Of a stretch of 64,000 nt of DNA, positions 1-64,000 are shown piece after piece. Numbering within the stretch: the first letter of the stretch is position 1; every line of letters starts with the position of its first letter. A program made the translations under genes and the position numbers. The notes beneath the pieces are model-generated. The model was given only the letters and a program-made list of their open reading frames with translations, had not been told where the DNA came from and ran no database searches. The stretch is from contig NZ_JAPJDA010000010.1 in assembly GCF_026241755.1 (NCBI RefSeq), forward strand, positions 64,233 to 128,232. The letters are read 5' to 3'. This stretch comes from Salinimicrobium profundisediminis (GTDB lineage Bacteria; Bacteroidota; Bacteroidia; Flavobacteriales; Flavobacteriaceae).

Positions 1-514
1 GGTTGTAAAAACCATTCTGCACTCCATAAGCGTAATTTTGTGTGGATATATCAGACACTGGATTGTTAACACCTTGCTGTACTAAAATTTTATTTCTAGC
101 ACTGGAAATGCCCTGAGTACCCTGCTCTGTACGTGCGTCATTCATTAAACCTTTTTGATTAATGGAGGATTCATTGTTCCAGCCCTGTTGATTAATTTCT
201 GCCTCATTATTGACAGCCATACTATAAGGGCCCCACCATGTAGGAATATTAGGCCCCTCTTGTGTAATGCGGGCTTCGTTGTTATCGGGACCTGCCGCGT
301 CTGCTTGAAAAACTTTAGATGAATTCAACACTCCCACCTGAGTCACTTCCAAACGTTGATCATTGCCATACTGATCTGTTTCTGTAGTGTTTGCCAATGG
401 CGCTCCTCCGGGGTTTTGATTGGCTACAGGTGTGGCATTGTTTGCCCCTGGTACCTGAGCAAATCCAATTGCCCCAATCATTAGCGCTGCTGCGCTTAAC
501 ATAACTTTTTTCAT
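1..514 (-). CDS. Curlin-repeat-like secreted protein (3' end outside window)
   Basis: An open frame runs from ATG at 512-514 to the window edge without a stop (171 codons visible). The first ~20 residues form a signal peptide ending near GFAQ. The rest is rich in N, Q and G, with recurring segments of the type N-N-E-A-x-I-x-Q-x-G, N-E-A-E-I-N-Q-Q-G, N-E-S-S-I-N-Q-K-G and N-K-I-L-V-Q-Q-G. These resemble the strand-loop repeats of curli subunits (CsgA/CsgB), which assemble into extracellular amyloid. The family call is by pattern only; the C-terminal half and any csg neighbours lie outside the window. Some Bacteroidetes curlin-like proteins have other adhesive roles. Confidence 0.7.
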   Translation of the reverse strand, partial: MKKVMLSAAALMIGAIGFAQVPGANNATPVANQNPGGAPLANTTETDQYGNDQRLEVTQVGVLNSSKVFQADAAGPDNNEARITQEGPNIPTWWGPYSMAVNNEAEINQQGWNNESSINQKGLMNDARTEQGTQGISSARNKILVQQGVNNPVSDISTQNYAYGVQNGFYN

Positions 515-1142
515 AATAAAAATAATTTAAGGTTAAAAATTTAGTTTAGTTTACACATCCTTGTTTGGGGCAAAGACATTTTCGGCACCATCAATACAGC
601 ATCTAATAATAAAAGGGGGAATAATTGGAACTCAAAAATTGAATTCACCTGAAAGAAGTAGTAGGGTAGATTTTTTTAATCTTTATCTCTTTCACTATGC
701 TAATTTACTTAAAATGAATTCCCTGCCAACAGTCTGATCGACGAATCGATGAACTACAATACCTACTTCTAGGTAGTTTTAATTCAAAACAACCATTCTC
801 CCAAGAATTTCTTAAAAAGTTAAATTTGTGTTAAAGAGAAAATCGTAATTTGTTATGAGGAAAAAACTTACAAATATGTATGGTTATTAATATCTTATTC
901 CACAAAAAGATGCTGATTTCCACACTTTTATTCAAAAATTCCTCCGTTATCAATCATACCAAAGTGAATTTTCTCATTCTTCAACCGTGAGAAGAAGAAC
1001 GTTAATTCCTAATTTTTAAGAAGTCATATCAAAAAGAACTATTAAAAACATAAACAATTGTTTATCAGTATAATATGACTTTCAACTAAAAATAGACATC
1101 TCTAAATTTGATCTATAGAATCTGTAAGATGTGAGATAAAAC
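515..1142. other. Long AT-rich intergenic region, no gene seen
   Basis: About 630 bases between the curlin-like gene and the terminator of the tRNA gene. I see no frame with a plausible protein and no tRNA-like fold. It must hold the promoter of the curlin-like gene; the nearest candidate is a one-mismatch -7 box (minus-strand TGTCTTTG, plus-strand 571-578) without a well-placed -33 TTG. The rest is unassigned. Confidence 0.5.
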
Positions 1143-1176
1143 AAAAAAGCCTGTAGAAATTCATCTACAGGCTTTT
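1143..1176 (-). terminator. Rho-independent terminator of tRNA-Arg
   Basis: Perfect 10-bp arms AGCCTGTAGA (1148-1157) and TCTACAGGCT (1164-1173) enclose a 6-base loop and are followed on the minus strand by a run of T. It lies 18 bases after the tRNA 3' end. Confidence 0.85.
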
Positions 1177-1190
1177 ACCATATTTAAAAG

Positions 1191-1264
1191 TGACCCCGGA
1201 GGGATTCAAACCCCCAACCCTCAGAGCCGAAATCTGATGCGCTATTCAGTTGCGCCACGGGGCC
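1191..1264 (-). tRNA. tRNA-Arg (anticodon TCG)
   Basis: A 74-base cloverleaf on the minus strand. Acceptor arms GGCCCCG and CGGGGTC pair with one G-U. The anticodon stem TCAGA/TCTGA encloses loop TTTCGGC, giving anticodon TCG, which reads CGA. The T loop TTTGAAT follows stem GGGGG (partner CCCTC, one G-U). The discriminator base is A and CCA is not encoded. Confidence 0.95.
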
Positions 1265-1276
1265 TTTTAAGAAGGC

Positions 1277-1308
1277 GCAATTTACATAAATTCTTTAAAC
1301 TGTAACAA
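1277..1308 (-). promoter_or_regulatory. Probable tRNA-Arg promoter
   Basis: On the minus strand TAAATTGC (1277-1284) resembles the flavobacterial -7 box TAnnTTTG, and TTG (1306-1308) sits 21 bases upstream as a -33 element. Transcription would begin a few bases before the tRNA. Confidence 0.4.
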
Positions 1309-1343
1309 GAAATTTACGCTCTTTCCATCTGAATTAAAGGTGT

Positions 1344-1360
1344 CAAAAATGCAATTTTTG
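1344..1360. repeat. Dispersed AT-rich dyad, one mismatch
   Basis: CAAAAATGCAATTTTTG, one base off the recurring dyad CAAAAATGNCATTTTTG described in the findings. It is intergenic, between tRNA-Arg and the yqeY-like gene. Confidence 0.5.
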
Positions 1361-1410
1361 AAAGGTATATAATCGCATACTTCTGACTTTGTAATTCTAA
1401 AATCTCCCTT

Positions 1411-1863
1411 CTAATTTGCCAGCTTCTTCTTTACTATTGCCGATATGGTTTTACCATCGGCCCTTCCTGCAAGTTCTTTTGAAGCCATTCCCATTACTTT
1501 ACCCATATCCTGCATGCCATTGGCACCAGATTCAGATATGATCTTATCCACCTCTACCTCAATTTCCTGTTCACTCATTTGTTCCGGAAGGAAACCTTCT
1601 ATAACAGCCGCCTGGTCCAATTCGGGTTGAGCTAGATCTTCCCTTCCCTGCTCCTTATATATAGCCGCACTTTCCTTGCGCTGTTTTACGAGGCGCTGTA
1701 AGAGCTTTAATTCTTCATCTTCACTCAATCCATCTTTGCCCGAAGCATCTGTGCGAGCAAGTAAAATAGCACTTTTAACCGCTCTTAAAGCTTCTAGTTT
1801 ATTGCTGTCTTTTGCTCGCATGGCATCTTTCATTTCGGCCATGACCTTGTCCTGTAAACTCAT
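1411..1863 (-). CDS. yqeY: GatB/YqeY domain protein
   Basis: 150 residues, the usual length of the YqeY family. These small cytosolic proteins share the tail domain of the tRNA amidotransferase subunit GatB; the cellular role is not established. It begins MSLQDKVMAEMKDAMRAK and has the expected arrangement: a helical N-terminal part with LRAVKSAI, then IEGFLPEQMSEQEIEVEV and a C-terminal GKVMGMASKELAGRADGK. It lies downstream of ftsZ on the same strand, but a terminator and about 400 bases separate the two, so it probably has its own promoter. Confidence 0.9.
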   Translation of the reverse strand: MSLQDKVMAEMKDAMRAKDSNKLEALRAVKSAILLARTDASGKDGLSEDEELKLLQRLVKQRKESAAIYKEQGREDLAQPELDQAAVIEGFLPEQMSEQEIEVEVDKIISESGANGMQDMGKVMGMASKELAGRADGKTISAIVKKKLAN

Positions 1864-1953
1864 TGTATTTGGATTTTTTATTCGTTATGCGAAGATAAGG
1901 AAATCGGGCAGTGCAAACTCTTCTGAAATAAAAAAACCTTTCGTTCTGTATAA

Positions 1954-2127
1954 GCCCTTGGTTTTTGTCCTGCCACTCTAACCTCTCCTTATATTATTCC
2001 ACTTGAGGATTTAAAAAAAGGCTCCCATACGCTCCAGGTCATCATTGATCAGGGGCCCGTAGAGGGTTCGGGCTTTAGCCACTGGAATGTGTCAGGTGTG
2101 CTTGTGGGCGAAACTGTGCAGGAATAA
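1954..2127 (+). pseudogene. Possible remnant of a protein-coding gene (C-terminal tail)
   Basis: Between stops at 1951 and 2125 the plus strand reads a protein-like tail containing IPLEDLKKGSHTLQVIID and GFSHWNVSGVLVGETVQE. There is no start codon, and the stretch is richer in G+C than the other gaps here, as former coding DNA would be. The D-L-K-K-G-x-H-T-L-Q-V pattern is reminiscent of beta-sandwich domains of glycan-active enzymes, but I cannot name a family. It could also be a chance open frame. Confidence 0.3.
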
Positions 2128-2222
2128 TTAGGAATGAGCTTGTCATTCTCACTTTCATTCCTGCCTGTATAAATTGGCAGGTTAAAGAGCACACATCAAA
2201 ACCAAAAATCAACTTGCAGCAA

Positions 2223-2258
2223 ATAAAAAACCCGAAGCTGGTATTGCCGCTTCGGGTT
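2223..2258 (-). terminator. Terminator of the dcw operon (after ftsZ)
   Basis: Arms AACCCGAAGC (2229-2238) and GCTTCGGGTT (2249-2258) are followed on the minus strand by TTTTTTATTT. It lies 21 bases beyond the ftsZ stop and closes the cluster. Confidence 0.9.
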
Positions 2259-2279
2259 CTCATTTATTAAGGGAATTTC

Positions 2280-4271
2280 TTAATCTACATTGTCATGTAA
2301 AAAAGAATTATTTGTCCTAAACCTCAATTCATCATCATTGCCGCTTCCCAAAGTAGTGCGCGACAACTTTCCCTCTCCGGGCTCGGTGTGGTCAAGGTCT
2401 ATACCCTGTCTTTTGTATGCAGGTTGTCTTTCATACTCGTCAACCTTACTTACGTTATTCCTGAACTTATAATTGAACTCCTTCATCTTGGCTCTTCTCT
2501 CGGCCGATCTTTTTATCAAATTCTCATTGATAGGAATATTAAAAGGATCTACGTCATCTTCTGGCGTCTCCTTATTTTCTTCGGGTGCAGGATTTCCTTT
2601 TGAAACAGGAGGCTGCACCGGTGCTGACTGACTCTTAAGTTTTGGCTCAGGTTGTGGCTGGGGCCTGCTCTTCTGCACAGGCTGAGAGCTCTTCAGCATT
2701 TCTTCCACCTGCATGTAATCCTGTAGCGAATATCGGGTCACCCCATTTTCAGTCTTTGCCTGTATCGCACTTTCCTTCTTTACAGAATTTTTTGCTTCAG
2801 TATCTTCAGAAAGCGTATGAATTATACGTTGTTCCTTTGCAGGTTCTTTATGCTCTCCTGGTGTAGGTTGTTCCTGTTGCGCCTTAGGCTCATTTCTTTC
2901 TTCTGAAGCATTGTTCTTAGGCATGTCAAAAGTAAACATAAACTGTTGCTCCTGCGGCTCTGGCTCAACAACCTCAGGTTCCGAAACCTCTACATCCCTT
3001 ACGCTGTCAGTAATAATAAATTCAGGTGCTTCTTCAGGCTGAACTTCTTCGTACTCCACATGCATATCCCTTACAGCATTTGAAGGATGGTTAGTTTCGG
3101 GCTCTCCATCTATATCTTCATCTTCTAGTGATAGGGTGTGAACTATCTTATTTTCTTCTTCTGGCGCCGGTGCAGGCCCGTCGTAAACCGAAGATGTTTT
3201 CTTTGGAGAAAGCTCGTGCTCTGCCCTTTGCTCATCTTCAAGAGTGTGAATGATCTTCTTGGTTTCGGTATTTACAATATCATTTTGTTGCTCAATGTCG
3301 AAACCCGTAGCAATGATAGTTACAGAAATTGCATCATCAAGATTTTCATCTTCACCAACCCCCATGATGATGTTGGCACTGTGCCCGGCTTCTGCCTGAA
3401 TATGATCTGAAATCTCCCCAATTTCATCAATAGTAATTTCTTCGGAACCGGAAATGATAAGCAGCAGCACATTTTTGGCACCTGTAATTTTATTATCGTT
3501 AAGCAGCGGTGAATCTAACGCCTTTGAAATAGCATCCTGGGCACGGTTTCCACCTGAAGCCTGTGCAGATCCCATAATGGCAGTTCCACTATTGCTAAGA
3601 ACGGTCTTAGCATCCCGCAAGTCAATGTTTTGGGTATAGTGATGCGTAATTACTTCGGCTATTCCTCGAGAAGCTGTGGCCAAGACTTCATCGGCCTTAG
3701 AGAATCCTGCTTTGAATCCGAGATTTCCATATACTTCCCTTAGTTTATTATTGTTGATCACGATCAACGAGTCAACATGACTTCGCAGGTTTTCTACTCC
3801 CAGTTGTGCCTGCTCGTTTCTGGTCTTTCCTTCAAACAAAAAAGGACTGGTTACGATCCCCACCGTAAGTATCCCCATATCTTTTGCCTGTTTGGCAATG
3901 ATTGGCGCAGCACCTGTTCCTGTACCACCGCCCATTCCTGCCGTGATAAATACCATTTTTGTGTTGGTATCCAAAAGGGCTCTTATCTCGTCAAAACTTT
4001 CCTCTGCTGCTTTGCGACCGACTTCAGGATCGGCACCTGCACCAAGGCCTTCTGTTTCTCTTACTCCCAACTGGATCTTGTTTGGAACAGGGCTATTTTC
4101 AAGAGCCTGTGCATCTGTATTACAAATGACAAAATCAACCCCTTTTATTCCCTGCTGAAACATGTGGTTTATCGCGTTGCTACCGCCTCCACCTACACCA
4201 ATAACTTTTATGACGTTCGATTGATTCTTGGGGAGATCGAATGTGATGTTTCCGAATTCTGTGCTGCTCAT
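2280..4271 (-). CDS. ftsZ: Cell division GTPase FtsZ, long linker form
   Basis: Tubulin-like GTPase that polymerises into the Z-ring. The GTP-binding signature GGGTGTGAAP is at residues 114-123 and the T7 loop NIDLRD at 215-220. The globular core ends near residue 325. About 340 more residues follow, against ~60 in E. coli: an acidic, Pro/Glu/Gln-rich linker and a conserved-looking end NSFLHDNVD. The linker carries three copies of the motif [KR]-I-[IV]-H-T-L followed by acidic residues (339-347, 375-385, 482-490). It is the last gene of the dcw operon, 62 bases after ftsA, followed by a terminator. The long tail is usual for flavobacterial FtsZ; the function of the repeated motif is unknown to me. 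Confidence 0.97.
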   Translation of the reverse strand: MSSTEFGNITFDLPKNQSNVIKVIGVGGGGSNAINHMFQQGIKGVDFVICNTDAQALENSPVPNKIQLGVRETEGLGAGADPEVGRKAAEESFDEIRALLDTNTKMVFITAGMGGGTGTGAAPIIAKQAKDMGILTVGIVTSPFLFEGKTRNEQAQLGVENLRSHVDSLIVINNNKLREVYGNLGFKAGFSKADEVLATASRGIAEVITHHYTQNIDLRDAKTVLSNSGTAIMGSAQASGGNRAQDAISKALDSPLLNDNKITGAKNVLLLIISGSEEITIDEIGEISDHIQAEAGHSANIIMGVGEDENLDDAISVTIIATGFDIEQQNDIVNTETKKIIHTLEDEQRAEHELSPKKTSSVYDGPAPAPEEENKIVHTLSLEDEDIDGEPETNHPSNAVRDMHVEYEEVQPEEAPEFIITDSVRDVEVSEPEVVEPEPQEQQFMFTFDMPKNNASEERNEPKAQQEQPTPGEHKEPAKEQRIIHTLSEDTEAKNSVKKESAIQAKTENGVTRYSLQDYMQVEEMLKSSQPVQKSRPQPQPEPKLKSQSAPVQPPVSKGNPAPEENKETPEDDVDPFNIPINENLIKRSAERRAKMKEFNYKFRNNVSKVDEYERQPAYKRQGIDLDHTEPGEGKLSRTTLGSGNDDELRFRTNNSFLHDNVD

Positions 4272-4333
4272 AAATTCTTTTTTACTGGTTTTCTACTTCT
4301 TTTATTCTTTTTCATAGTTATTTCCTCGCCGAT

Positions 4334-5677
4334 CTACTCGGCGTTGTCTAAAAAATCCTTGAATTTTTCAAACCATTTTTCAAATATTGTTCTGCGGGGC
4401 TGGCTTATGGTAACCGGCTCTTCCCGCTCTTCTGGCTCCTCTTGCGGCACTGCTGTAGGCGTAGCTCCAGAGGCTACTTCTTCCTGCTCGTCTTCTTCGT
4501 TTACATGGTGCCTGCTGTTAATCTCGAGGCTGTTCAATACCAACCCAACTGCAGTGGCAAAAACAGGACTTGTAGTCTCGCTGTCACTATCTCCTGCCAG
4601 GTGCTCGTTTGGATAACCTATTCTCGTGTCCATCCCGGTAATGTACTCTACCAGCTGTTTTATATGCTTTAACTGGGCACCGCCTCCGGTTAGTACAATC
4701 CCGGCGATAAGTTTTTTCTTCTGCTCTTCGTGACCGTAGTTCTTGATCTCCAGGTAAACCTGTTCAATGATTTCCACAACCCGTGCATGAATGATCTTAG
4801 AAAGGTTCTTTAAAGTAATCTCTTTTGGTTCCCTGCCTCTCAGGCCAGGGATAGAAACAATCTCGTTATCTTTATTTTCACCCGGCCAGGCCGAACCAAA
4901 TTTCACTTTCAGCAGCTCTGCCTGCTTTTCAATGATAGAGCAACCTTCTTTGATATCTTCAGTAATAACTCCGCCACCAAAAGGGATTACAGCGGTATGC
5001 CTGATTATTCCGTCTTTAAAGATGGCTAAATCTGTAGTTCCACCTCCTATATCGACTAAAGCCACACCGGCTTCTTTTTCTTCCTGACTTAAAACAGCAT
5101 TTGCAGATGCCAACGGTTCTAAAGTAACTGCCGAAAGCTCCAGTCCCGAACTTTTCACACACCTGCCCACGTTCCTTATCGACGATACCTGGCCAACTAC
5201 TACATGAAAGTTAGCTTCCAGCCTTCCGCCATACATTCCAATAGGTTCCTTGATCTCTGCCTGCCCGTCAACTTTAAATTCCTGCGGAAGCACGTGAATA
5301 ATCTCTTCTCCCGGAAGCATAACCAGCTTGTGCACCTGGTTACATAAAGTTTCAATATCCGAAGCGTCTATCACTTCATCGGGGTTAGGGCGCGTAATAT
5401 AATCGCTGTGTTGTAAACTGCGAATATGCTGGCCGGCAATGCCCACCACCACATCTTTTATCTTCATGCCGCTATCGGCCTCTGCCTCCTGTATGGCCTG
5501 CTGTATAGATTGTATAGTTTGGGTAATGTTATTTACAACTCCACGATGAACCCCAAGGCTTTTTGCCTTGCCTATACCAATGATCTCCATTTTACCGTAA
5601 TCATTCTTACGGCCTATCATGGCTACAATCTTAGTAGTACCAATGTCTAATCCTACTGCGATGTCGTTCTGTTCCAT
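4334..5677 (-). CDS. ftsA: Cell division protein FtsA
   Basis: Actin-fold ATPase that tethers FtsZ filaments to the inner membrane. 447 residues: N-terminal phosphate-1 motif DIGTTKIVAMIG, the SHS2 1C domain after ~residue 80, phosphate-2 motif DIGGGTTDLAIF, and adenosine motif TGGGAQL. An acidic low-complexity stretch follows, then a C-terminal basic/aromatic helix (RRTIFEKWFEKFKDFL) that fits the membrane-binding amphipathic helix. It lies 3 bases after ftsQ and upstream of ftsZ, the canonical order. Confidence 0.97.
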   Translation of the reverse strand: MEQNDIAVGLDIGTTKIVAMIGRKNDYGKMEIIGIGKAKSLGVHRGVVNNITQTIQSIQQAIQEAEADSGMKIKDVVVGIAGQHIRSLQHSDYITRPNPDEVIDASDIETLCNQVHKLVMLPGEEIIHVLPQEFKVDGQAEIKEPIGMYGGRLEANFHVVVGQVSSIRNVGRCVKSSGLELSAVTLEPLASANAVLSQEEKEAGVALVDIGGGTTDLAIFKDGIIRHTAVIPFGGGVITEDIKEGCSIIEKQAELLKVKFGSAWPGENKDNEIVSIPGLRGREPKEITLKNLSKIIHARVVEIIEQVYLEIKNYGHEEQKKKLIAGIVLTGGGAQLKHIKQLVEYITGMDTRIGYPNEHLAGDSDSETTSPVFATAVGLVLNSLEINSRHHVNEEDEQEEVASGATPTAVPQEEPEEREEPVTISQPRRTIFEKWFEKFKDFLDNAE

Positions 5678-5680
5678 ACC

Positions 5681-6400
5681 TTACTTTTTAGTGCATACAA
5701 CCTGATTACCAAATTGTAGATCCACTTTTTTATATGCGTCAAGCTTTTTATCCTTAAGTGCCTTTTGATAAAAAGCTTTAAAATTTTTAAACTTCAATTC
5801 AATGTCTTTCACTTCGCCAAAAACCACCTCAAAATCAAGCCGCCTTAAATGTATCTCGTACTTCCCGTTTGGCTGGCGGTTAATACCCGTCACGTGTTGG
5901 GTAAGAAACTCATCGGCATTTATAAAGGCCATAAGCGGATGCAATTCTTCCAGCTGCTCCTCCTTCACCCCGGTCACCAGGGGCACCCTTGCCGAATGGT
6001 ACTGTGACAGTGGCATCATCAACCCCTGCCTGTCCAGGTAGAACGGCGCACTAGCCATTACTCTGGCCAAAGGCTGCCTCTGGGTGATCTCTGCCCCCAT
6101 CTTTCCGTCAACAGTGAGGAACACTTCAGCATTCTCAACCATATCATGCGATTCCAGTAAAGTTTCGACCCTACTCAAATCTAAAGTTTCTTTACCTATA
6201 CTTCTGGGTCTCACCTCATTTTGTATTAACAATTTATTAACCGCTTCTTCAGTGAGATACAGATTTTCGCTGTTCGTAAAATGCAGATTAACTTCGGAAA
6301 GAACCCGCGCGTGATTGCGCTTTTCGGCGAATGCAAATAAAAAGAACACTACGCCAATGAGCAAGAATGTTTTTATGTAATTCCAATTAATTTTCACCAC
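5681..6400 (-). CDS. ftsQ: Cell division protein FtsQ
   Basis: Bitopic divisome protein linking early and late division proteins. 239 residues: a short cytoplasmic start, one membrane span at about residues 9-24 (TFLLIGVVFFLFAFA), then a periplasmic POTRA-like region and beta-domain. Sequence is weakly conserved, as usual for FtsQ, so the call rests on topology, size and position between murC and ftsA. It overlaps the end of murC by 14 bases, suggesting translational coupling. Confidence 0.9.
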   Translation of the reverse strand: MVKINWNYIKTFLLIGVVFFLFAFAEKRNHARVLSEVNLHFTNSENLYLTEEAVNKLLIQNEVRPRSIGKETLDLSRVETLLESHDMVENAEVFLTVDGKMGAEITQRQPLARVMASAPFYLDRQGLMMPLSQYHSARVPLVTGVKEEQLEELHPLMAFINADEFLTQHVTGINRQPNGKYEIHLRRLDFEVVFGEVKDIELKFKNFKAFYQKALKDKKLDAYKKVDLQFGNQVVCTKK

Positions 6401-7742
6401 TCAGTTCTTTACGTATTTTCTCTACTTCTTCCCCTATATCACCGGCTCCCATAAGCACCACTACCTCAGCTTTTTTAGCTTTAATTACTTCGGAAAGATC
6501 TTCCTTTTGAACCAGCTCTTTTTTGTCATTTTTGATCATTTTCAGAAGCCATTCTGAAGAAATTCCATCAATTGGCTTTTCCCTCGCCGGATAAATATCC
6601 ATCAGCAGCAGCTCATCAAAGAGATTTAGGCTGTCTGCAAAGCCTTCAGCAAAGTCTCTTGTACGGCTGAAGAGGTGTGGCTGAAATACTGCCAAAACAC
6701 GTTTCCCCGGATGCATTTCCTGCACCGCCTGGTGTACTGCAGCGATCTCTGCCGGGTGATGGGCATAATCATCAATCAATACCAGGTCAGTACGTTTAAT
6801 TCGGTACGAAAAACGCCGTTGCACGCCTTTAAAAGAAGCCAAAGCTGTGGCAAGGAACTCGGGGGGGGCACCGTATTCCATTGCCATAGCCAAAGCTGTA
6901 ACTGCATTCTGTAAATTATGTTTCCCCGGAAGGCTCAATTCAAAGCCTGTGTAGGTTTTTTCTTTTGTTCTTAAATCGAAGTGATAACTGCCATTTTTGA
7001 CACCTATGTTCACGGCAGCTATATCTGCATCGTCATTTACGCCTACAGATGTTCCTTTTAGAGGCAGCCCGTTAGCGTAAAACAGCTTCCCGTCTTTAGG
7101 TACCAGGGCTGCAAAGGCATTAAAAGACTCTTTTATTTGAGAATCTTCCCCATAAATGTCAAGATGGTCGGCATCCATTGAGGTAATTGCCGCAATATTG
7201 GGGGCAAGCTTCAAAAATGACCTGTCAAACTCGTCGGCTTCCACTACCATGGCCCTGTCTCCGTCCAAAATGAGGTTAGAGTGATAATTCTCGGCTATAC
7301 CTCCCAAAAATGCCGTTATTGAGCTGCCTGTTACCTTGAGCAAATGGGCCAGCATACTGCTGGTAGTGGTTTTTCCATGAGTTCCGGCAACAGCAAGGGT
7401 AAAATGCCCTTTTGTGAGGTTCCCCAGTACAGCAGCGCGTTTCTCCATGGTATAACCATCGGCTGCGAAGTGCAGATATTGCGCATGATCTAGCGGAATT
7501 GCCGGTGTATAAACGATAAGCGATTGTTTATCTTCTAAAATGGCATCTGGAAGATCTTCTACTTTAGGGGAAGTGATTACCTCTATACCCTCTTTTTGAA
7601 GTTCGCGGGTAAGCTGAGTTTCAGTTTTATCAAACCCTGAAACATTTTTACCCCGGGCACTAAAATACCGGGCAAGAGCACTCATCCCGATCCCGCCGAT
7701 GCCTATAAAATAGATGTTTTGTATGTTATCGTAATGTCCCAT
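6387..7742 (-). CDS. murC: UDP-N-acetylmuramate--L-alanine ligase MurC
   Basis: ATP-dependent ligase adding L-Ala to UDP-MurNAc, the first peptide step of peptidoglycan synthesis, in the cytosol. 451 residues: Rossmann motif GIGGIGMSALA at 14-24, ATP-binding GTHGKTTTS at 120-128, and DDYAHHP of the C-terminal ligase domain. It abuts murG with no gap and overlaps ftsQ. No ddl follows, unlike many proteobacterial clusters. Confidence 0.97.
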   Translation of the reverse strand: MGHYDNIQNIYFIGIGGIGMSALARYFSARGKNVSGFDKTETQLTRELQKEGIEVITSPKVEDLPDAILEDKQSLIVYTPAIPLDHAQYLHFAADGYTMEKRAAVLGNLTKGHFTLAVAGTHGKTTTSSMLAHLLKVTGSSITAFLGGIAENYHSNLILDGDRAMVVEADEFDRSFLKLAPNIAAITSMDADHLDIYGEDSQIKESFNAFAALVPKDGKLFYANGLPLKGTSVGVNDDADIAAVNIGVKNGSYHFDLRTKEKTYTGFELSLPGKHNLQNAVTALAMAMEYGAPPEFLATALASFKGVQRRFSYRIKRTDLVLIDDYAHHPAEIAAVHQAVQEMHPGKRVLAVFQPHLFSRTRDFAEGFADSLNLFDELLLMDIYPAREKPIDGISSEWLLKMIKNDKKELVQKEDLSEVIKAKKAEVVVLMGAGDIGEEVEKIRKELSGEN

Positions 7743-8846
7743 TTATGGCCAGGTTGTCAATAATTTTTCAACTTCATTTACAATATTTGCAGTTGCATTC
7801 GGCTTTTCCAGCTTCTTGATGTTCTTCCCGAGATTCCGCATCTTTTCATCAGATTGCACCAATGGAAAGAAGATCGACCTGAATCCCTGTTCCAGGTGAC
7901 TTTCAGAAAGGATCACTGCAGCATCTTTTTCGGCTACTGCCATAGCGTTCTTTGTCTGATGGTCTTCGGCCACGTTTGGTGACGGAATAAAGACCACCGG
8001 TTTTCCAACAATACACAGCTCAGACACCGTACCGGCACCTGCGCGTGAGATGATCACATCTGCCGCAGCATAGGCCAGGTCCATCCTCTTTAAAAAGGCA
8101 AAAGTCTGGATGTTTTCGAGCTCTGCATATTTGCTGTAATCTTCAAAATATAAAGTTCCGGTTTGCCACAATACCTGTAGGTTGTGTTTTTCAAATTCCT
8201 TCAGGTTGTCTTCTACCAGTTGATTTATCTTTCTTGCACCAAGGCTTCCTCCCAAAACGAGCACCGTCTTCCTTGAGGGATCAATTCCGAAGAAATCCTG
8301 AGCCTCTTTTCTCTTTTGGTCAACCTTCAGCAAATCCTGGCGTACAGGATTCCCAGTAAGCACGATCTTTTCTTCAGGAAAAAACCTGCCCATATCTGGA
8401 TATGCGGTGCAAATAGTATTGGCTCCTTTTGCGAGAAGTTTATTGGTGATCCCCGGATAGGAATTCTGCTCCTGTATCAAGGTGGGGATATTCTCCCTAT
8501 TTGCCATTTGCAGTAAAGGGCCACTGGCAAAACCGCCAGTTCCAATAACCACATTAGGTTTAAACTTTTTAATAATATCTCGAGACCTCCACAGGCTCTT
8601 TACAAGTTTCACCGGGAATAGCAGGTTTTTGGCGGTAATACGTCGCTGTAAACCGCTTATCCAAAGACCCTCGATTTCATAACCGGCCTCGGGTACTTTT
8701 TGCATTTCCATTTTATCCTGTGCCCCAACAAAAAGGATCTCACAGGAAGGGTATCGCAACCTGAGTTCATTGGCAATAGAAATTGCCGGAAATATATGTC
8801 CTCCCGTTCCGCCACCCGATATGATCACTCTCAATTGATTTTTCAT
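7743..8846 (-). CDS. murG: Lipid II synthase MurG
   Basis: Peripheral membrane GT28 glycosyltransferase that adds GlcNAc to lipid I, giving lipid II. 367 residues. N-terminal glycine-rich motif [10 protein letters not shown] binds the undecaprenyl-phosphate side, and a second [10 protein letters not shown] starts the nucleotide-binding domain. The donor-site segment [17 protein letters not shown] is intact. The start overlaps the ftsW stop by 4 bases. Confidence 0.97.
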
Positions 8847-10051
8847 ATTGCCTCACTTAATATTTCCAACGGATTGTCTTCATCCGCTTTGGTTTCCTGT
8901 TCTATTTGTTCCAGCTCCTCTTCCCGCTTGGCGCTTACACTCAACACCATCCCAAGGGCAAGGCAGGTCATCCAGATAGAAGAACCCCCGCTACTTATAA
9001 GCGGCAGGGTTTGCCCCGTCACTGGAAATAATTCTACGGCAACGGCCATATTGACCAGCGCCTGAAAAACTATGGGCAGGCCTACCCCTATTACCAGTAA
9101 TTTCCCAAATACCGTATTGGCTTTTGTAGCCACAATAATTATTCTAAAAAAGAGCAGCAAATAAGCAAACATGACCCCAATGCCCCCAATCAATCCCATT
9201 TCCTCAACAATAATGGCGTAAATAAAGTCTGAAGATGACTGCGGAAGAAAATTTCGTTGTACGCTTTTTCCTATCCCCTGTCCGGTCACTCCGCCGCTGG
9301 CAATAGCTATTTTGGCCCTTTCTATTTGATAATCGGCTTCAGTGACCTCATCATTAGTAAAACTTTCCACCCGGCTTATCCAGGTATCTACCCGGTTGGG
9401 GAACAGCCCGGGAAAAGCCTTGGCAGTTAAAATAAAGATACCCAGCATAACAACCCCCACGCCTATGATGCCCAAAAGGTACTTCCACGGATACCCTCCA
9501 ATAAAGGTGACCAGCAGCACCATGAGAAATAGTATAGCGGTTGTGGAAAAGTTGGCGGGCAAAATGAGCCCCATCACCACAGCCACGGGCAACCAAAGCG
9601 GAAGAATGGTCTGCTTGAAAGTATATGTCTTATCCTTGACTCTTGCCATATACTTGGCCACGTAGGTCAACAATACTACCGAGGCCAGCGTAGAAGGCTG
9701 AAAGGTCTTATTAAGAATAGGAATATTGATCCACCGGCTGGCGTTGGCACCGTCTATTACCACTCCCTGTGATACTGTGAACAGTAACAAGAGAATCAAG
9801 AGCGGAAGCGTAATGATTGAGAGGCCTACAAAATAGTGGTAAGGCACTTTGTGCACAAAGAACATAATGACAAACCCAAGGAATAAATGGATAAAATGGC
9901 TCACCAGGTAAGGCAGCGTGCTGCCGTCACCGTAAAGGTAAGCTAGGTTGCTACTTGCACTGTACACCGGCAGAAACGAAAAAATCGCCAGCAGTGCAGC
10001 CGCAGCCCAGATAGTTTTATCTCCTTTTACCCTTGAAAAAAATCCTGTCAT
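8843..10051 (-). CDS. ftsW: SEDS glycan polymerase FtsW
   Basis: Septal peptidoglycan glycosyltransferase of the SEDS family, working with the transpeptidase FtsI. 402 residues with about ten hydrophobic spans. SEDS landmarks visible include an RxxxxxxxFT-type loop with [43 protein letters not shown], and the final [16 protein letters not shown]. It sits between murD and murG, the usual FtsW place, which favours FtsW over RodA. Confidence 0.95.
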
Positions 10052-10076
10052 TATCCCCTTTTTGACACTTTAGTTT

Positions 10077-11438
10077 TTATAAATTCCTAACGGCTTCTTT
10101 AAATTGTCTTCCCCTGTCTTCATAGTTTTCAAATAGATCAAAACTTGCACAGGCCGGTGAAAGCAGTACCGCATCTCCTTTTTCTGCCAATTTGTATGCC
10201 TGCTGTACAGCATCTTCCATAGACCTGGTTTCCAGAATAGTGTCAACACAGTTCCCAAATGCATTAATTATGGGTTCGTTATTGATCCCCAGGCATACAA
10301 TAGCTTTAACTTTCTCATTGACCAAAGGCAACAGCTCGGCATATTCATTGCCTTTATCTACACCTCCAACAATCCAGATAGTTTCAGATTCCATACTCTC
10401 AAGCGCGTAGTAAGTAGCGTTTACGTTAGTAGCTTTAGAATCGTTAATATATTGTACACTATTTATTTTAAGCACTTTTTCAAGCCGGTGTTCTACCCCT
10501 TGAAAACTCTCCATGCTCTGTCTTATGGTCTCTTTTCTAATGCGTAGTAATTGCGCAACTGTTGCTGCTGCCATCGCATTCTTGGCATTATGTTTTCCCT
10601 CTATGGTTAATTTGGATGTTGACATGGTCATTTCTGAATTATCTGTACGAATAATAAGTTGTTCATCTTTAATAAAAGCTCCTTTTTCCAGTTCCTCCCG
10701 AAGGGAAAAAGGCAATTTTTGAGATAGTATCGGGTTTTCCTGGAGCCACTTCATGATCACAGGATCGTCTGCGTCATAGATGAAATAGTCTTTTTCTGTC
10801 TGATTCTTTACAATTCTGAATTTACTGGCTATGTACTGGTTAAAGTCATGCCGGTAACGGTCCAGATGATCTGGTGTTATATTGGTTAATACCGCTATGT
10901 GCGGTTTAAAATCTTCAATCCCGTCAAGCTGAAAGCTGCTTAGTTCAAGCACGTAGTGATCGGCATCGGTTTCGGCCACCTGTTTGGCAAAACTCTTCCC
11001 AACGTTACCTGCCATTCCTACATTAAGACCGCCATTCTTTAAAAGATGGTGGGTGAGTTTTGTAGTTGTGGTTTTGCCATTACTTCCTGTAATTCCCACC
11101 AAAACTGCGCTGGTATAGGTGTAGGCAAATTCAATTTCAGAAATTACGGGAATTCCTTTTCCTCTAAGCCGGCTGACGAGGGGGGCATCGTCAGGTATCC
11201 CCGGACTTTTCATTACTAAATGAGCTTCAAATATCTTTTCTTCGGAATGCTGCTCTTCTTCCCATTCAATCTCATGTTCGTCTAGCTGGGCTTTAAAGTT
11301 GTCTTTAATCTTCCCTTTATCTGAAACAAATATCTGGAAACCCTCCTTCTTGCCCAGGATTGCCGTACCCACACCGCTCTCGCCTGCGCCCAGAATGACC
11401 AGAAGATTTCGTTCTATGTTTTTAGCTCCTTTAGACAT
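10077..11438 (-). CDS. murD: UDP-MurNAc-L-alanine--D-glutamate ligase MurD
   Basis: Cytosolic ligase adding D-Glu to UDP-MurNAc-L-Ala. 453 residues with the three Mur-ligase domains: N-terminal Rossmann LGAGESGVG (17-25), ATP-binding GSNGKTTTT (118-126), and C-terminal NDSKATN. The start codon overlaps the mraY stop by one base (11438), so translation is probably coupled. A 25-base gap separates it from ftsW. Confidence 0.96.
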   Translation of the reverse strand: MSKGAKNIERNLLVILGAGESGVGTAILGKKEGFQIFVSDKGKIKDNFKAQLDEHEIEWEEEQHSEEKIFEAHLVMKSPGIPDDAPLVSRLRGKGIPVISEIEFAYTYTSAVLVGITGSNGKTTTTKLTHHLLKNGGLNVGMAGNVGKSFAKQVAETDADHYVLELSSFQLDGIEDFKPHIAVLTNITPDHLDRYRHDFNQYIASKFRIVKNQTEKDYFIYDADDPVIMKWLQENPILSQKLPFSLREELEKGAFIKDEQLIIRTDNSEMTMSTSKLTIEGKHNAKNAMAAATVAQLLRIRKETIRQSMESFQGVEHRLEKVLKINSVQYINDSKATNVNATYYALESMESETIWIVGGVDKGNEYAELLPLVNEKVKAIVCLGINNEPIINAFGNCVDTILETRSMEDAVQQAYKLAEKGDAVLLSPACASFDLFENYEDRGRQFKEAVRNL

Positions 11439-12679
11439 TATCTAATTTTTAGGGTTACAATGGTGACAATCGCCAGGAAGATCCCAATGATCCAGAACCT
11501 CACAACAATTTTACTTTCATGAAATCCGGCTTTTTGAAAGTGATGATGCAAAGGTGACATGAGGAAGATCCTCCTGCCTTCGCCGTACTTCTTTCGGGTA
11601 TATTTAAACCATCCCACCTGCATTACTACCGAGAGGTTTTCAATTAAAAACACCCCGCAAAGTATAGGAATAAGTAGTTCTTTTCTTGTGGCCAGGGCTA
11701 TAACTGCGATAATCCCTCCAATGGTCAAACTTCCCGTATCTCCCATAAAGACCTGGGCCGGAAAAGTATTATACCAAAGAAACCCTACCAATGCTCCTGC
11801 AAAAGCCGAAATATATATTGTCATTTCCCCTGTTCTGGGAATGTACATCACGTTAAGATAATCGGAAAAAATAATGTTCCCCGAAACCCATGCAAAAATT
11901 CCCAGGGCGAGAACAATAATGGCCGAAGTTCCTGCTGCAAGTCCGTCAATCCCATCAGTGAGATTGGCACCGTTTGATACGGCCGTTACAATGAAAATCA
12001 CAATTGGGATAAAGATCAACCAGGCGTATTTAGCGTATTCAGGATTAATCCAGGTAATTAGGCTGGCGTAATCAAACTCGTTGTTCTTTACGAACGGAAT
12101 AGTGGTCTTGGTCGATTTTTCTTCCACAGAAGTAGTGACAGGATTTTCAGCTGAAGAGATCAGTTCTACCGCCTCTGTATTTCCAGGCAACTGCGGATTT
12201 TCATTTATGGTAATATCGGGATGAAAGTAAATGGTCGCACCTACTATCACACCAAGCCCTACCTGGCCTACTACCTTAAATATACCTTTTAGCCCCGCTT
12301 TGTCTTTACGGAAGGTCTTTATATAATCATCCAGAAACCCAATGGTACCCATCCAGAGGGTAGTTACAATTAAAAGGATAACGTAAATATTGTCCAGCTT
12401 GGCCACCAGCAGCACAGGTATGAGCGTGGAAATAATGATGATGATCCCACCCATAGTTGGCGTACCGGCTTTCTGGCTTTGACCTGCCAGCCCAAGGTCC
12501 CTTACGCTCTCGCCTATCTGTTTCTTCTGAAGGAAATTGATGATCCTTTTTCCGTATATGGTCGATATCCCTAAAGACAGAATTATGGCCACAGCCGATC
12601 TAAAGGAGATATACTGGTAAAGTCTCTCCCCGGGAAAGGTATAGGCATCTTCAAGATATTCGAACAGATGATATAACAT
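11438..12679 (-). CDS. mraY: Phospho-MurNAc-pentapeptide translocase MraY
   Basis: Integral membrane enzyme making lipid I from UDP-MurNAc-pentapeptide and undecaprenyl phosphate. 413 residues with about ten spans. Family motifs include GTPTMGG, the Asp-rich loop [19 protein letters not shown], and the C-terminal MSPLHHHFQ. It is ~50 residues longer than E. coli MraY; the extra length is a polar loop of about 55 residues after the fourth span, rich in E, T and N, probably periplasmic. No murF lies next to it, as is common in Bacteroidetes. Confidence 0.96.
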
Positions 12680-12706
12680 ATTCTTTTGCTTCTTCTCCTG
12701 GAGAAA

Positions 12707-14170
12707 TTATTTTTTTAACTCGTTTAAATATTCACTTACAATCTTGAAATCATCAAAATCTTTCCTCACGCCATTGATCTCCTGGTAGGTTTCATGACCC
12801 TTCCCGGCAATTAAAATGATGTCATTCCTGTTTGCCAGCTGGCAAGCTGTCTTTATGGCCTGTAACCTGTTGGTGACAGACATTACTTTTTTAAAGTGCT
12901 GCGGCTCTACTCCTGCCTCCACTTCTTCGATAATCTTATCAGGGTCTTCGGTACGCGGATTGTCGCTCGTAAAAACCACTTTCGTACTCAATGCCGAGGC
13001 AATATGCCCCATTTTTGGCCTTTTTGAGCGGTCACGATCTCCGCCGCAGCCCACAACAGTAATCAATTCTTCATTTTTTGTCCTGATGCTGTTAATGGTG
13101 TCAAGCACATTCTGCAAGGCATCGGGCGTATGAGCGTAATCTACAATAGCAGTGATCTTCCCTTCGGAAATATGATACTGAAAACGACCGCTAACTGCAT
13201 TGAGCTCACTGATGTACTTCAGGCTTTCGAGGGTGGTTAATCCAAGTAATTCTGAAGCTGCGTAAATAGCAAGAATATTATAGGCATTGAAGTTTCCAAT
13301 CAATTTGGTCCAAACCTCCTGCTCATTGATCTTCAGCAGCATTCCGCCGAAACCATTTTCAAGGATTTGAGCCTTATAATCGGCCACAGACTTTAGGGCA
13401 TAAGTATATTTCTTCGCTTTTGTATTCTGAAGCATCACCCTTCCATTCTTATCATCTCCATTGGTCAAAGCAAAGGCTGAAGCAGGAAGCTGGTCAAAAA
13501 AGGCCTTTTTGACATCCCTGTATTCGGCAAAAGTCTTGTGGTAATCGAGATGCTCGTGGGTGAGGTTTGTAAAAATCCCACCGGCAAACTTCAAACCGGT
13601 AGTACGGTGTTGTGCGATGCCATGAGAACTTACTTCCATAAAACAGAACTCCACACCGGCCTCATTCATCTTTTGCAGATATGAATTGATGGTTAGGGAA
13701 TCTGGGGTAGTATGGGTAGCAGGAAATTTCTCTTCTCCCACCATGACATTTACTGTAGAAAGCAATCCAACTTTGAACCCTGCTTTTGTGAACAATTGGT
13801 ACAGGAGAGAAGCAACAGTAGTCTTTCCGTTAGTACCGGTAACCCCCACAAGCTTCAGGTTTTCTGATGGATTCCCGTAGAAATTATCGGCCATAAACGC
13901 AAGGGCTTCCTGAGAATTCTTAACCTTCACATAAGTAATCCCGTTGATCACGTTCTCTGGCATTTCTTCACAAATCACAGCCAGCGCTCCTTGCTCTACT
14001 GCTTTCTCTACATAGGCATGTCCATCGGTTTGCGTTCCGCGTATTGCCACAAAAACATCATTGAAACCCACTTTTCGGGAATCAAAATGAATGTCGTTTA
14101 CAGCAATGTTGGTGTTCCCAACCACTGCCTCAAGAGAAACCCTGTATAATATGTCTTTTAAATAAATCAA
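12707..14170 (-). CDS. murE: UDP-MurNAc-tripeptide synthetase MurE
   Basis: Adds the third amino acid of the stem peptide. 487 residues; ATP-binding motif TGTNGKTT at 111-118. The specificity motif DNPR at 403-406, followed by TEDP, is the form found in enzymes that add meso-diaminopimelate rather than lysine, so the cell wall is predicted to be mDAP-type. The start overlaps the ftsI stop by 4 bases. Confidence 0.97.
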   Translation of the reverse strand: MIYLKDILYRVSLEAVVGNTNIAVNDIHFDSRKVGFNDVFVAIRGTQTDGHAYVEKAVEQGALAVICEEMPENVINGITYVKVKNSQEALAFMADNFYGNPSENLKLVGVTGTNGKTTVASLLYQLFTKAGFKVGLLSTVNVMVGEEKFPATHTTPDSLTINSYLQKMNEAGVEFCFMEVSSHGIAQHRTTGLKFAGGIFTNLTHEHLDYHKTFAEYRDVKKAFFDQLPASAFALTNGDDKNGRVMLQNTKAKKYTYALKSVADYKAQILENGFGGMLLKINEQEVWTKLIGNFNAYNILAIYAASELLGLTTLESLKYISELNAVSGRFQYHISEGKITAIVDYAHTPDALQNVLDTINSIRTKNEELITVVGCGGDRDRSKRPKMGHIASALSTKVVFTSDNPRTEDPDKIIEEVEAGVEPQHFKKVMSVTNRLQAIKTACQLANRNDIILIAGKGHETYQEINGVRKDFDDFKIVSEYLNELKK

Positions 14171-16173
14171 CTCAATTTTAATTTTATGGTGAGGCCTTCA
14201 GCAATGCTTGTTCCGGGTTTAACCGATTGCTGACTCACCTCTCCGTTTCCGGATAATTCAAATTTCACCCCCAGGTTCTCCAAAAGAGAAACCGCATCCA
14301 TGGCGGGCATTCCTCTTAGATCGGGCATTACTTTCCCCGAGTTCCTGGCGGTGGCAAAATACTTTTCGTAATTCTTCTCAATAGCAGGATCAACCACCTC
14401 CAGCGTTTCAAACTCATCGAGCACGGGCGTATCAGTAAAGATCTTTTGGGCAATCCTTTTAAAAACAGGTCCGCTAACATCGGCTCCGTAGTACCCGGTT
14501 TTATTGTTAGGCTTATGAATCACCACAATGCACGAATACTTCGGATTTTCTACCGGAAAGAACCCGACAAATGATGAAATATACTGCGGATCTTGCGCCC
14601 AGCCTTCTTTCCAGTACTCTGTTTGTGCAGTTCCCGTTTTACCTGCCATAGAAAAATTAGGATCGTAAAGACTCTTTCCGGTACCTCTTTCCACCACATT
14701 TTTAAGCAAATCGGTTACTTTAGCCACTGTTTCGGGGCTGCATATTTGAGGGTCTATCACCTTCTTCTCAAACTTCTCAATGGTTTTATCCCACTCCTTT
14801 ACTTCTTTAATAAAGCGTGGCTTCACCATTTCACCACCGTTAGCTATGGCATTGTAAAAAGTGAGGGTTTGTAGTGGGGTGATTTGTATACTTCCATATC
14901 CATAAGCCATCCATGGCAGGGATAAACCACTCCAGGTCTTGTCTCCGGGTGTAGGGATATAAGGGGTACCTTCACCTTTAATTGCAAGGCCAAGACCTTC
15001 ATCAAGATGCATTGCTTTTAGTTTGTCTACAAACTTCCCGGGCTGGTCTTTATAATTTTCATAAATAAGTTTCACGATCCCCACATTAGAAGAAACCTCA
15101 AAGGCCTTCCCTGCCGAAATTTTCCCGTAACCCCCGTGTTTGGAATCACGTACTCTTCTTCGGTAAATAATCATCTGCCCCTTCTCTGTATCTACCACGG
15201 TGCTGGTATCAATCACCTTATCTTCCAAAGCCACGATCATAGACATCAGCTTAAAGGTAGAGCCTGGCTCATGAGCTTCCCCTACTGCGTAGTTCAGCTT
15301 CTCAAAATAACTGCCTTTGGAAGTACGCCCCAGGTTTGAAATAGCTTTGATCTCGCCGGTTTCGGTTTCCATTACCACTACAGAACCATGATCGGCTTCA
15401 TATTTTTCGAGCTGCTTCAGTAAAGCGTGATGAGCGATATCCTGAATTTTAACATCTATGGTAGAAATAAGGTCATAACCATCTTTTGGTTCCACTTCAT
15501 TATTGTCGCTTATAGGCTTCCACTGGCCTTTTGCGATACGCTGCTTAAGGCGTCTGCCTTCCTTACCTCTAAGGTAGGGTCCAAAAGCACCTTCAAGACC
15601 TACACGAGTGTAGTACCCGCTGTCGTCCTGCCGTTCATAGCCCACAGTACGTTCGGCCATTTTCCCTAAAGGATGCTCCCGCACTGTTCTCTGTTCCACA
15701 ATAATTCCTCCCCGGTTTGAACCCAGTTTAAACATGGGGAAATTCTTTACCTTAATATATTCTGAATACCCAAGGTTGCGTGCAATAAGCAAATACCGGT
15801 GTTTATTAGCCCTTGCCGAACGCAGTTTTCTCGCCCAGCGCGAAGAAGATTCCCCAAACATTTTAGCTAATTCTTCGGCCAGGGGACCTACATTCTCCTG
15901 AAAGTTCTTATCTGAAACAGTAACCGCATCAAACCTAATGTCGTACTTGGGAATAGACGTAGCCAGTAAATTGCCGTTTACATCATAGAGATTACCGCGG
16001 TTTGCAGGAATAACAAAATTCCGGTAAGTGCGCTGTTCGGCCATCTTCCGGTAATTATCCCCCTCAACGATTTGTATATTGAGAAGCTTAAATCCCACAG
16101 CAACAGCGAGCAGGAACATAAAACCTGCCACAACATAGATGCGGTAAAGTATGTGCTTCTCGGTAGTCGCCAT
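14167..16173 (-). CDS. ftsI: Septal peptidoglycan transpeptidase FtsI (PBP3) with PASTA domain
   Basis: Class B penicillin-binding protein cross-linking septal peptidoglycan, partner of FtsW. 668 residues: one membrane span near residues 10-30, a PBP dimerisation domain, then the transpeptidase domain with nucleophile motif S305-T-F-K308, S-S-N (in VSSNVGI) and K-T-G-T. The C-terminal ~60 residues (MPDLRGMPAMDAVSLLENLG...) form one PASTA domain, an SpoVD-like feature usual in Bacteroidetes. The start shares one base with the ftsL stop. Confidence 0.96.
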   Translation of the reverse strand: MATTEKHILYRIYVVAGFMFLLAVAVGFKLLNIQIVEGDNYRKMAEQRTYRNFVIPANRGNLYDVNGNLLATSIPKYDIRFDAVTVSDKNFQENVGPLAEELAKMFGESSSRWARKLRSARANKHRYLLIARNLGYSEYIKVKNFPMFKLGSNRGGIIVEQRTVREHPLGKMAERTVGYERQDDSGYYTRVGLEGAFGPYLRGKEGRRLKQRIAKGQWKPISDNNEVEPKDGYDLISTIDVKIQDIAHHALLKQLEKYEADHGSVVVMETETGEIKAISNLGRTSKGSYFEKLNYAVGEAHEPGSTFKLMSMIVALEDKVIDTSTVVDTEKGQMIIYRRRVRDSKHGGYGKISAGKAFEVSSNVGIVKLIYENYKDQPGKFVDKLKAMHLDEGLGLAIKGEGTPYIPTPGDKTWSGLSLPWMAYGYGSIQITPLQTLTFYNAIANGGEMVKPRFIKEVKEWDKTIEKFEKKVIDPQICSPETVAKVTDLLKNVVERGTGKSLYDPNFSMAGKTGTAQTEYWKEGWAQDPQYISSFVGFFPVENPKYSCIVVIHKPNNKTGYYGADVSGPVFKRIAQKIFTDTPVLDEFETLEVVDPAIEKNYEKYFATARNSGKVMPDLRGMPAMDAVSLLENLGVKFELSGNGEVSQQSVKPGTSIAEGLTIKLKLS

Positions 16174-16490
16174 TACTCTTTTTCTTTAACTATAATCTTA
16201 GTAGGCGGCACATCGGAAGGTTTAATTCCCTTTTGCGCCATTCTCCCTGTAATTGTTGATTCCATTTTAAGCTTCATGAGGTTAGACCTGCCGTCAAGAA
16301 AAGCTGTTCTCAACTCCAGCACCTCATCATTAAGCCTAGCGATCTCGTGTACTTTTTGCTCTGCACTGTGAGAGCTGCCAATCATAAAAATGGCCAGCAC
16401 GGTACAAAAAAGTATAAAACGCCAATTATTAAAGGCGTCGTTACTAATAAGAAATTTCCCTTTCAGGATGTTATATAAGCTCTCTTTCAT
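16173..16490 (-). CDS. ftsL: FtsL-like cell division protein
   Basis: Small bitopic divisome protein. 105 residues: ~22 cytoplasmic residues, a membrane span (RFILFCTVLAIFMIG), then a helical stretch with heptad-like leucines (EIARLNDEVLELRTAFLDGRSNLMKLKMES) fitting the FtsL coiled coil. Sequence alone is weak; position between rsmH and ftsI decides. It overlaps rsmH by 4 bases and ftsI by one. Confidence 0.85.
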   Translation of the reverse strand: MKESLYNILKGKFLISNDAFNNWRFILFCTVLAIFMIGSSHSAEQKVHEIARLNDEVLELRTAFLDGRSNLMKLKMESTITGRMAQKGIKPSDVPPTKIIVKEKE

Positions 16491-17389
16491 TCCGCTATTC
16501 TTTCAGCTATTCTCAATCTTGCACTTCGCGCCCTGTTGTTCTCCTTAATTTCTTCGGAAGAAGGCACTATCATTTTTCCCACTTTTTGAAACGGAACTGA
16601 AATATTTCCGTAGAAATCTTTTTCCGGCTCCCCTTCAAACATGCCGCTTCTTATGTATCTTTTTACCAGCCTGTCTTCCAAAGAATGGTAACTTATAAGA
16701 CTCAACCTTCCTCCGGGATTCAGCAAAGTCTCTGTTTGAAGCAAAAATTCTTTAAGCACCTCTATCTCCTGGTTCACCTCTATCCTTATAGCCTGGTAAA
16801 CCTGGGCCAGCACTTTATGCTCGCGCCCCACAGGCAAAAAAGGATGCAATATCTCTTTCAATCTTTCACTGGTTACGATCTCCCCCTCCTTACGGGCAGA
16901 GATTATTGTACGGGCTATTTTTGGCGCACTTCTTAATTCTCCATAATTAAAGAGCACTGCCTGCAGCTCCTTTTCTTCATAGTTATTAACCACATCAAAG
17001 GCACTAAGCGTACTGTTCTGGTTCATTCTCATATCGAGATTTGACTCAAAGCGCGTAGAAAATCCGCGTTCGGCTACGTCAAACTGATGAGAGGAAACTC
17101 CAAAATCCCCCAGAATACCATCTACTTTCTTCACATTATAGAATCGCAGAAACCGCTTTATAAACCTGAAGTTCTCGTTGATAAGCGTAAATCTTTCGTC
17201 TTCAATCTTATTCGCCAAAGCATCCTGATCCTGATCAAAAGCAAAAAGCTTTCCCTGCGGACCCAATCTTTTAAGGATCTCGCGGGAATGTCCGCCGCCA
17301 CCAAAAGTAACGTCTACATAAACTCCCGAAGGCTGAATATTCAAACCATCTACACTCTCCTTAAGCAATACAGGATTATGATAAGCCAT
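16487..17389 (-). CDS. rsmH: 16S rRNA m4C1402 methyltransferase RsmH (MraW)
   Basis: SAM-dependent methyltransferase modifying N4 of C1402 in 16S rRNA. 300 residues. The start MAYHNPVLLKESVDGL and SAM-binding DVTFGGGGHSREIL (28-41) are classic, as are GILGDFGVSSHQFD and ISYHSLEDRLVKR near the C-terminus. It overlaps mraZ by 14 bases, typical for this pair. Confidence 0.97.
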   Translation of the reverse strand: MAYHNPVLLKESVDGLNIQPSGVYVDVTFGGGGHSREILKRLGPQGKLFAFDQDQDALANKIEDERFTLINENFRFIKRFLRFYNVKKVDGILGDFGVSSHQFDVAERGFSTRFESNLDMRMNQNSTLSAFDVVNNYEEKELQAVLFNYGELRSAPKIARTIISARKEGEIVTSERLKEILHPFLPVGREHKVLAQVYQAIRIEVNQEIEVLKEFLLQTETLLNPGGRLSLISYHSLEDRLVKRYIRSGMFEGEPEKDFYGNISVPFQKVGKMIVPSSEEIKENNRARSARLRIAERIAE

Positions 17390-17849
17390 TTCCTTCTACA
17401 CTTTTATTACCCATTACACGTTCGGCGAGTTCCGCAAATTCTTCAGGCGGCGTATCTATAGCCTTCTCATACTCGTCCTTATCCCAAATTTCTATAGTAT
17501 CAATTGGAGAAGTGATCACCACTTCTTTATTGATCCCCGCAATGCGAATAAGGTCTTTTGGAATGAGAAGCCGCCCGTTGGTATCCACTTCTACAATTTT
17601 AACACCTGCCGTAAATTTTCTTATAAAATCCATATTCTCTTTGACGAACCTGTTAAGCTTCCCTACCTCCTGCATTACCTCGGTCCAGCGTTGCATGGGA
17701 TAAAGCTCCAAACAGTTTCCAAAAAGGGAACGTTTAAGCACAAAACCGTCCTGAATGATAGGTACAAGCTGCTTTTTCATAGGCGCAGGGACCATCAAAC
17801 GGCCCTTCGCATCTACTTTGCATTCGTATGTACCAATGAGATTTACCAC
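17376..17849 (-). CDS. mraZ: Transcriptional regulator MraZ
   Basis: Ring-forming DNA-binding protein that controls the dcw operon. 157 residues with two AbrB/SpoVT-type halves, marked by D-A-K-G-R (13-17) and D-T-N-G-R (89-93). The start codon is GTG at 17847-17849, directly behind GGAGGA with no spacer. The N-terminus VNLIGTYECKVDAKGR matches the family's usual start. First gene of the operon; three MraZ boxes lie just upstream, so autorepression is likely. Confidence 0.95.
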   Translation of the reverse strand: MVNLIGTYECKVDAKGRLMVPAPMKKQLVPIIQDGFVLKRSLFGNCLELYPMQRWTEVMQEVGKLNRFVKENMDFIRKFTAGVKIVEVDTNGRLLIPKDLIRIAGINKEVVITSPIDTIEIWDKDEYEKAIDTPPEEFAELAERVMGNKSVEGNGLS

Positions 17850-17866
17850 TCCTCCAGTTTATGATT

Positions 17867-17874
17867 CAAATATA
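17867..17874 (-). promoter_or_regulatory. -7 box of the dcw operon promoter
   Basis: TATATTTG on the minus strand is a full match to the flavobacterial -7 consensus TAnnTTTG. It lies 17 bases before the mraZ start. The region where a -33 TTG would be expected is occupied by the MraZ boxes. Confidence 0.6.
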
Positions 17875-17883
17875 TTGAATTTT

Positions 17884-17910
17884 AAACCACATTTTACCAC
17901 TTTTTACCAC
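17884..17910 (-). promoter_or_regulatory. MraZ-box operator, three 10-bp direct repeats
   Basis: On the minus strand GTGGT cores recur at exactly 10-bp steps: GTGG at 17907-17910, 17897-17900 and 17887-17890, with A-rich spacers (GTGGTAAAAA, GTGGTAAAAT, GTGGTTTAAA). MraZ is known to bind TGG-type direct repeats with 5-bp spacers in front of mraZ; the geometry here fits. A further GTGGTAAA overlaps the mraZ start codon. The sites cover the predicted -33 region, so bound MraZ should repress. Confidence 0.75.
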
Positions 17911-18104
17911 ATTGTTGATAAATTTTCCCCTTCTGCCCACTTAAGCACCTGTTAAACCAACTACTTGAAGCAGTTTTAGTTGTATGAAGAATTTGTTAAA
18001 AAATTTTTGATTTTTTTTAGGGGTTAACCGGGAAAAATGTGAAAATTGGACCATTGAAAATTATGGCAGCTTCTGCAAAATCGATATACTTGTAGGGAAA
18101 TCAT

Positions 18105-18112
18105 TATATTTG
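18105..18112 (+). promoter_or_regulatory. -7 box upstream of the alpha/beta hydrolase
   Basis: TATATTTG, exact match to TAnnTTTG, 23 bases before the ATG at 18136. No well-spaced -33 TTG is visible (one TTG is only 12 bases away). Confidence 0.45.
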
Positions 18113-18135
18113 CGAAGCTAACAGCAAAGGCATCA

Positions 18136-18900
18136 ATGGAAAATAATCTAAGGGAAGAAGGAAAATTTAGTTATGTGGAGGAAGGTGAAGGAACACCAAT
18201 TATAATTCTCCACGGTTTAATGGGAGGGTTGAGCAACTTTGAAGGTGTCCTTGATTTTTTCCCGAAACAGGGATATAAAGTTATTCTGCTGAAGTTACCC
18301 CTGTACGAATTATCCCTCTTAAAGACGAGTGTTGCAACCTTTGCCAAGTACCTGAAGGAATTTATCGATCACAAGAATTATTCTCAAGTCGTTCTTTTGG
18401 GAAATTCCCTTGGCGGGCATATCGCATTACTTTGTACCAAACTTTATCCTGAATCTATAAAAGCACTGGTAATTACCGGGAGTTCTGGCCTCTACGAGAG
18501 CGCAATGGGCGAAAGCTACCCAAAAAGGGGAGATTACGAGTACATCAGGAAAAAAGCCGAAAATGTTTTTTACGATCCAAAAGTAGCAACAAAAGAAATT
18601 GTTGATGACGTTTTTGAAACGGTAAACGACCGTAATAAATTGATCAAAACCTTGGCCATTGCCAAGAGTGCCATTCGCCATAACATGTCTAAAGACCTTC
18701 CAAAAATGCAAACTCCAACCTGCATTATTTGGGGCCGCAATGACAATGTTACTCCTCCCGAAGTCGCTGAAGATTTTCATCGCCTGCTACCCGATTCAGA
18801 CCTTTACTGGATAGAAAAATGTGGCCATGCAGCCATGATGGAACATCCCGATGCCTTCAACGAGATCCTCTTTAGGTGGTTCACTACCCGAAAATACTAA
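18136..18900 (+). CDS. Alpha/beta hydrolase
   Basis: 254 residues, no signal peptide, so cytosolic. Alpha/beta-hydrolase landmarks: oxyanion region HGLMGG (26-31), nucleophile elbow G-N-S91-L-G-G, acid in WGRNDNVTPP and catalytic His in CGHAAMMEHP. The substrate cannot be told from sequence; the fold includes esterases and C-C hydrolases. It is followed after 9 bases by engB, so the two probably share a transcript, and is divergent from mraZ. Confidence 0.85.
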   Translation: MENNLREEGKFSYVEEGEGTPIIILHGLMGGLSNFEGVLDFFPKQGYKVILLKLPLYELSLLKTSVATFAKYLKEFIDHKNYSQVVLLGNSLGGHIALLCTKLYPESIKALVITGSSGLYESAMGESYPKRGDYEYIRKKAENVFYDPKVATKEIVDDVFETVNDRNKLIKTLAIAKSAIRHNMSKDLPKMQTPTCIIWGRNDNVTPPEVAEDFHRLLPDSDLYWIEKCGHAAMMEHPDAFNEILFRWFTTRKY

Positions 18901-18909
18901 AACTACCTT

Positions 18910-19512
18910 ATGAAGATCAAATCGGCCGAATTTGTGATCAGCAATTCCGATGTTTCCAAATGTCCGGAAACTAAGCTGCCCGAATATGCTTTTATTGGCC
19001 GCAGTAATGTTGGGAAATCTTCCCTCATCAATGCTTTAACCAATAGAAAAGATCTCGCAAAGACATCAGGCAGGCCGGGAAAAACCCAGCTTATCAACCA
19101 TTTCCTGATCAACCAGAGCTGGTTTCTGGTAGATTTACCCGGTTATGGATATGCCCGCGTATCAAAAACGGCTAAAAAGACCTTTCAGAAGTTTATCACG
19201 CAGTATTTTGAGAAACGCGAGCAAATGCTTTGCGCTTTTGTACTCATAGACAGTCGCCATAAACCACAGGCTATAGACATGGAGTTCATGACCTGGCTGG
19301 GCGAGCACCAAATCCCCTTCTGCATCATCTTTACCAAAGCCGATAAATTAAAACCCAAAGCCCTGGAGCGCAACATTCAAAATTACCAGGAAGAAATGCT
19401 GCAGGTGTGGGAAGAAATGCCGCAGTATTTCGTGACCTCCTCGGCAAATGGACTGGGAAGCGAAGAAGTTTTGGGATACATCCAGAACATCAACGACAAT
19501 CTTCAGAAATAG
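18910..19512 (+). CDS. engB: Ribosome biogenesis GTPase EngB (YihA/YsxC)
   Basis: Small GTPase required for 50S subunit assembly. 200 residues with G1 GRSNVGKSS, switch motif GRPGKTQLIN, G3 DLPGYG, G4 TKAD and G5-like TSSANG. Length and motif order match the family. Translation ends 2 bases before the tandem-repeat region, which therefore begins right at the 3' end of this transcript. Confidence 0.96.
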   Translation: MKIKSAEFVISNSDVSKCPETKLPEYAFIGRSNVGKSSLINALTNRKDLAKTSGRPGKTQLINHFLINQSWFLVDLPGYGYARVSKTAKKTFQKFITQYFEKREQMLCAFVLIDSRHKPQAIDMEFMTWLGEHQIPFCIIFTKADKLKPKALERNIQNYQEEMLQVWEEMPQYFVTSSANGLGSEEVLGYIQNINDNLQK

Positions 19513-19514
19513 GT

Positions 19515-21165
19515 ACTCAAAAGTGCCCTTTTTAAAGGGTGACTTTTCAGCCACGAATGCACGAATAATTTCTTCTGAAAAACCTGCTTACTCTGATCTA
19601 CCCGATCAAAAGTTTTAGTCTGTTTTTTCTGAAAAGAGTTCTGAAAATGGCATTTTTGGAGGGTGACTTTTCGGCCACGAATGCACGAATAATTTCTTCT
19701 GAACAACCTGTTTACTCTGATCTACCCGACCAAAAGTATTAGTCTGTTTTTTCTGAAACGGTTCTGAAAATGGCATTTTTAAAGGGTGACTTTTCTGCCA
19801 CGAATTCACGAATAATTTCTTATGAAAAACCTGCTTACTCTGATCTACCCGACCAAAAGTATTATTCTGTTTTTTCTGAAAAGGGTTCTGAAAGTGTCAC
19901 TTTTGGAAAGAATTTAGCCACAGATGCACAGATAATTTCTTTTCTTATTCTCGCTCCTTCTCAAATGCTAAGACCAAACTGTAAGGACCATTTTCCGAAT
20001 AATGTTCTGAAACTGCCCTTTTTGAAGGGTGACTTTTCGGCCACGAATGCACGAATAATTTCTTCTGAACAACCTGTTTACTCTGATCTACCCGATCAAA
20101 AGTGTTAGTCTGTTTTTTCTGAAAAGGGTTCTGAAAATGTCATTTTTGAAGGGTGACTTTTCGGCCACGAATGCACGAATAATTTCTTCTGAACAACCTG
20201 CTTACTCTGATCTACCCGACCAAAAGTATTACTCTGTTTTTTCTGAAAAGGGTTCTGAAAATGGCATTTCTGAAGGGTGACTTTTCGGCCACGAATGCAC
20301 AAATGATCTCTTCTGAACAACCTGATTACTCTGATCTACCCGATCAAAAGTTTTAGTCTGTTTTTTCTGAAAAAGGTTCTGAAAATGCCTTTTTGAAGGG
20401 TGACTTTTCTGCCACAGATGCACGAATAATTTCTTCTGAAGAACCTGCTTACTCTGATCTACCCGACCAAAAGTATTATTCTGTTTTTTCTGAAAAAGGT
20501 TCTGAAAATGGCATTTTTGAAGGGTGACTTTTCTGCCACGAATGCACGAATAATTTCTTCTGAAGAACCCGCTTACTCTGATCTACCCGACCAAAAGTAT
20601 TAATCTGTTTTTTCTGAAAAGGGTTCTGAAAATACCATTTTTGAAGGGTGACTTTTCGGCCACGAATAGACGAATAATTCCTTCTGAAGAACCCGCTTAC
20701 TCTGAAATGCTCAACAAAACTTATTAGCCCATTCTTCCTGAAAAAGGTTCTGAAAATGTCATTTTTGAAGGGTGACTTTTCGGCCACGAATGCACGAATA
20801 ATTTCTTCTGAAGAACCCGCTTACTCTGATCTCACCCAAACGTCTTAGTGATTTTCTGAAAAAGGTTCTGAAAATGCCTTTTTGAAGGGTGACTTTTCTG
20901 CCACTAATTCACGAATAGTTTTTATCAGTTTCCTTTTCACTCTGTCCCAATACTTTTTCTCTTTATTGCTGATTGTTAATTGCTCATTGATAATTGAGAA
21001 ATTGCCACAGATGCACAGATGATTTTTTTTCAAATACTCGTCCCTTCTGAAATGCTAAGACCAAACTGTAAAAACCATTTTCTGAATAATGTTCTGAAAA
21101 TGTCACTTTTGAAGGGAAATTTTTCAGCGGCAGATGCACAGATGATCTCTTTTCAAAAATTCTGA
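19515..21165. repeat. Tandem array of ~13 units of about 124 bp
   Basis: The landmark GGGTGACTTTT recurs at 19537, 19661, 19784, 20027, 20151, 20275, 20398, 20522, 20646, 20770 and 20887, that is, every 123-124 bp (117 once). Gaps are filled by divergent copies near 19907 and 21114. Units share CCACGAATGCACGAATAAT, an ACTCTGATCTACCCGA block, a CTGTTTTTTCTGAAAA block and a dyad GAAAATGGCATTTTTG. A second unit type (19897-20009, 20996-21092) carries CCACAGATGCACAGAT and AATGCTAAGACCAAACTGTA. The array lies between convergent engB and gldC. Minus-strand open frames of 60-100 codons cross it, but 124 is not a multiple of three, so the frame changes with each unit; I do not regard it as coding. 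Confidence 0.95.
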
Positions 21166-21211
21166 TTACTGCCTACTTGATTCCTAAAAACTGATTACTG
21201 ATCACTAAAAA

Positions 21212-21547
21212 TCACTTCTTAATTTCCATTTTTTCAGCGAAGAAATCGCAGAAGTCTTTCATGGTATCGCGCATTTTTTCATCTTGTGTAGCCCTGTAGA
21301 AGGTGTCGCTCATAGTAACCATAGTCTGGTGAAAGAACATCTTCATATCGTCAAGCGGCATATCTTTGGTCCACAGGTCGATTTTTAGCGTCTCTTTTTG
21401 TTCGGCATCCCACATAGAAAGCAGCATGGCCTTGGCCTCTTTGTTTTCTACTCCCCCATCTTCGGCACTCCAATGGAGTTCTTCGGGTACGCGGTTTTCG
21501 TCTAGAGATACTTTAATATTGATGTTTGATTTTTTTGCTATAGCCAT
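21212..21547 (-). CDS. gldC: Gliding motility protein GldC
   Basis: 111-residue soluble protein without signal peptide. The full-length pattern (an NINIKVSLDENRVPEELHWS start, WDAEQKETLKIDLWTKDMP in the middle, a helical C-terminus) matches GldC of Flavobacterium-type gliders. GldC supports gliding and is normally encoded right behind gldB, as here, with a one-base overlap. Its biochemical role is not known. Confidence 0.92.
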   Translation of the reverse strand: MAIAKKSNINIKVSLDENRVPEELHWSAEDGGVENKEAKAMLLSMWDAEQKETLKIDLWTKDMPLDDMKMFFHQTMVTMSDTFYRATQDEKMRDTMKDFCDFFAEKMEIKK

Positions 21548-22506
21548 TACTTTCGGGGTTTGTATTTTGATTTTTTGAATATTGTTTCGGCATCTGTTTC
21601 TATCATCTCCTTAACAGAAACGTCTTTTTTTTCCATGAATTGTTGCACTATTTGCCAGCCTAAAAATTGTCCCAACCTGGGCGGTGCCTCAGCATCGAGT
21701 TCCAGGAAGAATTTTGAGAAAGGTGCGGGGTACAAGAATCGGGTCTGCAGATCGGAATCTGACGAATACAGCAGTTCCCGTTCTACAAAATACCTCCATA
21801 TCTGGTCTTCATTCGCCTGGGCCCACGAGAATTCTTCAGGCAGATAGGTCATTTTTTCAGCATCGGTTTTAAACGGCAATAAAATATCTTTCAGGTAGAG
21901 CATTTTTCCGTAGTAAACCATGTGCGCAAGAAAACTGCGTGAAGACGGCCCCGGCACTACGGTTTGAGCAAAAGCCCCGGCCGCATCAACAGCAATTTGA
22001 TCTTTCTGCATCTCCTTTTTTATGTAATCCTGCACCCCTGTGTACAGCGGGTGATCCATCCCCAGGTAAGTATCAAGCGCTACCAGCAGCAAGGAATCTG
22101 CCCACACCACCTGGTTGCGATAGTCAACATCAGAAGTGAGGGTAATTACCTTCGGAATGTTGCGCTGCGGGAAATAGTATTTTATATGCTGAAAAAGCTG
22201 CTCCAGTTCATCTTCTGTCTCCCTGAGATCGGGGAATTGTGTAGCCACGGCTTCATTGAGCTCCAGTTGTATGGTGTCCTCCATTTTTTGCACCCAAAGA
22301 ATGTCGGGATACTGTCGCGGAAAAAGGAATGAAAATTCCTTTTTGAGTGCCGGAAGACTGTCAGCCGTTGCATTTGCAAAGCGCTGATCGAATCTTTTCA
22401 GCTCAAGATCAATGGGAATAGCCGTAATTTCCTTCTCCTTACTGTCGTTTTCGGCGCAAGATAAAAGGCTGGCAAACAGGCAGTAAAAAAGGATTTTTTT
22501 GAACAT
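21547..22506 (-). CDS. gldB: Gliding motility lipoprotein GldB
   Basis: Lipoprotein essential for gliding in Flavobacterium. A TTG start two codons upstream (22512) is possible, but ATG at 22504-22506 gives a proper lipoprotein signal: MFKKILFYCLFASLLSC, with Cys 17 as lipidation site, followed by AENDSKEKE. The mature part of ~300 residues is helical and acidic. The GldB family shares the fold of DUF2268-type peptidases, but I see no clear HExxH zinc motif, so an enzymatic role is doubtful. Operon with gldC; divergent from nadE. Confidence 0.92.
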   Translation of the reverse strand: MFKKILFYCLFASLLSCAENDSKEKEITAIPIDLELKRFDQRFANATADSLPALKKEFSFLFPRQYPDILWVQKMEDTIQLELNEAVATQFPDLRETEDELEQLFQHIKYYFPQRNIPKVITLTSDVDYRNQVVWADSLLLVALDTYLGMDHPLYTGVQDYIKKEMQKDQIAVDAAGAFAQTVVPGPSSRSFLAHMVYYGKMLYLKDILLPFKTDAEKMTYLPEEFSWAQANEDQIWRYFVERELLYSSDSDLQTRFLYPAPFSKFFLELDAEAPPRLGQFLGWQIVQQFMEKKDVSVKEMIETDAETIFKKSKYKPRK

Positions 22507-22561
22507 AGGCAAATTAAGAATGGTTTAACGCAAGCTATTTCCAGATAATTAACTGAACAAC

Positions 22562-22581
22562 TATATTTGTTAACAAAGATA
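22562..22581. promoter_or_regulatory. Overlapping divergent promoters of nadE and gldB
   Basis: TATATTTG on the plus strand (22562-22569) is a -7 box for nadE, with a TTTC about 20 bases upstream. TATCTTTG on the minus strand (22574-22581) is a -7 box for gldB. Both match TAnnTTTG and are separated by 4 bases, so the two initiation regions overlap and polymerase should not occupy both at once. Confidence 0.5.
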
Positions 22582-22609
22582 TACCTCCAAAAGAAACTGA
22601 CCAACACTT

Positions 22610-23398
22610 ATGAAAACTAAACAGGTAATTGACCATATTGTAAACTGGTTAAAAGAATATGCTTCTCAGGCAAAGATGAATGGTTTTGTTGTTGGAATAA
22701 GTGGCGGGGTAGATTCGGCAGTGGTTTCTACACTTTGCGCAAAAACGGGATTGAGAACGCTGTGCGTAGAGCTTCCTATCCACCAGTCGCAAGACCAGGT
22801 GACCAGAGCACAGGAACATATTGCCAATTTGAAAAAGCAATTTGCCAACGTAACCGATGTACAGGTAGACCTTACCCAAACCTTTGATGTATTTTCACAA
22901 TCTGTACCCCAGGCAGAAGAAAGCCCAAAGTTACATCTTTCTATGGCCAACGTGCGGGCAAGACTACGCATGACCAGCCTTTATTACTTCGCAGGTTTGC
23001 ACAACTACCTGGTAGCAGGAACGGGCAATAAGGTTGAAGATTTTGGCGTGGGATTCTTCACCAAATACGGTGACGGCGGCGTAGACCTATCTCCCATTGC
23101 CGATCTTATGAAAAGTGAAGTCTACGAAATTGCCAGAGAACTGGATGTGATAGACAGCATTGTGATCGCGGCACCCACCGACGGACTTTTTGGAGACAGC
23201 AGAAGCGATGAAGACCAGATTGGTGCCAGCTACGACGAACTCGAATGGGCTATGAAAGAAGCTGAAAAAGGTAAGACCGAAGCCGATTTCACGGGACGCC
23301 AGCAGGAAGTTTTTCGCATCTATAAGTCCAGGCATAATGCCAATAAACACAAAATGGAACCTATCCCGGTATGCACCATTCCTCTTGACCTGAAATAA
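22610..23398 (+). CDS. nadE: NH3-dependent NAD+ synthetase
   Basis: Amidates nicotinic acid adenine dinucleotide with ammonia and ATP to give NAD+. 262 residues, the single-domain form without a glutaminase domain, so it uses free ammonia. P-loop SGGVDSAVVS lies at about residues 30-39; downstream GTGNKVEDFGVGFFTKYGDG and DLSPIADLMKSEVY are family signatures. Cytosolic. Divergent from gldB, a neighbourhood common in flavobacteria. Confidence 0.96.
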   Translation: MKTKQVIDHIVNWLKEYASQAKMNGFVVGISGGVDSAVVSTLCAKTGLRTLCVELPIHQSQDQVTRAQEHIANLKKQFANVTDVQVDLTQTFDVFSQSVPQAEESPKLHLSMANVRARLRMTSLYYFAGLHNYLVAGTGNKVEDFGVGFFTKYGDGGVDLSPIADLMKSEVYEIARELDVIDSIVIAAPTDGLFGDSRSDEDQIGASYDELEWAMKEAEKGKTEADFTGRQQEVFRIYKSRHNANKHKMEPIPVCTIPLDLK

Positions 23399-23537
23399 TT
23401 GCAGTTTATCGAAAAAATTATTTTTCGAGTAAATAAGGCAGTAAATTTCATTCTCCCCCTGACTTTACGATTAAAACTAATAATCAGCAGATTGCGATGG
23501 GATAGCCCATGGAATTTCTTGTGCTAAAATTCGAACA

Positions 23538-24176
23538 ATGATTAAAATTCTAATTGCAGACCACCATCCCATAACACGAATGGGGATATCTTCTCTGCTA
23601 GAGAAGGAAGGTGTATATGAAGTAGTGGGAAAAGTTACCAATGGCCGGGACCTTTTTAAGGCCTTAAAAAGCAAAACGCCCGATGTACTTATCCTGGAAA
23701 TTGACCTGCCCGAAATTAACGGGATTACCGCTCTGCGGACAATAAAATCTGAAAATCCGGGTACCAAGATCCTCATCCTTAGCTGTCATCCCGAAGAAAT
23801 GTATGCTTTGAACTCCATCAAGGCAGGTGCCTCCGCTTACCTCTCAAAAACGGCATCTACAGATGTGCTTCGTGAAGCAGTGCACCAGGTGGCACGGGGA
23901 GGTATTTACCTCAACAAGGAGATTAGTGAAAAGATCAACTCCGGCACTACCAGATCCAACAACATTGTTTCCCGCTATAAAAAACTCTCAACCCGTGAGA
24001 TCGAAGTACTCAACCTTCTTTCTACCGGAAAAAGGAATAAAGATATAGCCGAAGCCCTGGATATTAATGAAAAAACGGTGAGCACCTATAAGACCAGGCT
24101 GCTTAAAAAATTAAGGGTAGATAACCTTGCCGATCTTATTAACCAGGCGCGCCTGTTACAGATAAGACCTACATAA
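23538..24176 (+). CDS. NarL/LuxR-type response regulator with atypical receiver
   Basis: 212 residues: receiver domain 1-120, C-terminal LuxR helix-turn-helix ~145-208 (LSTREIEVLNLLSTGKRNKDIAEAL). The receiver deviates at key sites: the acidic pair is D8-H9 instead of D-D, and the phospho-acceptor position holds Glu (L-I-L-E54-I-D-L-P). The Ser of beta-4 (ILILSCH) and the Lys of beta-5 (YLSK) remain. Glu can mimic phospho-Asp, so the protein may be constitutively active or respond to something other than a kinase; that is inference. No kinase is adjacent. It overlaps the 3' end of dnaG by 8 bases, tail to tail. Confidence 0.93.
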   Translation: MIKILIADHHPITRMGISSLLEKEGVYEVVGKVTNGRDLFKALKSKTPDVLILEIDLPEINGITALRTIKSENPGTKILILSCHPEEMYALNSIKAGASAYLSKTASTDVLREAVHQVARGGIYLNKEISEKINSGTTRSNNIVSRYKKLSTREIEVLNLLSTGKRNKDIAEALDINEKTVSTYKTRLLKKLRVDNLADLINQARLLQIRPT

Positions 24177-26121
24177 CCCGGTTTAACTTGCCCGAAAGTA
24201 CCTTTTTAAGAGTTATGTAATCCATGATATCCTGTAAGACACCCGTAGACTCTTCGGGAGGAACTTCTTTTATTGTCCGGTTAAGTTCGTTTATCTTCTT
24301 ATTGACCAAAAACCTTCTCAAAGAAAGGATAGTTTCATTTACAAGACGACCAATTTCCGCTTTTTTACCCTTCACAAAAATCTCCATCCTTTCCCAGTCG
24401 TGAAGCACATACTGCTCTTCATCCATTAAGATACTGGTTACTTCCGAAGCATTTTCGGGAGTGAGTTCATTTATAAAAGTATCTATAGAAAATTCCTGCT
24501 CCTCATTGTATTTCTTGATCACCAGTTGATAGATCTTCTGGAAATGTTCGTTGGCAAAAGCCACCTCATCTTCCTGTAGATCAAGAAAGATCTTTTCATA
24601 AACCTTTGCCGTCATCATTTCGGGCTCCAGTGAAATTTCACCCTTGTCATCTACCTTCACCACCAGGTCTTCAAAATCTTCTTCCATCATACCGTAATGC
24701 AGCAGAAGACTAATAATGGTTCGCTCCAGCACATACAGCTCATCTACTTTCACCTGGGGCCCCGGTTCATCCCTCACCACTTCAAACTGCTTTGTCTTCT
24801 TTGGAGCTGTTTTAGCCGCTGGTTTTCCGGCCAGTTGAGCTAAAGTGGTAAACAAAACATCTTCAGAAATGTCCATGATGCGTGAAGTCTCCTGCACATA
24901 AACTTCCTGCTGAATATTATCGGGGATCTTTGAGATACTGCTCACCATATCCCGTATGAGCGAAGCTTTCTTTACCGGGTCGTTCTTAGCTTCCTCCATT
25001 AACAGGGAAGCCTTATAATTGATGAAATCCTTGGAATTTTGCTCCAGGTATAACCTTACATCTTCTTCGGAATTCTTCTTTGCAAAACTATCGGGGTCTT
25101 CCCCTTCCGGAAAAGCACACACTTTCACGTTCATGCCCTGCTCCAGAATAAGATCAATCCCCCGAATGGAAGCACGCTGCCCGGCAGCATCGCTGTCAAA
25201 AAGTACCGTGATATTCTTGGTGAGCCGGTTAATAAGCCTAATCTGCTCTGGCGTCAAAGCCGTTCCCGAAGAGGAAACTACGTTCTCAATACCCGCCTGA
25301 TTAAACTGTATCACATCGGTATACCCTTCAACCAAATAGCAATTATCCTCTTTTGCAATTGCTTGTTTAGCGTGGTAAATCCCATAAAGCACCTTGCTTT
25401 TATGGTAGATCTCACTCTCGGGACTGTTGAGATATTTCGCAGCTTTTTTGTCATTGGTTAAGATCCTTCCACCAAACCCAAGCACTCTTCCACTCATGGA
25501 TTGTATTGGAAACATCACCCTTCCCTTGAACCTGTCAAACTGCTTATCTTCTTTAACAATAGTGAGCCCGGTTTTATCGAGGTATTCCAGCTTATAACCT
25601 TTGCCAAGAGCTTCGTTGGTAAAAGCGTTCCAATCATCAAGACAGTAACCCAATCCAAATTTCGCAATGGTTTCATCTGTGAATCCGCGTTCCCTGAAGT
25701 AGCTTAGGCCAATTGCCTTGCCGAGTTCGGTTTTAAGCAGGTTATTCTGAAAATACTTTGCAGCAAATTCAGAAACCAGGTACATGCTTTCCCGTTCATC
25801 GGCCTGCTCCTTTTGTTCCTGGCTTTGTTCGGTCTCCTCCACCTCAATATTGTACTTCCTGGCGAGGTACTTTATGGCTTCAGGATAAGTAAAATGTTCG
25901 TGTTCCATCAGGAAAGCCACGACATTGCCTCCTTTGCCGCTGGAAAAATCTTTCCATATCTGCTTCACCGGGGACACCATAAAGCTGGGCGTGCGTTCCT
26001 CACTAAAAGGGCTCAATCCCTTATAGTTACTACCCGATTTCTTCAGATTCACAAAATCACCAAGCACCTCCTCTACCCGGGAAGCTTCAAAAACCTTATC
26101 TATGGTGTTTTTTGAGATCAA
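24169..26121 (-). CDS. dnaG: DNA primase DnaG, zinc ligands absent
   Basis: Makes RNA primers at replication forks. 650 residues: N-terminal CHC2-like region, TOPRIM/RNAP core (~residues 250-350) with VEGYTDVI and FDSDAAGQRA, and a C-terminal helicase-binding-like region. The usual CHC2 ligands C-P-F-H and C-F-G-C-G appear as S37-P-F-S40 and D58-F-S-S61-G, so all four zinc ligands are gone while surrounding residues (TPSF, VSP, GKGGN) are kept. I recall similar sequences in other flavobacterial primases, so this looks like lineage drift, not damage. Confidence 0.95.
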   Translation of the reverse strand: MISKNTIDKVFEASRVEEVLGDFVNLKKSGSNYKGLSPFSEERTPSFMVSPVKQIWKDFSSGKGGNVVAFLMEHEHFTYPEAIKYLARKYNIEVEETEQSQEQKEQADERESMYLVSEFAAKYFQNNLLKTELGKAIGLSYFRERGFTDETIAKFGLGYCLDDWNAFTNEALGKGYKLEYLDKTGLTIVKEDKQFDRFKGRVMFPIQSMSGRVLGFGGRILTNDKKAAKYLNSPESEIYHKSKVLYGIYHAKQAIAKEDNCYLVEGYTDVIQFNQAGIENVVSSSGTALTPEQIRLINRLTKNITVLFDSDAAGQRASIRGIDLILEQGMNVKVCAFPEGEDPDSFAKKNSEEDVRLYLEQNSKDFINYKASLLMEEAKNDPVKKASLIRDMVSSISKIPDNIQQEVYVQETSRIMDISEDVLFTTLAQLAGKPAAKTAPKKTKQFEVVRDEPGPQVKVDELYVLERTIISLLLHYGMMEEDFEDLVVKVDDKGEISLEPEMMTAKVYEKIFLDLQEDEVAFANEHFQKIYQLVIKKYNEEQEFSIDTFINELTPENASEVTSILMDEEQYVLHDWERMEIFVKGKKAEIGRLVNETILSLRRFLVNKKINELNRTIKEVPPEESTGVLQDIMDYITLKKVLSGKLNRVM

Positions 26122-26142
26122 TTTTTACTGCGGAAATTTTGG

Positions 26143-26150
26143 CAAATGTA
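26143..26150 (-). promoter_or_regulatory. -7 box of the dnaG promoter
   Basis: TACATTTG on the minus strand matches TAnnTTTG and lies 21 bases before the dnaG start. No clean TTG is seen at -33. Confidence 0.45.
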
Positions 26151-26242
26151 AGGTATATATAAAAACCAGAAAGGAATTTGGTTATTGAAAATGCTTGCCT
26201 GGTTCTCTTGTGGGCCTTACATAAATTCTCTTCTAATGATCC

Positions 26243-26535
26243 TTACAACTTCAATTTAACAGGATTTTGCCGGCTGTCCCAAATTGTGAGGATGAGGATA
26301 TGACTTTCTAATATTTCATAAAACATCAGGTAATCTTTAATAATATACATTCGAACACTCTTTAGGGAGGTAGGTTTTCCCATTGTTGGATTTTCCCTTA
26401 TCTGGAGAACAGCCAATTGAAATAACCTGAAAAGCTTTTTACTATAAACTTTTGATTTGTCCTTTGATGCCAGTATTCCAGAATTTTCCTTCTATCATCT
26501 TTGGCACGACGTGACCAGACTATTCTTTTAGCCAT
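26243..26535 (-). pseudogene. ParE/RelE-family toxin, frameshifted
   Basis: The ATG at 26533-26535 lies inside the antitoxin's last codons and opens MAKRIVWSRRAKDDRRKILE, a typical ParE beginning. The frame meets a stop after ~47 codons. Shifting frame near 26449-26463 restores a full C-terminal half (SKKLFRLFQLAVLQIRENP, YIIKDYLMFYEILE, ILTIWDSRQNP) that ends at 26243. The span is 293 bases, one short of a 97-residue toxin, so a single-base deletion (or sequencing error) is the simplest explanation. The local ACAAATCAAAAG is not a classic slippery site. Confidence 0.8.
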
Positions 26536-26759
26536 TCTTCAGTTCCCCGATCTACTTCTTCATTTGTAAAAAATTCTCCTCCTCTGTATTGCTCTCTTGC
26601 TTCATTTATAGCTGAAATCTGTGCCTCATTTAGAACATAATCCTTTTCAATCACCTCTCCAGTTAGCATGTTATAAAGCACTTTCAGTAACTTCACGTTC
26701 TCAACTTGCTTTATTTCTGCAATCAATTTCTCCCTTATTTCCATTTTATTCATCTCCAT
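26520..26759 (-). CDS. Putative type II antitoxin
   Basis: 79 residues: MEIREKLIAEIKQVENVKLLKVLYNMLTG, then an acidic C-terminal part ending EEWLKE. No DNA-binding motif is obvious, but the size, acidity and a toxin start that overlaps its 3' end by 16 bases match Bacteroidetes antitoxins paired with ParE/RelE toxins. If the toxin really is broken, the antitoxin is an orphan that could still neutralise related toxins. Confidence 0.75.
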   Translation of the reverse strand: MEMNKMEIREKLIAEIKQVENVKLLKVLYNMLTGEVIEKDYVLNEAQISAINEAREQYRGGEFFTNEEVDRGTEEWLKE

Positions 26760-26871
26760 CCTTTTAATTTTTAAAGCAAATTTTAATTTTCTTTATTTTC
26801 TCGTGAAAGCAGTAATTGATATTTTTAGTATATCATCTTAAATATAGCAAAAAACATGCTGTAATAATCTC

Positions 26872-26899
26872 AAAAAAAAGGACACCCGAAGATGTCCTT
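26872..26899 (-). terminator. Terminator of the sigma/OM-barrel operon
   Basis: Arms AAGGACA (26878-26884) and TGTCCTT (26893-26899), with a run of eight T on the minus strand. It lies 27 bases after the barrel gene stop. Confidence 0.85.
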
Positions 26900-26925
26900 A
26901 ATCAAATTATAACCGGTGGCTAATT

Positions 26926-27954
26926 CTAATTCACGTCAAATCTAAGTCCTACAGAAACATTATGTAGATCTGTAGCCTGATCTTTAAATATTGGGTTGAG
27001 ATCGTATTTCACGTACAGTGATGTTCCCCCAAAGCCCATGTAACCACTGAGTCCGTAGATAAAATCATTCGTATTGTAATCTCCTTTAAGCTTCTCCTTT
27101 ACCTTCTCTCCATCTTCTTCATACTTCAGTTTTTGACGTTCTCCCAGGTTTATTCCGGCATACCCCCCAAGTCCTATTTTAAATTGATTTCGGGTAGAGA
27201 ACCAAACACTTCTTGAAGATTCCACCTTCTTCGACGGACCAAATTCAAAGTGTACCGGAAAAACAAGGTTATCCATCCTAAACTTCGATTTGTCTAACTT
27301 CAGCGGAAATTCTTCAAGCGCAGTCACGCCTTCGTCTTCAACAAAATACCGGTTATCTGTAGGTTTCAAGCCATTAAACTGAAATGAAAATCCGTACCTA
27401 AGCCTCATAAAATTCGATTTTTCGAACACCCTTGTTCTCCATGCCATCCCAATTTCAAAGAAACGGCTGCCTCCTACTTTGAAGTCTGAATCATTGACCG
27501 ACTGCCCATCGCTCAAAGCATTATTAAACCCAACCGCCATAATGAGGTGGGTAGAGGTGCGGCTGTACCGGCTCTTGTCAAACCAGTTGTCATCATGCTC
27601 ATCCTCCTCATCATCTGCATCTTCCCACGTCCATTCATCGGTTGTCTCTTCTCTTGTGAGCAGCGCGATTTGATTATCAATAATAGCCACCCGGTTTTGA
27701 ATATTCATTGCGTGTTTACGGGCAGCTTCACTTTTAAGTTTTTCCGCTTCTTCCCAGTCAATTTCCTTTGCTTCGGCGCGACGGTTTATGGCCTCCACTT
27801 CTTTTTTAAGAGCTTCTTTCTCTTCATTGATGATCTGCTCCTTTTGCTTTTCCAATTGTTCGATCTTTTCAGGATTTGTTTTTTCCTGCGCAACAGCAGG
27901 ATTCACAACTACCGAACAAAAGATGAGGAACATTAAAAAGATATTTTTTTTCAT
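26926..27954 (-). CDS. Outer-membrane beta-barrel protein with N-terminal coiled coil
   Basis: 342 residues: signal peptide (MKKNIFLMFLIFCSVVVNPAVAQ), a charged helical segment at about 25-95 (E/K-rich, probably coiled coil), an acidic patch D-A-D-D-E-E-D-E-H-D-D near 110, then ~220 residues of alternating polar/hydrophobic strands ending in a terminal aromatic-containing strand (VSVGLRFDVN), as expected for an outer-membrane barrel. No enzyme motif. It is the third gene behind an ECF sigma factor and a membrane protein, 64 bases after the latter, and may be the regulated output or part of the envelope sensing system. Confidence 0.75.
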   Translation of the reverse strand: MKKNIFLMFLIFCSVVVNPAVAQEKTNPEKIEQLEKQKEQIINEEKEALKKEVEAINRRAEAKEIDWEEAEKLKSEAARKHAMNIQNRVAIIDNQIALLTREETTDEWTWEDADDEEDEHDDNWFDKSRYSRTSTHLIMAVGFNNALSDGQSVNDSDFKVGGSRFFEIGMAWRTRVFEKSNFMRLRYGFSFQFNGLKPTDNRYFVEDEGVTALEEFPLKLDKSKFRMDNLVFPVHFEFGPSKKVESSRSVWFSTRNQFKIGLGGYAGINLGERQKLKYEEDGEKVKEKLKGDYNTNDFIYGLSGYMGFGGTSLYVKYDLNPIFKDQATDLHNVSVGLRFDVN

Positions 27955-28018
27955 GGTTCTGGTTTTTATAGGCTTTTTTAAAAGCCCGTTAATTGATTGA
28001 TTGATGAATTATTTGAGA

Positions 28019-28732
28019 TTAAAAATCGCGATTGGCCACTGCCGTTTTAGCTCGTGAAATGCCTTCTTTTACCACCTCAAAAACCTTTTGCCTAAAAGAC
28101 TGCTCCAGCTCGTATTCTACCTGGTAAAGCAAATCTTTAGAATTTACGGTAAAGATGGTGTCAGCTTTTAATTCGGCTGTTGCCAGCAATAACAGGGCTT
28201 CCACCTCATTATCACTCACTGCAGCACGGTTTTCATTTACGGCAACTTCCAAATTATCTTCGTCGGAATGGATTTCTTTTAAAGGCTTTTTTTCTTCGGT
28301 TGCTTCGGAAAAATTCCCCGAAGCTACCTCGTTTTCTGCTTCAGAAACACTGGCTACAGGGGCCTCAAAAATGGCATTTTTGACAGGTCTTTCTGCGGAA
28401 GGTTTTTCTTCCTCTTCTAATTTTTCGTTTTCTTCAGAAGCAGCTATCTGAATCACTTTGGGTTCTGAGGTCTTTTCCTGCAGTACAGGAGGTGCAGGAT
28501 TTTCCTCAACTACCTGCGGCGCTTCCGAAGTAAAAGGCGAATCAAAGAAAGTGCCCAGCACAAAAAACAAGGCAGCAACGGCTGCAACTGCGGTTATCCA
28601 CAGCAGGTAAGTCGGTTTTTTTCTTCCTTGCTCCAGGCGCTCTTCCAGCTTTCCCCAGCCGGCGGCCGATGGCTGGATCTCCCGGCCCTCAAGCAGCTTT
28701 TTTACGTTATTTTCAATTCTTTCCGGTTCCAT
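28019..28732 (-). CDS. Membrane-anchored anti-sigma-like protein
   Basis: An upstream ATG (28750) is possible; the start at 28730-28732 gives MEPERIENNVKKLLEGREIQPSA, a common beginning of Bacteroidetes sigma-linked proteins. About 45 cytoplasmic residues precede one membrane span (LLWITAVAAVAALFFVLGTFF). A long, Glu/Ala-rich, low-complexity periplasmic part and a short helical end follow. It overlaps the sigma gene by 20 bases, so translation is coupled and an anti-sigma role is likely, though no FecR or zinc motif is visible. It contains one of the exact dispersed dyads, read as V-K-N-A-I-F-E. Confidence 0.65.
   Translation of the reverse strand: MEPERIENNVKKLLEGREIQPSAAGWGKLEERLEQGRKKPTYLLWITAVAAVAALFFVLGTFFDSPFTSEAPQVVEENPAPPVLQEKTSEPKVIQIAASEENEKLEEEEKPSAERPVKNAIFEAPVASVSEAENEVASGNFSEATEEKKPLKEIHSDEDNLEVAVNENRAAVSDNEVEALLLLATAELKADTIFTVNSKDLLYQVEYELEQSFRQKVFEVVKEGISRAKTAVANRDF
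28365..28383. repeat. Exact dispersed dyad inside a coding region
   Basis: TCAAAAATGGCATTTTTGA; core AAAAATGNCATTTTT at 28367-28381. In the anti-sigma-like gene it encodes K-N-A-I-F-E. Confidence 0.7.
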
Positions 28733-29282
28733 ATTCTGTCTTGTTTTCATGTTCCAGCTTTTCCTGAAGCATTTTTCGGGCTTTAAATAGCTGTGACTTA
28801 GAAGTTCCTTCTGTGATGTTCAGCATTTTTGCTATTTCATGGTGCTTATAACCTTCAACAGCATACATCAAAAACACCATTTTATAACCTTCGGGCAAAC
28901 CGTCAATCACCTCCTGGATGTGCGCTGCATTGAATTCCGAAGTAAAGCAGTACGAAAAATCTACATTTTCGGGCACCTCATCTTCAGCAAACATGCTGCG
29001 TTTATCGGTACGAAGAAAAGAGATAGATTCCCGTACCATGATTTGCCGCATCCAGCCTTCAAAGCTGCCTTCATCCCTAAAATCTTTCAGGTGCGTAAAC
29101 ACCTTGAAAAAGCCGTTGAGCATCACTTCTTCGGCATGATGCAGGTCTTTCACGTACTGCCTGCAAATGCTTAACATCTTCGCCGAATGTTTCTCATAGA
29201 TCTTTCGCTGCGCCTGCCGGTTTCCCGCGGCTGCACGTTTTATCAAAAAAGCATCGTTCTTAAAGAGTTGAATTACTTTCAC
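28713..29282 (-). CDS. ECF-type RNA polymerase sigma factor
   Basis: 189 residues. Sigma region 2 is at ~25-95 (IYEKHSAKMLSICRQYV, then the -10 recognition segment with F-x-G-W-M-R-Q-I) and region 4 at ~125-180 (IDGLPEGYKMVFLMYAVEGY, HHEIAKMLNITEGTSKSQL). It lacks regions 1 and 3, as ECF factors do. First gene of a three-gene unit with the anti-sigma-like and barrel proteins; probably an envelope-stress or surface-signalling switch. Confidence 0.92.
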   Translation of the reverse strand: MKVIQLFKNDAFLIKRAAAGNRQAQRKIYEKHSAKMLSICRQYVKDLHHAEEVMLNGFFKVFTHLKDFRDEGSFEGWMRQIMVRESISFLRTDKRSMFAEDEVPENVDFSYCFTSEFNAAHIQEVIDGLPEGYKMVFLMYAVEGYKHHEIAKMLNITEGTSKSQLFKARKMLQEKLEHENKTEYGTGKN

Positions 29283-29479
29283 CTGCTTAGCTTTTCAAAA
29301 GGCCTTCTATTAACATAGACGAGTGAAAGTTACAAAAGGTTGCCTGAGGGTTTAGATTTTTTTAAAAATAAGCTGTGGCAGCTTCATTCAAATCTTCTCA
29401 AAAAAGGGAAATCCGCAGGCCTCAGCCCAATAAAAACTGGGAAAAAACTTATCTTAGAGGCTTTTAACATCCCTACAAT

Positions 29480-30379
29480 ATGCGCTATTTTTTAAGCTTT
29501 TGCTTCCTCTTTATTTACTGCCTCTGCCCCGCTCAGGAACGATTTTTAGACAACATTTTTGAAGTTGATCCCGCCATTACCGAAACTTACGCCACAAAAG
29601 ATGGTGAAGCTTTGAAACTGGATATTTATACCCCAAAAAATGATACCGCCCGCTCGAGGCCTTTGATCGTTTTTATGCATGGCGGCGGATTCTCTGGCGG
29701 CTCCCGCACCCATGAAGATCTGGTAAAGTTTTCGCAACAAGCGTCCCGCAAAGGCTATGTGGCGGTGCAAATCTCTTACCGCCTCACCCGAAAAGGCCAG
29801 TCTTTTGGCTGTGATTATGAAGCTTCCGGAAAAATAGAAACCTTTCAAAAGGCTGCTGAAGATTTTATGGATGCCGTGCAATTTCTGGTAACAAACGCAG
29901 ATAAATACCGCATAGACCCCCAACAGATCATTGTGGGCGGCAGCAGTGCCGGTGCCGAAGCTGTTTTAAATGCGGTTTACAACCCCCAGCTCATGTTAAG
30001 CGAACCGAATAAATATCAGGATATAGATATCGACGGGGTTTTCTCCCTGGCCGGCGCCGTTGTTGATGCCCGCTACCTTACCTCCAAAAATGCGGTTCCC
30101 GGAGTATTTTTTCACGGCACTAAAGACAACCTTGTGCCCTATGCCACCGCGCCACACCATCTTTGCGAACCTGGTGCGCCCGGTTACCTGATGCTGGACG
30201 GCTCAAAAACCATCGTTCAAAAACTGAAAGAGCTCAATACCTCCTACCTGTTGTACAGCTTTGAAGGCGGCAAACATGAACATTCGGGTGTGCCTTTTAA
30301 CGAGCTGGACAACGTTTTTGATTTCTTTCAGCGGGTGTTTCTCAACAACGAACAGCTACAAATGGAAGTTTGGCGCTAA
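29480..30379 (+). CDS. Secreted carboxylesterase, alpha/beta hydrolase fold
   Basis: 299 residues with signal peptide MRYFLSFCFLFIYCLCPAQ. Oxyanion motif H-G-G-G at 67-70, nucleophile elbow G154-S-S156-A-G158, and His in GGKHEHSG. This resembles BD-FAE-type carbohydrate esterases that remove acetyl or feruloyl groups from plant or algal glycans; the exact ester is not decidable. It precedes the GH2 gene by 18 bases on the same strand and is convergent with the PUL, so it likely acts on the same glycan. Confidence 0.8.
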   Translation: MRYFLSFCFLFIYCLCPAQERFLDNIFEVDPAITETYATKDGEALKLDIYTPKNDTARSRPLIVFMHGGGFSGGSRTHEDLVKFSQQASRKGYVAVQISYRLTRKGQSFGCDYEASGKIETFQKAAEDFMDAVQFLVTNADKYRIDPQQIIVGGSSAGAEAVLNAVYNPQLMLSEPNKYQDIDIDGVFSLAGAVVDARYLTSKNAVPGVFFHGTKDNLVPYATAPHHLCEPGAPGYLMLDGSKTIVQKLKELNTSYLLYSFEGGKHEHSGVPFNELDNVFDFFQRVFLNNEQLQMEVWR

Positions 30380-30397
30380 CATTTAAAAAGCCTTAAA

Positions 30398-32992
30398 ATG
30401 AAAATCTTCACCTATCTTTTTTGCTTTTTCACATTTTTGGGCACGGCAATCGCCCAGCGACAGGTGCAAAGCCTTAATTCGGCCTGGCGTTTTTCTTCGG
30501 AAGTTCAGCCTGAAAAAAATGTGAATATTCCCCATACCTGGAATGCCGAAGATGCTTTTAAAGACGGGAAGGAATATTTCCGCGGAAAAGGCACGTATAA
30601 AAAGACCCTCTTTGCCCCTCAAAAATGGCAAAATAAACAGGTGTTTCTGAAGTTTGAAGGCAGCAACCAGGTGACCGAAGTTTTTGTAAATGGCACTTCT
30701 GCCGGAAAACACATTGGCGGCTACACCGGATTTGTCATTGATATTTCTGAAGAATTGAAGTTGGCTTCCGAAAATGAGCTAAAAATAGTTGTTGACAACA
30801 GCCACAACACCAATATTCCGCCGCTGGATGCCGATTTCAATTTTTACGGCGGAATTTATCGTGATCTTGAACTAATTATCATCGATAAACTCCACTTTGA
30901 ACTGGAAAATGCCGCTGCAGGAAATATTTTGGTTCGTACGCCCCAAGTTTCAGAAGAAAAAGCCCTGGTACAGGTAGAAGCCAGAGTGGTAAATGACGGT
31001 GAAGCTTTCAGAAATGCCACTGTGGCATTAGAAATATTGGATCCCAATGCTAAAAAATTAAAAACACTCACTAAAAAAATCAGGCTAAAAGCAAAGGAGT
31101 CAAAAAATGTCATTTTTGAAACCTCAGTAAAAAACCCCGCCCTATGGTCTCCCCAAGATCCGCAGCTTTACAGCTTTGAGATCAGTTTAGCGAGCGGAAA
31201 TCCTTCAGAAAAGCTGGATGAATTCAGTTCTAAATTCGGATTTCGCTGGTTTGAAGCCGATCCCGAAAAAGGCTTTTACCTGAATGGGAAACCTATCAAA
31301 CTTATTGGTGCAAACCGACATCAGGATCTACAAGGACTTGGAAATGCGCTTCCCAACACCATTCACAAGAGCGATTACAGGCTGATCAAAGAAATGGGGG
31401 CGAATTTTGTGCGAACTGCTCATTACCCACAAGACCCCGAAGTTTACAGGACCTGTGACGAGCTGGGGCTTATCGTGTGGTCTGAAGTGCCGGTAATCAA
31501 TGATGTTACCGCGACAGACGAGTATCACAACGTGGCCCTGCAAATGCAGAAGGAGCAGATTCAGCAGTTTTTCAACCACCCTTCGGTGATCTTCTGGGGT
31601 TATATGAACGAGATCTTTATCAGGCTGGTTTTCAACAACGAGATGACGGAAAGCGAAAAAGAAGATAAAATTGAAACTTCTGTAGCCCTGGCCAAAAAGC
31701 TTGAAAAGCTCACCAAAGAACTCGATCCTCACCGGCTAAGCGTGATGGCCCTGCACGAAAATGAACTCTATAATACTTCGGGAATTGCCGATATACCCGA
31801 TGTGATTGGCTGGAACCTTTATTTTGGCTGGTATTCACCGGGACTTGAAAACTTCGGGAAATTTCTTGATGAGCAGCACGAACGCTATCCAAACCGGCCA
31901 CTTATCATTTCGGAGTACGGGCCGGGCGCCGATGTACGTATCCAGACAGAAGATCCAAAACCCTGGGATTACAGTGAGGCCTACCAATTAAAATTACACC
32001 GCAGCTACATCAACCAGGTGCTTGCCCGCGATTATGTAGTAGGAATGGCGGCCTGGAATTTCGCCGATTTTGGTTCGTCTTTCAGGCAGGACGCCATTCC
32101 GTACATCAACCAAAAAGGCCTGCTGAATTTTGACCGCAGTAAAAAAGATATTTACTATTACTACCAGGCGAGACTGGTCGATGAATCCATGATCTATATT
32201 GCCGGTGAGAATTATGAACAAAAATTTCCGAAGAGCGAAAACCACAAAATCAGCATTCCGGTATTTTCAAATGCTGAAAAGGTGAACCTAAGCATCAATG
32301 ACAGCCTTAAAATTTCTTCGGAAGTAACCGACGGAATCTCATTTTTCGACCTAAAACTTCCTGAAGGAACTCACCGGCTCACTGCCACCACAGGCGACAT
32401 CTCCCATTCCAGAACCATCCATGTGCTCCCCAGAAAAAACCTGCTGAAAAAACTCGAAACGCAAGATTTGACCATCAACGTGGGCACACATGTGAATTAC
32501 AAAGATCCTGTAACAAAAGAAATCTGGATGAGCGACCAGCAGTATGAACCGGGCGGCTTTGGTTATGTGGGCGGTGAGGTATACCAAAAATCGGCTGCCA
32601 AGTTCCAGGGTACGGCTTCAGATATTCAGGGAACCGGGAATGACCCACTGTTCCAAACCATGCGCGAAAGCATTGAAGCCTATAAATTCGATGTAGAAGC
32701 AGGTACCTACAGAGTCACCTTATTGTTTGCAGAACCCGAGTTCAATGCTTCCGAAGAGAACATTTACAACCTCAACACTTCCGAAGAAAAGAAACCGGAA
32801 GGAGTGCGGAGTTTTGATGTGAAGGTTAACGGAAAAATTGTTTCTGAAGACCTTAACCTGGCACGCGATTACGGCCGAATTCGCGCTGTAGAAATTTCTT
32901 ATACGGTGAAGACAGAAAAAGGGATTGCGATCGAATTTTCTGAAAATGCAGGAAAATCGCTGCTTTCTGGAATTAAACTGGAAAAATTATAA
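30398..32992 (+). CDS. Glycoside hydrolase family 2 enzyme with C-terminal malectin-like domain
   Basis: 864 residues, signal peptide to ~residue 19. GH2 sugar-binding beta-sandwich (NIPHTWNAED... YKKTL), Ig-like domain, then TIM barrel with acid/base Glu405 in W-G-Y-M-N-E and nucleophile Glu506 in I-S-E-Y-G. The usual N-E pair is intact. The last ~180 residues (INVGTHVNYKDP... GTYRVTLLFAEPEF... VRSFDVKVNG) look like malectin, a carbohydrate-binding module. Beta-galactosidase or beta-glucuronidase activity is likely but not decidable. Contains an in-frame dyad (K-N-V-I-F-E). Convergent with the GH3 gene. Confidence 0.9.
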   Translation: MKIFTYLFCFFTFLGTAIAQRQVQSLNSAWRFSSEVQPEKNVNIPHTWNAEDAFKDGKEYFRGKGTYKKTLFAPQKWQNKQVFLKFEGSNQVTEVFVNGTSAGKHIGGYTGFVIDISEELKLASENELKIVVDNSHNTNIPPLDADFNFYGGIYRDLELIIIDKLHFELENAAAGNILVRTPQVSEEKALVQVEARVVNDGEAFRNATVALEILDPNAKKLKTLTKKIRLKAKESKNVIFETSVKNPALWSPQDPQLYSFEISLASGNPSEKLDEFSSKFGFRWFEADPEKGFYLNGKPIKLIGANRHQDLQGLGNALPNTIHKSDYRLIKEMGANFVRTAHYPQDPEVYRTCDELGLIVWSEVPVINDVTATDEYHNVALQMQKEQIQQFFNHPSVIFWGYMNEIFIRLVFNNEMTESEKEDKIETSVALAKKLEKLTKELDPHRLSVMALHENELYNTSGIADIPDVIGWNLYFGWYSPGLENFGKFLDEQHERYPNRPLIISEYGPGADVRIQTEDPKPWDYSEAYQLKLHRSYINQVLARDYVVGMAAWNFADFGSSFRQDAIPYINQKGLLNFDRSKKDIYYYYQARLVDESMIYIAGENYEQKFPKSENHKISIPVFSNAEKVNLSINDSLKISSEVTDGISFFDLKLPEGTHRLTATTGDISHSRTIHVLPRKNLLKKLETQDLTINVGTHVNYKDPVTKEIWMSDQQYEPGGFGYVGGEVYQKSAAKFQGTASDIQGTGNDPLFQTMRESIEAYKFDVEAGTYRVTLLFAEPEFNASEENIYNLNTSEEKKPEGVRSFDVKVNGKIVSEDLNLARDYGRIRAVEISYTVKTEKGIAIEFSENAGKSLLSGIKLEKL
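31101..31118. repeat. Exact dispersed dyad inside GH2 gene
   Basis: Core AAAAATGTCATTTTT at 31103-31117, read in frame as K-N-V-I-F-E. Confidence 0.65.
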
Positions 32993-33021
32993 CTGAATGT
33001 TTGAATCAATTTTAAAACCCG

Positions 33022-33060
33022 GCTTCCAAAAATGGCATTTTAAATACCCTTTTTGGAAGC
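33022..33060. repeat. Intergenic hairpin with near-exact dyad
   Basis: Arms GCTTCCAAAAA and TTTTTGGAAGC flank a 17-base loop; the left half contains AAAAATGGCATTTTA, one base off the dispersed dyad. It lies 30 bases after the GH2 stop. No U-run follows, so it is not a typical intrinsic terminator. Confidence 0.6.
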
Positions 33061-33137
33061 TAAGCTACTTTCATTTACAGTTTTCATAAGCTTCAGTTTA
33101 AAATTAGGTTTCAAAATGACCTGCACGGGTTGCCGCT

Positions 33138-33175
33138 AAAAAAAAGCCCTGTTCCGCTTCCGCAGCAACAGGGCT
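33138..33175 (-). terminator. Terminator after GH3 gene
   Basis: Arms AGCCCTGTT (33145-33153) and AACAGGGCT (33167-33175) followed on the minus strand by eight T. It marks the end of the PUL transcript. Confidence 0.85.
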
Positions 33176-33197
33176 CTGTAAATTTAATTCATTGGTA

Positions 33198-35468
33198 TTA
33201 TTCTACCACGGTAAAAGTGCCGTCAAAATCACTGTTAGAGCTACCTGCCACAAAGAAGTCAAATTCTCCCGGTTCATATACATATTCCAAAGACCCGTTG
33301 TAAAACTTTAGGTCTTCTACAGTGACCGGAAATTCAACAGTCATAGATTCTCCCGGTTTCAGCTCGATCTTTTTGAAAGCAATAAGTTGCTTTTTTGGAG
33401 GGGTAAGGCTTCTCACTTTGTCGTGAATATAAAGCTGTACAACTTCTTTACCTACTTTTTTCCCGGTGTTGGTCACGGTGGTGCTAATGATAATTTCTTC
33501 GTTTGCACGCAAATTTTCGCTGCTGGCTTTACTTTTACCGTACTCAAAACTGGTGTAGCTCAACCCGTAACCAAACGGCAACAGCGGGGAATTGACCACA
33601 TCGAGATAATTCGATTTAAACTTTTCAAATTCTTCTGAAGCAGCAGGTCTTCCGGTAATTCTTTCCCCGTAATACACAGGGATTTGCCCTACGTTTCTAG
33701 GCCAGCTCATAGTTAGTTTTCCTGAAGGGTTTACATCTCCAAAAACCACATCGGCAATAGCGTTTCCTGCTTCCACACCCGGGTGCCAAACCTGCAGGAT
33801 GCTTAGGGGCATCTCCATTTCTTCGGAAATATCAAGTGGGCGACCGCTCATGAGTACAAGAGCAACAGGCTTTCCGGTAGCAACAAGTTCTCTAATTAGC
33901 CTTTTTTGGCTCTCCGGAATCTGAATGTTGGTACGGCTGGCCGCTTCCCCACTCATTTCGCTGGCTTCTCCCACCACAGCTACAATTACATCGGCAGCTT
34001 TGGCAACTTTTAAGGCTTCCTGAAGCAATTTTTCGGGAGAGCGATTGGAAATCTCTACTTTGGGGCCAAATACATTTACTTTTTTCGCATAAGCCGTATC
34101 GTTGGTGATGTTCGCACCTTTAGCATAAGTGATTTTCGCCTTTGGCGCTACATTTTTAAAACCTTCAAGTACGGGAACCGAAAGTTTGAAGTCTCCGGTT
34201 GGAGCCCAGGTTCCAAGCATATTTGTTTGATCATCGGCCAACGGACCAATGAGTGCGATTTTTGCCTTTTTTGACACCGGTAGTACCTGGTTGTGATCTT
34301 TCAGTAAAACAAAAGACTGGGTTGCTGCAAGACGTGCCAGCTGCCTGTTCCCTGCCGTCAAAATATCTTTTTCGGGCCTGCTTGCATCAGAATATCTATA
34401 AGGATCATCAAGTAAACCTAATTTATGCTTGGCTTCAAGGATACGACGGGCGGCAGTAGTGATCTCTTCTTCGGAAACCCTTCCTTCATCTACAGATTTT
34501 TTCAGGGTTGTTAAGAATCCTTCGCCAACCATGTCCATATCCAAACCTGCTTTTAAAGCCATTGCCGATACATCCTGAAGGTCTCCCATTCCGTGGGCGA
34601 TCATCTCGTTTACCGAAGTATAATCTGAAACTACAAATCCGTCAAAGCCCCATCTTTCGCGAAGCAGGTCGGTAAGCAGCCATTTGTTCCCGCTTGCCGG
34701 CACTCCGTCAATATCGTTAAAAGAAGTCATTACACTACCCACGCCGGCATCTACAGCAGCTTTGTAAGGCGGCAGGTATTCATTGAACATCTTGGTGCGG
34801 CTCATGTCTACGCGGTTATAATCGCGACCCCCTTCGGGAGCGCCATACAGCGCAAGGTGTTTAACGGTTGCCATCATGGTTTGAGGCTGTGTAAGATCAT
34901 CCTGCTGGTAACCTTCTACCATAGCAATCGCAATTTGAGAACCTAAATATGCATCTTCACCGGCACCTTCGGCTACACGGCCCCATCTTGGATCGCGGGA
35001 AATATCTACCATAGGAGAAAAGTTCCAGTTAATACCATCAGCCGTAGCTTCTTTTGCAGCCACTTTAGCAGTTTCTTTTATCAACTCCATATCCCAGCTG
35101 GAAGAAAGCCCCAGCGGAGTAGGAAAAGTGGTTTTGTAACCATGAATAACATCTGACCCGATAAGCAGCGGAATTCCCAGGCGCGAGTTTTTAACTGCAA
35201 TTTCCTGGGCCTGGCGCACCCTCTCTGGACTCGACACTCCAAATACACCACCTACCTGACCGGCCTTGATCTTGGCTTCAACATCTTCACTCACTACAGA
35301 TCCTGTAGCTACTCCGCCACCGGGAGTGAGCAGGTTGAGCTGCCCTATTTTTTCTTCTAAAGTCATTTTCTCAAGGAGGGCCTCCACCTGCGGAATTCTT
35401 TCCTGTGCCTGGAGATATGAAAGTCCCATAAAAAACAAAAATGCGACTGAAAGATTAATTTTTCTCAT
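33198..35468 (-). CDS. bglX: Periplasmic GH3 beta-glucosidase
   Basis: 756 residues, signal peptide MRKINLSVAFLFFMGLSYLQAQ. GH3 N-terminal barrel with GTDVIHGY-type segment, nucleophile Asp282 in F-V-V-S-D-Y, alpha/beta sandwich (GEASEMSGEAASRTNI) and C-terminal Fn3-like domain (TVTNTGKKVGKEVVQLYI). Length and domain order are those of BglX. It releases terminal glucose from short beta-linked oligosaccharides. Last gene of the PUL, 36 bases after GH43. Confidence 0.93.
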   Translation of the reverse strand: MRKINLSVAFLFFMGLSYLQAQERIPQVEALLEKMTLEEKIGQLNLLTPGGGVATGSVVSEDVEAKIKAGQVGGVFGVSSPERVRQAQEIAVKNSRLGIPLLIGSDVIHGYKTTFPTPLGLSSSWDMELIKETAKVAAKEATADGINWNFSPMVDISRDPRWGRVAEGAGEDAYLGSQIAIAMVEGYQQDDLTQPQTMMATVKHLALYGAPEGGRDYNRVDMSRTKMFNEYLPPYKAAVDAGVGSVMTSFNDIDGVPASGNKWLLTDLLRERWGFDGFVVSDYTSVNEMIAHGMGDLQDVSAMALKAGLDMDMVGEGFLTTLKKSVDEGRVSEEEITTAARRILEAKHKLGLLDDPYRYSDASRPEKDILTAGNRQLARLAATQSFVLLKDHNQVLPVSKKAKIALIGPLADDQTNMLGTWAPTGDFKLSVPVLEGFKNVAPKAKITYAKGANITNDTAYAKKVNVFGPKVEISNRSPEKLLQEALKVAKAADVIVAVVGEASEMSGEAASRTNIQIPESQKRLIRELVATGKPVALVLMSGRPLDISEEMEMPLSILQVWHPGVEAGNAIADVVFGDVNPSGKLTMSWPRNVGQIPVYYGERITGRPAASEEFEKFKSNYLDVVNSPLLPFGYGLSYTSFEYGKSKASSENLRANEEIIISTTVTNTGKKVGKEVVQLYIHDKVRSLTPPKKQLIAFKKIELKPGESMTVEFPVTVEDLKFYNGSLEYVYEPGEFDFFVAGSSNSDFDGTFTVVE

Positions 35469-35504
35469 TCTTATATTCTTTAAAAATTATTAAATTGTCT
35501 ATTC

Positions 35505-37310
35505 TTACTTTACTTCCCGGATCTCAGTTTTTTCTGAAATCCCGTTCTCATTAAATGCTTCAATACTGAAGTAATACGTGGTACCCTTATCAAGATTCCG
35601 CATAAAATGTTCGTTTTCACCGTAAATCAACCACGACTGGTATAATTTATCGGGCGCTATTCCCCAGCGAATAGTGTAACCCTGGGCACCTTTCACCGGC
35701 CCCCACTTAAAGGCAGCATCTCTTCGGTCTTCCTGGCGGTTTATAGTAAAACATTTGACTTTTGCCGGTTTCTTACCCAATCCTTTTCCAAACACCCTGA
35801 TTTCAGAAAGAGCCAGATTGTTCCCCGGAACTTCTATGTTGTTATAGCGCACGTATTTTGCCTTTACAGGCTCATTTAGCGGCAGGTAAGCGTTTGGCGC
35901 ATCTATATAGCTATTACTTCTATCTACGACTGTTTTCCAGTCTTTTCCATTTTCTGAAACTTCAAGGGTAAACCTATGTCTTAAGCCTTCGGTACGGGTA
36001 TAAATGCCTGAGTCTTCATCATGAAAATTCAGCTGAAAAGCGTAAATATTTCCGGGAGCCAGCATTTCTATCTCCACCCATTGTTCCTCATCATTGGCTT
36101 CAGCAACCCAGAAAGATTTAGGGCTTTCATCTGTAAGCACTTTAGAGATGATCTCTCCGTCGCTGTTCTTTTCGAGCGGCATTTCGGTGATATCAAAATC
36201 GCCATCGGTAGAGGTGCTCTTCCGAATTTGCATTTGCGAAGAGGAAACTGTCGCTTTCCCATTGTAAGAAAGCAACATCCAGCCGGTATGCTGGCCTGCT
36301 TTAGTAGGATGACTAGGCGCATGTAATGGATAATCTCCATAGCTGGTGTTGGTATACATCAAACCTTCATCATCAAAGTAAGTTGGCCACATGGCCAGCC
36401 GCCGCTCCCAGTGAGAATTTGAAGCCAGGGCCATAGTTGCAAAATGCCAGTACTGTCCATTGGTTTGTTTTACTGTAATCCCGTGACCGGCACCATTGGC
36501 GAACCCACCGGGCTTAAAACTGTAGGGGTTGTTCTTCATGTATTTGAAGGGGCCCAGTGGGGTTTCACCAACGTAAGCTGCATCGGCATATACATTGAAT
36601 TGGGTGCCCGGCGCAGCATACTGCAGGTAATATTTGCCGTTGTGTTTTGTCATGGAAGCACCTTCCATATAGCCTTCCTTTAAAGTTGGATGGAAATTAT
36701 TTTCACCAAATCGCTCCCAGCCGTGCTCTTCTTCAACCAGGTTGATCAATTCTTTTTCAACACCGGTTTCAAGAAAACGATCATCTTTATCTAACATCTT
36801 CACCTTAAGCGGGTAAACATTTGAGGAACCCCAGTAGAGATAGGCCTTGCCGTCATCATCTATGAACAATTCGGAATCCTGGATATTACTGGTAATGGAA
36901 GCCGTGGGCGTCCAGTTTCCACTTTTTGGATCATCGGTATATAAAATACTTCCGTAGCCCGCAGGATCTCCGGCGAAATACACCAGCGAATCTTTGTAAT
37001 TAAAAGCGGTGGGCGCATTGGAGCCTTCAAAAAACCACTGTTTTGGTTTAATGAATTCCCAGTTAACCAGGTCTTTTGAATGCCAGTAACCAAAGGAGCG
37101 GGTGACAAACATGTAATATTCCCCTCGGAATTCAATTACCGCAGGATCTGCACCCGAACGATAAGAAATATTCTTGCTGGAATTATAAACCATATAGGAG
37201 TAGTCAATATCCAGCGGATTGATATAGGTTTTAGGTACTTCTTCCTGCGAGTGCGCAAAGAAGCTGAAGAATACGGCTACTGCTGTGGTAATGTGGGTGA
37301 ACCCTTTCAT
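35505..37310 (-). CDS. Secreted GH43-family hydrolase with discoidin-like and Fn3 domains
   Basis: 601 residues, signal peptide to ~residue 21. Five-blade propeller with the GH43 triad: general base Asp55 (G-A-D-P-A-V), Asp145 (Q-D-S-E-L-F) and acid Glu216 (Y-M-E-G-A-S). A beta-sandwich of F5/8 type C kind follows (~370-510, IEVPGNNLALSEIRVFG) and a C-terminal Fn3-like segment (ITIRW..., TYYFSIEAFNENG). Family members cleave arabinose, xylose or galactose units. It starts one base after the esterase stop, so expression is tightly linked. Confidence 0.88.
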   Translation of the reverse strand: MKGFTHITTAVAVFFSFFAHSQEEVPKTYINPLDIDYSYMVYNSSKNISYRSGADPAVIEFRGEYYMFVTRSFGYWHSKDLVNWEFIKPKQWFFEGSNAPTAFNYKDSLVYFAGDPAGYGSILYTDDPKSGNWTPTASITSNIQDSELFIDDDGKAYLYWGSSNVYPLKVKMLDKDDRFLETGVEKELINLVEEEHGWERFGENNFHPTLKEGYMEGASMTKHNGKYYLQYAAPGTQFNVYADAAYVGETPLGPFKYMKNNPYSFKPGGFANGAGHGITVKQTNGQYWHFATMALASNSHWERRLAMWPTYFDDEGLMYTNTSYGDYPLHAPSHPTKAGQHTGWMLLSYNGKATVSSSQMQIRKSTSTDGDFDITEMPLEKNSDGEIISKVLTDESPKSFWVAEANDEEQWVEIEMLAPGNIYAFQLNFHDEDSGIYTRTEGLRHRFTLEVSENGKDWKTVVDRSNSYIDAPNAYLPLNEPVKAKYVRYNNIEVPGNNLALSEIRVFGKGLGKKPAKVKCFTINRQEDRRDAAFKWGPVKGAQGYTIRWGIAPDKLYQSWLIYGENEHFMRNLDKGTTYYFSIEAFNENGISEKTEIREVK

Positions 37311-38117
37311 TTATCTAATCATTTTTTGATGAGAAAATAACCAGGGCAGAAGATAAGGTTCAGAAAAAGCCGAATCCCAGCTGTTGTGGTTATCATTTGG
37401 ATAAAGGGACAGTTTTGCATTACCGCCGGCCGTGTTGATCTCGCGGGCCATGGTCTTTGAAAGTTCGGCAGGAACTACATTGTCCTGTTCGCCGTGAAAG
37501 ATCCAGATATTAAATCCTTCAGGATATTTTTTAACGATGCCGGGATCTGCGCCGCCACAAATAGCAAAAGCCGCGGCAAAGGTTTCGGGCATTCTGGAAA
37601 GGATCTCGTAGGTCCCCATTCCTCCCATTGAAAGTCCGCCCACATAAATCCGGTCTTTATTGATATAATCTTCCGAAGTAACAGAATTCAGAAGAGCCAT
37701 CACCAAATGTAGGGCTTTGGTAGGCTCCTCCTCGTTCTTAAAATTAAATTCCAAAGGAGTTTTATTTCGCTCAACCTCCACTTTTGCCCAATAATCTTCT
37801 TTTGGGGCCTGCGGAAAAATAACCACAGCCGGAAAATCTTCCCGGTTTGCCTCTTTCAGGAATAAATCGCTCCCGTGCACGAGTTGCGCTTCATTATCGC
37901 TTCCCCTTTCTCCCGCGCCGTGTAAAAAAAGCACTAACGGATACTCTTTTTCTTCGGAAAAGTTCTTCGGAAAGAGAATGCGATAGTTTAAAGTATCGTT
38001 TTGCTGAATAAACTGCTTTTTTTGAAACTCTGACCGCTCCTGGGCCATTCCTGAAGCTGAAATAAGCATAAAAAAGCCTGCGAACAGAAGAAAATTAAGG
38101 GAAATGTTATTTTTCAT
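37311..38117 (-). CDS. Secreted esterase, dienelactone-hydrolase/PHB-depolymerase type
   Basis: 268 residues with signal peptide ending GMAQ. Oxyanion HGAGERG, nucleophile in G-G-L-S-M-G-G, Asp in HGEQDNVVP and His in NDNHNSWD: a complete catalytic triad. The type resembles CE1-like carbohydrate esterases of PULs. Sits between GH144-type and GH43 genes, so probably strips acyl groups from the same glycan. Confidence 0.82.
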   Translation of the reverse strand: MKNNISLNFLLFAGFFMLISASGMAQERSEFQKKQFIQQNDTLNYRILFPKNFSEEKEYPLVLFLHGAGERGSDNEAQLVHGSDLFLKEANREDFPAVVIFPQAPKEDYWAKVEVERNKTPLEFNFKNEEEPTKALHLVMALLNSVTSEDYINKDRIYVGGLSMGGMGTYEILSRMPETFAAAFAICGGADPGIVKKYPEGFNIWIFHGEQDNVVPAELSKTMAREINTAGGNAKLSLYPNDNHNSWDSAFSEPYLLPWLFSHQKMIR

Positions 38118-38160
38118 AATTGTAATATTTAAAGCTGACAGATAATAAAAAAACCTGTTC

Positions 38161-38179
38161 TAAAAATGTCATTTTTGGA
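38161..38179. repeat. Exact dispersed dyad spanning a stop codon
   Basis: TAAAAATGTCATTTTTGGA; core 38162-38176. The TGA stop of the adjacent GH144-type gene (38169-38171, minus strand) lies in its centre. Confidence 0.65.
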
Positions 38180-39545
38180 TGGTAAAATCCAGTTTTTTCA
38201 ATCCTTCCTGTATTTCGGGAGCCTGCATAAAAAGATCCCAAATAAGTCCAGACCGATAGTTCTCGATCATGACCACCTGCGGCCCCTGGTCTATTGCAAG
38301 GTAATAAGGTGCCACCCAATCTTCACCCTCAAGGCTGTAGGCGTCATAAAATCCTGCAGGTCCCCACAATAACTCATGCAAATCTTCATAAAAATACCTC
38401 ATGGCATCCAAAGATTTCTCTGGGGTGTAAGGGAGTGAACTAATGGCCGCAGTTGGCGAAACCACGCCACGGTCATCATCGGGTGAGTGTGCAGAATATC
38501 CTATACCATCGTCTTCATTTCGGGTGTAGCTGGCGGTAAGGCCCCAGGAATTCTTGCTGTAAGTTTCAAAATCTTTCGGATTTTCCAGGGCATATTCATA
38601 ATTGATGAGGCTGTGGTTTACATTCACATCCCAGTAATTGGCATACCGGTCGCTAAGCCCTTTCGGATTTAACCCAAGGTAGGAATAATGTGCCCAGAAA
38701 AGGGGACCACCCCTACTTCCGGAAGTGTTGTGCTTCAGAATTAGCGGCAAACCATAAGCTTCTTCTTCAGAAACAATTTCACCGCCCCTGGCCCAGCCCT
38801 CGTGATAGGCTGCAGGTTCAATTGCGTGGCCTGGTGACGATGCCGCCATGATATAGGTGATCAAACATTCATTATAACCTTCTATCATAAAATCCATCTC
38901 CCATTCATACACAGGCGACCAGTGCCAGTAGATCCCGTTCTTGTTATTGGTGTACCAATTCCATTCGATGCCTTTCCAGAGGTCGTCGTACTTTTTGGCT
39001 ACGGTCTGTTCTGCTTCAGTGCCATTTTTGAGATACTCTCTTACCACAATAAAACCCTGTGCGAGAAAGGAAGTTTCCACAATATCCCCGCCATTATCTT
39101 TTTTTCCGAAGGCCTTGGTGTCGCCGGTTTCCCCGTTGATCCAATGCGGCCATGCGCCATGGAACCTCGGAGTTTTGTCAAGAAAATCGGCAATCTTATT
39201 TAGTCGGGTAACGGCAGAATCCCGAGGGATGAAATTCCTTTCCATTCCTGCCACTATAGCCATGAGCCCAAAGCCTGAACCGCCGGTAGTCACCACATGC
39301 GAATCATTGCGCGGGTAATTGCCATCGGGGTGAAAGCGCTCGCGGGCCATGCCGCTGTTGGGTTCGGCATAATCCCAGAAATATTTAAGGGTTTGCTTTT
39401 GCACGGTATCCAAAAGTGCCTCTTTTGACAGACTTTTTTGCTGAGATTTATCAGCTGCAAACTCCTGCTCCTTTGTCTGGCCTTCTTTGCAGCCCACACT
39501 TAAAAGTAGTAGTAAAATAGCCAGTATAGAATATTGTTTCAGCAT
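38169..39545 (-). CDS. GH144/'glucoamylase' family lipoprotein, copy 2
   Basis: 458 residues. Lipoprotein signal MLKQYSILAILLLLLSVGC with Cys 19. The rest is an (alpha/alpha)6-type domain of the PF10091 'glucoamylase' group: YFWDYAEPNSGMARER, TTGGSGFGLMAIVAG, NGGDIVETSFLAQG, WHWSPVYEWEMDF, GPAGFYDAYS and AIDQGPQVVMIENYR. In CAZy, members form GH144, endo-beta-1,2-glucanases. It is clearly paralogous to the neighbouring upstream gene. Substrate assignment is by family only. Confidence 0.88.
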   Translation of the reverse strand: MLKQYSILAILLLLLSVGCKEGQTKEQEFAADKSQQKSLSKEALLDTVQKQTLKYFWDYAEPNSGMARERFHPDGNYPRNDSHVVTTGGSGFGLMAIVAGMERNFIPRDSAVTRLNKIADFLDKTPRFHGAWPHWINGETGDTKAFGKKDNGGDIVETSFLAQGFIVVREYLKNGTEAEQTVAKKYDDLWKGIEWNWYTNNKNGIYWHWSPVYEWEMDFMIEGYNECLITYIMAASSPGHAIEPAAYHEGWARGGEIVSEEEAYGLPLILKHNTSGSRGGPLFWAHYSYLGLNPKGLSDRYANYWDVNVNHSLINYEYALENPKDFETYSKNSWGLTASYTRNEDDGIGYSAHSPDDDRGVVSPTAAISSLPYTPEKSLDAMRYFYEDLHELLWGPAGFYDAYSLEGEDWVAPYYLAIDQGPQVVMIENYRSGLIWDLFMQAPEIQEGLKKLDFTIQK

Positions 39546-39562
39546 TTAATTGTTTTTGTGAT

Positions 39563-40906
39563 TTAGTAGGTAAATCCAAGTTTATCAAGTCCCGCCTGAA
39601 TTTCTTCATTCGCCATAAAAAGCCGCCACGGAAGCCCGGTGCGGTAATTTTCGATCATGGCTACTATAGGCCCCTGATCTATGGCCAGGTACCCGTTAGA
39701 AAACCAGTTGTGTTCTTCAGAAAAAGCGTCATAAAATCCATATTCGCCCCAGAGTTCATCATTCAAATCTTCATAAAAATGCCGCAGCGCAGCCATAGAT
39801 TTTTCCGGTGTATAGGGAAAAGAAGACAAAGCCGCAGTTGGCGTAATGACTCCTAAATCGTTTGTAGGGCTGTGCGCGGCGTAGCCCTGGTGATTATCGG
39901 AAGCTGTAAGGCCCCAGGAATTCTCGCCATAGCCTTCAAAATTCTTCGGATTACGGACCGCGTATTCATAGTTGATCAATGTATGATTGGTATTTTGCTG
40001 CCAGTAATTGGCGTACTGATCTTCCAGGTTACGCGGATCTAAACCAATGAAGGAATAGTGGCTGAAAAATAGCGGTCCGCCGTAAGATGGCCCCAGGGGC
40101 AGGTTTAGGCCGTAATGGTTCCTGTTGGTAAGGATCCCTCCGTTTGAGGCCCAGCCATTGGTGTAAACTTCCGAAGAAATTGGATGTGTTGGCGATGATG
40201 CGGCTAAAACGTAAACAATTAAAGATTCGTTCCAGCCTTTAATGGGAAGGCCAATCTCAAATTTATAAGAAGGCGACCAGTGCCAGTAAAGCACATTCTG
40301 CCCGTTTGTGTACCAGTCCCACTCTACATTTTCCCACAAAGTGGTAATTCGCTCATCAATTTGGGCGTCGTCGAAATATTCACGGTTGATCAGAAGTCCC
40401 TGCATCAAAAATGCCGTTTCCACAAGATCACCGCCGTTATCAAGATTACTAAAAGGTCTTGTTTTTGCGGTATTCCCCATGTACCAGTGAGAGAATGCCC
40501 CGTGATAAATAGGGACTTCTTCTAAAAAGGACAAGATCCTGTCCAATCGATCCAAAGCTTCAGCTTCACTAATCCAGCCGCGTTCTACAGCCGTGGGAAA
40601 TGATGCCAGACCAAAACCTGTGCCCCCGGTGGTAACTATATGCGGAGCATCGCCGCCATAGGCATCATTTTGAGACCTTTCGCGGGCCATGCCGCTGTTG
40701 GGTTCGGCAAAATCCCAAAAATAATTGAAAGTGCGCTCCTGCACCAGGTCCAGCAGTTCTTCATCGCTCAATTGTGGTACCGGTTCTTCGCCGTTACCAG
40801 GGTCAGGAATGTAGGGTTCCTGATATCCCGGTCCCGAATCATCTGAACATGCAAGGAAAAGCACGACAATATTCAGCAGGGAAAAGTATTTTAGAAGACT
40901 TTTCAT
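39563..40906 (-). CDS. GH144/'glucoamylase' family surface lipoprotein, copy 1
   Basis: 447 residues, same domain as its downstream paralogue (YFWDFAEPNSGMARER, TTGGTGFGLASF, NGGDLVETAFLMQG, WHWSPSYKFEIG, AIDQGPIVAMIENYR). The lipobox ends LFLAC and Cys is followed by S-D-D-S, close to the flavobacterial lipoprotein export signal (acidic residues at +2/+3), so it is probably displayed on the cell surface, whereas the paralogue (C-K-E-G-Q) has a weaker signal. A surface/periplasm division of labour is inference. Confidence 0.88.
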   Translation of the reverse strand: MKSLLKYFSLLNIVVLFLACSDDSGPGYQEPYIPDPGNGEEPVPQLSDEELLDLVQERTFNYFWDFAEPNSGMARERSQNDAYGGDAPHIVTTGGTGFGLASFPTAVERGWISEAEALDRLDRILSFLEEVPIYHGAFSHWYMGNTAKTRPFSNLDNGGDLVETAFLMQGLLINREYFDDAQIDERITTLWENVEWDWYTNGQNVLYWHWSPSYKFEIGLPIKGWNESLIVYVLAASSPTHPISSEVYTNGWASNGGILTNRNHYGLNLPLGPSYGGPLFFSHYSFIGLDPRNLEDQYANYWQQNTNHTLINYEYAVRNPKNFEGYGENSWGLTASDNHQGYAAHSPTNDLGVITPTAALSSFPYTPEKSMAALRHFYEDLNDELWGEYGFYDAFSEEHNWFSNGYLAIDQGPIVAMIENYRTGLPWRLFMANEEIQAGLDKLGFTY

Positions 40907-40931
40907 TTAGTAGGAGTTTGTAAATATTTAG

Positions 40932-40968
40932 AAAAACACTCCTCAAAAATGGCATTTTTGAGGAGTGT
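40932..40968 (-). terminator. Perfect 16-bp hairpin built on the dispersed dyad, inside the PUL
   Basis: Arms 40936-40951 and 40953-40968 are perfectly complementary around a single central base (40952) and contain the exact core AAAAATGGCATTTTT. On the minus strand GAGGAGTG is followed by TTTTT. It sits 13 bases after the LamG gene stop and 30 before the first GH144-type start, so it should act as a terminator or attenuator between the sus genes and the hydrolases. Confidence 0.75.
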
Positions 40969-40980
40969 CAAAGCTTATGA

Positions 40981-42693
40981 TCAATTATTCATATCGGCTT
41001 CAATTTCCTCTTCTGTTAGCGCAACCCGGTAGAAACGCAGGTCGTCTATAGCACTTTGATCGGAAAGGTGGTTCCATTCCACAAAACGTGGAGCACCAGA
41101 CATTACCGAAACAAGATCGGCACCGGTCCAGTCAACCCCTCCGGTAACGGGAGCTTCGGTTGCAAGTTCCCCATTGATGTAGATCCTGCTCTTATTTTCG
41201 GTGATCACAAATCCAATATGCACCCATTCACCGGCAGCCGGATCTATTAATCCGCCGTCATTCCAGCTATTTCCGTCTCCTGTACCCACACTTGCTTTTA
41301 TTCGCTGACTGTCGCCAGATGCTTCCCTAAATAACTGGAAGCCTTTGGTGAGGTTATTTTTATTGGCCCCTTCAGGATTTACGGCACTAATGGAAATTAT
41401 ACCCGCACGATCTGGGCTGGCATTTACCTTGTACCAGAAAGTGGCACTGAACTCTTCGTCTAAAAGATTTTGAGAAGGGAAGGTTAGATAAGCTCCATCG
41501 GCCCCTTTATAAGCTTCACTTCCTTCTTTAGCATCCTGCGTAAACTTAGGAGACCCAACCACGTTAATGCTTCGGCCGGAGACCTGTTCGTTATAATTTC
41601 CATCGAAAGGCAGGTAAAGGGATATATCTTCGGAAGGAGGGTTCACCATCAGGCTTACTTCTTCCGCAGTCATTGCCTCATCAAAGATCCTTAGCTCATC
41701 GATAAGACTTGGATCTGAATTATGTCCCCAATCACTAAAGTTGAGTCCGGAGCCTATCACAAGATTTTCAACACCTGTCCAATCTATAGCAACATTATCA
41801 ACCGTAGTAGCTCTTACGAGTACGCCATTAAAATAAATTGCTGTTCCTGTTGGGGAAACCGTAACGGTAATGTGCGTCCATTCGGGTTCTACGGTAGAAA
41901 TAGTACCGCCATCGTTCCAGATATCACTCTCACCGGTACCTACATTTAATTTCACTACCTGGGCATCGGCGCCAGCAGGTTCTCTAAATAACCTGAAGCC
42001 CTGATTTCTATCACTGTCATCGGTCGCTGTTAAAATTCCAGCTCTCTCTGTGCTGGGATCGATCTTGTACCAAAAAGCAAGAGTAAACTCATCTTCTAAT
42101 TCAGCAAGAGGTATAGTGAGGTAAGAATCTACAGCCCCCTTGTAAGAACCTGTTCCTTCTTTGGCTTCATCTGAAAACCCCGGGTCTCCAACCTGAGTGG
42201 GCTCTTCCAGCTCTATAAGCTCCATAAAACTTTTATCAAAAGCCATGTAGAATATCTCGTTTTCAAAAACAGGCGTATATGGAGGTTCTTTGCTGAAGGT
42301 TGTGGTTTGTACGGTCTCTTTACCTTCAATATCTGTAGCCCTCACGGTCACTGTATGCTCACCCATTGAAAGCCCTTCAAAAGTGACCTTTTTGAGCGCT
42401 ATACGGTAATCGGTAAATTCGGTGAAGGTTTCTACCTCCTGCCCATCTACAAGAACCACGATCTCCTGAATCTCTATGTCATCTTCAACCGCAAGATCTA
42501 TGGTAATATTAGAAAGCTCTGAAGCTTCTTTGATCACGGTTCCCTGCTGGGGGTATTTTATATTGACTTGTGGAGCTCCTTCATCCTGCCCTGGTTCTAC
42601 CTTTGTGATAGGATCAATCCCTTCGCGCTCACAACCTGCCAGGATAAACAAGAAGGCAAGAAAGCCAAAAATTCTGATATTTAAATTTTTCAT
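40981..42693 (-). CDS. Lipoprotein with two LamG-type lectin domains
   Basis: 570 residues. Lipobox FILAGC, then an Ig/cadherin-like domain (~45-135: VNIKYPQQGTVIKEAS... GEHTVTVRATDIEGKE) and two concanavalin-like LamG_3 domains (~165-360 and ~365-565), both with the pattern FTLAFWYK / ATFWYK, GFRLFREP / GFQLFREA and WTHITVTVS / WVHIGFVI. This is the typical position of a surface glycan-binding protein directly behind susD (2-base gap). No catalytic motif. Confidence 0.85.
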   Translation of the reverse strand: MKNLNIRIFGFLAFLFILAGCEREGIDPITKVEPGQDEGAPQVNIKYPQQGTVIKEASELSNITIDLAVEDDIEIQEIVVLVDGQEVETFTEFTDYRIALKKVTFEGLSMGEHTVTVRATDIEGKETVQTTTFSKEPPYTPVFENEIFYMAFDKSFMELIELEEPTQVGDPGFSDEAKEGTGSYKGAVDSYLTIPLAELEDEFTLAFWYKIDPSTERAGILTATDDSDRNQGFRLFREPAGADAQVVKLNVGTGESDIWNDGGTISTVEPEWTHITVTVSPTGTAIYFNGVLVRATTVDNVAIDWTGVENLVIGSGLNFSDWGHNSDPSLIDELRIFDEAMTAEEVSLMVNPPSEDISLYLPFDGNYNEQVSGRSINVVGSPKFTQDAKEGSEAYKGADGAYLTFPSQNLLDEEFSATFWYKVNASPDRAGIISISAVNPEGANKNNLTKGFQLFREASGDSQRIKASVGTGDGNSWNDGGLIDPAAGEWVHIGFVITENKSRIYINGELATEAPVTGGVDWTGADLVSVMSGAPRFVEWNHLSDQSAIDDLRFYRVALTEEEIEADMNN

Positions 42694-42695
42694 TT

Positions 42696-44273
42696 TTACC
42701 TGTTTAAAGTTGATAATACATCATTAAGTGCCGTATTAGTATCTACGTTGGTAGCTTCTAAAGGTAAGGCGTCAACCTGTGCCTGTGGGTAAGGCAGGTA
42801 CTCATCGGCGGCGGTGAATGTTCTGCCATCGTAGCTTAGTTCCTGGTATTTGTCAAGACGAATCATATCGTAATACCTTATTCCCCATTCCATAGCAAGT
42901 TCGGCAAATTTTTCATCGAGCACCTGTTCAGTAGTCACCCCTGATAGTGCCGGCATATCGGCACGTTCCCTCACCAGGTTTACGGCCTCATCGGCAGGAA
43001 TTGCTGTAGCACTGGCACCTCTTGTCACTGCTTCGGCATACATAAGCAGGATCTCGGCATATCTTATCACGATAAAGTTCTTACCGGCCCCGTAGTTATT
43101 ACGCCCATCGGTAAGTTGCACAGAGGGCAGGTAATGTTTACCACTGGCAAAATTTGCTCTTACATAATTGTTGATCACATCATCGGAAGGAGTCACATTG
43201 CTAACAAACGCAGGGATGGTATAACCCTCTGCCTGAAGTTCTGCGATCCCTTCGGGAGTGAATAACACGCTGGTTTCAAGACGTACGGTTTCATTCCTGT
43301 CAATCATGAAGCCAATGAACTTGTTGCTTGGCTCATAGAATCCCCATCCAGCCTCGGCGTTGTCTCTCGCAGGATCCCAGTTTTGTGGACCGAAAGGCGC
43401 ATAAAGGTGGTAAAAAGCCTCTCCCGACTCAGATCCATAATCTGAATATTGGAACTCAAGTAAACTTTCGTTGCTCAATTCTCCCGGCTTCTTAAACAGC
43501 TGATAAAAATCGGGGTAAAGAGAAAACAAGCCTGAATTTATAATAGCACCTGTAGCATCGGCCACGCCCTGGTAATTCTGAAGTTCCTGTTCAGAAAGGG
43601 CTTTCATAGCATAAGCGGTGTAACGGGTAATTCCTCCCGGCAGGTCTGTGCGTTGATTTGGTCTTGCATCTGGAAGAAGCGGTATCACCTCATCCATCTC
43701 ATTAGAGATAAACTGCATCACTTCATCTTTTGTCGCTACTCCCTGCTCTAATTCGGCTTCAGGTTGATTTGAAGTAATGATGAAAATATCTTCCCAGTTC
43801 CTGGCAAGATTGAAATGAAGCCAAGCTCGTATTACCTTGATTTCAGCAATGTATTGCTCACCACGGGCAAAATTTGTTTCGTTGGCGTATTCCATGAAAT
43901 TCTCGATCTGCAAGATGGCAGTATTCATGTTGATGATGTCATTGTAATGAGAATTCCATACCTGGTTGTACATCCAGAAATCTTTATTGTAATTAAAAAG
44001 ATCGGTTTCGGTATAAAGGGGCTGGTCACCCAACCCTCCAGAATTCACATCATCACCACGAACTCCCAATAGCAAAGGTTCTTCCCAGCCAAGACTGCTA
44101 ATTTCATAATAAGCACCTATTAAAGGGTCTATCATCTGGCTGGCATCGGTATAATCAATGTCTCCTGTATTGAGCTGACCTTCCTGTGTATCGAGTTTAT
44201 CGGAACAGGAGCTTACTGCCAGTGCCAAAACCAGTACAGAAAGACGGATAAATATATTTTTTGAAGTTTTCAT
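42696..44273 (-). CDS. susD: SusD/RagB-type glycan-binding lipoprotein
   Basis: Outer-membrane lipoprotein lid of the SusC transporter. An ATG at 44283-44285 touches the susC stop, but ATG at 44271-44273 (MKTSKNIFIRLSVLVLALAVSSC) gives the standard lipoprotein signal. About 525 residues with the usual TPR-like N-terminal helices (FNYNKDFWMYNQVWNSHY, ARGEQYIAEIKVIRAWLHFNL) and C-terminal segment FIVIRYAEILLMYAEA... LAMEWGIRYYDMIR. Encoded immediately behind susC. Confidence 0.95.
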   Translation of the reverse strand: MKTSKNIFIRLSVLVLALAVSSCSDKLDTQEGQLNTGDIDYTDASQMIDPLIGAYYEISSLGWEEPLLLGVRGDDVNSGGLGDQPLYTETDLFNYNKDFWMYNQVWNSHYNDIINMNTAILQIENFMEYANETNFARGEQYIAEIKVIRAWLHFNLARNWEDIFIITSNQPEAELEQGVATKDEVMQFISNEMDEVIPLLPDARPNQRTDLPGGITRYTAYAMKALSEQELQNYQGVADATGAIINSGLFSLYPDFYQLFKKPGELSNESLLEFQYSDYGSESGEAFYHLYAPFGPQNWDPARDNAEAGWGFYEPSNKFIGFMIDRNETVRLETSVLFTPEGIAELQAEGYTIPAFVSNVTPSDDVINNYVRANFASGKHYLPSVQLTDGRNNYGAGKNFIVIRYAEILLMYAEAVTRGASATAIPADEAVNLVRERADMPALSGVTTEQVLDEKFAELAMEWGIRYYDMIRLDKYQELSYDGRTFTAADEYLPYPQAQVDALPLEATNVDTNTALNDVLSTLNR

Positions 44274-44285
44274 TTCGTCTGTCAA

Positions 44286-47200
44286 TTAAAATTTAACATT
44301 TATTCCCACTGTATAGATTGATGGCACCGGATAGGTTTGTCTATCTACACCATCGGGCACTTCAGGAGTAAATCCGTTATAGTCGAAGAAAGAGAAAGGC
44401 CTTTCAGCAGTAACATATACCCGCATCCATGGTAAATCTTCCTGTTCTACAGTATAGCCCAGTTGTATGGTTTGAATTCTGAAGAATTCTCCATCCTCAA
44501 CCCAAAAATCACTTAGGCGCTGGTTCCATGCCTTGCGCATTCCGGCAGCAGAAGGATAAATATTACTTGTGCCTTCCCCATGCCACCTGTTATTGGCAAG
44601 ATCGGCATCCATATTGGTATCATTGGTAAAAATAATCTCCCCTCTTCTTCGGTTAAGGATTTTATTCCCGGCCTGGCCATAAAAGCTCATGGAAAAATCT
44701 AAAGCTTTATAGTTCATTGCAATATTTCCCCCATAAGTGAAATCGGGCAGGAATGATCCTAATACCACCCTGTCTTCATCGGTAATCATGCCGTCGTTGT
44801 TTTGATCTCTGTATATAAGATCTCCGGGAACAAGGTTATTACTTACTGCAATAGGATCTGCATCGATTTGCGCCTGGTTTTGATAAACCCCCACTCTTTC
44901 ATAGCCATAGAATCCAAAAAGAGGACCGCCTTCAATAGTTCTTTGACGGAATTCTGCCGATCCGGAATCAATGTACCCTCTATCATCTTCAATTTGGGTA
45001 GCTTCATTTTTAAGGGTGGTGAAGTTTGCTCCTATAGAAAATTCAAAATCTTCTCCAATGTTTCCGAAGTAGTTACCACTGAATTCAAGACCCTGGTTTC
45101 TAATTACTCCAGAATTCCTCTCAATGCTTTGGTCTACAATAGGAATATAAACCGGAAGAATGGCATTTTCGGTATCCCTGATGTAATAATCGGCAGTAAG
45201 AGACAACCTGTTTTCCAGAACTTCAAGATCAACCCCAAAGTTAAGTTCTTCTATGACCTCCCAGGTGTTATTTGAAAAAACGCTGGTAGAGACAATCCCT
45301 GTGCGCGGGTTATCGCCAAAAGGTGCAGAAACCACATCAATAGTATTAGAACCGGCACTGGCAGCAACATTGTCATTACCAAGTTTACCCCAGGCAGCAC
45401 GTAATTTCAGGAAATCAATTACGCCTACATTATCCATAAAATTTTCTTCGGAAATTACCCAACCTAAACCAACTGAAGGGAAATAACCCCATGGATCTAG
45501 TGTAAATTTGGAAGATCCGTCGGCCCTGAAGGTTCCATAAAGCAGGTACCTGTCCATAAAGCTGTAGGAAACCCTTCCAAAATAGGACATCCCGTAATAT
45601 CTTTTTCCTATTTCTTTCACGTTATTATTGAAAGACTCGGGATCGGCAAAATCTAAGTACCAGCTCGACTCCAGGCCTATACCCCTGATTCTTTCTCCGG
45701 TTACTTCAAGTTCATTTACAGCCTCATCTCTAAAAGAAGTACCTACCATAGCCGTAAACCTGTGGTCGCCAATCTGGTCTTTATAGGTTAAAACATTATC
45801 CCAGTACTGGTTGGAGAAAGAGTTGTTTTCCCTCTTTATTGAAGATTGAACCTCATAGTTGTTCCCCAGGGTATATGGAAGGTTCACATAACGCTCTTCT
45901 AAAGCCGAGAAGTTATGACTGTAAGTGGTCTTTATATCCAGCTTATCTTCAATGATTTCATATTGAAAATCCATAGTAGCCAACAACTTCCTGATCTTTA
46001 GACGATCTTCATTGAATTTGGTGATTGGAAGCGGGTTTTGGGTATTCCTGTAACCCAAAAGCTGGGCATTGGCATATCTCACAGGCGAAGCTGCCGTGTT
46101 AAGAGGGTCAATAACCGGAAGGATGGGCACCGCGAAATATGCATTAAACCAGGCCGCATTATCGGGCTGAAACTGGGTTGCGTTACTAAAGACCATGTTC
46201 ACGCTGGTTTTAAACCTGTCGGTAATATCAACATCCATCTTAGAACGAATATTGAATCTTTCATACTCATTCTTCATGTCGAGGATACCTTCCTGTGCAA
46301 AGTAGTTAGCACCAACCGAATAGGTTACGTTATCTCCCCCACCCGAAACGCCAATACTGTGACTTTGTATAAGGCCTTCTCTTAAAATCTCATCATACCA
46401 GTCGGTATTCACATCGGGAACATTGGGATTAACCCTGCTGCGCCCAAAGCGTTGCATGGCATTAAGAACGAACTGGATATCGGCTTGTGAGCCAGATTCG
46501 TACACCATAGTGGTAAACTGTTCGGCATTAGCCATTTTAACCACATCCTGAGCCCTCTGTACCCCTGTATAACCATCATATTCAAACTGGGGCTTCTGGT
46601 TTATACGACCAGATTTGGTCTCTACAATAATCACCCCGTTTGCAGCTCTCACGCCGTAAATGGCTGAAGAAGATGCATCTTTTAAAACATTGATAGATTT
46701 GATGTCTTTTGTACTTAAAAAGTCAATGTTGTCATAAAGGGCACCATCAACAACATAAAGAACATTAGTACCACTTGTGTAAGTACCTAAACCTCTCACC
46801 CGCACGTTAGGCGAATTACCCGGAGATCCTACAGAAGTGATTTGCACCCCTGCCACTTTTCCCTGTAATGACTGCATGACGTTTGAAGTTGGCGTCTTTT
46901 CTATTTCTTCAGACTCAATAGTAACAATAGAACCGGTAAGATCAGCTTTTCTCTGGGTACCATAACCAACTACCACTACCTCGTCTAGGGCAGCAGCGTC
47001 TTCCTCTAAAGTAATCTGATAGTCATTAGCTCCAACTACTGGTAATTCCTGAGGCTTAAATCCCAGGAAAGTAACTCTGAAGGTATCACCTTCAACCACT
47101 CCTTCGAGAACAAAATTTCCGTCGAAGTCGGTAATGTCAAAAATATTCTTCCCAATCACCTTCACCTCCGCACCCGGTAAAGGCATACCATCGGCACCAA

Positions 47201-47291
47201 CAATGGTTCCCGAAATAGTTTTTGGTTGTTGAGCAAAGCCTATTCCGCAGAACAGGAGAGCTACAAATGTGAGTAATAATCTAATTTTCAT
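44286..47291 (-). CDS. susC: SusC/RagA-type TonB-dependent transporter
   Basis: 1001 residues: signal peptide to ~residue 20, carboxypeptidase-regulatory-like domain (~23-100: ISGTIVGADGMPLPGAEVKV), TonB box/plug start (VVVVGYGTQRKADLTGSI), plug domain (DASSSAIYGVRAANGVIIVET) and a 22-strand barrel ending YTVGINVKF. Together with SusD it imports oligosaccharides across the outer membrane with TonB energy. First structural gene of the PUL, 219 bases after the regulator. I see no strong -7 box in that gap. Confidence 0.96.
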   Translation of the reverse strand: MKIRLLLTFVALLFCGIGFAQQPKTISGTIVGADGMPLPGAEVKVIGKNIFDITDFDGNFVLEGVVEGDTFRVTFLGFKPQELPVVGANDYQITLEEDAAALDEVVVVGYGTQRKADLTGSIVTIESEEIEKTPTSNVMQSLQGKVAGVQITSVGSPGNSPNVRVRGLGTYTSGTNVLYVVDGALYDNIDFLSTKDIKSINVLKDASSSAIYGVRAANGVIIVETKSGRINQKPQFEYDGYTGVQRAQDVVKMANAEQFTTMVYESGSQADIQFVLNAMQRFGRSRVNPNVPDVNTDWYDEILREGLIQSHSIGVSGGGDNVTYSVGANYFAQEGILDMKNEYERFNIRSKMDVDITDRFKTSVNMVFSNATQFQPDNAAWFNAYFAVPILPVIDPLNTAASPVRYANAQLLGYRNTQNPLPITKFNEDRLKIRKLLATMDFQYEIIEDKLDIKTTYSHNFSALEERYVNLPYTLGNNYEVQSSIKRENNSFSNQYWDNVLTYKDQIGDHRFTAMVGTSFRDEAVNELEVTGERIRGIGLESSWYLDFADPESFNNNVKEIGKRYYGMSYFGRVSYSFMDRYLLYGTFRADGSSKFTLDPWGYFPSVGLGWVISEENFMDNVGVIDFLKLRAAWGKLGNDNVAASAGSNTIDVVSAPFGDNPRTGIVSTSVFSNNTWEVIEELNFGVDLEVLENRLSLTADYYIRDTENAILPVYIPIVDQSIERNSGVIRNQGLEFSGNYFGNIGEDFEFSIGANFTTLKNEATQIEDDRGYIDSGSAEFRQRTIEGGPLFGFYGYERVGVYQNQAQIDADPIAVSNNLVPGDLIYRDQNNDGMITDEDRVVLGSFLPDFTYGGNIAMNYKALDFSMSFYGQAGNKILNRRRGEIIFTNDTNMDADLANNRWHGEGTSNIYPSAAGMRKAWNQRLSDFWVEDGEFFRIQTIQLGYTVEQEDLPWMRVYVTAERPFSFFDYNGFTPEVPDGVDRQTYPVPSIYTVGINVKF

Positions 47292-47510
47292 AGGGTAAAC
47301 CGTTTACAAAATTTGACATGAAAGTACATTACAACCCTGCTACCCGAAAACGTTATAGTACACAATTGCTACATCAAAGGCAAACACTCATAAAGTTACT
47401 GTTTTTAAGCAGCTTACGAGCGTGATGAAGTAATATTTAAATCAAAAAATTATAGTATGACGTAGTAATGATGTAGTGGTTTTTGGACTTTTTGCAGGCT
47501 ATTTAACCTT

Positions 47511-50255
47511 CTAAAAGTTGGCAATTAACCAGTTCGTGAGGTTTTCTGAAGTATCTACATTTATTTTCTTTCTAAGCCTGTACCTGTGTACTTCAACCCC
47601 CCTAACACTTATCCCCATTAAAGGTGCAATTTCCTTTGAAGTGAGATTCATCTTGAGGTAGGCACAAAGTTTAAGATCTCTATTACTTAAGTTTGGAAAT
47701 TTACTTAGTAAATCTCTGAAGAAATCTTCATGCAGCTCATTAAAATTAGTTTCAAAGACTTTCCACTCATCATCATTCTGTACGGCATTATTTATCTTAT
47801 TCATAATGTGTTTGAGCCTGTACTGATTTGAAAATTTTGCTTTGTCTTTATTCAATTCCCCCTGTATCTGCATAAGAACTTCATTCTTCTTTGCAGCGAT
47901 CACGGTAGAATTTGCCAGCTCTTTGCGCTTCATATTAATCTCATTAATAAGCTGCTCCTTCTCAAGCTTGTTCATTCTCTCTTCATGCTCCTTTTGATAC
48001 CTGACCTTGAGTATCTTTCTATGTTGCTGAAGTTTCAGCTTATTTATATAGTAGATGAGCACAACCAGCATCAACAAAGACAGGAGGTACAACACCTTCA
48101 TGTAATCTTTTAAATACCATGGAGGATCTACCACAAACCTGAAAGCACTAAATACCGAAGCTTTTTGCTGAGATCCCACGGCTGTTAACCTCAGCTCATA
48201 CTGGTCGTATGGTAAATTCTGAAACTGAATCTTTCCTTCCTGCACTTCCCCACGCACGGCAGCCGTATTATTACCCACGAGTTCGTATTCCATTCCCACC
48301 GCATCCGAAACCGGTAAACCGGTAAGAATCGTCACCTCCCTTGCCTGCCTGGAGGGAATATGGGGAATAACATTAAGGTCATAGTAATTAGTCCCGTCGT
48401 ACAGCTTCTGCACTACCGGTGTACTCAAAAATTCCCGGGAACTAAAATCCTTTAACTCATTAAGATTAAGCCTGGCAAAACCGTCGTGAAGGGTGATGTA
48501 GTAAATGGAGTCGTTCAGCTTTATGAGCCGCTCATTTTTCTTTACGGTACGCTTGTTTAACATACCTGCCGTTACCAGGATCTTATCATCTTTAAAATTT
48601 GTGACGGTTAAAAGATTCTTTTCGGAATCCATGAACCAGAAATATTTACCATCCTGTCCTAAAAGCCTTTTGCCTTCATATTCCTGCCATTCAGATAATA
48701 ATTCGAGATCTTGAGTAAAGGGATTATAGTGGTACCACTCTCCACCAGTAAAAGCAACAATTTGCCCATTCACCCTGTACAGTTCAGCTTCCTGCTTCCC
48801 TACTCCGGTTGAGGTGCTTATCTTCTTTACTGAAGTAATACTGTCGCCTTCACTAGTTAGGCCTACCCTGTAGATACCTTCATAAGAATCTGTCACCCAC
48901 AGGGTAGAAGTATTCTCTAGCAGCATCTGCTTTACAGGAAAGTCTATTCCCTTAAGGCGCTGCACTTCGCCGGTATTTTCATTAAAAAGATCTATTCCCG
49001 TGTAACTTCCTATGAGAAATCTTTTGTTACCATTCTTTAAGATTTGGAAACTTCCTGTACGCCTGTCGATAGGTACAAAACGGTCATTTACAATTTTAAA
49101 AGTTCCGTTGTTATGGTTACTGTACATCACCCCGTCGTGAACCTCCAGATTCCAGGAATGACCTTCGGCCCCCTCCAGTAATTCTATCTTCTCATCATTC
49201 ATCCTGAAAACGCCGGTATTACTGGCGAGATAAAGATCGTCCTCCTTAAAATTTAAATCATATACAGAACCCAATTCTCCACTTTCATCGGTAAAGAACC
49301 TGAAAGGAGAATATATATCAACGACATCAATTCCATTATCAAGCCCCAACCAGATTTTACCTTTATTTTGGGCCAGGGCAAGAACAGTGTTATTTTGCAG
49401 GCCGTCCCACCTGTTATACGAGAAGATTTCACCGGTGTCTTCATTAAACTGAATAATGCCATTTTTAAGTGTTCCAATTAGAATTTCCCCTGAAGAAAGA
49501 GATAATACATGGTTGAGCTCATACTGCTGAAGTTCCTCCTGAAGTCCTTTATCAACCAGCCTTCGAATATGCTCACCGTCAAAAAGAAAGATATCGTCCT
49601 TTAAGCCAATTAACAATTCATCCCCATGCACAATAAGTTCTCTTACAACCCCATCTTTTAGAACTTCCTGGTTGGGCAACGGCTCCATTTCACCATTGTT
49701 ATTTAAGTAAAAGAGCCCGGAATCTCCTGTCGCCAACACAAGCCTGTCCTTATAGATCTCCATTTGATTGACATTCACTCTTTGCACAGGAGTGATTTTA
49801 TCATTTTCGTACCGGTAAACTGCTCCAAAAGACCTGAAATAAATAGCATCTTTATGTGCAATAATTTCCCAGAACTCCTCACTCTGCAGTTCATATTCGC
49901 CCAAAAGGGGAATAAGGGAAGTATAACACATATCACCCCTGGTATCTCTTTCCCAGTAACCAAATTCCCGGTAAGAACCTGTGTAGATCTTTCCTTTATG
50001 AGGAAGCACAGATCTTATAACCGAACGGTTCTCGAGATCAAATAATTCCCATCGCTGCCCGTCAAAAGATAAGAGGCCCTGGTTGTTCGCGACATAAATC
50101 ACCCCGCTTTCATCAAGTGCAATATCCCAATTCTGGCTGGCCGCCTTATAACTAAAAGAAGAGTAGTTATGTATAGGTGGAGAAAGCTCCTGTGCTGTAG
50201 TAGATGTAAATGATAAAATAATGATTACCAATACATTAAATCGAAATATTTCCAT
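47511..50255 (-). CDS. Membrane-anchored LuxR-type regulator with beta-propeller sensor
   Basis: An upstream ATG (50372) exists, but ATG at 50253-50255 starts a signal-like MEIFRFNVLVIIILSFTSTTAQ, giving ~914 residues. Order: periplasmic propeller with repeated blades (~25-640), Y_Y_Y-type beta-sandwich (YELVGNNTAAVRGEV... YDQYELRLTAVG), one membrane span (VLYLLSLLMLVVLIYYI), coiled coil, and C-terminal LuxR HTH (SNRDLKLCAYLKMNLTSKEIAPLMG). There is no histidine kinase or receiver, so it is a one-piece sensor and DNA-binding protein. It probably binds PUL oligosaccharides and activates susC transcription. Confidence 0.88.
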   Translation of the reverse strand: MEIFRFNVLVIIILSFTSTTAQELSPPIHNYSSFSYKAASQNWDIALDESGVIYVANNQGLLSFDGQRWELFDLENRSVIRSVLPHKGKIYTGSYREFGYWERDTRGDMCYTSLIPLLGEYELQSEEFWEIIAHKDAIYFRSFGAVYRYENDKITPVQRVNVNQMEIYKDRLVLATGDSGLFYLNNNGEMEPLPNQEVLKDGVVRELIVHGDELLIGLKDDIFLFDGEHIRRLVDKGLQEELQQYELNHVLSLSSGEILIGTLKNGIIQFNEDTGEIFSYNRWDGLQNNTVLALAQNKGKIWLGLDNGIDVVDIYSPFRFFTDESGELGSVYDLNFKEDDLYLASNTGVFRMNDEKIELLEGAEGHSWNLEVHDGVMYSNHNNGTFKIVNDRFVPIDRRTGSFQILKNGNKRFLIGSYTGIDLFNENTGEVQRLKGIDFPVKQMLLENTSTLWVTDSYEGIYRVGLTSEGDSITSVKKISTSTGVGKQEAELYRVNGQIVAFTGGEWYHYNPFTQDLELLSEWQEYEGKRLLGQDGKYFWFMDSEKNLLTVTNFKDDKILVTAGMLNKRTVKKNERLIKLNDSIYYITLHDGFARLNLNELKDFSSREFLSTPVVQKLYDGTNYYDLNVIPHIPSRQAREVTILTGLPVSDAVGMEYELVGNNTAAVRGEVQEGKIQFQNLPYDQYELRLTAVGSQQKASVFSAFRFVVDPPWYLKDYMKVLYLLSLLMLVVLIYYINKLKLQQHRKILKVRYQKEHEERMNKLEKEQLINEINMKRKELANSTVIAAKKNEVLMQIQGELNKDKAKFSNQYRLKHIMNKINNAVQNDDEWKVFETNFNELHEDFFRDLLSKFPNLSNRDLKLCAYLKMNLTSKEIAPLMGISVRGVEVHRYRLRKKINVDTSENLTNWLIANF

Positions 50256-50287
50256 AGCAAAAAAATATTTGAGCAAGTAATGTGCAA

Positions 50288-50310
50288 GTACTTTTAATGC
50301 ATAAAAGTAC
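50288..50310. promoter_or_regulatory. Inverted repeat upstream of the PUL regulator
   Basis: GTACTTTTA (50288-50296) and TAAAAGTAC (50302-50310) around five bases, 33 bases before the regulator start. Candidate operator, perhaps for autoregulation; no proof of binding. Confidence 0.35.
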
Positions 50311-50404
50311 AATTTTTTTCCTTCTGGTATATCAGAACCAATCCCACTGAAAAATGGAAGTGTATTTCGCACTTCTACCTTAACAAAAAAAATAATGGAA
50401 AAAT

Positions 50405-50426
50405 TTAAAAAGGTTTTAGAAAACCT
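50405..50426 (-). terminator. Weak terminator after polyprenyl synthase gene
   Basis: Arms AGGTTTT (50411-50417) and AAAACCT (50420-50426) with a T-rich tail on the minus strand. Low G+C stem, so weak. Confidence 0.4.
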
Positions 50427-50431
50427 GGAAG

Positions 50432-51409
50432 TTACTTTTTACGTTCAATAACGTAGTTTACCATGAGGATGAGAGAATCCTTATATGGAGAAGGAGGATA
50501 TTCTTCGAGCATAGTCAATGCTTCTTGTTGAAATGCCTGCATTTTTGAAACAGCGTATTCAAGACCTCCTTTTTCTTTTACAAAATCAATGACTTCTCTT
50601 ACCCGTTTCGCATCCTTATTATGGTTTTTCACCGAGTTGATGACCCAGGCTTTTTCTTTTGCCGAAATCTTATTTAAGACATGTATCAATGGCAGCGTCA
50701 TTTTTTGCTCTTTAATGTCTATCCCTGTGGGTTTGCCTATACGTTCATTGCCGTAATCAAACAGGTCATCTTTTATTTGAAAAGCCATTCCTATAAGCTC
50801 CCCAAAATGCCTCATCCTTTCTACCTCTTTAGAATCGGGTTGAACAGAGGCAGCTCCAAGGCTACAACAGGCCGCAATTAAGGTGGCTGTCTTTTGCCTA
50901 ATGATTTCGTAGTAGATCTCTTCAGTGATATCGAGGCGGCGGGCTTTTTCTATTTGTAGCAGTTCCCCTTCACTCATTTCCCTTACAGCAACCGAGATGA
51001 TCTTAAGAAGATCAAAATCATTGTTATCTATAGACAGTAAAAGACCTTTTGAAAGCAGATAATCTCCTACCAGAACGGCAATTTTATTCTTCCAGAGTGC
51101 ATTGATGGAAAAGAAGCCACGACGGCGGTTGGAATCATCTACAACATCATCGTGAACAAGAGTAGCGGTATGGATCAATTCAATTACCGAAGCCCCCCTG
51201 TAGGTGCGTTCGTTCACCTTCCCATCTGCAACCATTTTGGCCACGAGAAAAACGAACATAGGGCGCATTTGTTTGCCCTTTCGGTTTACAATAAAGTGCG
51301 TGATCCTGTTTAGCAAGGCCACTTTTGAAGACATCGACTGAGTGAACTTCTTTTCAAAAAGTTCCATCTCCTTCTCTACCGGCAGCTTTATTTTAGAAAT
51401 TACCTTCAT
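50432..51409 (-). CDS. Long-chain polyprenyl diphosphate synthase
   Basis: 325 residues, trans-isoprenyl diphosphate synthase family. First Asp-rich motif D87-D-x-x-D91 in LVHDDVVDDSNRRRG, second in FQIKDDLFDYG. It condenses IPP units onto an allylic diphosphate; in Bacteroidetes this type makes the side chain of menaquinone (IspB/HepT-like), but chain length cannot be read directly. Alone between rlmN and the PUL regulator. Confidence 0.92.
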   Translation of the reverse strand: MKVISKIKLPVEKEMELFEKKFTQSMSSKVALLNRITHFIVNRKGKQMRPMFVFLVAKMVADGKVNERTYRGASVIELIHTATLVHDDVVDDSNRRRGFFSINALWKNKIAVLVGDYLLSKGLLLSIDNNDFDLLKIISVAVREMSEGELLQIEKARRLDITEEIYYEIIRQKTATLIAACCSLGAASVQPDSKEVERMRHFGELIGMAFQIKDDLFDYGNERIGKPTGIDIKEQKMTLPLIHVLNKISAKEKAWVINSVKNHNKDAKRVREVIDFVKEKGGLEYAVSKMQAFQQEALTMLEEYPPSPYKDSLILMVNYVIERKK

Positions 51410-51452
51410 TAGGGCTGCTAAGATAGTTAAAAGAATAATTTTTCAGCACCTT

Positions 51453-51471
51453 CCAAAAAAGCCATTTTTGG
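51453..51471. repeat. Near-exact dispersed dyad after rlmN
   Basis: TTCCAAAAAAGCCATTTTTGG region; core 51455-51469 has one mismatch. It sits 4 bases beyond the rlmN stop and can form CCAAAAA/TTTTTGG. Confidence 0.5.
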
Positions 51472-51475
51472 ATCT

Positions 51476-52531
51476 CTAAACTGCAACTTCTTTAGACTTA
51501 TTGGCAAGTTGACCACAGGCCGCATCTATATCCTTTCCGCGCGAACGGCGCACGGTACAGGTGATACCATTGCGCTCCAGCTCCCTTACATACAGGTTAG
51601 TTGTTGATTCGGGAGCCTGTTTAAAATGATCATCGCCAATAGGGTTATATTCAATGAGGTTGACTTTGCACGGTACATACTTACAGAACCTTACAAGGGC
51701 TTCTACATCCCTCCTGCTGTCGTTAATATCTTTCCAAACCACATATTCGTAGGTAATTCTGCTTTTTGTTTTAGCATACCAGTATTCAAGCGCTTCCCTA
51801 AGATCATTTAAAGGAAAGGTGGCATTAAATGGCATAATAGAAGTTCTCACTTCATCTATTGCTGAATGAAGGGAAACAGCTAGTTTAAATTTCACTTCTT
51901 CATCGGCCATTCTTTTTATCATTTTTGGCACCCCTGAAGTAGAAACTGTAATACGTTTTGGCGACATCCCCAATCCTTCGGGGGAAGTGATCATTTCAAT
52001 GGCCTTTAGCACGTTATTATAGTTCATGAGGGGTTCTCCCATGCCCATAAACACAATATTGGAGAGGGGCTTATCAAAATACAGCCTGCTCTCATTGTCT
52101 ATTGCCACTACCTGATCATAAATTTCGTCAGGATTCAGGTTGCGCATGCGCTTAAGTTTGGCGGTTGCACAAAATTTGCAATCCAAACTACAACCAACCT
52201 GCGAAGAAACACAAGCAGTAGTTCTTGAGGGGGTAGGGATCAACACAGATTCTACCGTGAGATCATCATGTAATTTTACAGCGTTTTTGATTGTCCCGTC
52301 ACTGCTTCGCTGCATCTGGTCTACCCGAATATGGTTGATGACGAAGTTTTCATTCAGCATTTGACGCGTATCCTTTGAGATATTAGTCATATCTTCAAAA
52401 GAATGGGCTCCTTTGCCCCAAAGCCACTCATAAACCTGAGTTCCGCGGAAGGATTTATCCCCCTGAGAAACAAAGAATTGCTGAAGTTGTTCTTTGGTCA
52501 ATGCCCGTATGTCTTTCTTCTTGTCTTTCAC
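51476..52531 (-). CDS. rlmN: 23S rRNA A2503 / tRNA A37 methyltransferase RlmN
   Basis: Radical-SAM enzyme making m2A2503 in 23S rRNA and m2A37 in tRNA. 351 residues. Iron-sulfur motif C114-x3-C118-x2-C121 in GCSLDCKFCATAK; the methyl-carrying Cys near the end is in DIDAACGQLA. Start codon is GTG at 52529-52531, and the N-terminus KDIRALTKEQLQQFF fits the family. A possible -7 box ends only 4 bases upstream. Confidence 0.95.
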   Translation of the reverse strand: MKDKKKDIRALTKEQLQQFFVSQGDKSFRGTQVYEWLWGKGAHSFEDMTNISKDTRQMLNENFVINHIRVDQMQRSSDGTIKNAVKLHDDLTVESVLIPTPSRTTACVSSQVGCSLDCKFCATAKLKRMRNLNPDEIYDQVVAIDNESRLYFDKPLSNIVFMGMGEPLMNYNNVLKAIEMITSPEGLGMSPKRITVSTSGVPKMIKRMADEEVKFKLAVSLHSAIDEVRTSIMPFNATFPLNDLREALEYWYAKTKSRITYEYVVWKDINDSRRDVEALVRFCKYVPCKVNLIEYNPIGDDHFKQAPESTTNLYVRELERNGITCTVRRSRGKDIDAACGQLANKSKEVAV

Positions 52532-52535
52532 GCTG

Positions 52536-52543
52536 CAAAAATA
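52536..52543 (-). promoter_or_regulatory. Possible -7 box of rlmN (leaderless)
   Basis: TATTTTTG on the minus strand matches TAnnTTTG but ends 4 bases before the GTG start, so the transcript would have almost no 5' leader. No -33 TTG seen. Confidence 0.3.
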
Positions 52544-52568
52544 CTAAAGTAAAAGGGATTTATAATAC

Positions 52569-52594
52569 CTCTTTAAAAATGCCATTTTTGAGGA
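52569..52594. repeat. Exact dispersed dyad, intergenic hairpin
   Basis: Core AAAAATGCCATTTTT at 52575-52589 with partial pairing of the flanks (CTCTTT / GAGGAT). Between rlmN and queA. Confidence 0.65.
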
Positions 52595-52710
52595 TCAATA
52601 AGTTAGCCAGAATTTAATTCTGCACTAAAATTCCGGAATCAAAATTTTTCTGAAAATTCTATCTGGATACTCTAACAAATCTGCTGCCGATAGGCAGGTT
52701 CAGCATGTTA

Positions 52711-52747
52711 ATAAAAAACCTCACAGGTTTTTAAAACCTGTGAGGTT
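52711..52747 (-). terminator. Terminator of queA, perfect 15-bp palindrome
   Basis: Arms AACCTCACAGGTTTT (52717-52731) and AAAACCTGTGAGGTT (52733-52747) around one base, followed on the minus strand by TTTTTTA. I recall similar ACCTGTGAGGT-type terminators being repeated in other Bacteroidetes genomes. Confidence 0.8.
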
Positions 52748-52805
52748 TGGTTATATTTCTTTAGAAGCAACTGCCCACTTTATATTGAGCACTGAACACT
52801 CTAAA

Positions 52806-53855
52806 CTATAGGATCAACATAGCGTCTCCGTAAGTGTAGAATTTGTATTTTTCTTTCACAGCTTCAGCATAAGCCTTCTTCATAAAATCGTGCCCTGCAA
52901 AAGCAGAAACCATCATCAATAAAGTAGATTTTGGTGTATGGAAGTTGGTGATCATACAGTTTGCAATACTAAAATCGTAAGGAGGAAAAATAAATTTATT
53001 TGTCCAGCCCTGGAATTCATTCAGGGTTCTGTTTGAAGAAACCGAACTTTCCAAAGAACGCATTACCGTAGTTCCTACCGCACAAACTTTGCGTTTTTCC
53101 TGGATCGCTTTGTTAATGGTGTTCACTGCAGGCCCTTCAATATAAGCTTCTTCGCTGTCCATTTTGTGCTTGGAAAGATCTTCCACCTCAACCGGACTAA
53201 AAGTTCCTAAACCAACGTGAAGGGTAACTTCAGCAAAATCAATTCCCTTGATCTCCAACCTCTTCAAAAGATGCTTTGAGAAGTGAAGGCCGGCAGTAGG
53301 GGCCGCAACAGCACCTTCGGTCTTTGCATAAATGGTCTGGTAACGGTCTTTATCTTCGGGCTGTACTTCTCTCTTAATGTACTTTGGCAGCGGAGTTTCA
53401 CCAAGTTCTGTCAGTTTATTTCTGAATTCCTCGTAAGAACCGTCGTAGAGAAAACGCAGTGTTCTTCCACGAGATGTTGTATTATCAATAACTTCGGCCA
53501 CAAGACTTTCATCTTCCCCAAAATATAGTTTATTACCAATCCTAATCTTCCTGGCAGGATCTACCAGCACGTCCCACAGGCGGGTCTCAGCATTTAATTC
53601 TCTCAACAAAAACACTTCAATCCGGGCACCGGTCTTCTCTTTATTACCAAATAGACGTGCAGGAAAAACCTTGGTGTTGTTTAACACCATCACGTCTTGC
53701 GGCTCAAAATAATCGATAAGATCCTTAAATTGTTTATGCTCAATTGTTTGCTCTTTCCTGTTCAAAACCATTAATCTGGCTTCATCCCTGTTCTCGGCAG
53801 GATATTCTGCCAATAGTTCGGGCGGAAGGTCAAAATTGAAGTGCGATAATTTCAT
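52806..53855 (-). CDS. queA: S-adenosylmethionine:tRNA ribosyltransferase-isomerase QueA
   Basis: Transfers the ribosyl part of SAM to 7-aminomethyl-deazaguanine in tRNA, giving epoxyqueuosine. About 350 residues; [29 protein letters not shown] is the usual start (ATG 53853-53855; another ATG two codons earlier at 53861). Family signatures include [40 protein letters not shown] and [18 protein letters not shown]. Confidence 0.96.
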
Positions 53856-53884
53856 TCCCATATAAGATAGATTTTAAGAAGCTG

Positions 53885-53916
53885 CAAATATACAACCTCG
53901 GGATAGGGGTTGTCAA
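53885..53916 (-). promoter_or_regulatory. queA promoter
   Basis: Minus strand TATATTTG (53885-53892) as -7 box and TTG (53914-53916) as -33 element, 21 bases apart: full agreement with the flavobacterial consensus. Confidence 0.6.
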
Positions 53917-53985
53917 GTAAATGCAGGTTTATTTAAGAAATCTGTTAATTGACGGGGCCACACAACGGCAGCTTTTAAAAATTTC

Positions 53986-55218
53986 TTATTCTTTAGCGGA
54001 ATCTTTTACAGAAAACTTTAGCTGCTGAAGGTTCTCCCAAAACTCCGGAAATGACTTACTCACCACCCCGGCATCATTAATAACAATAGGAACTTTTAAT
54101 GCCAGGGGCGCGAATGCAAGCGCCATACGATGGTCATTATAAGTGTCTATCGCAATATCTGACTTTATTCCTTCGGAAGCTGAAAGTTGCAAAGTATCTT
54201 CTGTGATCTCCACCTTGCCTCCCAGTTTTTCGATTTCGTTCTTCAACGCCTGAAGCCTGTCAGTTTCTTTGATTCTAAGGGTATGAAGGCCGGTGAGCTG
54301 AGCTCCTATCCCAAGACCAAAGCAGGTAACAACCACTGTTTGCGCAAGATCTGGGCTGTTGGCTAAATCTAATTGAAGAATTTCAGGCAGCTCAACTTCA
54401 GTCTTCTCCAGTTTTAACTCACCTTCCAAAAATGTCGTTTTGACGCCTAATTTTTGGTAGATATCTGCCGTACTTCGATCTCCCTGCAGACTGTTCTCGC
54501 GATAGGAAGTAAGATTAATTTCAGAAGAATCTGAAAGGGCAGCCATGCTGTAAAAATAGGAAGCCGAGCTCCAGTCAGATTCCACTACGATTTGTTTTTG
54601 AGGTATTTGGGATACGGATTCAATAAAAATCACATTGTTTTCAAAGGAACCGTTTATCCCGCACTGCTTCAGGAGTTGCAGAGTCATTTTAATATACGGT
54701 ACAGAGGTTACTTTCCCTTCAAGATAAATTTTCAAACCTTTATGCAGGGATGGTGCTATCAGCATTAATGCCGAAATATACTGGCTGCTAATATTGGCCT
54801 GTACTTTCACCTCATTTTTCAGAAGTTTTTTTCCTTTTATCCTCAAAGGAGGAAAACCCTCATTTTTTTCATAGGTAATTTCTGCTCCCAATTCCCGAAG
54901 GGCATCTACCAGTATCGCTATAGGCCGTTCCTGCATGCGCTGGCTTCCTGTAAGCAGTACTTCCCTCCCTTCTTTGGAAACAAAGTATGCGGTTAAAAAT
55001 CGCATCGCAGTGCCTGCATGGTGAATATCAATTACCTCATTTTTAGACCCCAACGCTTTTTGAAGTACTTTGGTATCGTCACTATTAGATAAGTTTTCAA
55101 TTTCAAGGTTAGGATATAGCGCCTGGAGGATCAATAACCTGTTCGATTCACTTTTTGAACCGGTAACAGCAATCTTTCCCGCAAGTTCGCGGTTTTGCGT
55201 AGATAGGTGCAGATGCAT
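53986..55218 (-). CDS. aroA: 5-enolpyruvylshikimate-3-phosphate synthase
   Basis: Shikimate-pathway step from shikimate-3-phosphate and PEP. 410 residues, N-terminal GSKSESNRLLILQAL binds substrate, AGTAMRFLTAYFV (in place of the commoner NAGTAMRP form), GSQRMQERPI and C-terminal KETDRLQAL and YNDHRMALAF are present. A flavobacterial-type, shorter AroA. It lies 3 bases after the small membrane protein gene, at the end of a minus-strand run. Confidence 0.93.
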   Translation of the reverse strand: MHLHLSTQNRELAGKIAVTGSKSESNRLLILQALYPNLEIENLSNSDDTKVLQKALGSKNEVIDIHHAGTAMRFLTAYFVSKEGREVLLTGSQRMQERPIAILVDALRELGAEITYEKNEGFPPLRIKGKKLLKNEVKVQANISSQYISALMLIAPSLHKGLKIYLEGKVTSVPYIKMTLQLLKQCGINGSFENNVIFIESVSQIPQKQIVVESDWSSASYFYSMAALSDSSEINLTSYRENSLQGDRSTADIYQKLGVKTTFLEGELKLEKTEVELPEILQLDLANSPDLAQTVVVTCFGLGIGAQLTGLHTLRIKETDRLQALKNEIEKLGGKVEITEDTLQLSASEGIKSDIAIDTYNDHRMALAFAPLALKVPIVINDAGVVSKSFPEFWENLQQLKFSVKDSAKE

Positions 55219-55221
55219 AAT

Positions 55222-55482
55222 TTACTCTCTTTTAAAATTTTTACGCCTGCTCGTCATGTACATTGCGTATACCAGACTTATTACAGCCTTTATCAGGAAA
55301 TATTCTACCCATTTGCCATTGGCGAATTCATCTTCATAGATCAGGGCAAATTCCCCTGAAATAATTTGTCTAAAATGGGAGATAATTAGTGAAAGCCCAA
55401 CAAATATCACAAAAAATATGGTACCCAGTTGTAGCACCTTTACCCAGTAATCTGGATTTTTTACATCTTCAAAAATGCGCAT
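55222..55482 (-). CDS. Small membrane protein of unknown function
   Basis: 86 residues with two hydrophobic segments, one clear (VLQLGTIFFVIFVGLSLIIS, ~18-37) and one weaker (FLIKAVISLVYAMYM, ~62-76), and a basic tail. No family recognised. It abuts the mazG-like gene and precedes aroA by 3 bases, so it is translated as part of that operon; a true gene is likely given the tight packing. Confidence 0.75.
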   Translation of the reverse strand: MRIFEDVKNPDYWVKVLQLGTIFFVIFVGLSLIISHFRQIISGEFALIYEDEFANGKWVEYFLIKAVISLVYAMYMTSRRKNFKRE

Positions 55483-55809
55483 TTACTTTAATTTTTCATT
55501 GTTCTTGTGACGGTCTTTGTCACGTTGGGTTTTAAGGTCCAGTTTTTTATCAAATGCCTCCTGCAGGTTTATTCCTGTTTGGTTTGCCAAACAAAGCACT
55601 ACAAAAACCACATCGGCCAGCTCTTCGCCAAGGTCTTTTGCCCTGTCACTTTCTTTTTCACTTTGCTCCCCATACCTTCGTGCAATGATGCGGGCAACCT
55701 CCCCTACTTCTTCGGTAAGCTGGGCCATGTTGGTGAGCTCATTAAAGTACCTCACCCCATGCTCCTTTATCCAGGCATCTACAGCCTTCTGTGCATTTTC
55801 AATATTCAT
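55483..55809 (-). CDS. MazG-like nucleotide pyrophosphohydrolase
   Basis: 108 residues, all-alpha NTP-PPase fold. Metal-binding pattern E-x-x-E followed by D in LTEEVGEVAR and DLGEELADVVFVVLCLAN. Such house-cleaning enzymes hydrolyse non-canonical dNTPs. Overlaps the upstream DUF3857 gene by one base. Confidence 0.88.
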   Translation of the reverse strand: MNIENAQKAVDAWIKEHGVRYFNELTNMAQLTEEVGEVARIIARRYGEQSEKESDRAKDLGEELADVVFVVLCLANQTGINLQEAFDKKLDLKTQRDKDRHKNNEKLK

Positions 55810-57794
55810 TAGATAATTTTCTTCAAAACTAAAGTTTCTGATTGTTTCTCTACCATTTGTGCATAAAATTCTTTCAAAGCAATATACTGCTCTGGAAGAA
55901 AAACAATATTTTTTAAAATAAAATCGGCTTCAAATCGCAAATATCTTCCATTTTGTTTCACCAGGAATTTAAATTCACCTTCACCTCCATTTATCTGGAT
56001 AATTGAACTTTCGGGCAGGTATTCTACTTCATAGTTTTCGGGAATAAGAAGGTTTATGGTTTTTTTAGTTACCATTGGGAATTCAAAGAAAATAGGGTAA
56101 TGTCTTTCATCTGCCTTAAAAGGATTTTCATCCAAACCTTTAAAAACAAATGGTTTGATATATATTTTGTCGTTAATAACATCTACCCCCTGCTGCAACT
56201 CAAAGACATAAGACTCTTTTACCTCTAAACCTATTGAATCAAGATTCTCCTGCTGTACTTCGGAAATTTTAATATTCCCCTTCTCTTTTTCCAAATTCTC
56301 CAGAAGAACCTGCTCAGAAAGTCCTTCCATTTCTTTTCTATAAGCCTTTGCAAAAAGGCCATCATAACTTTCCGCCGCTTTCCCCCTAAGCACCATATCA
56401 TCACCAAGTTCATAGCTAAGCACAGAGACATCAGATGAAAGAACCGCAGAATACAAATCTACCCAATCTGAGGATAAATTTTCCCGTATGATCCTTCCTT
56501 TCCAGTTCCGTGCCCGCTTAGGTAATTCTCCCGGTGCAGCATGAGGGTCTGTTGCATCAAGTAAAATAGCACCTTCCGGAAATTCAATCATAGAGATCAC
56601 ATAATTAAACCCGGTACGGGTAGGAAAAACCGGGATGCCATTACTTCGCGTACTCAACACAACGGGATTAGCATTGAGGCCGGTATATTTTAACATGGCA
56701 GTTAGCAAAAGGTTAATATCTCCTACATTCCCTTCCCCTTTTTTAAAGGCAGATTTTCCGCCGCTTTCAGGCATATAGCCATAGTAGCCGTTCCACTTTA
56801 CTTTTTGTTTTACAAACTTGTAGATGAGCTGAATTTTTTCAAGAGGGGACTCCACACCCTGCACGAGCTGGTCTACCTCATCTTCAAAATAACCATCCCG
56901 GTTCATTTCCTTTTGAAAATTGGCGTCATTAAATATGCTTTTGGCCACACTTTCCCAATCTTCAGCATAGTTTTTTAATGTAGTATTTGGAAATCTTGTA
57001 GAGGTAAGCTCCCATTTCAAAAACGCTGCATAATTATGCAAATAATCTACATAATCTTCCTTTTTAAGGGCAGGAACATTGTTTGTAGCCACCTCATATA
57101 CATTCTGTGAAAATTGAAGCCTTGATGTGCCCCTGCCATTGTTATTACCCAGGTGAATGAAAGGTTCGGTACTTTGTGTAATGGGTAATATTAAAGGAGA
57201 TTTAGGGTTTGAATATTTTCTGAAGTTAAGATATTCAGGGATCACTATTTTTACTTCAAGCCGGTTTATAGGGATTGTATACTGCAGCGGCGTTTGATCT
57301 ATTGACGTAACAAAGGGAGAGTTCAATGTGTATTTATACTCAATTACACTTCCTTCCTGTACTACAGGCATAGTAATTTTTGTAGTAAGCCTGTAATCAT
57401 TTTCTTCCTCTTCAAAAATGCCATTTTTGCCAAGTTTTTCTGAAGTGAGTTTCCCATTATTGATATTATAGGTATATCCTTTTATACTGCTCACCCTTTC
57501 TTCGTCACTTGAATTTTTATAGTAAGAAATCTCTTTAGTGGCCCAGTCAAACCCTTCCTTTGTATAGATTTTTATCCTTTCGTGCACATCGGTCACCAAA
57601 GTAAAACCTATTCCATTATCATACCTGTAATACACGTTGTGGCTTCGGTATAAAACTGCGGCATCTACTTCTTTGTCAAAGGGATGAAATTCTTCTTTAA
57701 CTTCATCAATTGATACTTTTCCAAAGCGAAAGTCCTGGGCTCCCGCTCCAAAACTTAACAACACAAAGGCTGTAAGAAAAAAATACTTATTCAT
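55809..57794 (-). CDS. DUF3857/transglutaminase-like protein without catalytic Cys
   Basis: An upstream in-frame ATG (57932) lies inside the preceding gene; ATG at 57792-57794 starts the signal peptide MNKYFFLTAFVLLSFGAGAQ, giving ~661 residues. N-terminal DUF3857 beta domain, then transglutaminase-like core (IYKFVKQKVKWNGYYGYMP). Where the paralogue has G-D-C-K, this reads G-N-V-G-D-I-N-L-L, so the nucleophile is Val. Likely non-enzymatic, perhaps binding or scaffold. Starts 10 bases after the paralogue's stop. Contains an exact dyad (K-N-G-I-F-E). Confidence 0.85.
   Translation of the reverse strand: MNKYFFLTAFVLLSFGAGAQDFRFGKVSIDEVKEEFHPFDKEVDAAVLYRSHNVYYRYDNGIGFTLVTDVHERIKIYTKEGFDWATKEISYYKNSSDEERVSSIKGYTYNINNGKLTSEKLGKNGIFEEEENDYRLTTKITMPVVQEGSVIEYKYTLNSPFVTSIDQTPLQYTIPINRLEVKIVIPEYLNFRKYSNPKSPLILPITQSTEPFIHLGNNNGRGTSRLQFSQNVYEVATNNVPALKKEDYVDYLHNYAAFLKWELTSTRFPNTTLKNYAEDWESVAKSIFNDANFQKEMNRDGYFEDEVDQLVQGVESPLEKIQLIYKFVKQKVKWNGYYGYMPESGGKSAFKKGEGNVGDINLLLTAMLKYTGLNANPVVLSTRSNGIPVFPTRTGFNYVISMIEFPEGAILLDATDPHAAPGELPKRARNWKGRIIRENLSSDWVDLYSAVLSSDVSVLSYELGDDMVLRGKAAESYDGLFAKAYRKEMEGLSEQVLLENLEKEKGNIKISEVQQENLDSIGLEVKESYVFELQQGVDVINDKIYIKPFVFKGLDENPFKADERHYPIFFEFPMVTKKTINLLIPENYEVEYLPESSIIQINGGEGEFKFLVKQNGRYLRFEADFILKNIVFLPEQYIALKEFYAQMVEKQSETLVLKKII
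57413..57429. repeat. Exact dispersed dyad inside DUF3857 gene
   Basis: CAAAAATGCCATTTTTG; read in the gene's frame as K-N-G-I-F-E. Confidence 0.65.
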
Positions 57795-57804
57795 AATAAA
57801 TGGT

Positions 57805-59727
57805 TTAGTTGCTCCGCACGAGAACTGCTTTTTGATTTCCCAGAGCGTGGATTGAATACATAAAATCTCGAAATTCCTGGAGTGCATCGGCAGGCCAGGT
57901 ATCTTCGTTGAGGGTGTAGGAGCGTTCAACACATATAATTTTTTTTCCTTCTATCTCGGTCAGCTTTGCGTCAAAACTGAAACTTCCAAATTTACTATCG
58001 AGCTTCACCGCTTCAGGAATTGCTTCAGATTCAAAATTCTCGGGCAACTCAAATTCAAACCGGTCTTTTGCAGTAGTGCCACGACCAATTTTAATTGGCA
58101 GCTTACGGTCATCACGATCTGAAATTGAATAAGTATCAACAGTTAGGAAATTGAGAGGCATTAAAAGCCGATCGGCTACTTTGGAAGGATATTTTTCACC
58201 CGAAAATCTTATGACTTCGGTAAATTCCTGTTTTTCCCGATCATTGATAAAATCCGGTTTTTCCAGATCCAGACCTTTGAGATGCCCCCAATTCTTTTTA
58301 TAGAACAAAACCTGATCTTTTTCGGTTGACGAAGTAATACGATAGATATTTCCATATGAAATCCCTCTGCTTTTTCTTTCAAAAGCAGCCTTATATGTTC
58401 CATCTTCTTCTAAGGTTATCTTTACTACTGTTTCCTGTACATTTTCCGAGGGGGAATATGTTTTGGTCCTTACAATTTCACCACCCTCAGGTTTAACCAG
58501 CAGCACGTGGCGATCATCTGTAAAATCACCCAAATAATTAAACGGAAGGGTTTGGCTGGTGCATTCCAACCAAATATCCTCTTCATTTTCGCGTGGCACA
58601 TTAAGAATAACATGGTCACCCTGTATAGAAACAAACTCGGGGTCTATATCTTTTTTCTCCTCTCCCGAATAGACTACTGCATAATAGGAGGTAATATTTT
58701 GTGAATCCAGGAGAGCTTTAGTATAATTGGTAAGCCCTTTACAATCTCCATACTTCACCTTATCAACTTCTTCGGCAGAGATAGGTTCCCAGCCACCAAT
58801 ACCCAGCTGGACACTTATATACCTGGAGTTTTGCTGAACATAATCGTAAATGATCCTGGCTTTCTCTACATCATCTTTGGCTCCTGCCGTCAATTTAGAT
58901 ATTTTGTCTATGGTTGATGCCGGAAGTTTGTTACGTCCTGCCAGTAAATTATCGTACTGCCACTTCCCGAATTCTTCCCATGTAGCCCCGCTTCCTTTCA
59001 CTCCCACAAGGGCAAATTCATTGAGGGCCACCTGTAAACCAGGGGTAAAATCTTCAAGAGGAGGGCTTAAAGGCTCATATTTGTATGCAGGAAAATTGGA
59101 TAAAGTATAGGTAATTGCAACTCCTGAATTTTCTTTTAAAATCTCCAGGCTATCAAGATTTCTCTCCTGTATTCTATAACTGATGTTTTCAGGAATTGAC
59201 ACCAGATAGCTGGATTTTTCCACACTTACATTAAAGCCTCTTACAGGGTTCCAATCGGGCAGAAAAATAGTGCTATTTGTCTCTACCTCACTTTCATAAA
59301 CAATAGTGTAAGGGTATTCATTTGGGGTATAATCGGCATAGCTAACCCTGGTATCACTATATAATGTTCCTGAGGAAGTTGCACTGCGATCGGTAAAATG
59401 TTTCGATTTAAACTTTTTAATCTCACTGCCGTGCTTGTCATAAATTAAAAGACTTTGTTCTTTAATTTTAATGTTGTTACTGTAAAAATCACCGGCAAAT
59501 GCAAAACGGTCCCCTTTTTCATTAAAGATGGTGATCACCTTTCGTGTGTTCATGCTCATCTTATCTACAGAATTGATTGAAATTGACAGCACCTGCTCGC
59601 GAACTACCGCATGAGCATCCTCTTTTAAGACAACATCAATGAGATCTATGGAATAAGGAGAACTTTGGGCGAAGACTGCTGAAGATGGAAGCAACAGCAA
59701 GAACAAAAGGAAGTATAAACGTAACAT
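57805..59727 (-). CDS. DUF3857/transglutaminase-like secreted protein
   Basis: 640 residues, signal peptide ending VFAQ. N-terminal DUF3857 domain (to ~210), transglutaminase-like core with the nucleophile in Y-G-D-C-K-G-L and upstream YDYVQQNSRYISVQLG, C-terminal beta-rich domain. The Cys and following K are intact, so peptidase or amide-transfer activity is possible; substrate unknown. Forms a tandem pair with the Cys-less paralogue, a common arrangement in Bacteroidetes. Confidence 0.87.
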   Translation of the reverse strand: MLRLYFLLFLLLLPSSAVFAQSSPYSIDLIDVVLKEDAHAVVREQVLSISINSVDKMSMNTRKVITIFNEKGDRFAFAGDFYSNNIKIKEQSLLIYDKHGSEIKKFKSKHFTDRSATSSGTLYSDTRVSYADYTPNEYPYTIVYESEVETNSTIFLPDWNPVRGFNVSVEKSSYLVSIPENISYRIQERNLDSLEILKENSGVAITYTLSNFPAYKYEPLSPPLEDFTPGLQVALNEFALVGVKGSGATWEEFGKWQYDNLLAGRNKLPASTIDKISKLTAGAKDDVEKARIIYDYVQQNSRYISVQLGIGGWEPISAEEVDKVKYGDCKGLTNYTKALLDSQNITSYYAVVYSGEEKKDIDPEFVSIQGDHVILNVPRENEEDIWLECTSQTLPFNYLGDFTDDRHVLLVKPEGGEIVRTKTYSPSENVQETVVKITLEEDGTYKAAFERKSRGISYGNIYRITSSTEKDQVLFYKKNWGHLKGLDLEKPDFINDREKQEFTEVIRFSGEKYPSKVADRLLMPLNFLTVDTYSISDRDDRKLPIKIGRGTTAKDRFEFELPENFESEAIPEAVKLDSKFGSFSFDAKLTEIEGKKIICVERSYTLNEDTWPADALQEFRDFMYSIHALGNQKAVLVRSN

Positions 59728-59826
59728 TGACAGAACAATAGGTTGGCCCTGCTAATATAACATTTTAACTCTTTTTAACACATTTTAAGTTAATTTTATT
59801 TTGGGCAAAAATGATTACAAACGCAA

Positions 59827-60279
59827 TTAACTTTTATTCTTTGAATCAATTATTATAGTTACCGGCCCGTCATTAAGAAGGCTCACTTTCATATCGGCTC
59901 CAAATTTTCCGGTTCCAATCTTCTTTCCCAGCTCTTTTTCAAAAGCAGACACAAATTCTTCATACAGTGGAATGGCCACATCGGGTTTGGCGGCTTTAAT
60001 GTAACTGGGCCTGTTGCCCTTTTTAGTGCTGGCGTGAAGCGTAAACTGGCTCACCACAATTGCGTCGCCATTTACGTCAAGTAACGAATCATTCATTACA
60101 TCATTAGAATCATTAAAAATGCGCATGTTCACTATCTTCTTACACAGCCAGGCAATATCCTGACTGTCATCTTCATCCTCTATTCCAATAAGTACCAATA
60201 AACCTTTTCCAATTTCGGCATTTTTGACACCTTCTATGGTCACCGATGCTTCAGAAACTCTTTGTATTACTGCTCTCAT
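59827..60279 (-). CDS. dtd: D-aminoacyl-tRNA deacylase
   Basis: Frees tRNA mischarged with D-amino acids or glycine. 150 residues: MRAVIQRVSEASVTI start, the S-Q-F-T-L segment of the active site (VVSQFTLHAS) and the C-terminal N-D-G-P-V-T motif. Start overlaps the rsgA stop by 4 bases, a common pairing. Confidence 0.96.
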   Translation of the reverse strand: MRAVIQRVSEASVTIEGVKNAEIGKGLLVLIGIEDEDDSQDIAWLCKKIVNMRIFNDSNDVMNDSLLDVNGDAIVVSQFTLHASTKKGNRPSYIKAAKPDVAIPLYEEFVSAFEKELGKKIGTGKFGADMKVSLLNDGPVTIIIDSKNKS

Positions 60280-61232
60280 TCCTGCTGATGATTATCAAAA
60301 CGATAATTTTGTTCGTCTTCGCCTTTTAAGATTTGTAAATAACTTTTATAACGGGACCATGGGATCTCCCCGGCATCTAATGCATCTTTTACCGCACACT
60401 TTGGTTCTTCCAGGTGCAGACAGTTGTAAAATTTACAGTCCTGTTTGCGGGCAAAGAATTCGGGAAAATAATCTCCCAATTCCTCTTTTTCCATGTCTAC
60501 CACTCCAAAACCTTTTATTCCGGGGGTGTCGATGATTCGGGCACCAAAATCGAGATCAAACATTTCGGCAAAAGTAGTGGTATGTTGCCCCTGCCGGTGT
60601 TGTTCAGAAATTTCGGTAGTTTTTAGATCGAGTTTGGGTTCAATGGCATTGATCAAAGTCGATTTTCCCGTACCACTGTGACCGGAGATCATGCTGGTTT
60701 TATCTTTCATGAGCTCCTTTACCTGCTCTACATTTTTTCCGGTTTTGGCCGAAATCCCTATACATTGATAGCCAATTTGCCTGTACATGGCCGCCAAATA
60801 TTTCACCTCATCAAGTTCTTCGGGTTTATAAGCATCTATCTTGTTGAACAACAAAATAGCTTTGATGTGGTAAGCTTCCGCAGTAACAAGAAAACGGTCT
60901 ATAAAAGTGGTAAAAGTGGGCGGATTGTTAAGTGTGACCAGCAAAAAAGCCTGGTCAATGTTTGAAGCTATAATGTGTGTTTGCTTTGAAAGGTTAACCG
61001 ATTTACGGATAATGTAATTCTCGCGCTCTGCAATATCTGTAATTACCCCGTTTTGCTCCTCTTCGGCATTACTTTCCACCTTAAACTCCACCCGGTCTCC
61101 CACCGCAACGGGATTGGTGCTTTTTATGCCTTTGATCCTGAATTTTCCTTTGATCCTACAATCAAAAAATCGGCCGTTATCGGCTTTTACATGGTACCAG
61201 CTTCCGGTAGATTTATAAACAGTTCCTTTCAT
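60276..61232 (-). CDS. rsgA: Ribosome small-subunit GTPase RsgA
   Basis: Circularly permuted GTPase acting in late 30S maturation. 318 residues: N-terminal OB-fold, G4 (FNKIDAY) before G1 (SGHSGTGKST) and G3 (DTPGIKGFG), then C-terminal zinc finger with C-x-F-Y-N-C-L-H and a later Cys (PKCAV). This order is diagnostic. Confidence 0.96.
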   Translation of the reverse strand: MKGTVYKSTGSWYHVKADNGRFFDCRIKGKFRIKGIKSTNPVAVGDRVEFKVESNAEEEQNGVITDIAERENYIIRKSVNLSKQTHIIASNIDQAFLLVTLNNPPTFTTFIDRFLVTAEAYHIKAILLFNKIDAYKPEELDEVKYLAAMYRQIGYQCIGISAKTGKNVEQVKELMKDKTSMISGHSGTGKSTLINAIEPKLDLKTTEISEQHRQGQHTTTFAEMFDLDFGARIIDTPGIKGFGVVDMEKEELGDYFPEFFARKQDCKFYNCLHLEEPKCAVKDALDAGEIPWSRYKSYLQILKGEDEQNYRFDNHQQE

Positions 61233-61243
61233 TTAGTGCTTTT

Positions 61244-61251
61244 CAAAAATA
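61244..61251 (-). promoter_or_regulatory. Possible -7 box of rsgA
   Basis: TATTTTTG on the minus strand matches TAnnTTTG and lies 11 bases before the ATG; a leader of about 5 bases would result. No -33 TTG at the right distance. Confidence 0.3.
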
Positions 61252-61284
61252 GCTCCTCCAAAAATTTTCTTCTGAATGATGGTC

Positions 61285-61302
61285 CAAAAATGGCATTTTT
61301 GA
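61285..61302. repeat. Exact dispersed dyad, intergenic
   Basis: CAAAAATGGCATTTTTGA with core 61286-61300. The right arm plus GAAGGAG can also pair with CTCCTCCAAAAAT at 61253-61265, giving a larger alternative hairpin followed by a T-run on the plus strand. Confidence 0.65.
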
Positions 61303-61392
61303 AGGAGATTTTTTACCACAACAAATTAACAAGAAAAAATTAGATTAGAATTTCAAACCGGAAACTAACTACTCATTATTACCAGCTCTAAC

Positions 61393-62475
61393 CTATTGTT
61401 TCATGATCTTTTCCTGGTGGTTAATAGATTCCTGGTGCACGGCTTTGAACAAACGCAAAATAAATTCTTCGCTTAGCCCGTGCTGTTCCCCTTCAAGAAC
61501 CATTTTCCCAAGGATTTCGTTCCATCTTTTGGTTTGAAGCACAGAAACGTTCTGAGATTTCTTCACCCTTCCAATTTCATCGGAAATTTTCATTCTTTTG
61601 GAAAGCAATTCAATCAATTGGTTATCGGTCACATCAATTTGTGCCCTTAAATTGTGCAGTTTCTTCTGAAACTCTTCACTTTCAGAAACTTCTTTCCGAA
61701 TTTTAAGATCTTTCATGATCTGTACCAAAGTGGCAGGCGTGATTTGCTGTTTTGCGTCACTCCATGCGTTATCGGGGTCAAAATGCGTCTCCACGATTAG
61801 TCCGTCATAATTAAGGTCAAGCGCGGTTTGGCAAAGGTCAAAAATAATGTCCCTTCTTCCGGCGATGTGCGACGGATCGAGGATTAGCGGCAAATCAGGA
61901 AATTTATTCTGAAGTTCAATGGCAATCTGCCACTCGGGGTTATTTCTGTATTTGGTCTTTTCATAGGCTGAGAATCCGCGGTGAATCACGCCCAGGTTTT
62001 TAATATCGCAGGAGTAAAATCTTTCAACCGCTCCCAACCATAACGACAAATCGGGGTTTACAGGGTTTTTCACGAGCACCACCTTATCGGTTCCTTTGAG
62101 CGCATCGGCAATATCCTGAACAATAAAAGGGGAAACGGTAGTCCTTGCACCAATCCACAGAATATCGATATCATGCTCAAGCGCAAGATCTACATGGTGT
62201 GGGCTCGCAACTTCGGTAGTAGTAAGCATACCGGTTTCCTGCTTCGCCTTTTGCAGCCATTTTAGCCCAAGAGCACCAACGCCTTCAAAATTTCCGGGGC
62301 GGGTACGTGGTTTCCAGATTCCCGCTCTTAACACGGTGGCATCGGTATCTTTTAACTGGTGCGCAATCTTAAGCACCTGCTCTTCGGTTTCAGCGCTGCA
62401 TGGCCCTGCAATTACCAGCGGATGGTCTAATCCAAATTTGTCTAACCAGGTTCTGAGTTCTTTCTTGTTTTCCAT
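61393..62475 (-). CDS. Bifunctional DAHP synthase / chorismate mutase
   Basis: 360 residues. The N-terminal ~260 form a KDO8P-type (class I-beta) DAHP synthase: VIAGPCSAETEEQVL, LRAGIWKPRTRPG, GARTTVSPF, VLVKNPVNPDL, LPLILDPSHIAGRRD. The C-terminal ~90 (LHNLRAQIDVTDNQLIELLSKRMKISDEIG) form an AroQ-type chorismate mutase. First step of the shikimate pathway fused to the branch step to prephenate; the mutase part often mediates feedback control. It follows tyrA by 7 bases. Confidence 0.95.
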   Translation of the reverse strand: MENKKELRTWLDKFGLDHPLVIAGPCSAETEEQVLKIAHQLKDTDATVLRAGIWKPRTRPGNFEGVGALGLKWLQKAKQETGMLTTTEVASPHHVDLALEHDIDILWIGARTTVSPFIVQDIADALKGTDKVVLVKNPVNPDLSLWLGAVERFYSCDIKNLGVIHRGFSAYEKTKYRNNPEWQIAIELQNKFPDLPLILDPSHIAGRRDIIFDLCQTALDLNYDGLIVETHFDPDNAWSDAKQQITPATLVQIMKDLKIRKEVSESEEFQKKLHNLRAQIDVTDNQLIELLSKRMKISDEIGRVKKSQNVSVLQTKRWNEILGKMVLEGEQHGLSEEFILRLFKAVHQESINHQEKIMKQ

Positions 62476-62482
62476 TAGTTAA

Positions 62483-63331
62483 TCAGTTTATTCCGTTCAA
62501 AATTGTTTTAATATGGTTGGTTCTTTCCATCTCTCTAAAAACCTCCTGAAAATTGTCATTTTTGAGAAGTTCTCTGAATTCTGAAAGATTATTGATATAC
62601 TCTTCGAGTGTCTCGAGAATATTATTCTTGTTCTGCTGAAATATTGGCGTCCACATGGCGGGTGAACTTTTTGCCAGCCGCACTGTAGAAGCAAATCCGC
62701 TGCCTGCCAGGTCAAAAATGTCTTTTTCATTCTGTTCCTTCTGAAGCACTGTTTTTCCCAACATAAAAGAACTGATGTGAGAAAGGTGAGAAACATAGGC
62801 GATATGCCTGTCATGCGAGGCAGGATCCATGTACCTGATGCGCATTCCCAACTTCTGAAAGATCTCCAGGGCTCTTTCCTGAAGTTTAAAAGCCGTTTTC
62901 TCTACCTCACAAATGATGTTTGTCTTTTGAAGAAAAAGGGTTTCTACAGCCGCTTCAGGGCCAGAGAATTCGGTTCCGGCAATGGGGTGGGCTGCAAGGA
63001 AATTCCTTCTATTTGGGTGTGCTGCAATTGCTTCACATAAGCCTGCCTTGGTTGAACCCGCATCAAAGATAAGTGTATTATTTCCCACCACATCTAAAAC
63101 CTGAAGAGCTACCTTTTTTGCAACATCCACCGGCACTGCAATAATCACTACATCTGCATCTTTCGCTTCTTCTAAAGTTGCCGCGCAGTCAATAAGTTTA
63201 AGCTCCTGGGCCTTTAGCAGGTGTTCCTCACTGGCATCACTGCCCGAGATCTCCACTTCAGGGAAAGCTTTTTTAAGCCCCAGTGCAAAAGAGCCGCCAA
63301 TTAAACCCAGACCTATAATGTGAACCTTCAT
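62483..63331 (-). CDS. tyrA: Prephenate dehydrogenase
   Basis: Oxidative decarboxylation of prephenate to 4-hydroxyphenylpyruvate on the way to tyrosine. 282 residues: NAD-binding GLGLIGGSFALGL at 6-18, AHPIAGTEFSGPEAA, catalytic His in HDRHIAYVSHLSH, and STVRLAKSSPAMW. The start overlaps the aminotransferase stop by 4 bases, so the aromatic genes form one operon. Confidence 0.95.
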   Translation of the reverse strand: MKVHIIGLGLIGGSFALGLKKAFPEVEISGSDASEEHLLKAQELKLIDCAATLEEAKDADVVIIAVPVDVAKKVALQVLDVVGNNTLIFDAGSTKAGLCEAIAAHPNRRNFLAAHPIAGTEFSGPEAAVETLFLQKTNIICEVEKTAFKLQERALEIFQKLGMRIRYMDPASHDRHIAYVSHLSHISSFMLGKTVLQKEQNEKDIFDLAGSGFASTVRLAKSSPAMWTPIFQQNKNNILETLEEYINNLSEFRELLKNDNFQEVFREMERTNHIKTILNGIN

Positions 63332-64000
63332 GCCGTCAATCTATTACAGGCTTTAATAATATTTTCTTCGGAAGCGCATAAAGAAAACCGGATGTAGCCT
63401 TCTCCCTGACTTCCAAAAATGAATCCGGGGGCTGCGAAGATGTGATATTCCTTCAGAAGGTGTTCTACAAAGCCTTCCGAAGTATTTCCTTCAGGGACTT
63501 TGCACCACAGGAACATTCCTGCCTGATCTTCAGAAAAACTGCATTCTAAAGCTGTAGCGAGCTTCCGGATTTCTTCTTTACGGCGCATGTAAATCTTGTT
63601 CTGCTCCCTAAACCATTCCTGCGGAAGCCTTAAAGCCATTGCTGCCCCCGCCTGAAGTGGAAAGAACATCCCACTGTCCATATTTGTCTTTACTTTGAGT
63701 ACAGAATTTATATTCTTTTCACTGCCGCAAAGCATACCAATTCTCCAGCCAGACATATTGAAGCTCTTACTCAGGGAATTAAGCTCCATTATTCCTTTCA
63801 AATCACTTGAATATTTCAGGATGCTCTCCGGCTCCTCGTTGAGGATGAAGCTATAAGGGTTGTCATTTACAATAAGGATGCTGTGCTTTTTTCCGAAGGC
63901 AATCAACTTCTCAAAAAGCTCTTTTTTGGCAACCGCTCCTGTAGGCATGTTAGGATAATTCACCCACATGAGCTTTACCTTGCTTAGATCTCTTTTTTCA
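63328..64000 (-). CDS. PLP-dependent class I/II aminotransferase (5' end outside window)
   Basis: The frame stays open to the window edge (224 codons visible). An internal ATG at 63967-63969 is not the start, because the preceding codons continue the family pattern (SKVKL then MWVNYPNMPTG). PLP lysine is in SLSKSFNMSGWRIG. It resembles DapL/AspC-type enzymes; placed before tyrA it probably transaminates aromatic keto acids. Confidence 0.92.
   Translation of the reverse strand, partial: EKRDLSKVKLMWVNYPNMPTGAVAKKELFEKLIAFGKKHSILIVNDNPYSFILNEEPESILKYSSDLKGIMELNSLSKSFNMSGWRIGMLCGSEKNINSVLKVKTNMDSGMFFPLQAGAAMALRLPQEWFREQNKIYMRRKEEIRKLATALECSFSEDQAGMFLWCKVPEGNTSEGFVEHLLKEYHIFAAPGFIFGSQGEGYIRFSLCASEENIIKACNRLTA

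What the first reader, a model, noticed from the sequence alone, without database searches (positions are those of the whole stretch)
1344..61302. A dispersed 17-bp dyad, CAAAAATGNCATTTTTG, recurs across the window
Exact cores AAAAATGNCATTTTT are at 28367, 31103, 38162, 40945, 52575, 57414 and 61286, with one-mismatch copies at 1345, 33028 and 51455 and a near-copy in each full unit of the 124-bp array. Fourteen fixed positions should occur far less than once in 64 kb at this base composition (my hand estimate is about 10^-3). Intergenic copies sit close behind genes, often inside larger hairpins. Half-sites (AAAAATGNC or its complement) are also common, for example near 6990, 7306, 30638, 39026 and 60218. 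Candidate explanations: a matS-like chromosome-organising site, a DNA-uptake-type sequence (such motifs are known as paired terminator hairpins), a nucleoid-protein operator, or a miniature repeat family. I know of no described flavobacterial element with this sequence.
Basis: partly seen in the sequence, partly recalled or inferred. Interest (0 to 1): 0.75.

Follow-up and report, generated by a model that had tools for sequence, protein, structure and literature searches.

The report
Probable DNA-uptake signal in Salinimicrobium
A 15-letter mirror-symmetric DNA word is scattered about 300 times through this bacterium's genome and is at background level in a relative whose DNA-import genes are broken, so it is probably a label by which the cells recognise and take up DNA of their own kind.

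Summary
AAAAATGNCATTTTT occurs exactly 7 times in the window (17 with up to one mismatch; 0.16 expected) and 296 times in the 4.04 Mb genome, against 1 for the reversed control. It is limited to one genus, by inference Salinimicrobium. Copies are gained and lost by point substitution, not insertion. The 14 core positions change far less than their surroundings; the central N changes at the background rate. Copies lie in genes too (40 of 108), with the same flank pattern. Between convergent genes the dyad often tips a terminator hairpin (8 of 12); inside genes never (0 of 40). The lead to function: G003, near-complete with only 4 dyads, has a decayed comEC, a disrupted dprA and no DUF5689 gene, while all nine dyad-rich genomes keep all three. 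These genes are needed for transformation in Riemerella anatipestifer (PMC8459023). Against: G002 keeps all three but has only 4 dyads outside cassette arrays. Best reading: a palindromic DNA-uptake sequence in Bacteroidota, inferred, not shown by experiment. A matS-like role and a MITE are not supported; a chromosome-structuring operator is the main rival.

The parts
28367..28381 (.). exact dyad, inside gene 28019-28750 (-)
   Evidence: at the aligned place exact in G009, G005, G006 and G010, one mismatch in G011, unaligned in G003 and G002
31103..31117 (.). exact dyad, inside a glycosyl hydrolase family 2 gene 30398-32992 (+)
   Evidence: exact in G009, six mismatches in G003, gapped in G010 and G002, unaligned in G011, G005 and G006
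38162..38176 (.). exact dyad overlapping the 3' end of gene 38169-39545 (-, putative glucoamylase)
   Evidence: exact in G009, gapped in G003, unaligned in the other five
40945..40959 (.). exact dyad at the tip of a 16-bp perfect terminator-type hairpin between genes 40981-42693 (-) and 39563-40906 (-)
   Evidence: -21 kcal/mol, z -4.99; exact in G009 and G010, one mismatch in G011, two in G005 and G002, gapped in G006, unaligned in G003
52575..52589 (.). exact dyad between genes 52806-53861 (-) and 51476-52531 (-)
   Evidence: alignment gapped in G009, G011 and G006, one mismatch in G005, unaligned in G010, G003 and G002
57414..57428 (.). exact dyad inside gene 55809-57932 (-, DUF3857/transglutaminase-like)
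   Evidence: exact in G009, four and five mismatches in G006 and G010, unaligned in the other four
61286..61300 (.). exact dyad between genes 61393-62475 (-) and 60276-61232 (-, RsgA)
   Evidence: exact in G009, unaligned in the other six
1345..1359 (+). one-mismatch copy, intergenic
33028..33042 (+). one-mismatch copy between convergent genes
49452..49466 (+). one-mismatch copy, coding
51455..51469 (+). one-mismatch copy, intergenic
62549..62563 (+). one-mismatch copy, coding
19498..21159 (+). tandem array of about 12-13 units of 124 bp between a GTPase gene and gldC, with near-copies of the dyad (five within one mismatch: 19643, 19766, 20133, 20504, 20752); only two partial matches at the same place in G009

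Best explanation
The dyad is the core of a DNA-uptake sequence (a self-recognition signal for natural transformation) of the genus Salinimicrobium. The extended site is roughly AAAA-N-A-SS-T-Y-TC-AAAAATG-N-CATTTTT-GA-R-A-SS-T-N-TTTT (S = G or C, not necessarily matched between arms), with a weak second T-rich tract further out. Inferred mechanism: a surface receptor binds the site on double-stranded DNA and favours import of DNA from the same genus; ComEC and DprA then bring it in and hand it to recombination. The candidate receptor is the CarboxypepD_reg outer-membrane-type protein plus the DUF5689 lipoprotein encoded next to it, whose Riemerella counterparts are essential for transformation. 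Imported alleles that carry the site replace alleles without it, so sites accumulate by substitution wherever tolerated, in genes too; between convergent genes they have been co-opted as terminator tips. When competence is lost the sites decay, as in G003. Shown here: enrichment, genus limits, conservation at DNA level in coding and non-coding sequence, turnover by substitution, terminator co-option, and loss of competence genes in a low-dyad species. Inferred: uptake bias, the receptor and the drive.
For: (1) 296 copies against 1 reversed control; genus members 0-296, and 393 genomes of other genera of the family at most 4. (2) Between G000 and G009, core substitution is 0.029 per position one way (15 sites) and 0.006 the other (12 sites), against 0.13-0.17 at the central N, about 0.11 in near flanks and 0.14 further out; only sites aligned without any gap in 95 bases enter these rates (15 of 25 and 12 of 18 aligned), and the two directions share sites. 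17 of 25 aligned G000 sites and 17 of 18 aligned G009 sites are exact in the other species. (3) 40 of 108 exact sites are inside genes, 10 at gene edges, 58 intergenic. The flank pattern (G, A, SS, T, T-rich at +9 to +13) is present in coding sites taken alone. (4) Perfect hairpin extension of 5 bp or more: 8 of 12 convergent intergenic sites; 3 of 27 and 0 of 13 co-directional (two of the three are one orthologous pair); 0 of 6 divergent; 0 of 40 coding; 0 of 10 edge. This mirrors uptake sequences inside terminators in Neisseria and Pasteurellaceae (PMC1852404, passages read). USS also have AT-rich flanks (PMC7811141, passages read). (5) ComEC: open frames of 648-690 aa in 10 genomes (9 dyad-rich, plus G002); in G003 (4 dyads, 99% complete) only pieces of 26-98 residues, some with stops, with two large stretches missing. 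DUF5689: same 10, not found in G003 or G001. DprA: domain open in the same 10; in G003 the N-terminal part has stops and both ends change frame; not found in G001. G003 groups with dyad-rich G008 (99/98) in an rlmN tree, so loss is likely. (6) ComEC, DprA, a DUF5689/DUF5017 protein and its CarboxypepD_reg neighbour are essential for transformation in R. anatipestifer (PMC8459023, abstract and two sections read). The same adjacent pair is in G000. R. columbina prefers its own DNA, no motif established (PMC7965970, abstract, one section and passages read).
Against: No experiment, and no paper on transformation in Salinimicrobium found. The core is a palindrome; the known uptake sequences are not (recalled). 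G002 keeps all three competence genes, yet 10 of its 14 exact dyads lie in attC-like repeats, leaving 4 dispersed ones, as few as G003. In 160 kb of G002 not chosen for dyads it still shows excess near-forms (1, 5 and 14 with 0, 1 and 2 mismatches; 0, 0.2 and 3.7 simulated), which G003 hardly does (0, 1, 12 against 0.1, 0.5, 9.1 in 220 kb); no other dialect was found. The co-loss therefore rests on one good genome (G003) and one 74%-complete one (G001) that may never have had the motif. One-sided Fisher is 0.045 with G002 counted as low (0.18 without G001), or 0.015 if G002 counts as high, none corrected for phylogeny. The tree is one gene, with long outgroup branches flagged. 100 kb of one other genus showed no comparable palindrome. 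G000 DNA not matched by the G009 stretches held is not poor in dyads (14 in 97.6 kb against 27 in 289.1 kb); some of it may simply lie outside what I fetched.
Confidence: 0.57

Rival explanations
1. The dyad is the operator of a dimeric cytoplasmic DNA-binding protein that organises the chromosome (a nucleoid or division-control protein with about 300 sites, loosely like Noc or SlmA but without regional bias). Selection keeps each site for folding or compaction.
For: Two-fold symmetry with a fixed one-base spacer (gaps of 0, 2 or 3: 0 copies) suits a dimer. A/T tracts and S positions alternate outward as in bent DNA. Strong core conservation at fixed places. G002 keeps competence genes but few dispersed dyads.
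Against: No regional pattern: 83 GAC-type sites in G009 are spread genome-wide (KS p 0.054), including near both skew switch points. It does not explain why low-dyad G003 has lost three competence genes. No candidate protein was identified, and I did not search for one systematically.
Confidence: 0.24
2. An RNA-level element: the dyad is a conserved tip of intrinsic terminators or 3'-end hairpins.
For: 8 of 12 convergent intergenic copies sit in perfect hairpins, many followed by T-runs. 40945 folds with z -5.
Against: 0 of 40 coding, 0 of 6 divergent and 3 of 40 co-directional intergenic copies have that extension. In G000 the S positions are not matched across the dyad. Coding copies carry the same flank pattern.
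Confidence: 0.06
3. The dispersed dyads descend from the recombination sites (attC-like repeats) of the genus's cassette arrays, or act as secondary sites of their tyrosine recombinase.
For: attC-like repeats holding the dyad or a near-copy occur on G002 cassette contigs and in 5 of 9 recombinase regions examined (G009, G000, G010, G006, G011; not G002 C5, G003, G005, G004). A Leeuwenhoekiella MAG contig has a similar repeat by eye.
Against: A BLAST of the attC-like repeat against the other G000, G009 and relative stretches held gave no hit over 40 bases at E 0.05. Dispersed dyads turn over by substitution in place. G002, which has the array, has few dispersed dyads.
Confidence: 0.08
4. A miniature inverted-repeat or REP element spread by transposition.
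For: Many near-identical short palindromes, genus-limited.
Against: No conserved element ends beyond the graded flanks. 23 of 25 aligned G000 sites align to G009 without a gap in the core and differ only by point changes. Copies lie inside genes.
Confidence: 0.02

Closest known systems
DNA uptake sequences (DUS, Neisseriaceae) and uptake signal sequences (USS, Pasteurellaceae)
   Same: Hundreds of copies of a short exact core, in genes and between them, frequent in terminator hairpins, AT-rich flanks (USS), clade-specific (PMC1852404 and PMC7811141, passages read).
   Different: The core is itself a palindrome with a one-base spacer. Fewer exact copies (1,465 USS and 1,892 DUS quoted in PMC7811141). 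Another phylum. Uptake bias and receptor are unproven, and the presumed receptor would be an outer-membrane protein/DUF5689 pair rather than a type IV pilin (pilin receptor recalled).
Natural transformation system of Riemerella (ComEC, DprA, ComF, RecA, DUF5689 and CarboxypepD_reg pair)
   Same: ComEC, DprA and a DUF5689 gene are present in the dyad-rich genomes; the adjacent CarboxypepD_reg/DUF5689-DUF5017 pair was confirmed by Pfam in G000.
   Different: No uptake motif is established there; PMC7965970 lists only A/T-rich k-mers and leaves the question open.
matS/MatP, SlmA sites, Noc sites
   Same: Palindromic protein-type sites scattered on a chromosome.
   Different: Sequences differ (recalled); no restriction to or exclusion from a chromosome region; no candidate binding protein.
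Integron attC sites
   Same: attC-like repeats of the genus contain the dyad or near-copies.
   Different: Dispersed dyads lack the attC-like arms and lie singly in unrelated places.

Membership tests
DNA uptake sequence (DUS/USS) | short exact core over-represented far beyond compositional expectation | tested here: met
DNA uptake sequence (DUS/USS) | dispersed in coding and intergenic DNA, arising by substitution rather than insertion | tested here: met
DNA uptake sequence (DUS/USS) | co-option in terminators without a hairpin being required elsewhere | tested here: met
DNA uptake sequence (DUS/USS) | presence tracks functional competence genes | tested here: inconclusive
   9 of 9 dyad-rich genomes (49-296 dyads) keep comEC, DUF5689 and dprA; G003 has lost them; G001 (74% complete) shows only a sub-cut-off ComEC fragment; G002 keeps all three with 4 dispersed dyads
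DNA uptake sequence (DUS/USS) | site on a DNA fragment raises uptake or transformation | not testable with these tools
   bench assay needed
DNA uptake sequence (DUS/USS) | cognate surface receptor binds the site | not testable with these tools
   candidate pair named only by homology
matS / MatP system | sites confined to the terminus macrodomain | tested here: not met
   sites throughout G009
REP / MITE | conserved element ends and insertion alleles with empty sites | tested here: not met
intrinsic terminator element | stem extension at most copies | tested here: not met
   11 of 108 copies
integron attC | attC arms around the copy, in a cassette array | tested here: not met
   met for 10 of 14 G002 copies; no attC-like hit over 40 bases in the other G000, G009 and relative stretches

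The most novel reading that the evidence does not exclude
The first DNA-uptake sequence outside the Proteobacteria (novelty recalled, not exhaustively searched): a palindromic self-DNA signal in Bacteroidota, read at the outer membrane by a SusCD-like protein/DUF5689 lipoprotein pair instead of a type IV pilus, spread by biased import and decaying after loss of competence. Gene cassettes that carry the same signal in their attC-like sites would share in it.
Probability: 0.4. Interest if true: 0.9.

Novelty: new variant of a known kind. Interest (0 to 1): 0.78.

Why it matters
Sequence-specific self-recognition during DNA uptake is, as far as I recall, known only in Neisseriaceae and Pasteurellaceae, where a pilus is involved. 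An independent case in a phylum with different outer-membrane machinery would show that such signals evolve repeatedly. It would give a motif with which to test self-preference in flavobacteria directly (R. columbina prefers its own DNA, reason unknown), point to a receptor, and suggest which Salinimicrobium species are transformable.

Tried and rejected
Regional (matS, Noc or SlmA-like) distribution: not supported. MITE/REP: rejected for the dispersed copies. RNA hairpin as the general function: rejected. A second dialect in G002 or G003: none found in 200 and 220 kb. The word TTCCGAAGAA is enriched in G000, G009, G002 and G003 alike, so it is not tied to the dyad. The 124-bp array as a master locus: only two partial matches at that place in G009. 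A true integron integrase: all matches stay below the TIGR02249 cut-off, and the same search also rings in 14 of 14 control genomes, so it is not specific. A palindrome of the same kind in another genus: none in 100 kb of G346. A changed receptor as the reason for few dyads in G002: ComEC, DUF5689 and the partner's C-terminal part are the most divergent there, but dyad-rich G008 is nearly as divergent, so undecided. Paper searches found no description of this motif.
Full report
What was checked. AAAAATGNCATTTTT was searched in the window: 7 exact copies, 17 with up to one mismatch, 0.16 expected. The window lies in contig C3 of a 4.04 Mb, 101-contig genome (G000), which holds 296 exact copies and 1 copy of the pattern read backwards. 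In 387 kb of G000 (41 copies) Markov simulations of order 3, 5 and 6 gave 0 or 1. The spacer is exactly one base: gaps of 0, 2 and 3 give 0 copies in the G000 and G009 samples. All one-mismatch forms together number 40 against 41 exact in G000, and 88 against 67 in G009, although 42 single changes are possible, so the exact core is favoured.

Who has it. Counts in 12 genus members: G000 296, G009 246, G010 113, G004 108, G007 108, G005 104, G008 93 (2.2 Mb, 75% complete), G011 60, G006 49, G002 14, G003 4, G001 0 (74% complete). Of 397 genomes drawn from the family, the 393 of other genera have at most 4.

Anatomy. For 108 exact sites in 1.307 Mb (G000 387 kb, G009 920 kb; 2 of 40 sampled G009 blocks were dropped because they overlap another stretch) I called genes by open frame and codon usage: 40 sites inside genes, 10 at gene edges, 58 intergenic, while 89% of the bases are coding. 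The two sets contain orthologous pairs and so are not fully independent. Intergenic sites are sparsest between divergent genes (6 in 28.5 kb), denser between convergent (12 in 25.1 kb) and co-directional genes (40 in 81.3 kb). Outward from the core the arms follow G, A/G, not T, A, S, S, T, N, then T-rich at 9-13, with a faint second T-rich stretch at 21-24; coding sites alone show the same main features. In G000 the S bases of the two arms are not matched. Perfect arm-to-arm matching of 5 or more bases is found in 11 of 108 sites: 8 of 12 convergent and 3 of 27 left-pointing co-directional (two of these are the orthologous pair at 40945), and none of the 40 coding, 13 right-pointing, 6 divergent or 10 edge sites; permuted arms would give 0.09 of convergent sites. 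So termination is a local second use.

Evolution. G009 is a single 3.51-Mb contig, about 88% identical across this region. Of 41 G000 sites, 25 align: 17 exact, 4 with one change, 2 with two, 2 with a gap; 16 do not align to the G009 stretches held. Of 26 G009 sites, 18 align: 17 exact, 1 with one change. In the sites aligned without any gap (15 and 12) core substitution is 0.029 and 0.006 per position, against 0.13-0.17 at N and about 0.14 outside. Towards more distant relatives, coding site 28367 is exact in G005, G006 and G010 and one base off in G011; the hairpin site 40945 is exact in G010, one base off in G011, two off in G005 and G002, gapped in G006; most other window sites do not align or are not conserved. 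This is turnover by point mutation with a strong preference for the exact core. The window's 124-bp array is a local expansion.

Chromosome map. In G009 all 83 GAC-type sites, and the first 100 listed of 121 GGC..G-type sites, were mapped. In 40 sampled blocks the GC skew changes sign near 1.65 and 3.3 Mb; sites occur near both and elsewhere, with a mild, non-significant deficit in the first Mb (KS p 0.054 for the complete set).

Link to competence. The Riemerella papers suggested testing its transformation genes in the 12 genus members. ComEC (PF03772): open frames of 648-690 aa in 10 genomes; in G003 five aligned pieces of 26-98 residues, some with stops, two large stretches missing; in G001 a 19-bit fragment below cut-off with no match to G000 ComEC. 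DUF5689 (PF18942): the same 10; none in G003 or G001. DprA (PF02481): open over the domain in the same 10; in G003 the domain still scores over cut-off, but the N-terminal part has stops in another frame and the C-terminal part is in yet another; none in G001. In an rlmN tree G003 groups with dyad-rich G008 (99/98), so G003 most likely lost its dyads; this is one gene, and long outgroup branches were flagged.

The awkward case, G002. It keeps all three genes, but 10 of its 14 exact dyads lie in attC-like repeats, so only 4 are dispersed. Two stretches that I had fetched because they hold dyads inflate my first G002 sample; in the other 160 kb there are 1, 5 and 14 forms with 0, 1 and 2 mismatches against 0, 0.2 and 3.7 simulated and 0, 0, 0 for the reversed pattern, while G003 has 0, 1 and 12 in 220 kb against 0.1, 0.5 and 9.1 simulated and 0, 1, 9 reversed. 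So G002 carries a degenerate residue of the motif and G003 is at background. Recent weakening of uptake or of its specificity in G002 would fit, but is a guess.

The candidate receptor. In G000 the DUF5689/DUF5017 lipoprotein gene lies directly downstream of a gene for a 932-aa protein with CarboxypepD_reg domains, as described in Riemerella, with an Exo_endo_phos_3 gene next door. That the 932-aa protein is an outer-membrane barrel, and that the DUF5689 protein is a lipoprotein, is my reading of the sequences and of the Riemerella paper, not a tool result.

Cassette arrays. Three small G002 contigs carry short genes separated by attC-like repeats holding the dyad. Such repeats, with dyads of varying exactness, also lie in 5 of 9 regions fetched round an IntI-like recombinase, and one is in the Leeuwenhoekiella contig (by eye). 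Whether cassettes carry the dyad because it aids uptake, or because this attC type has it for its own reasons, is open.

Verdict. It is an inference from genome anatomy and gene co-loss; only an uptake assay can settle it.

Noticed in passing
G002 contigs C8, C15, C20 (L125-L127) and the start of C21 (L128): Integron-like cassette array: short genes, mostly on one strand, attC-like repeats with the dyad or near-copies, and a 329-aa transposase that looks IS110-like by eye.
   Followed up: partly
L145-L156, e.g. L151:1150-2385: IntI-like tyrosine recombinases of about 400 aa in the genus, below the integron-integrase cut-off with a gap in the model; the same search rings in all 14 control genomes. 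Several lie close to contig ends.
   Followed up: partly
G000, G009, G002, G003 samples: A second over-represented word, TTCCGAAGAA, 10- to 18-fold over an order-3 model and independent of the dyad; in G009 53 of its 110 coding copies are in one sense phase.
   Followed up: partly
window 19498-21159: 124-bp tandem array with CACGAATGCACGAAT-type units, expanded in G000, two partial matches at the same place in G009.
   Followed up: partly
window 38169-40906: Two adjacent putative glucoamylase genes (PF10091) that look like a tandem duplication.
   Followed up: no
L231:4875-5936: An endonuclease/exonuclease/phosphatase-family gene (PF19580) lies divergently beside the CarboxypepD_reg/DUF5689 pair.
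   Followed up: no
L024 about 860-2620 and L039 about 11435-13030: Half-sites recurring inside locally repetitive stretches; whether these are coding was not checked.
   Followed up: no
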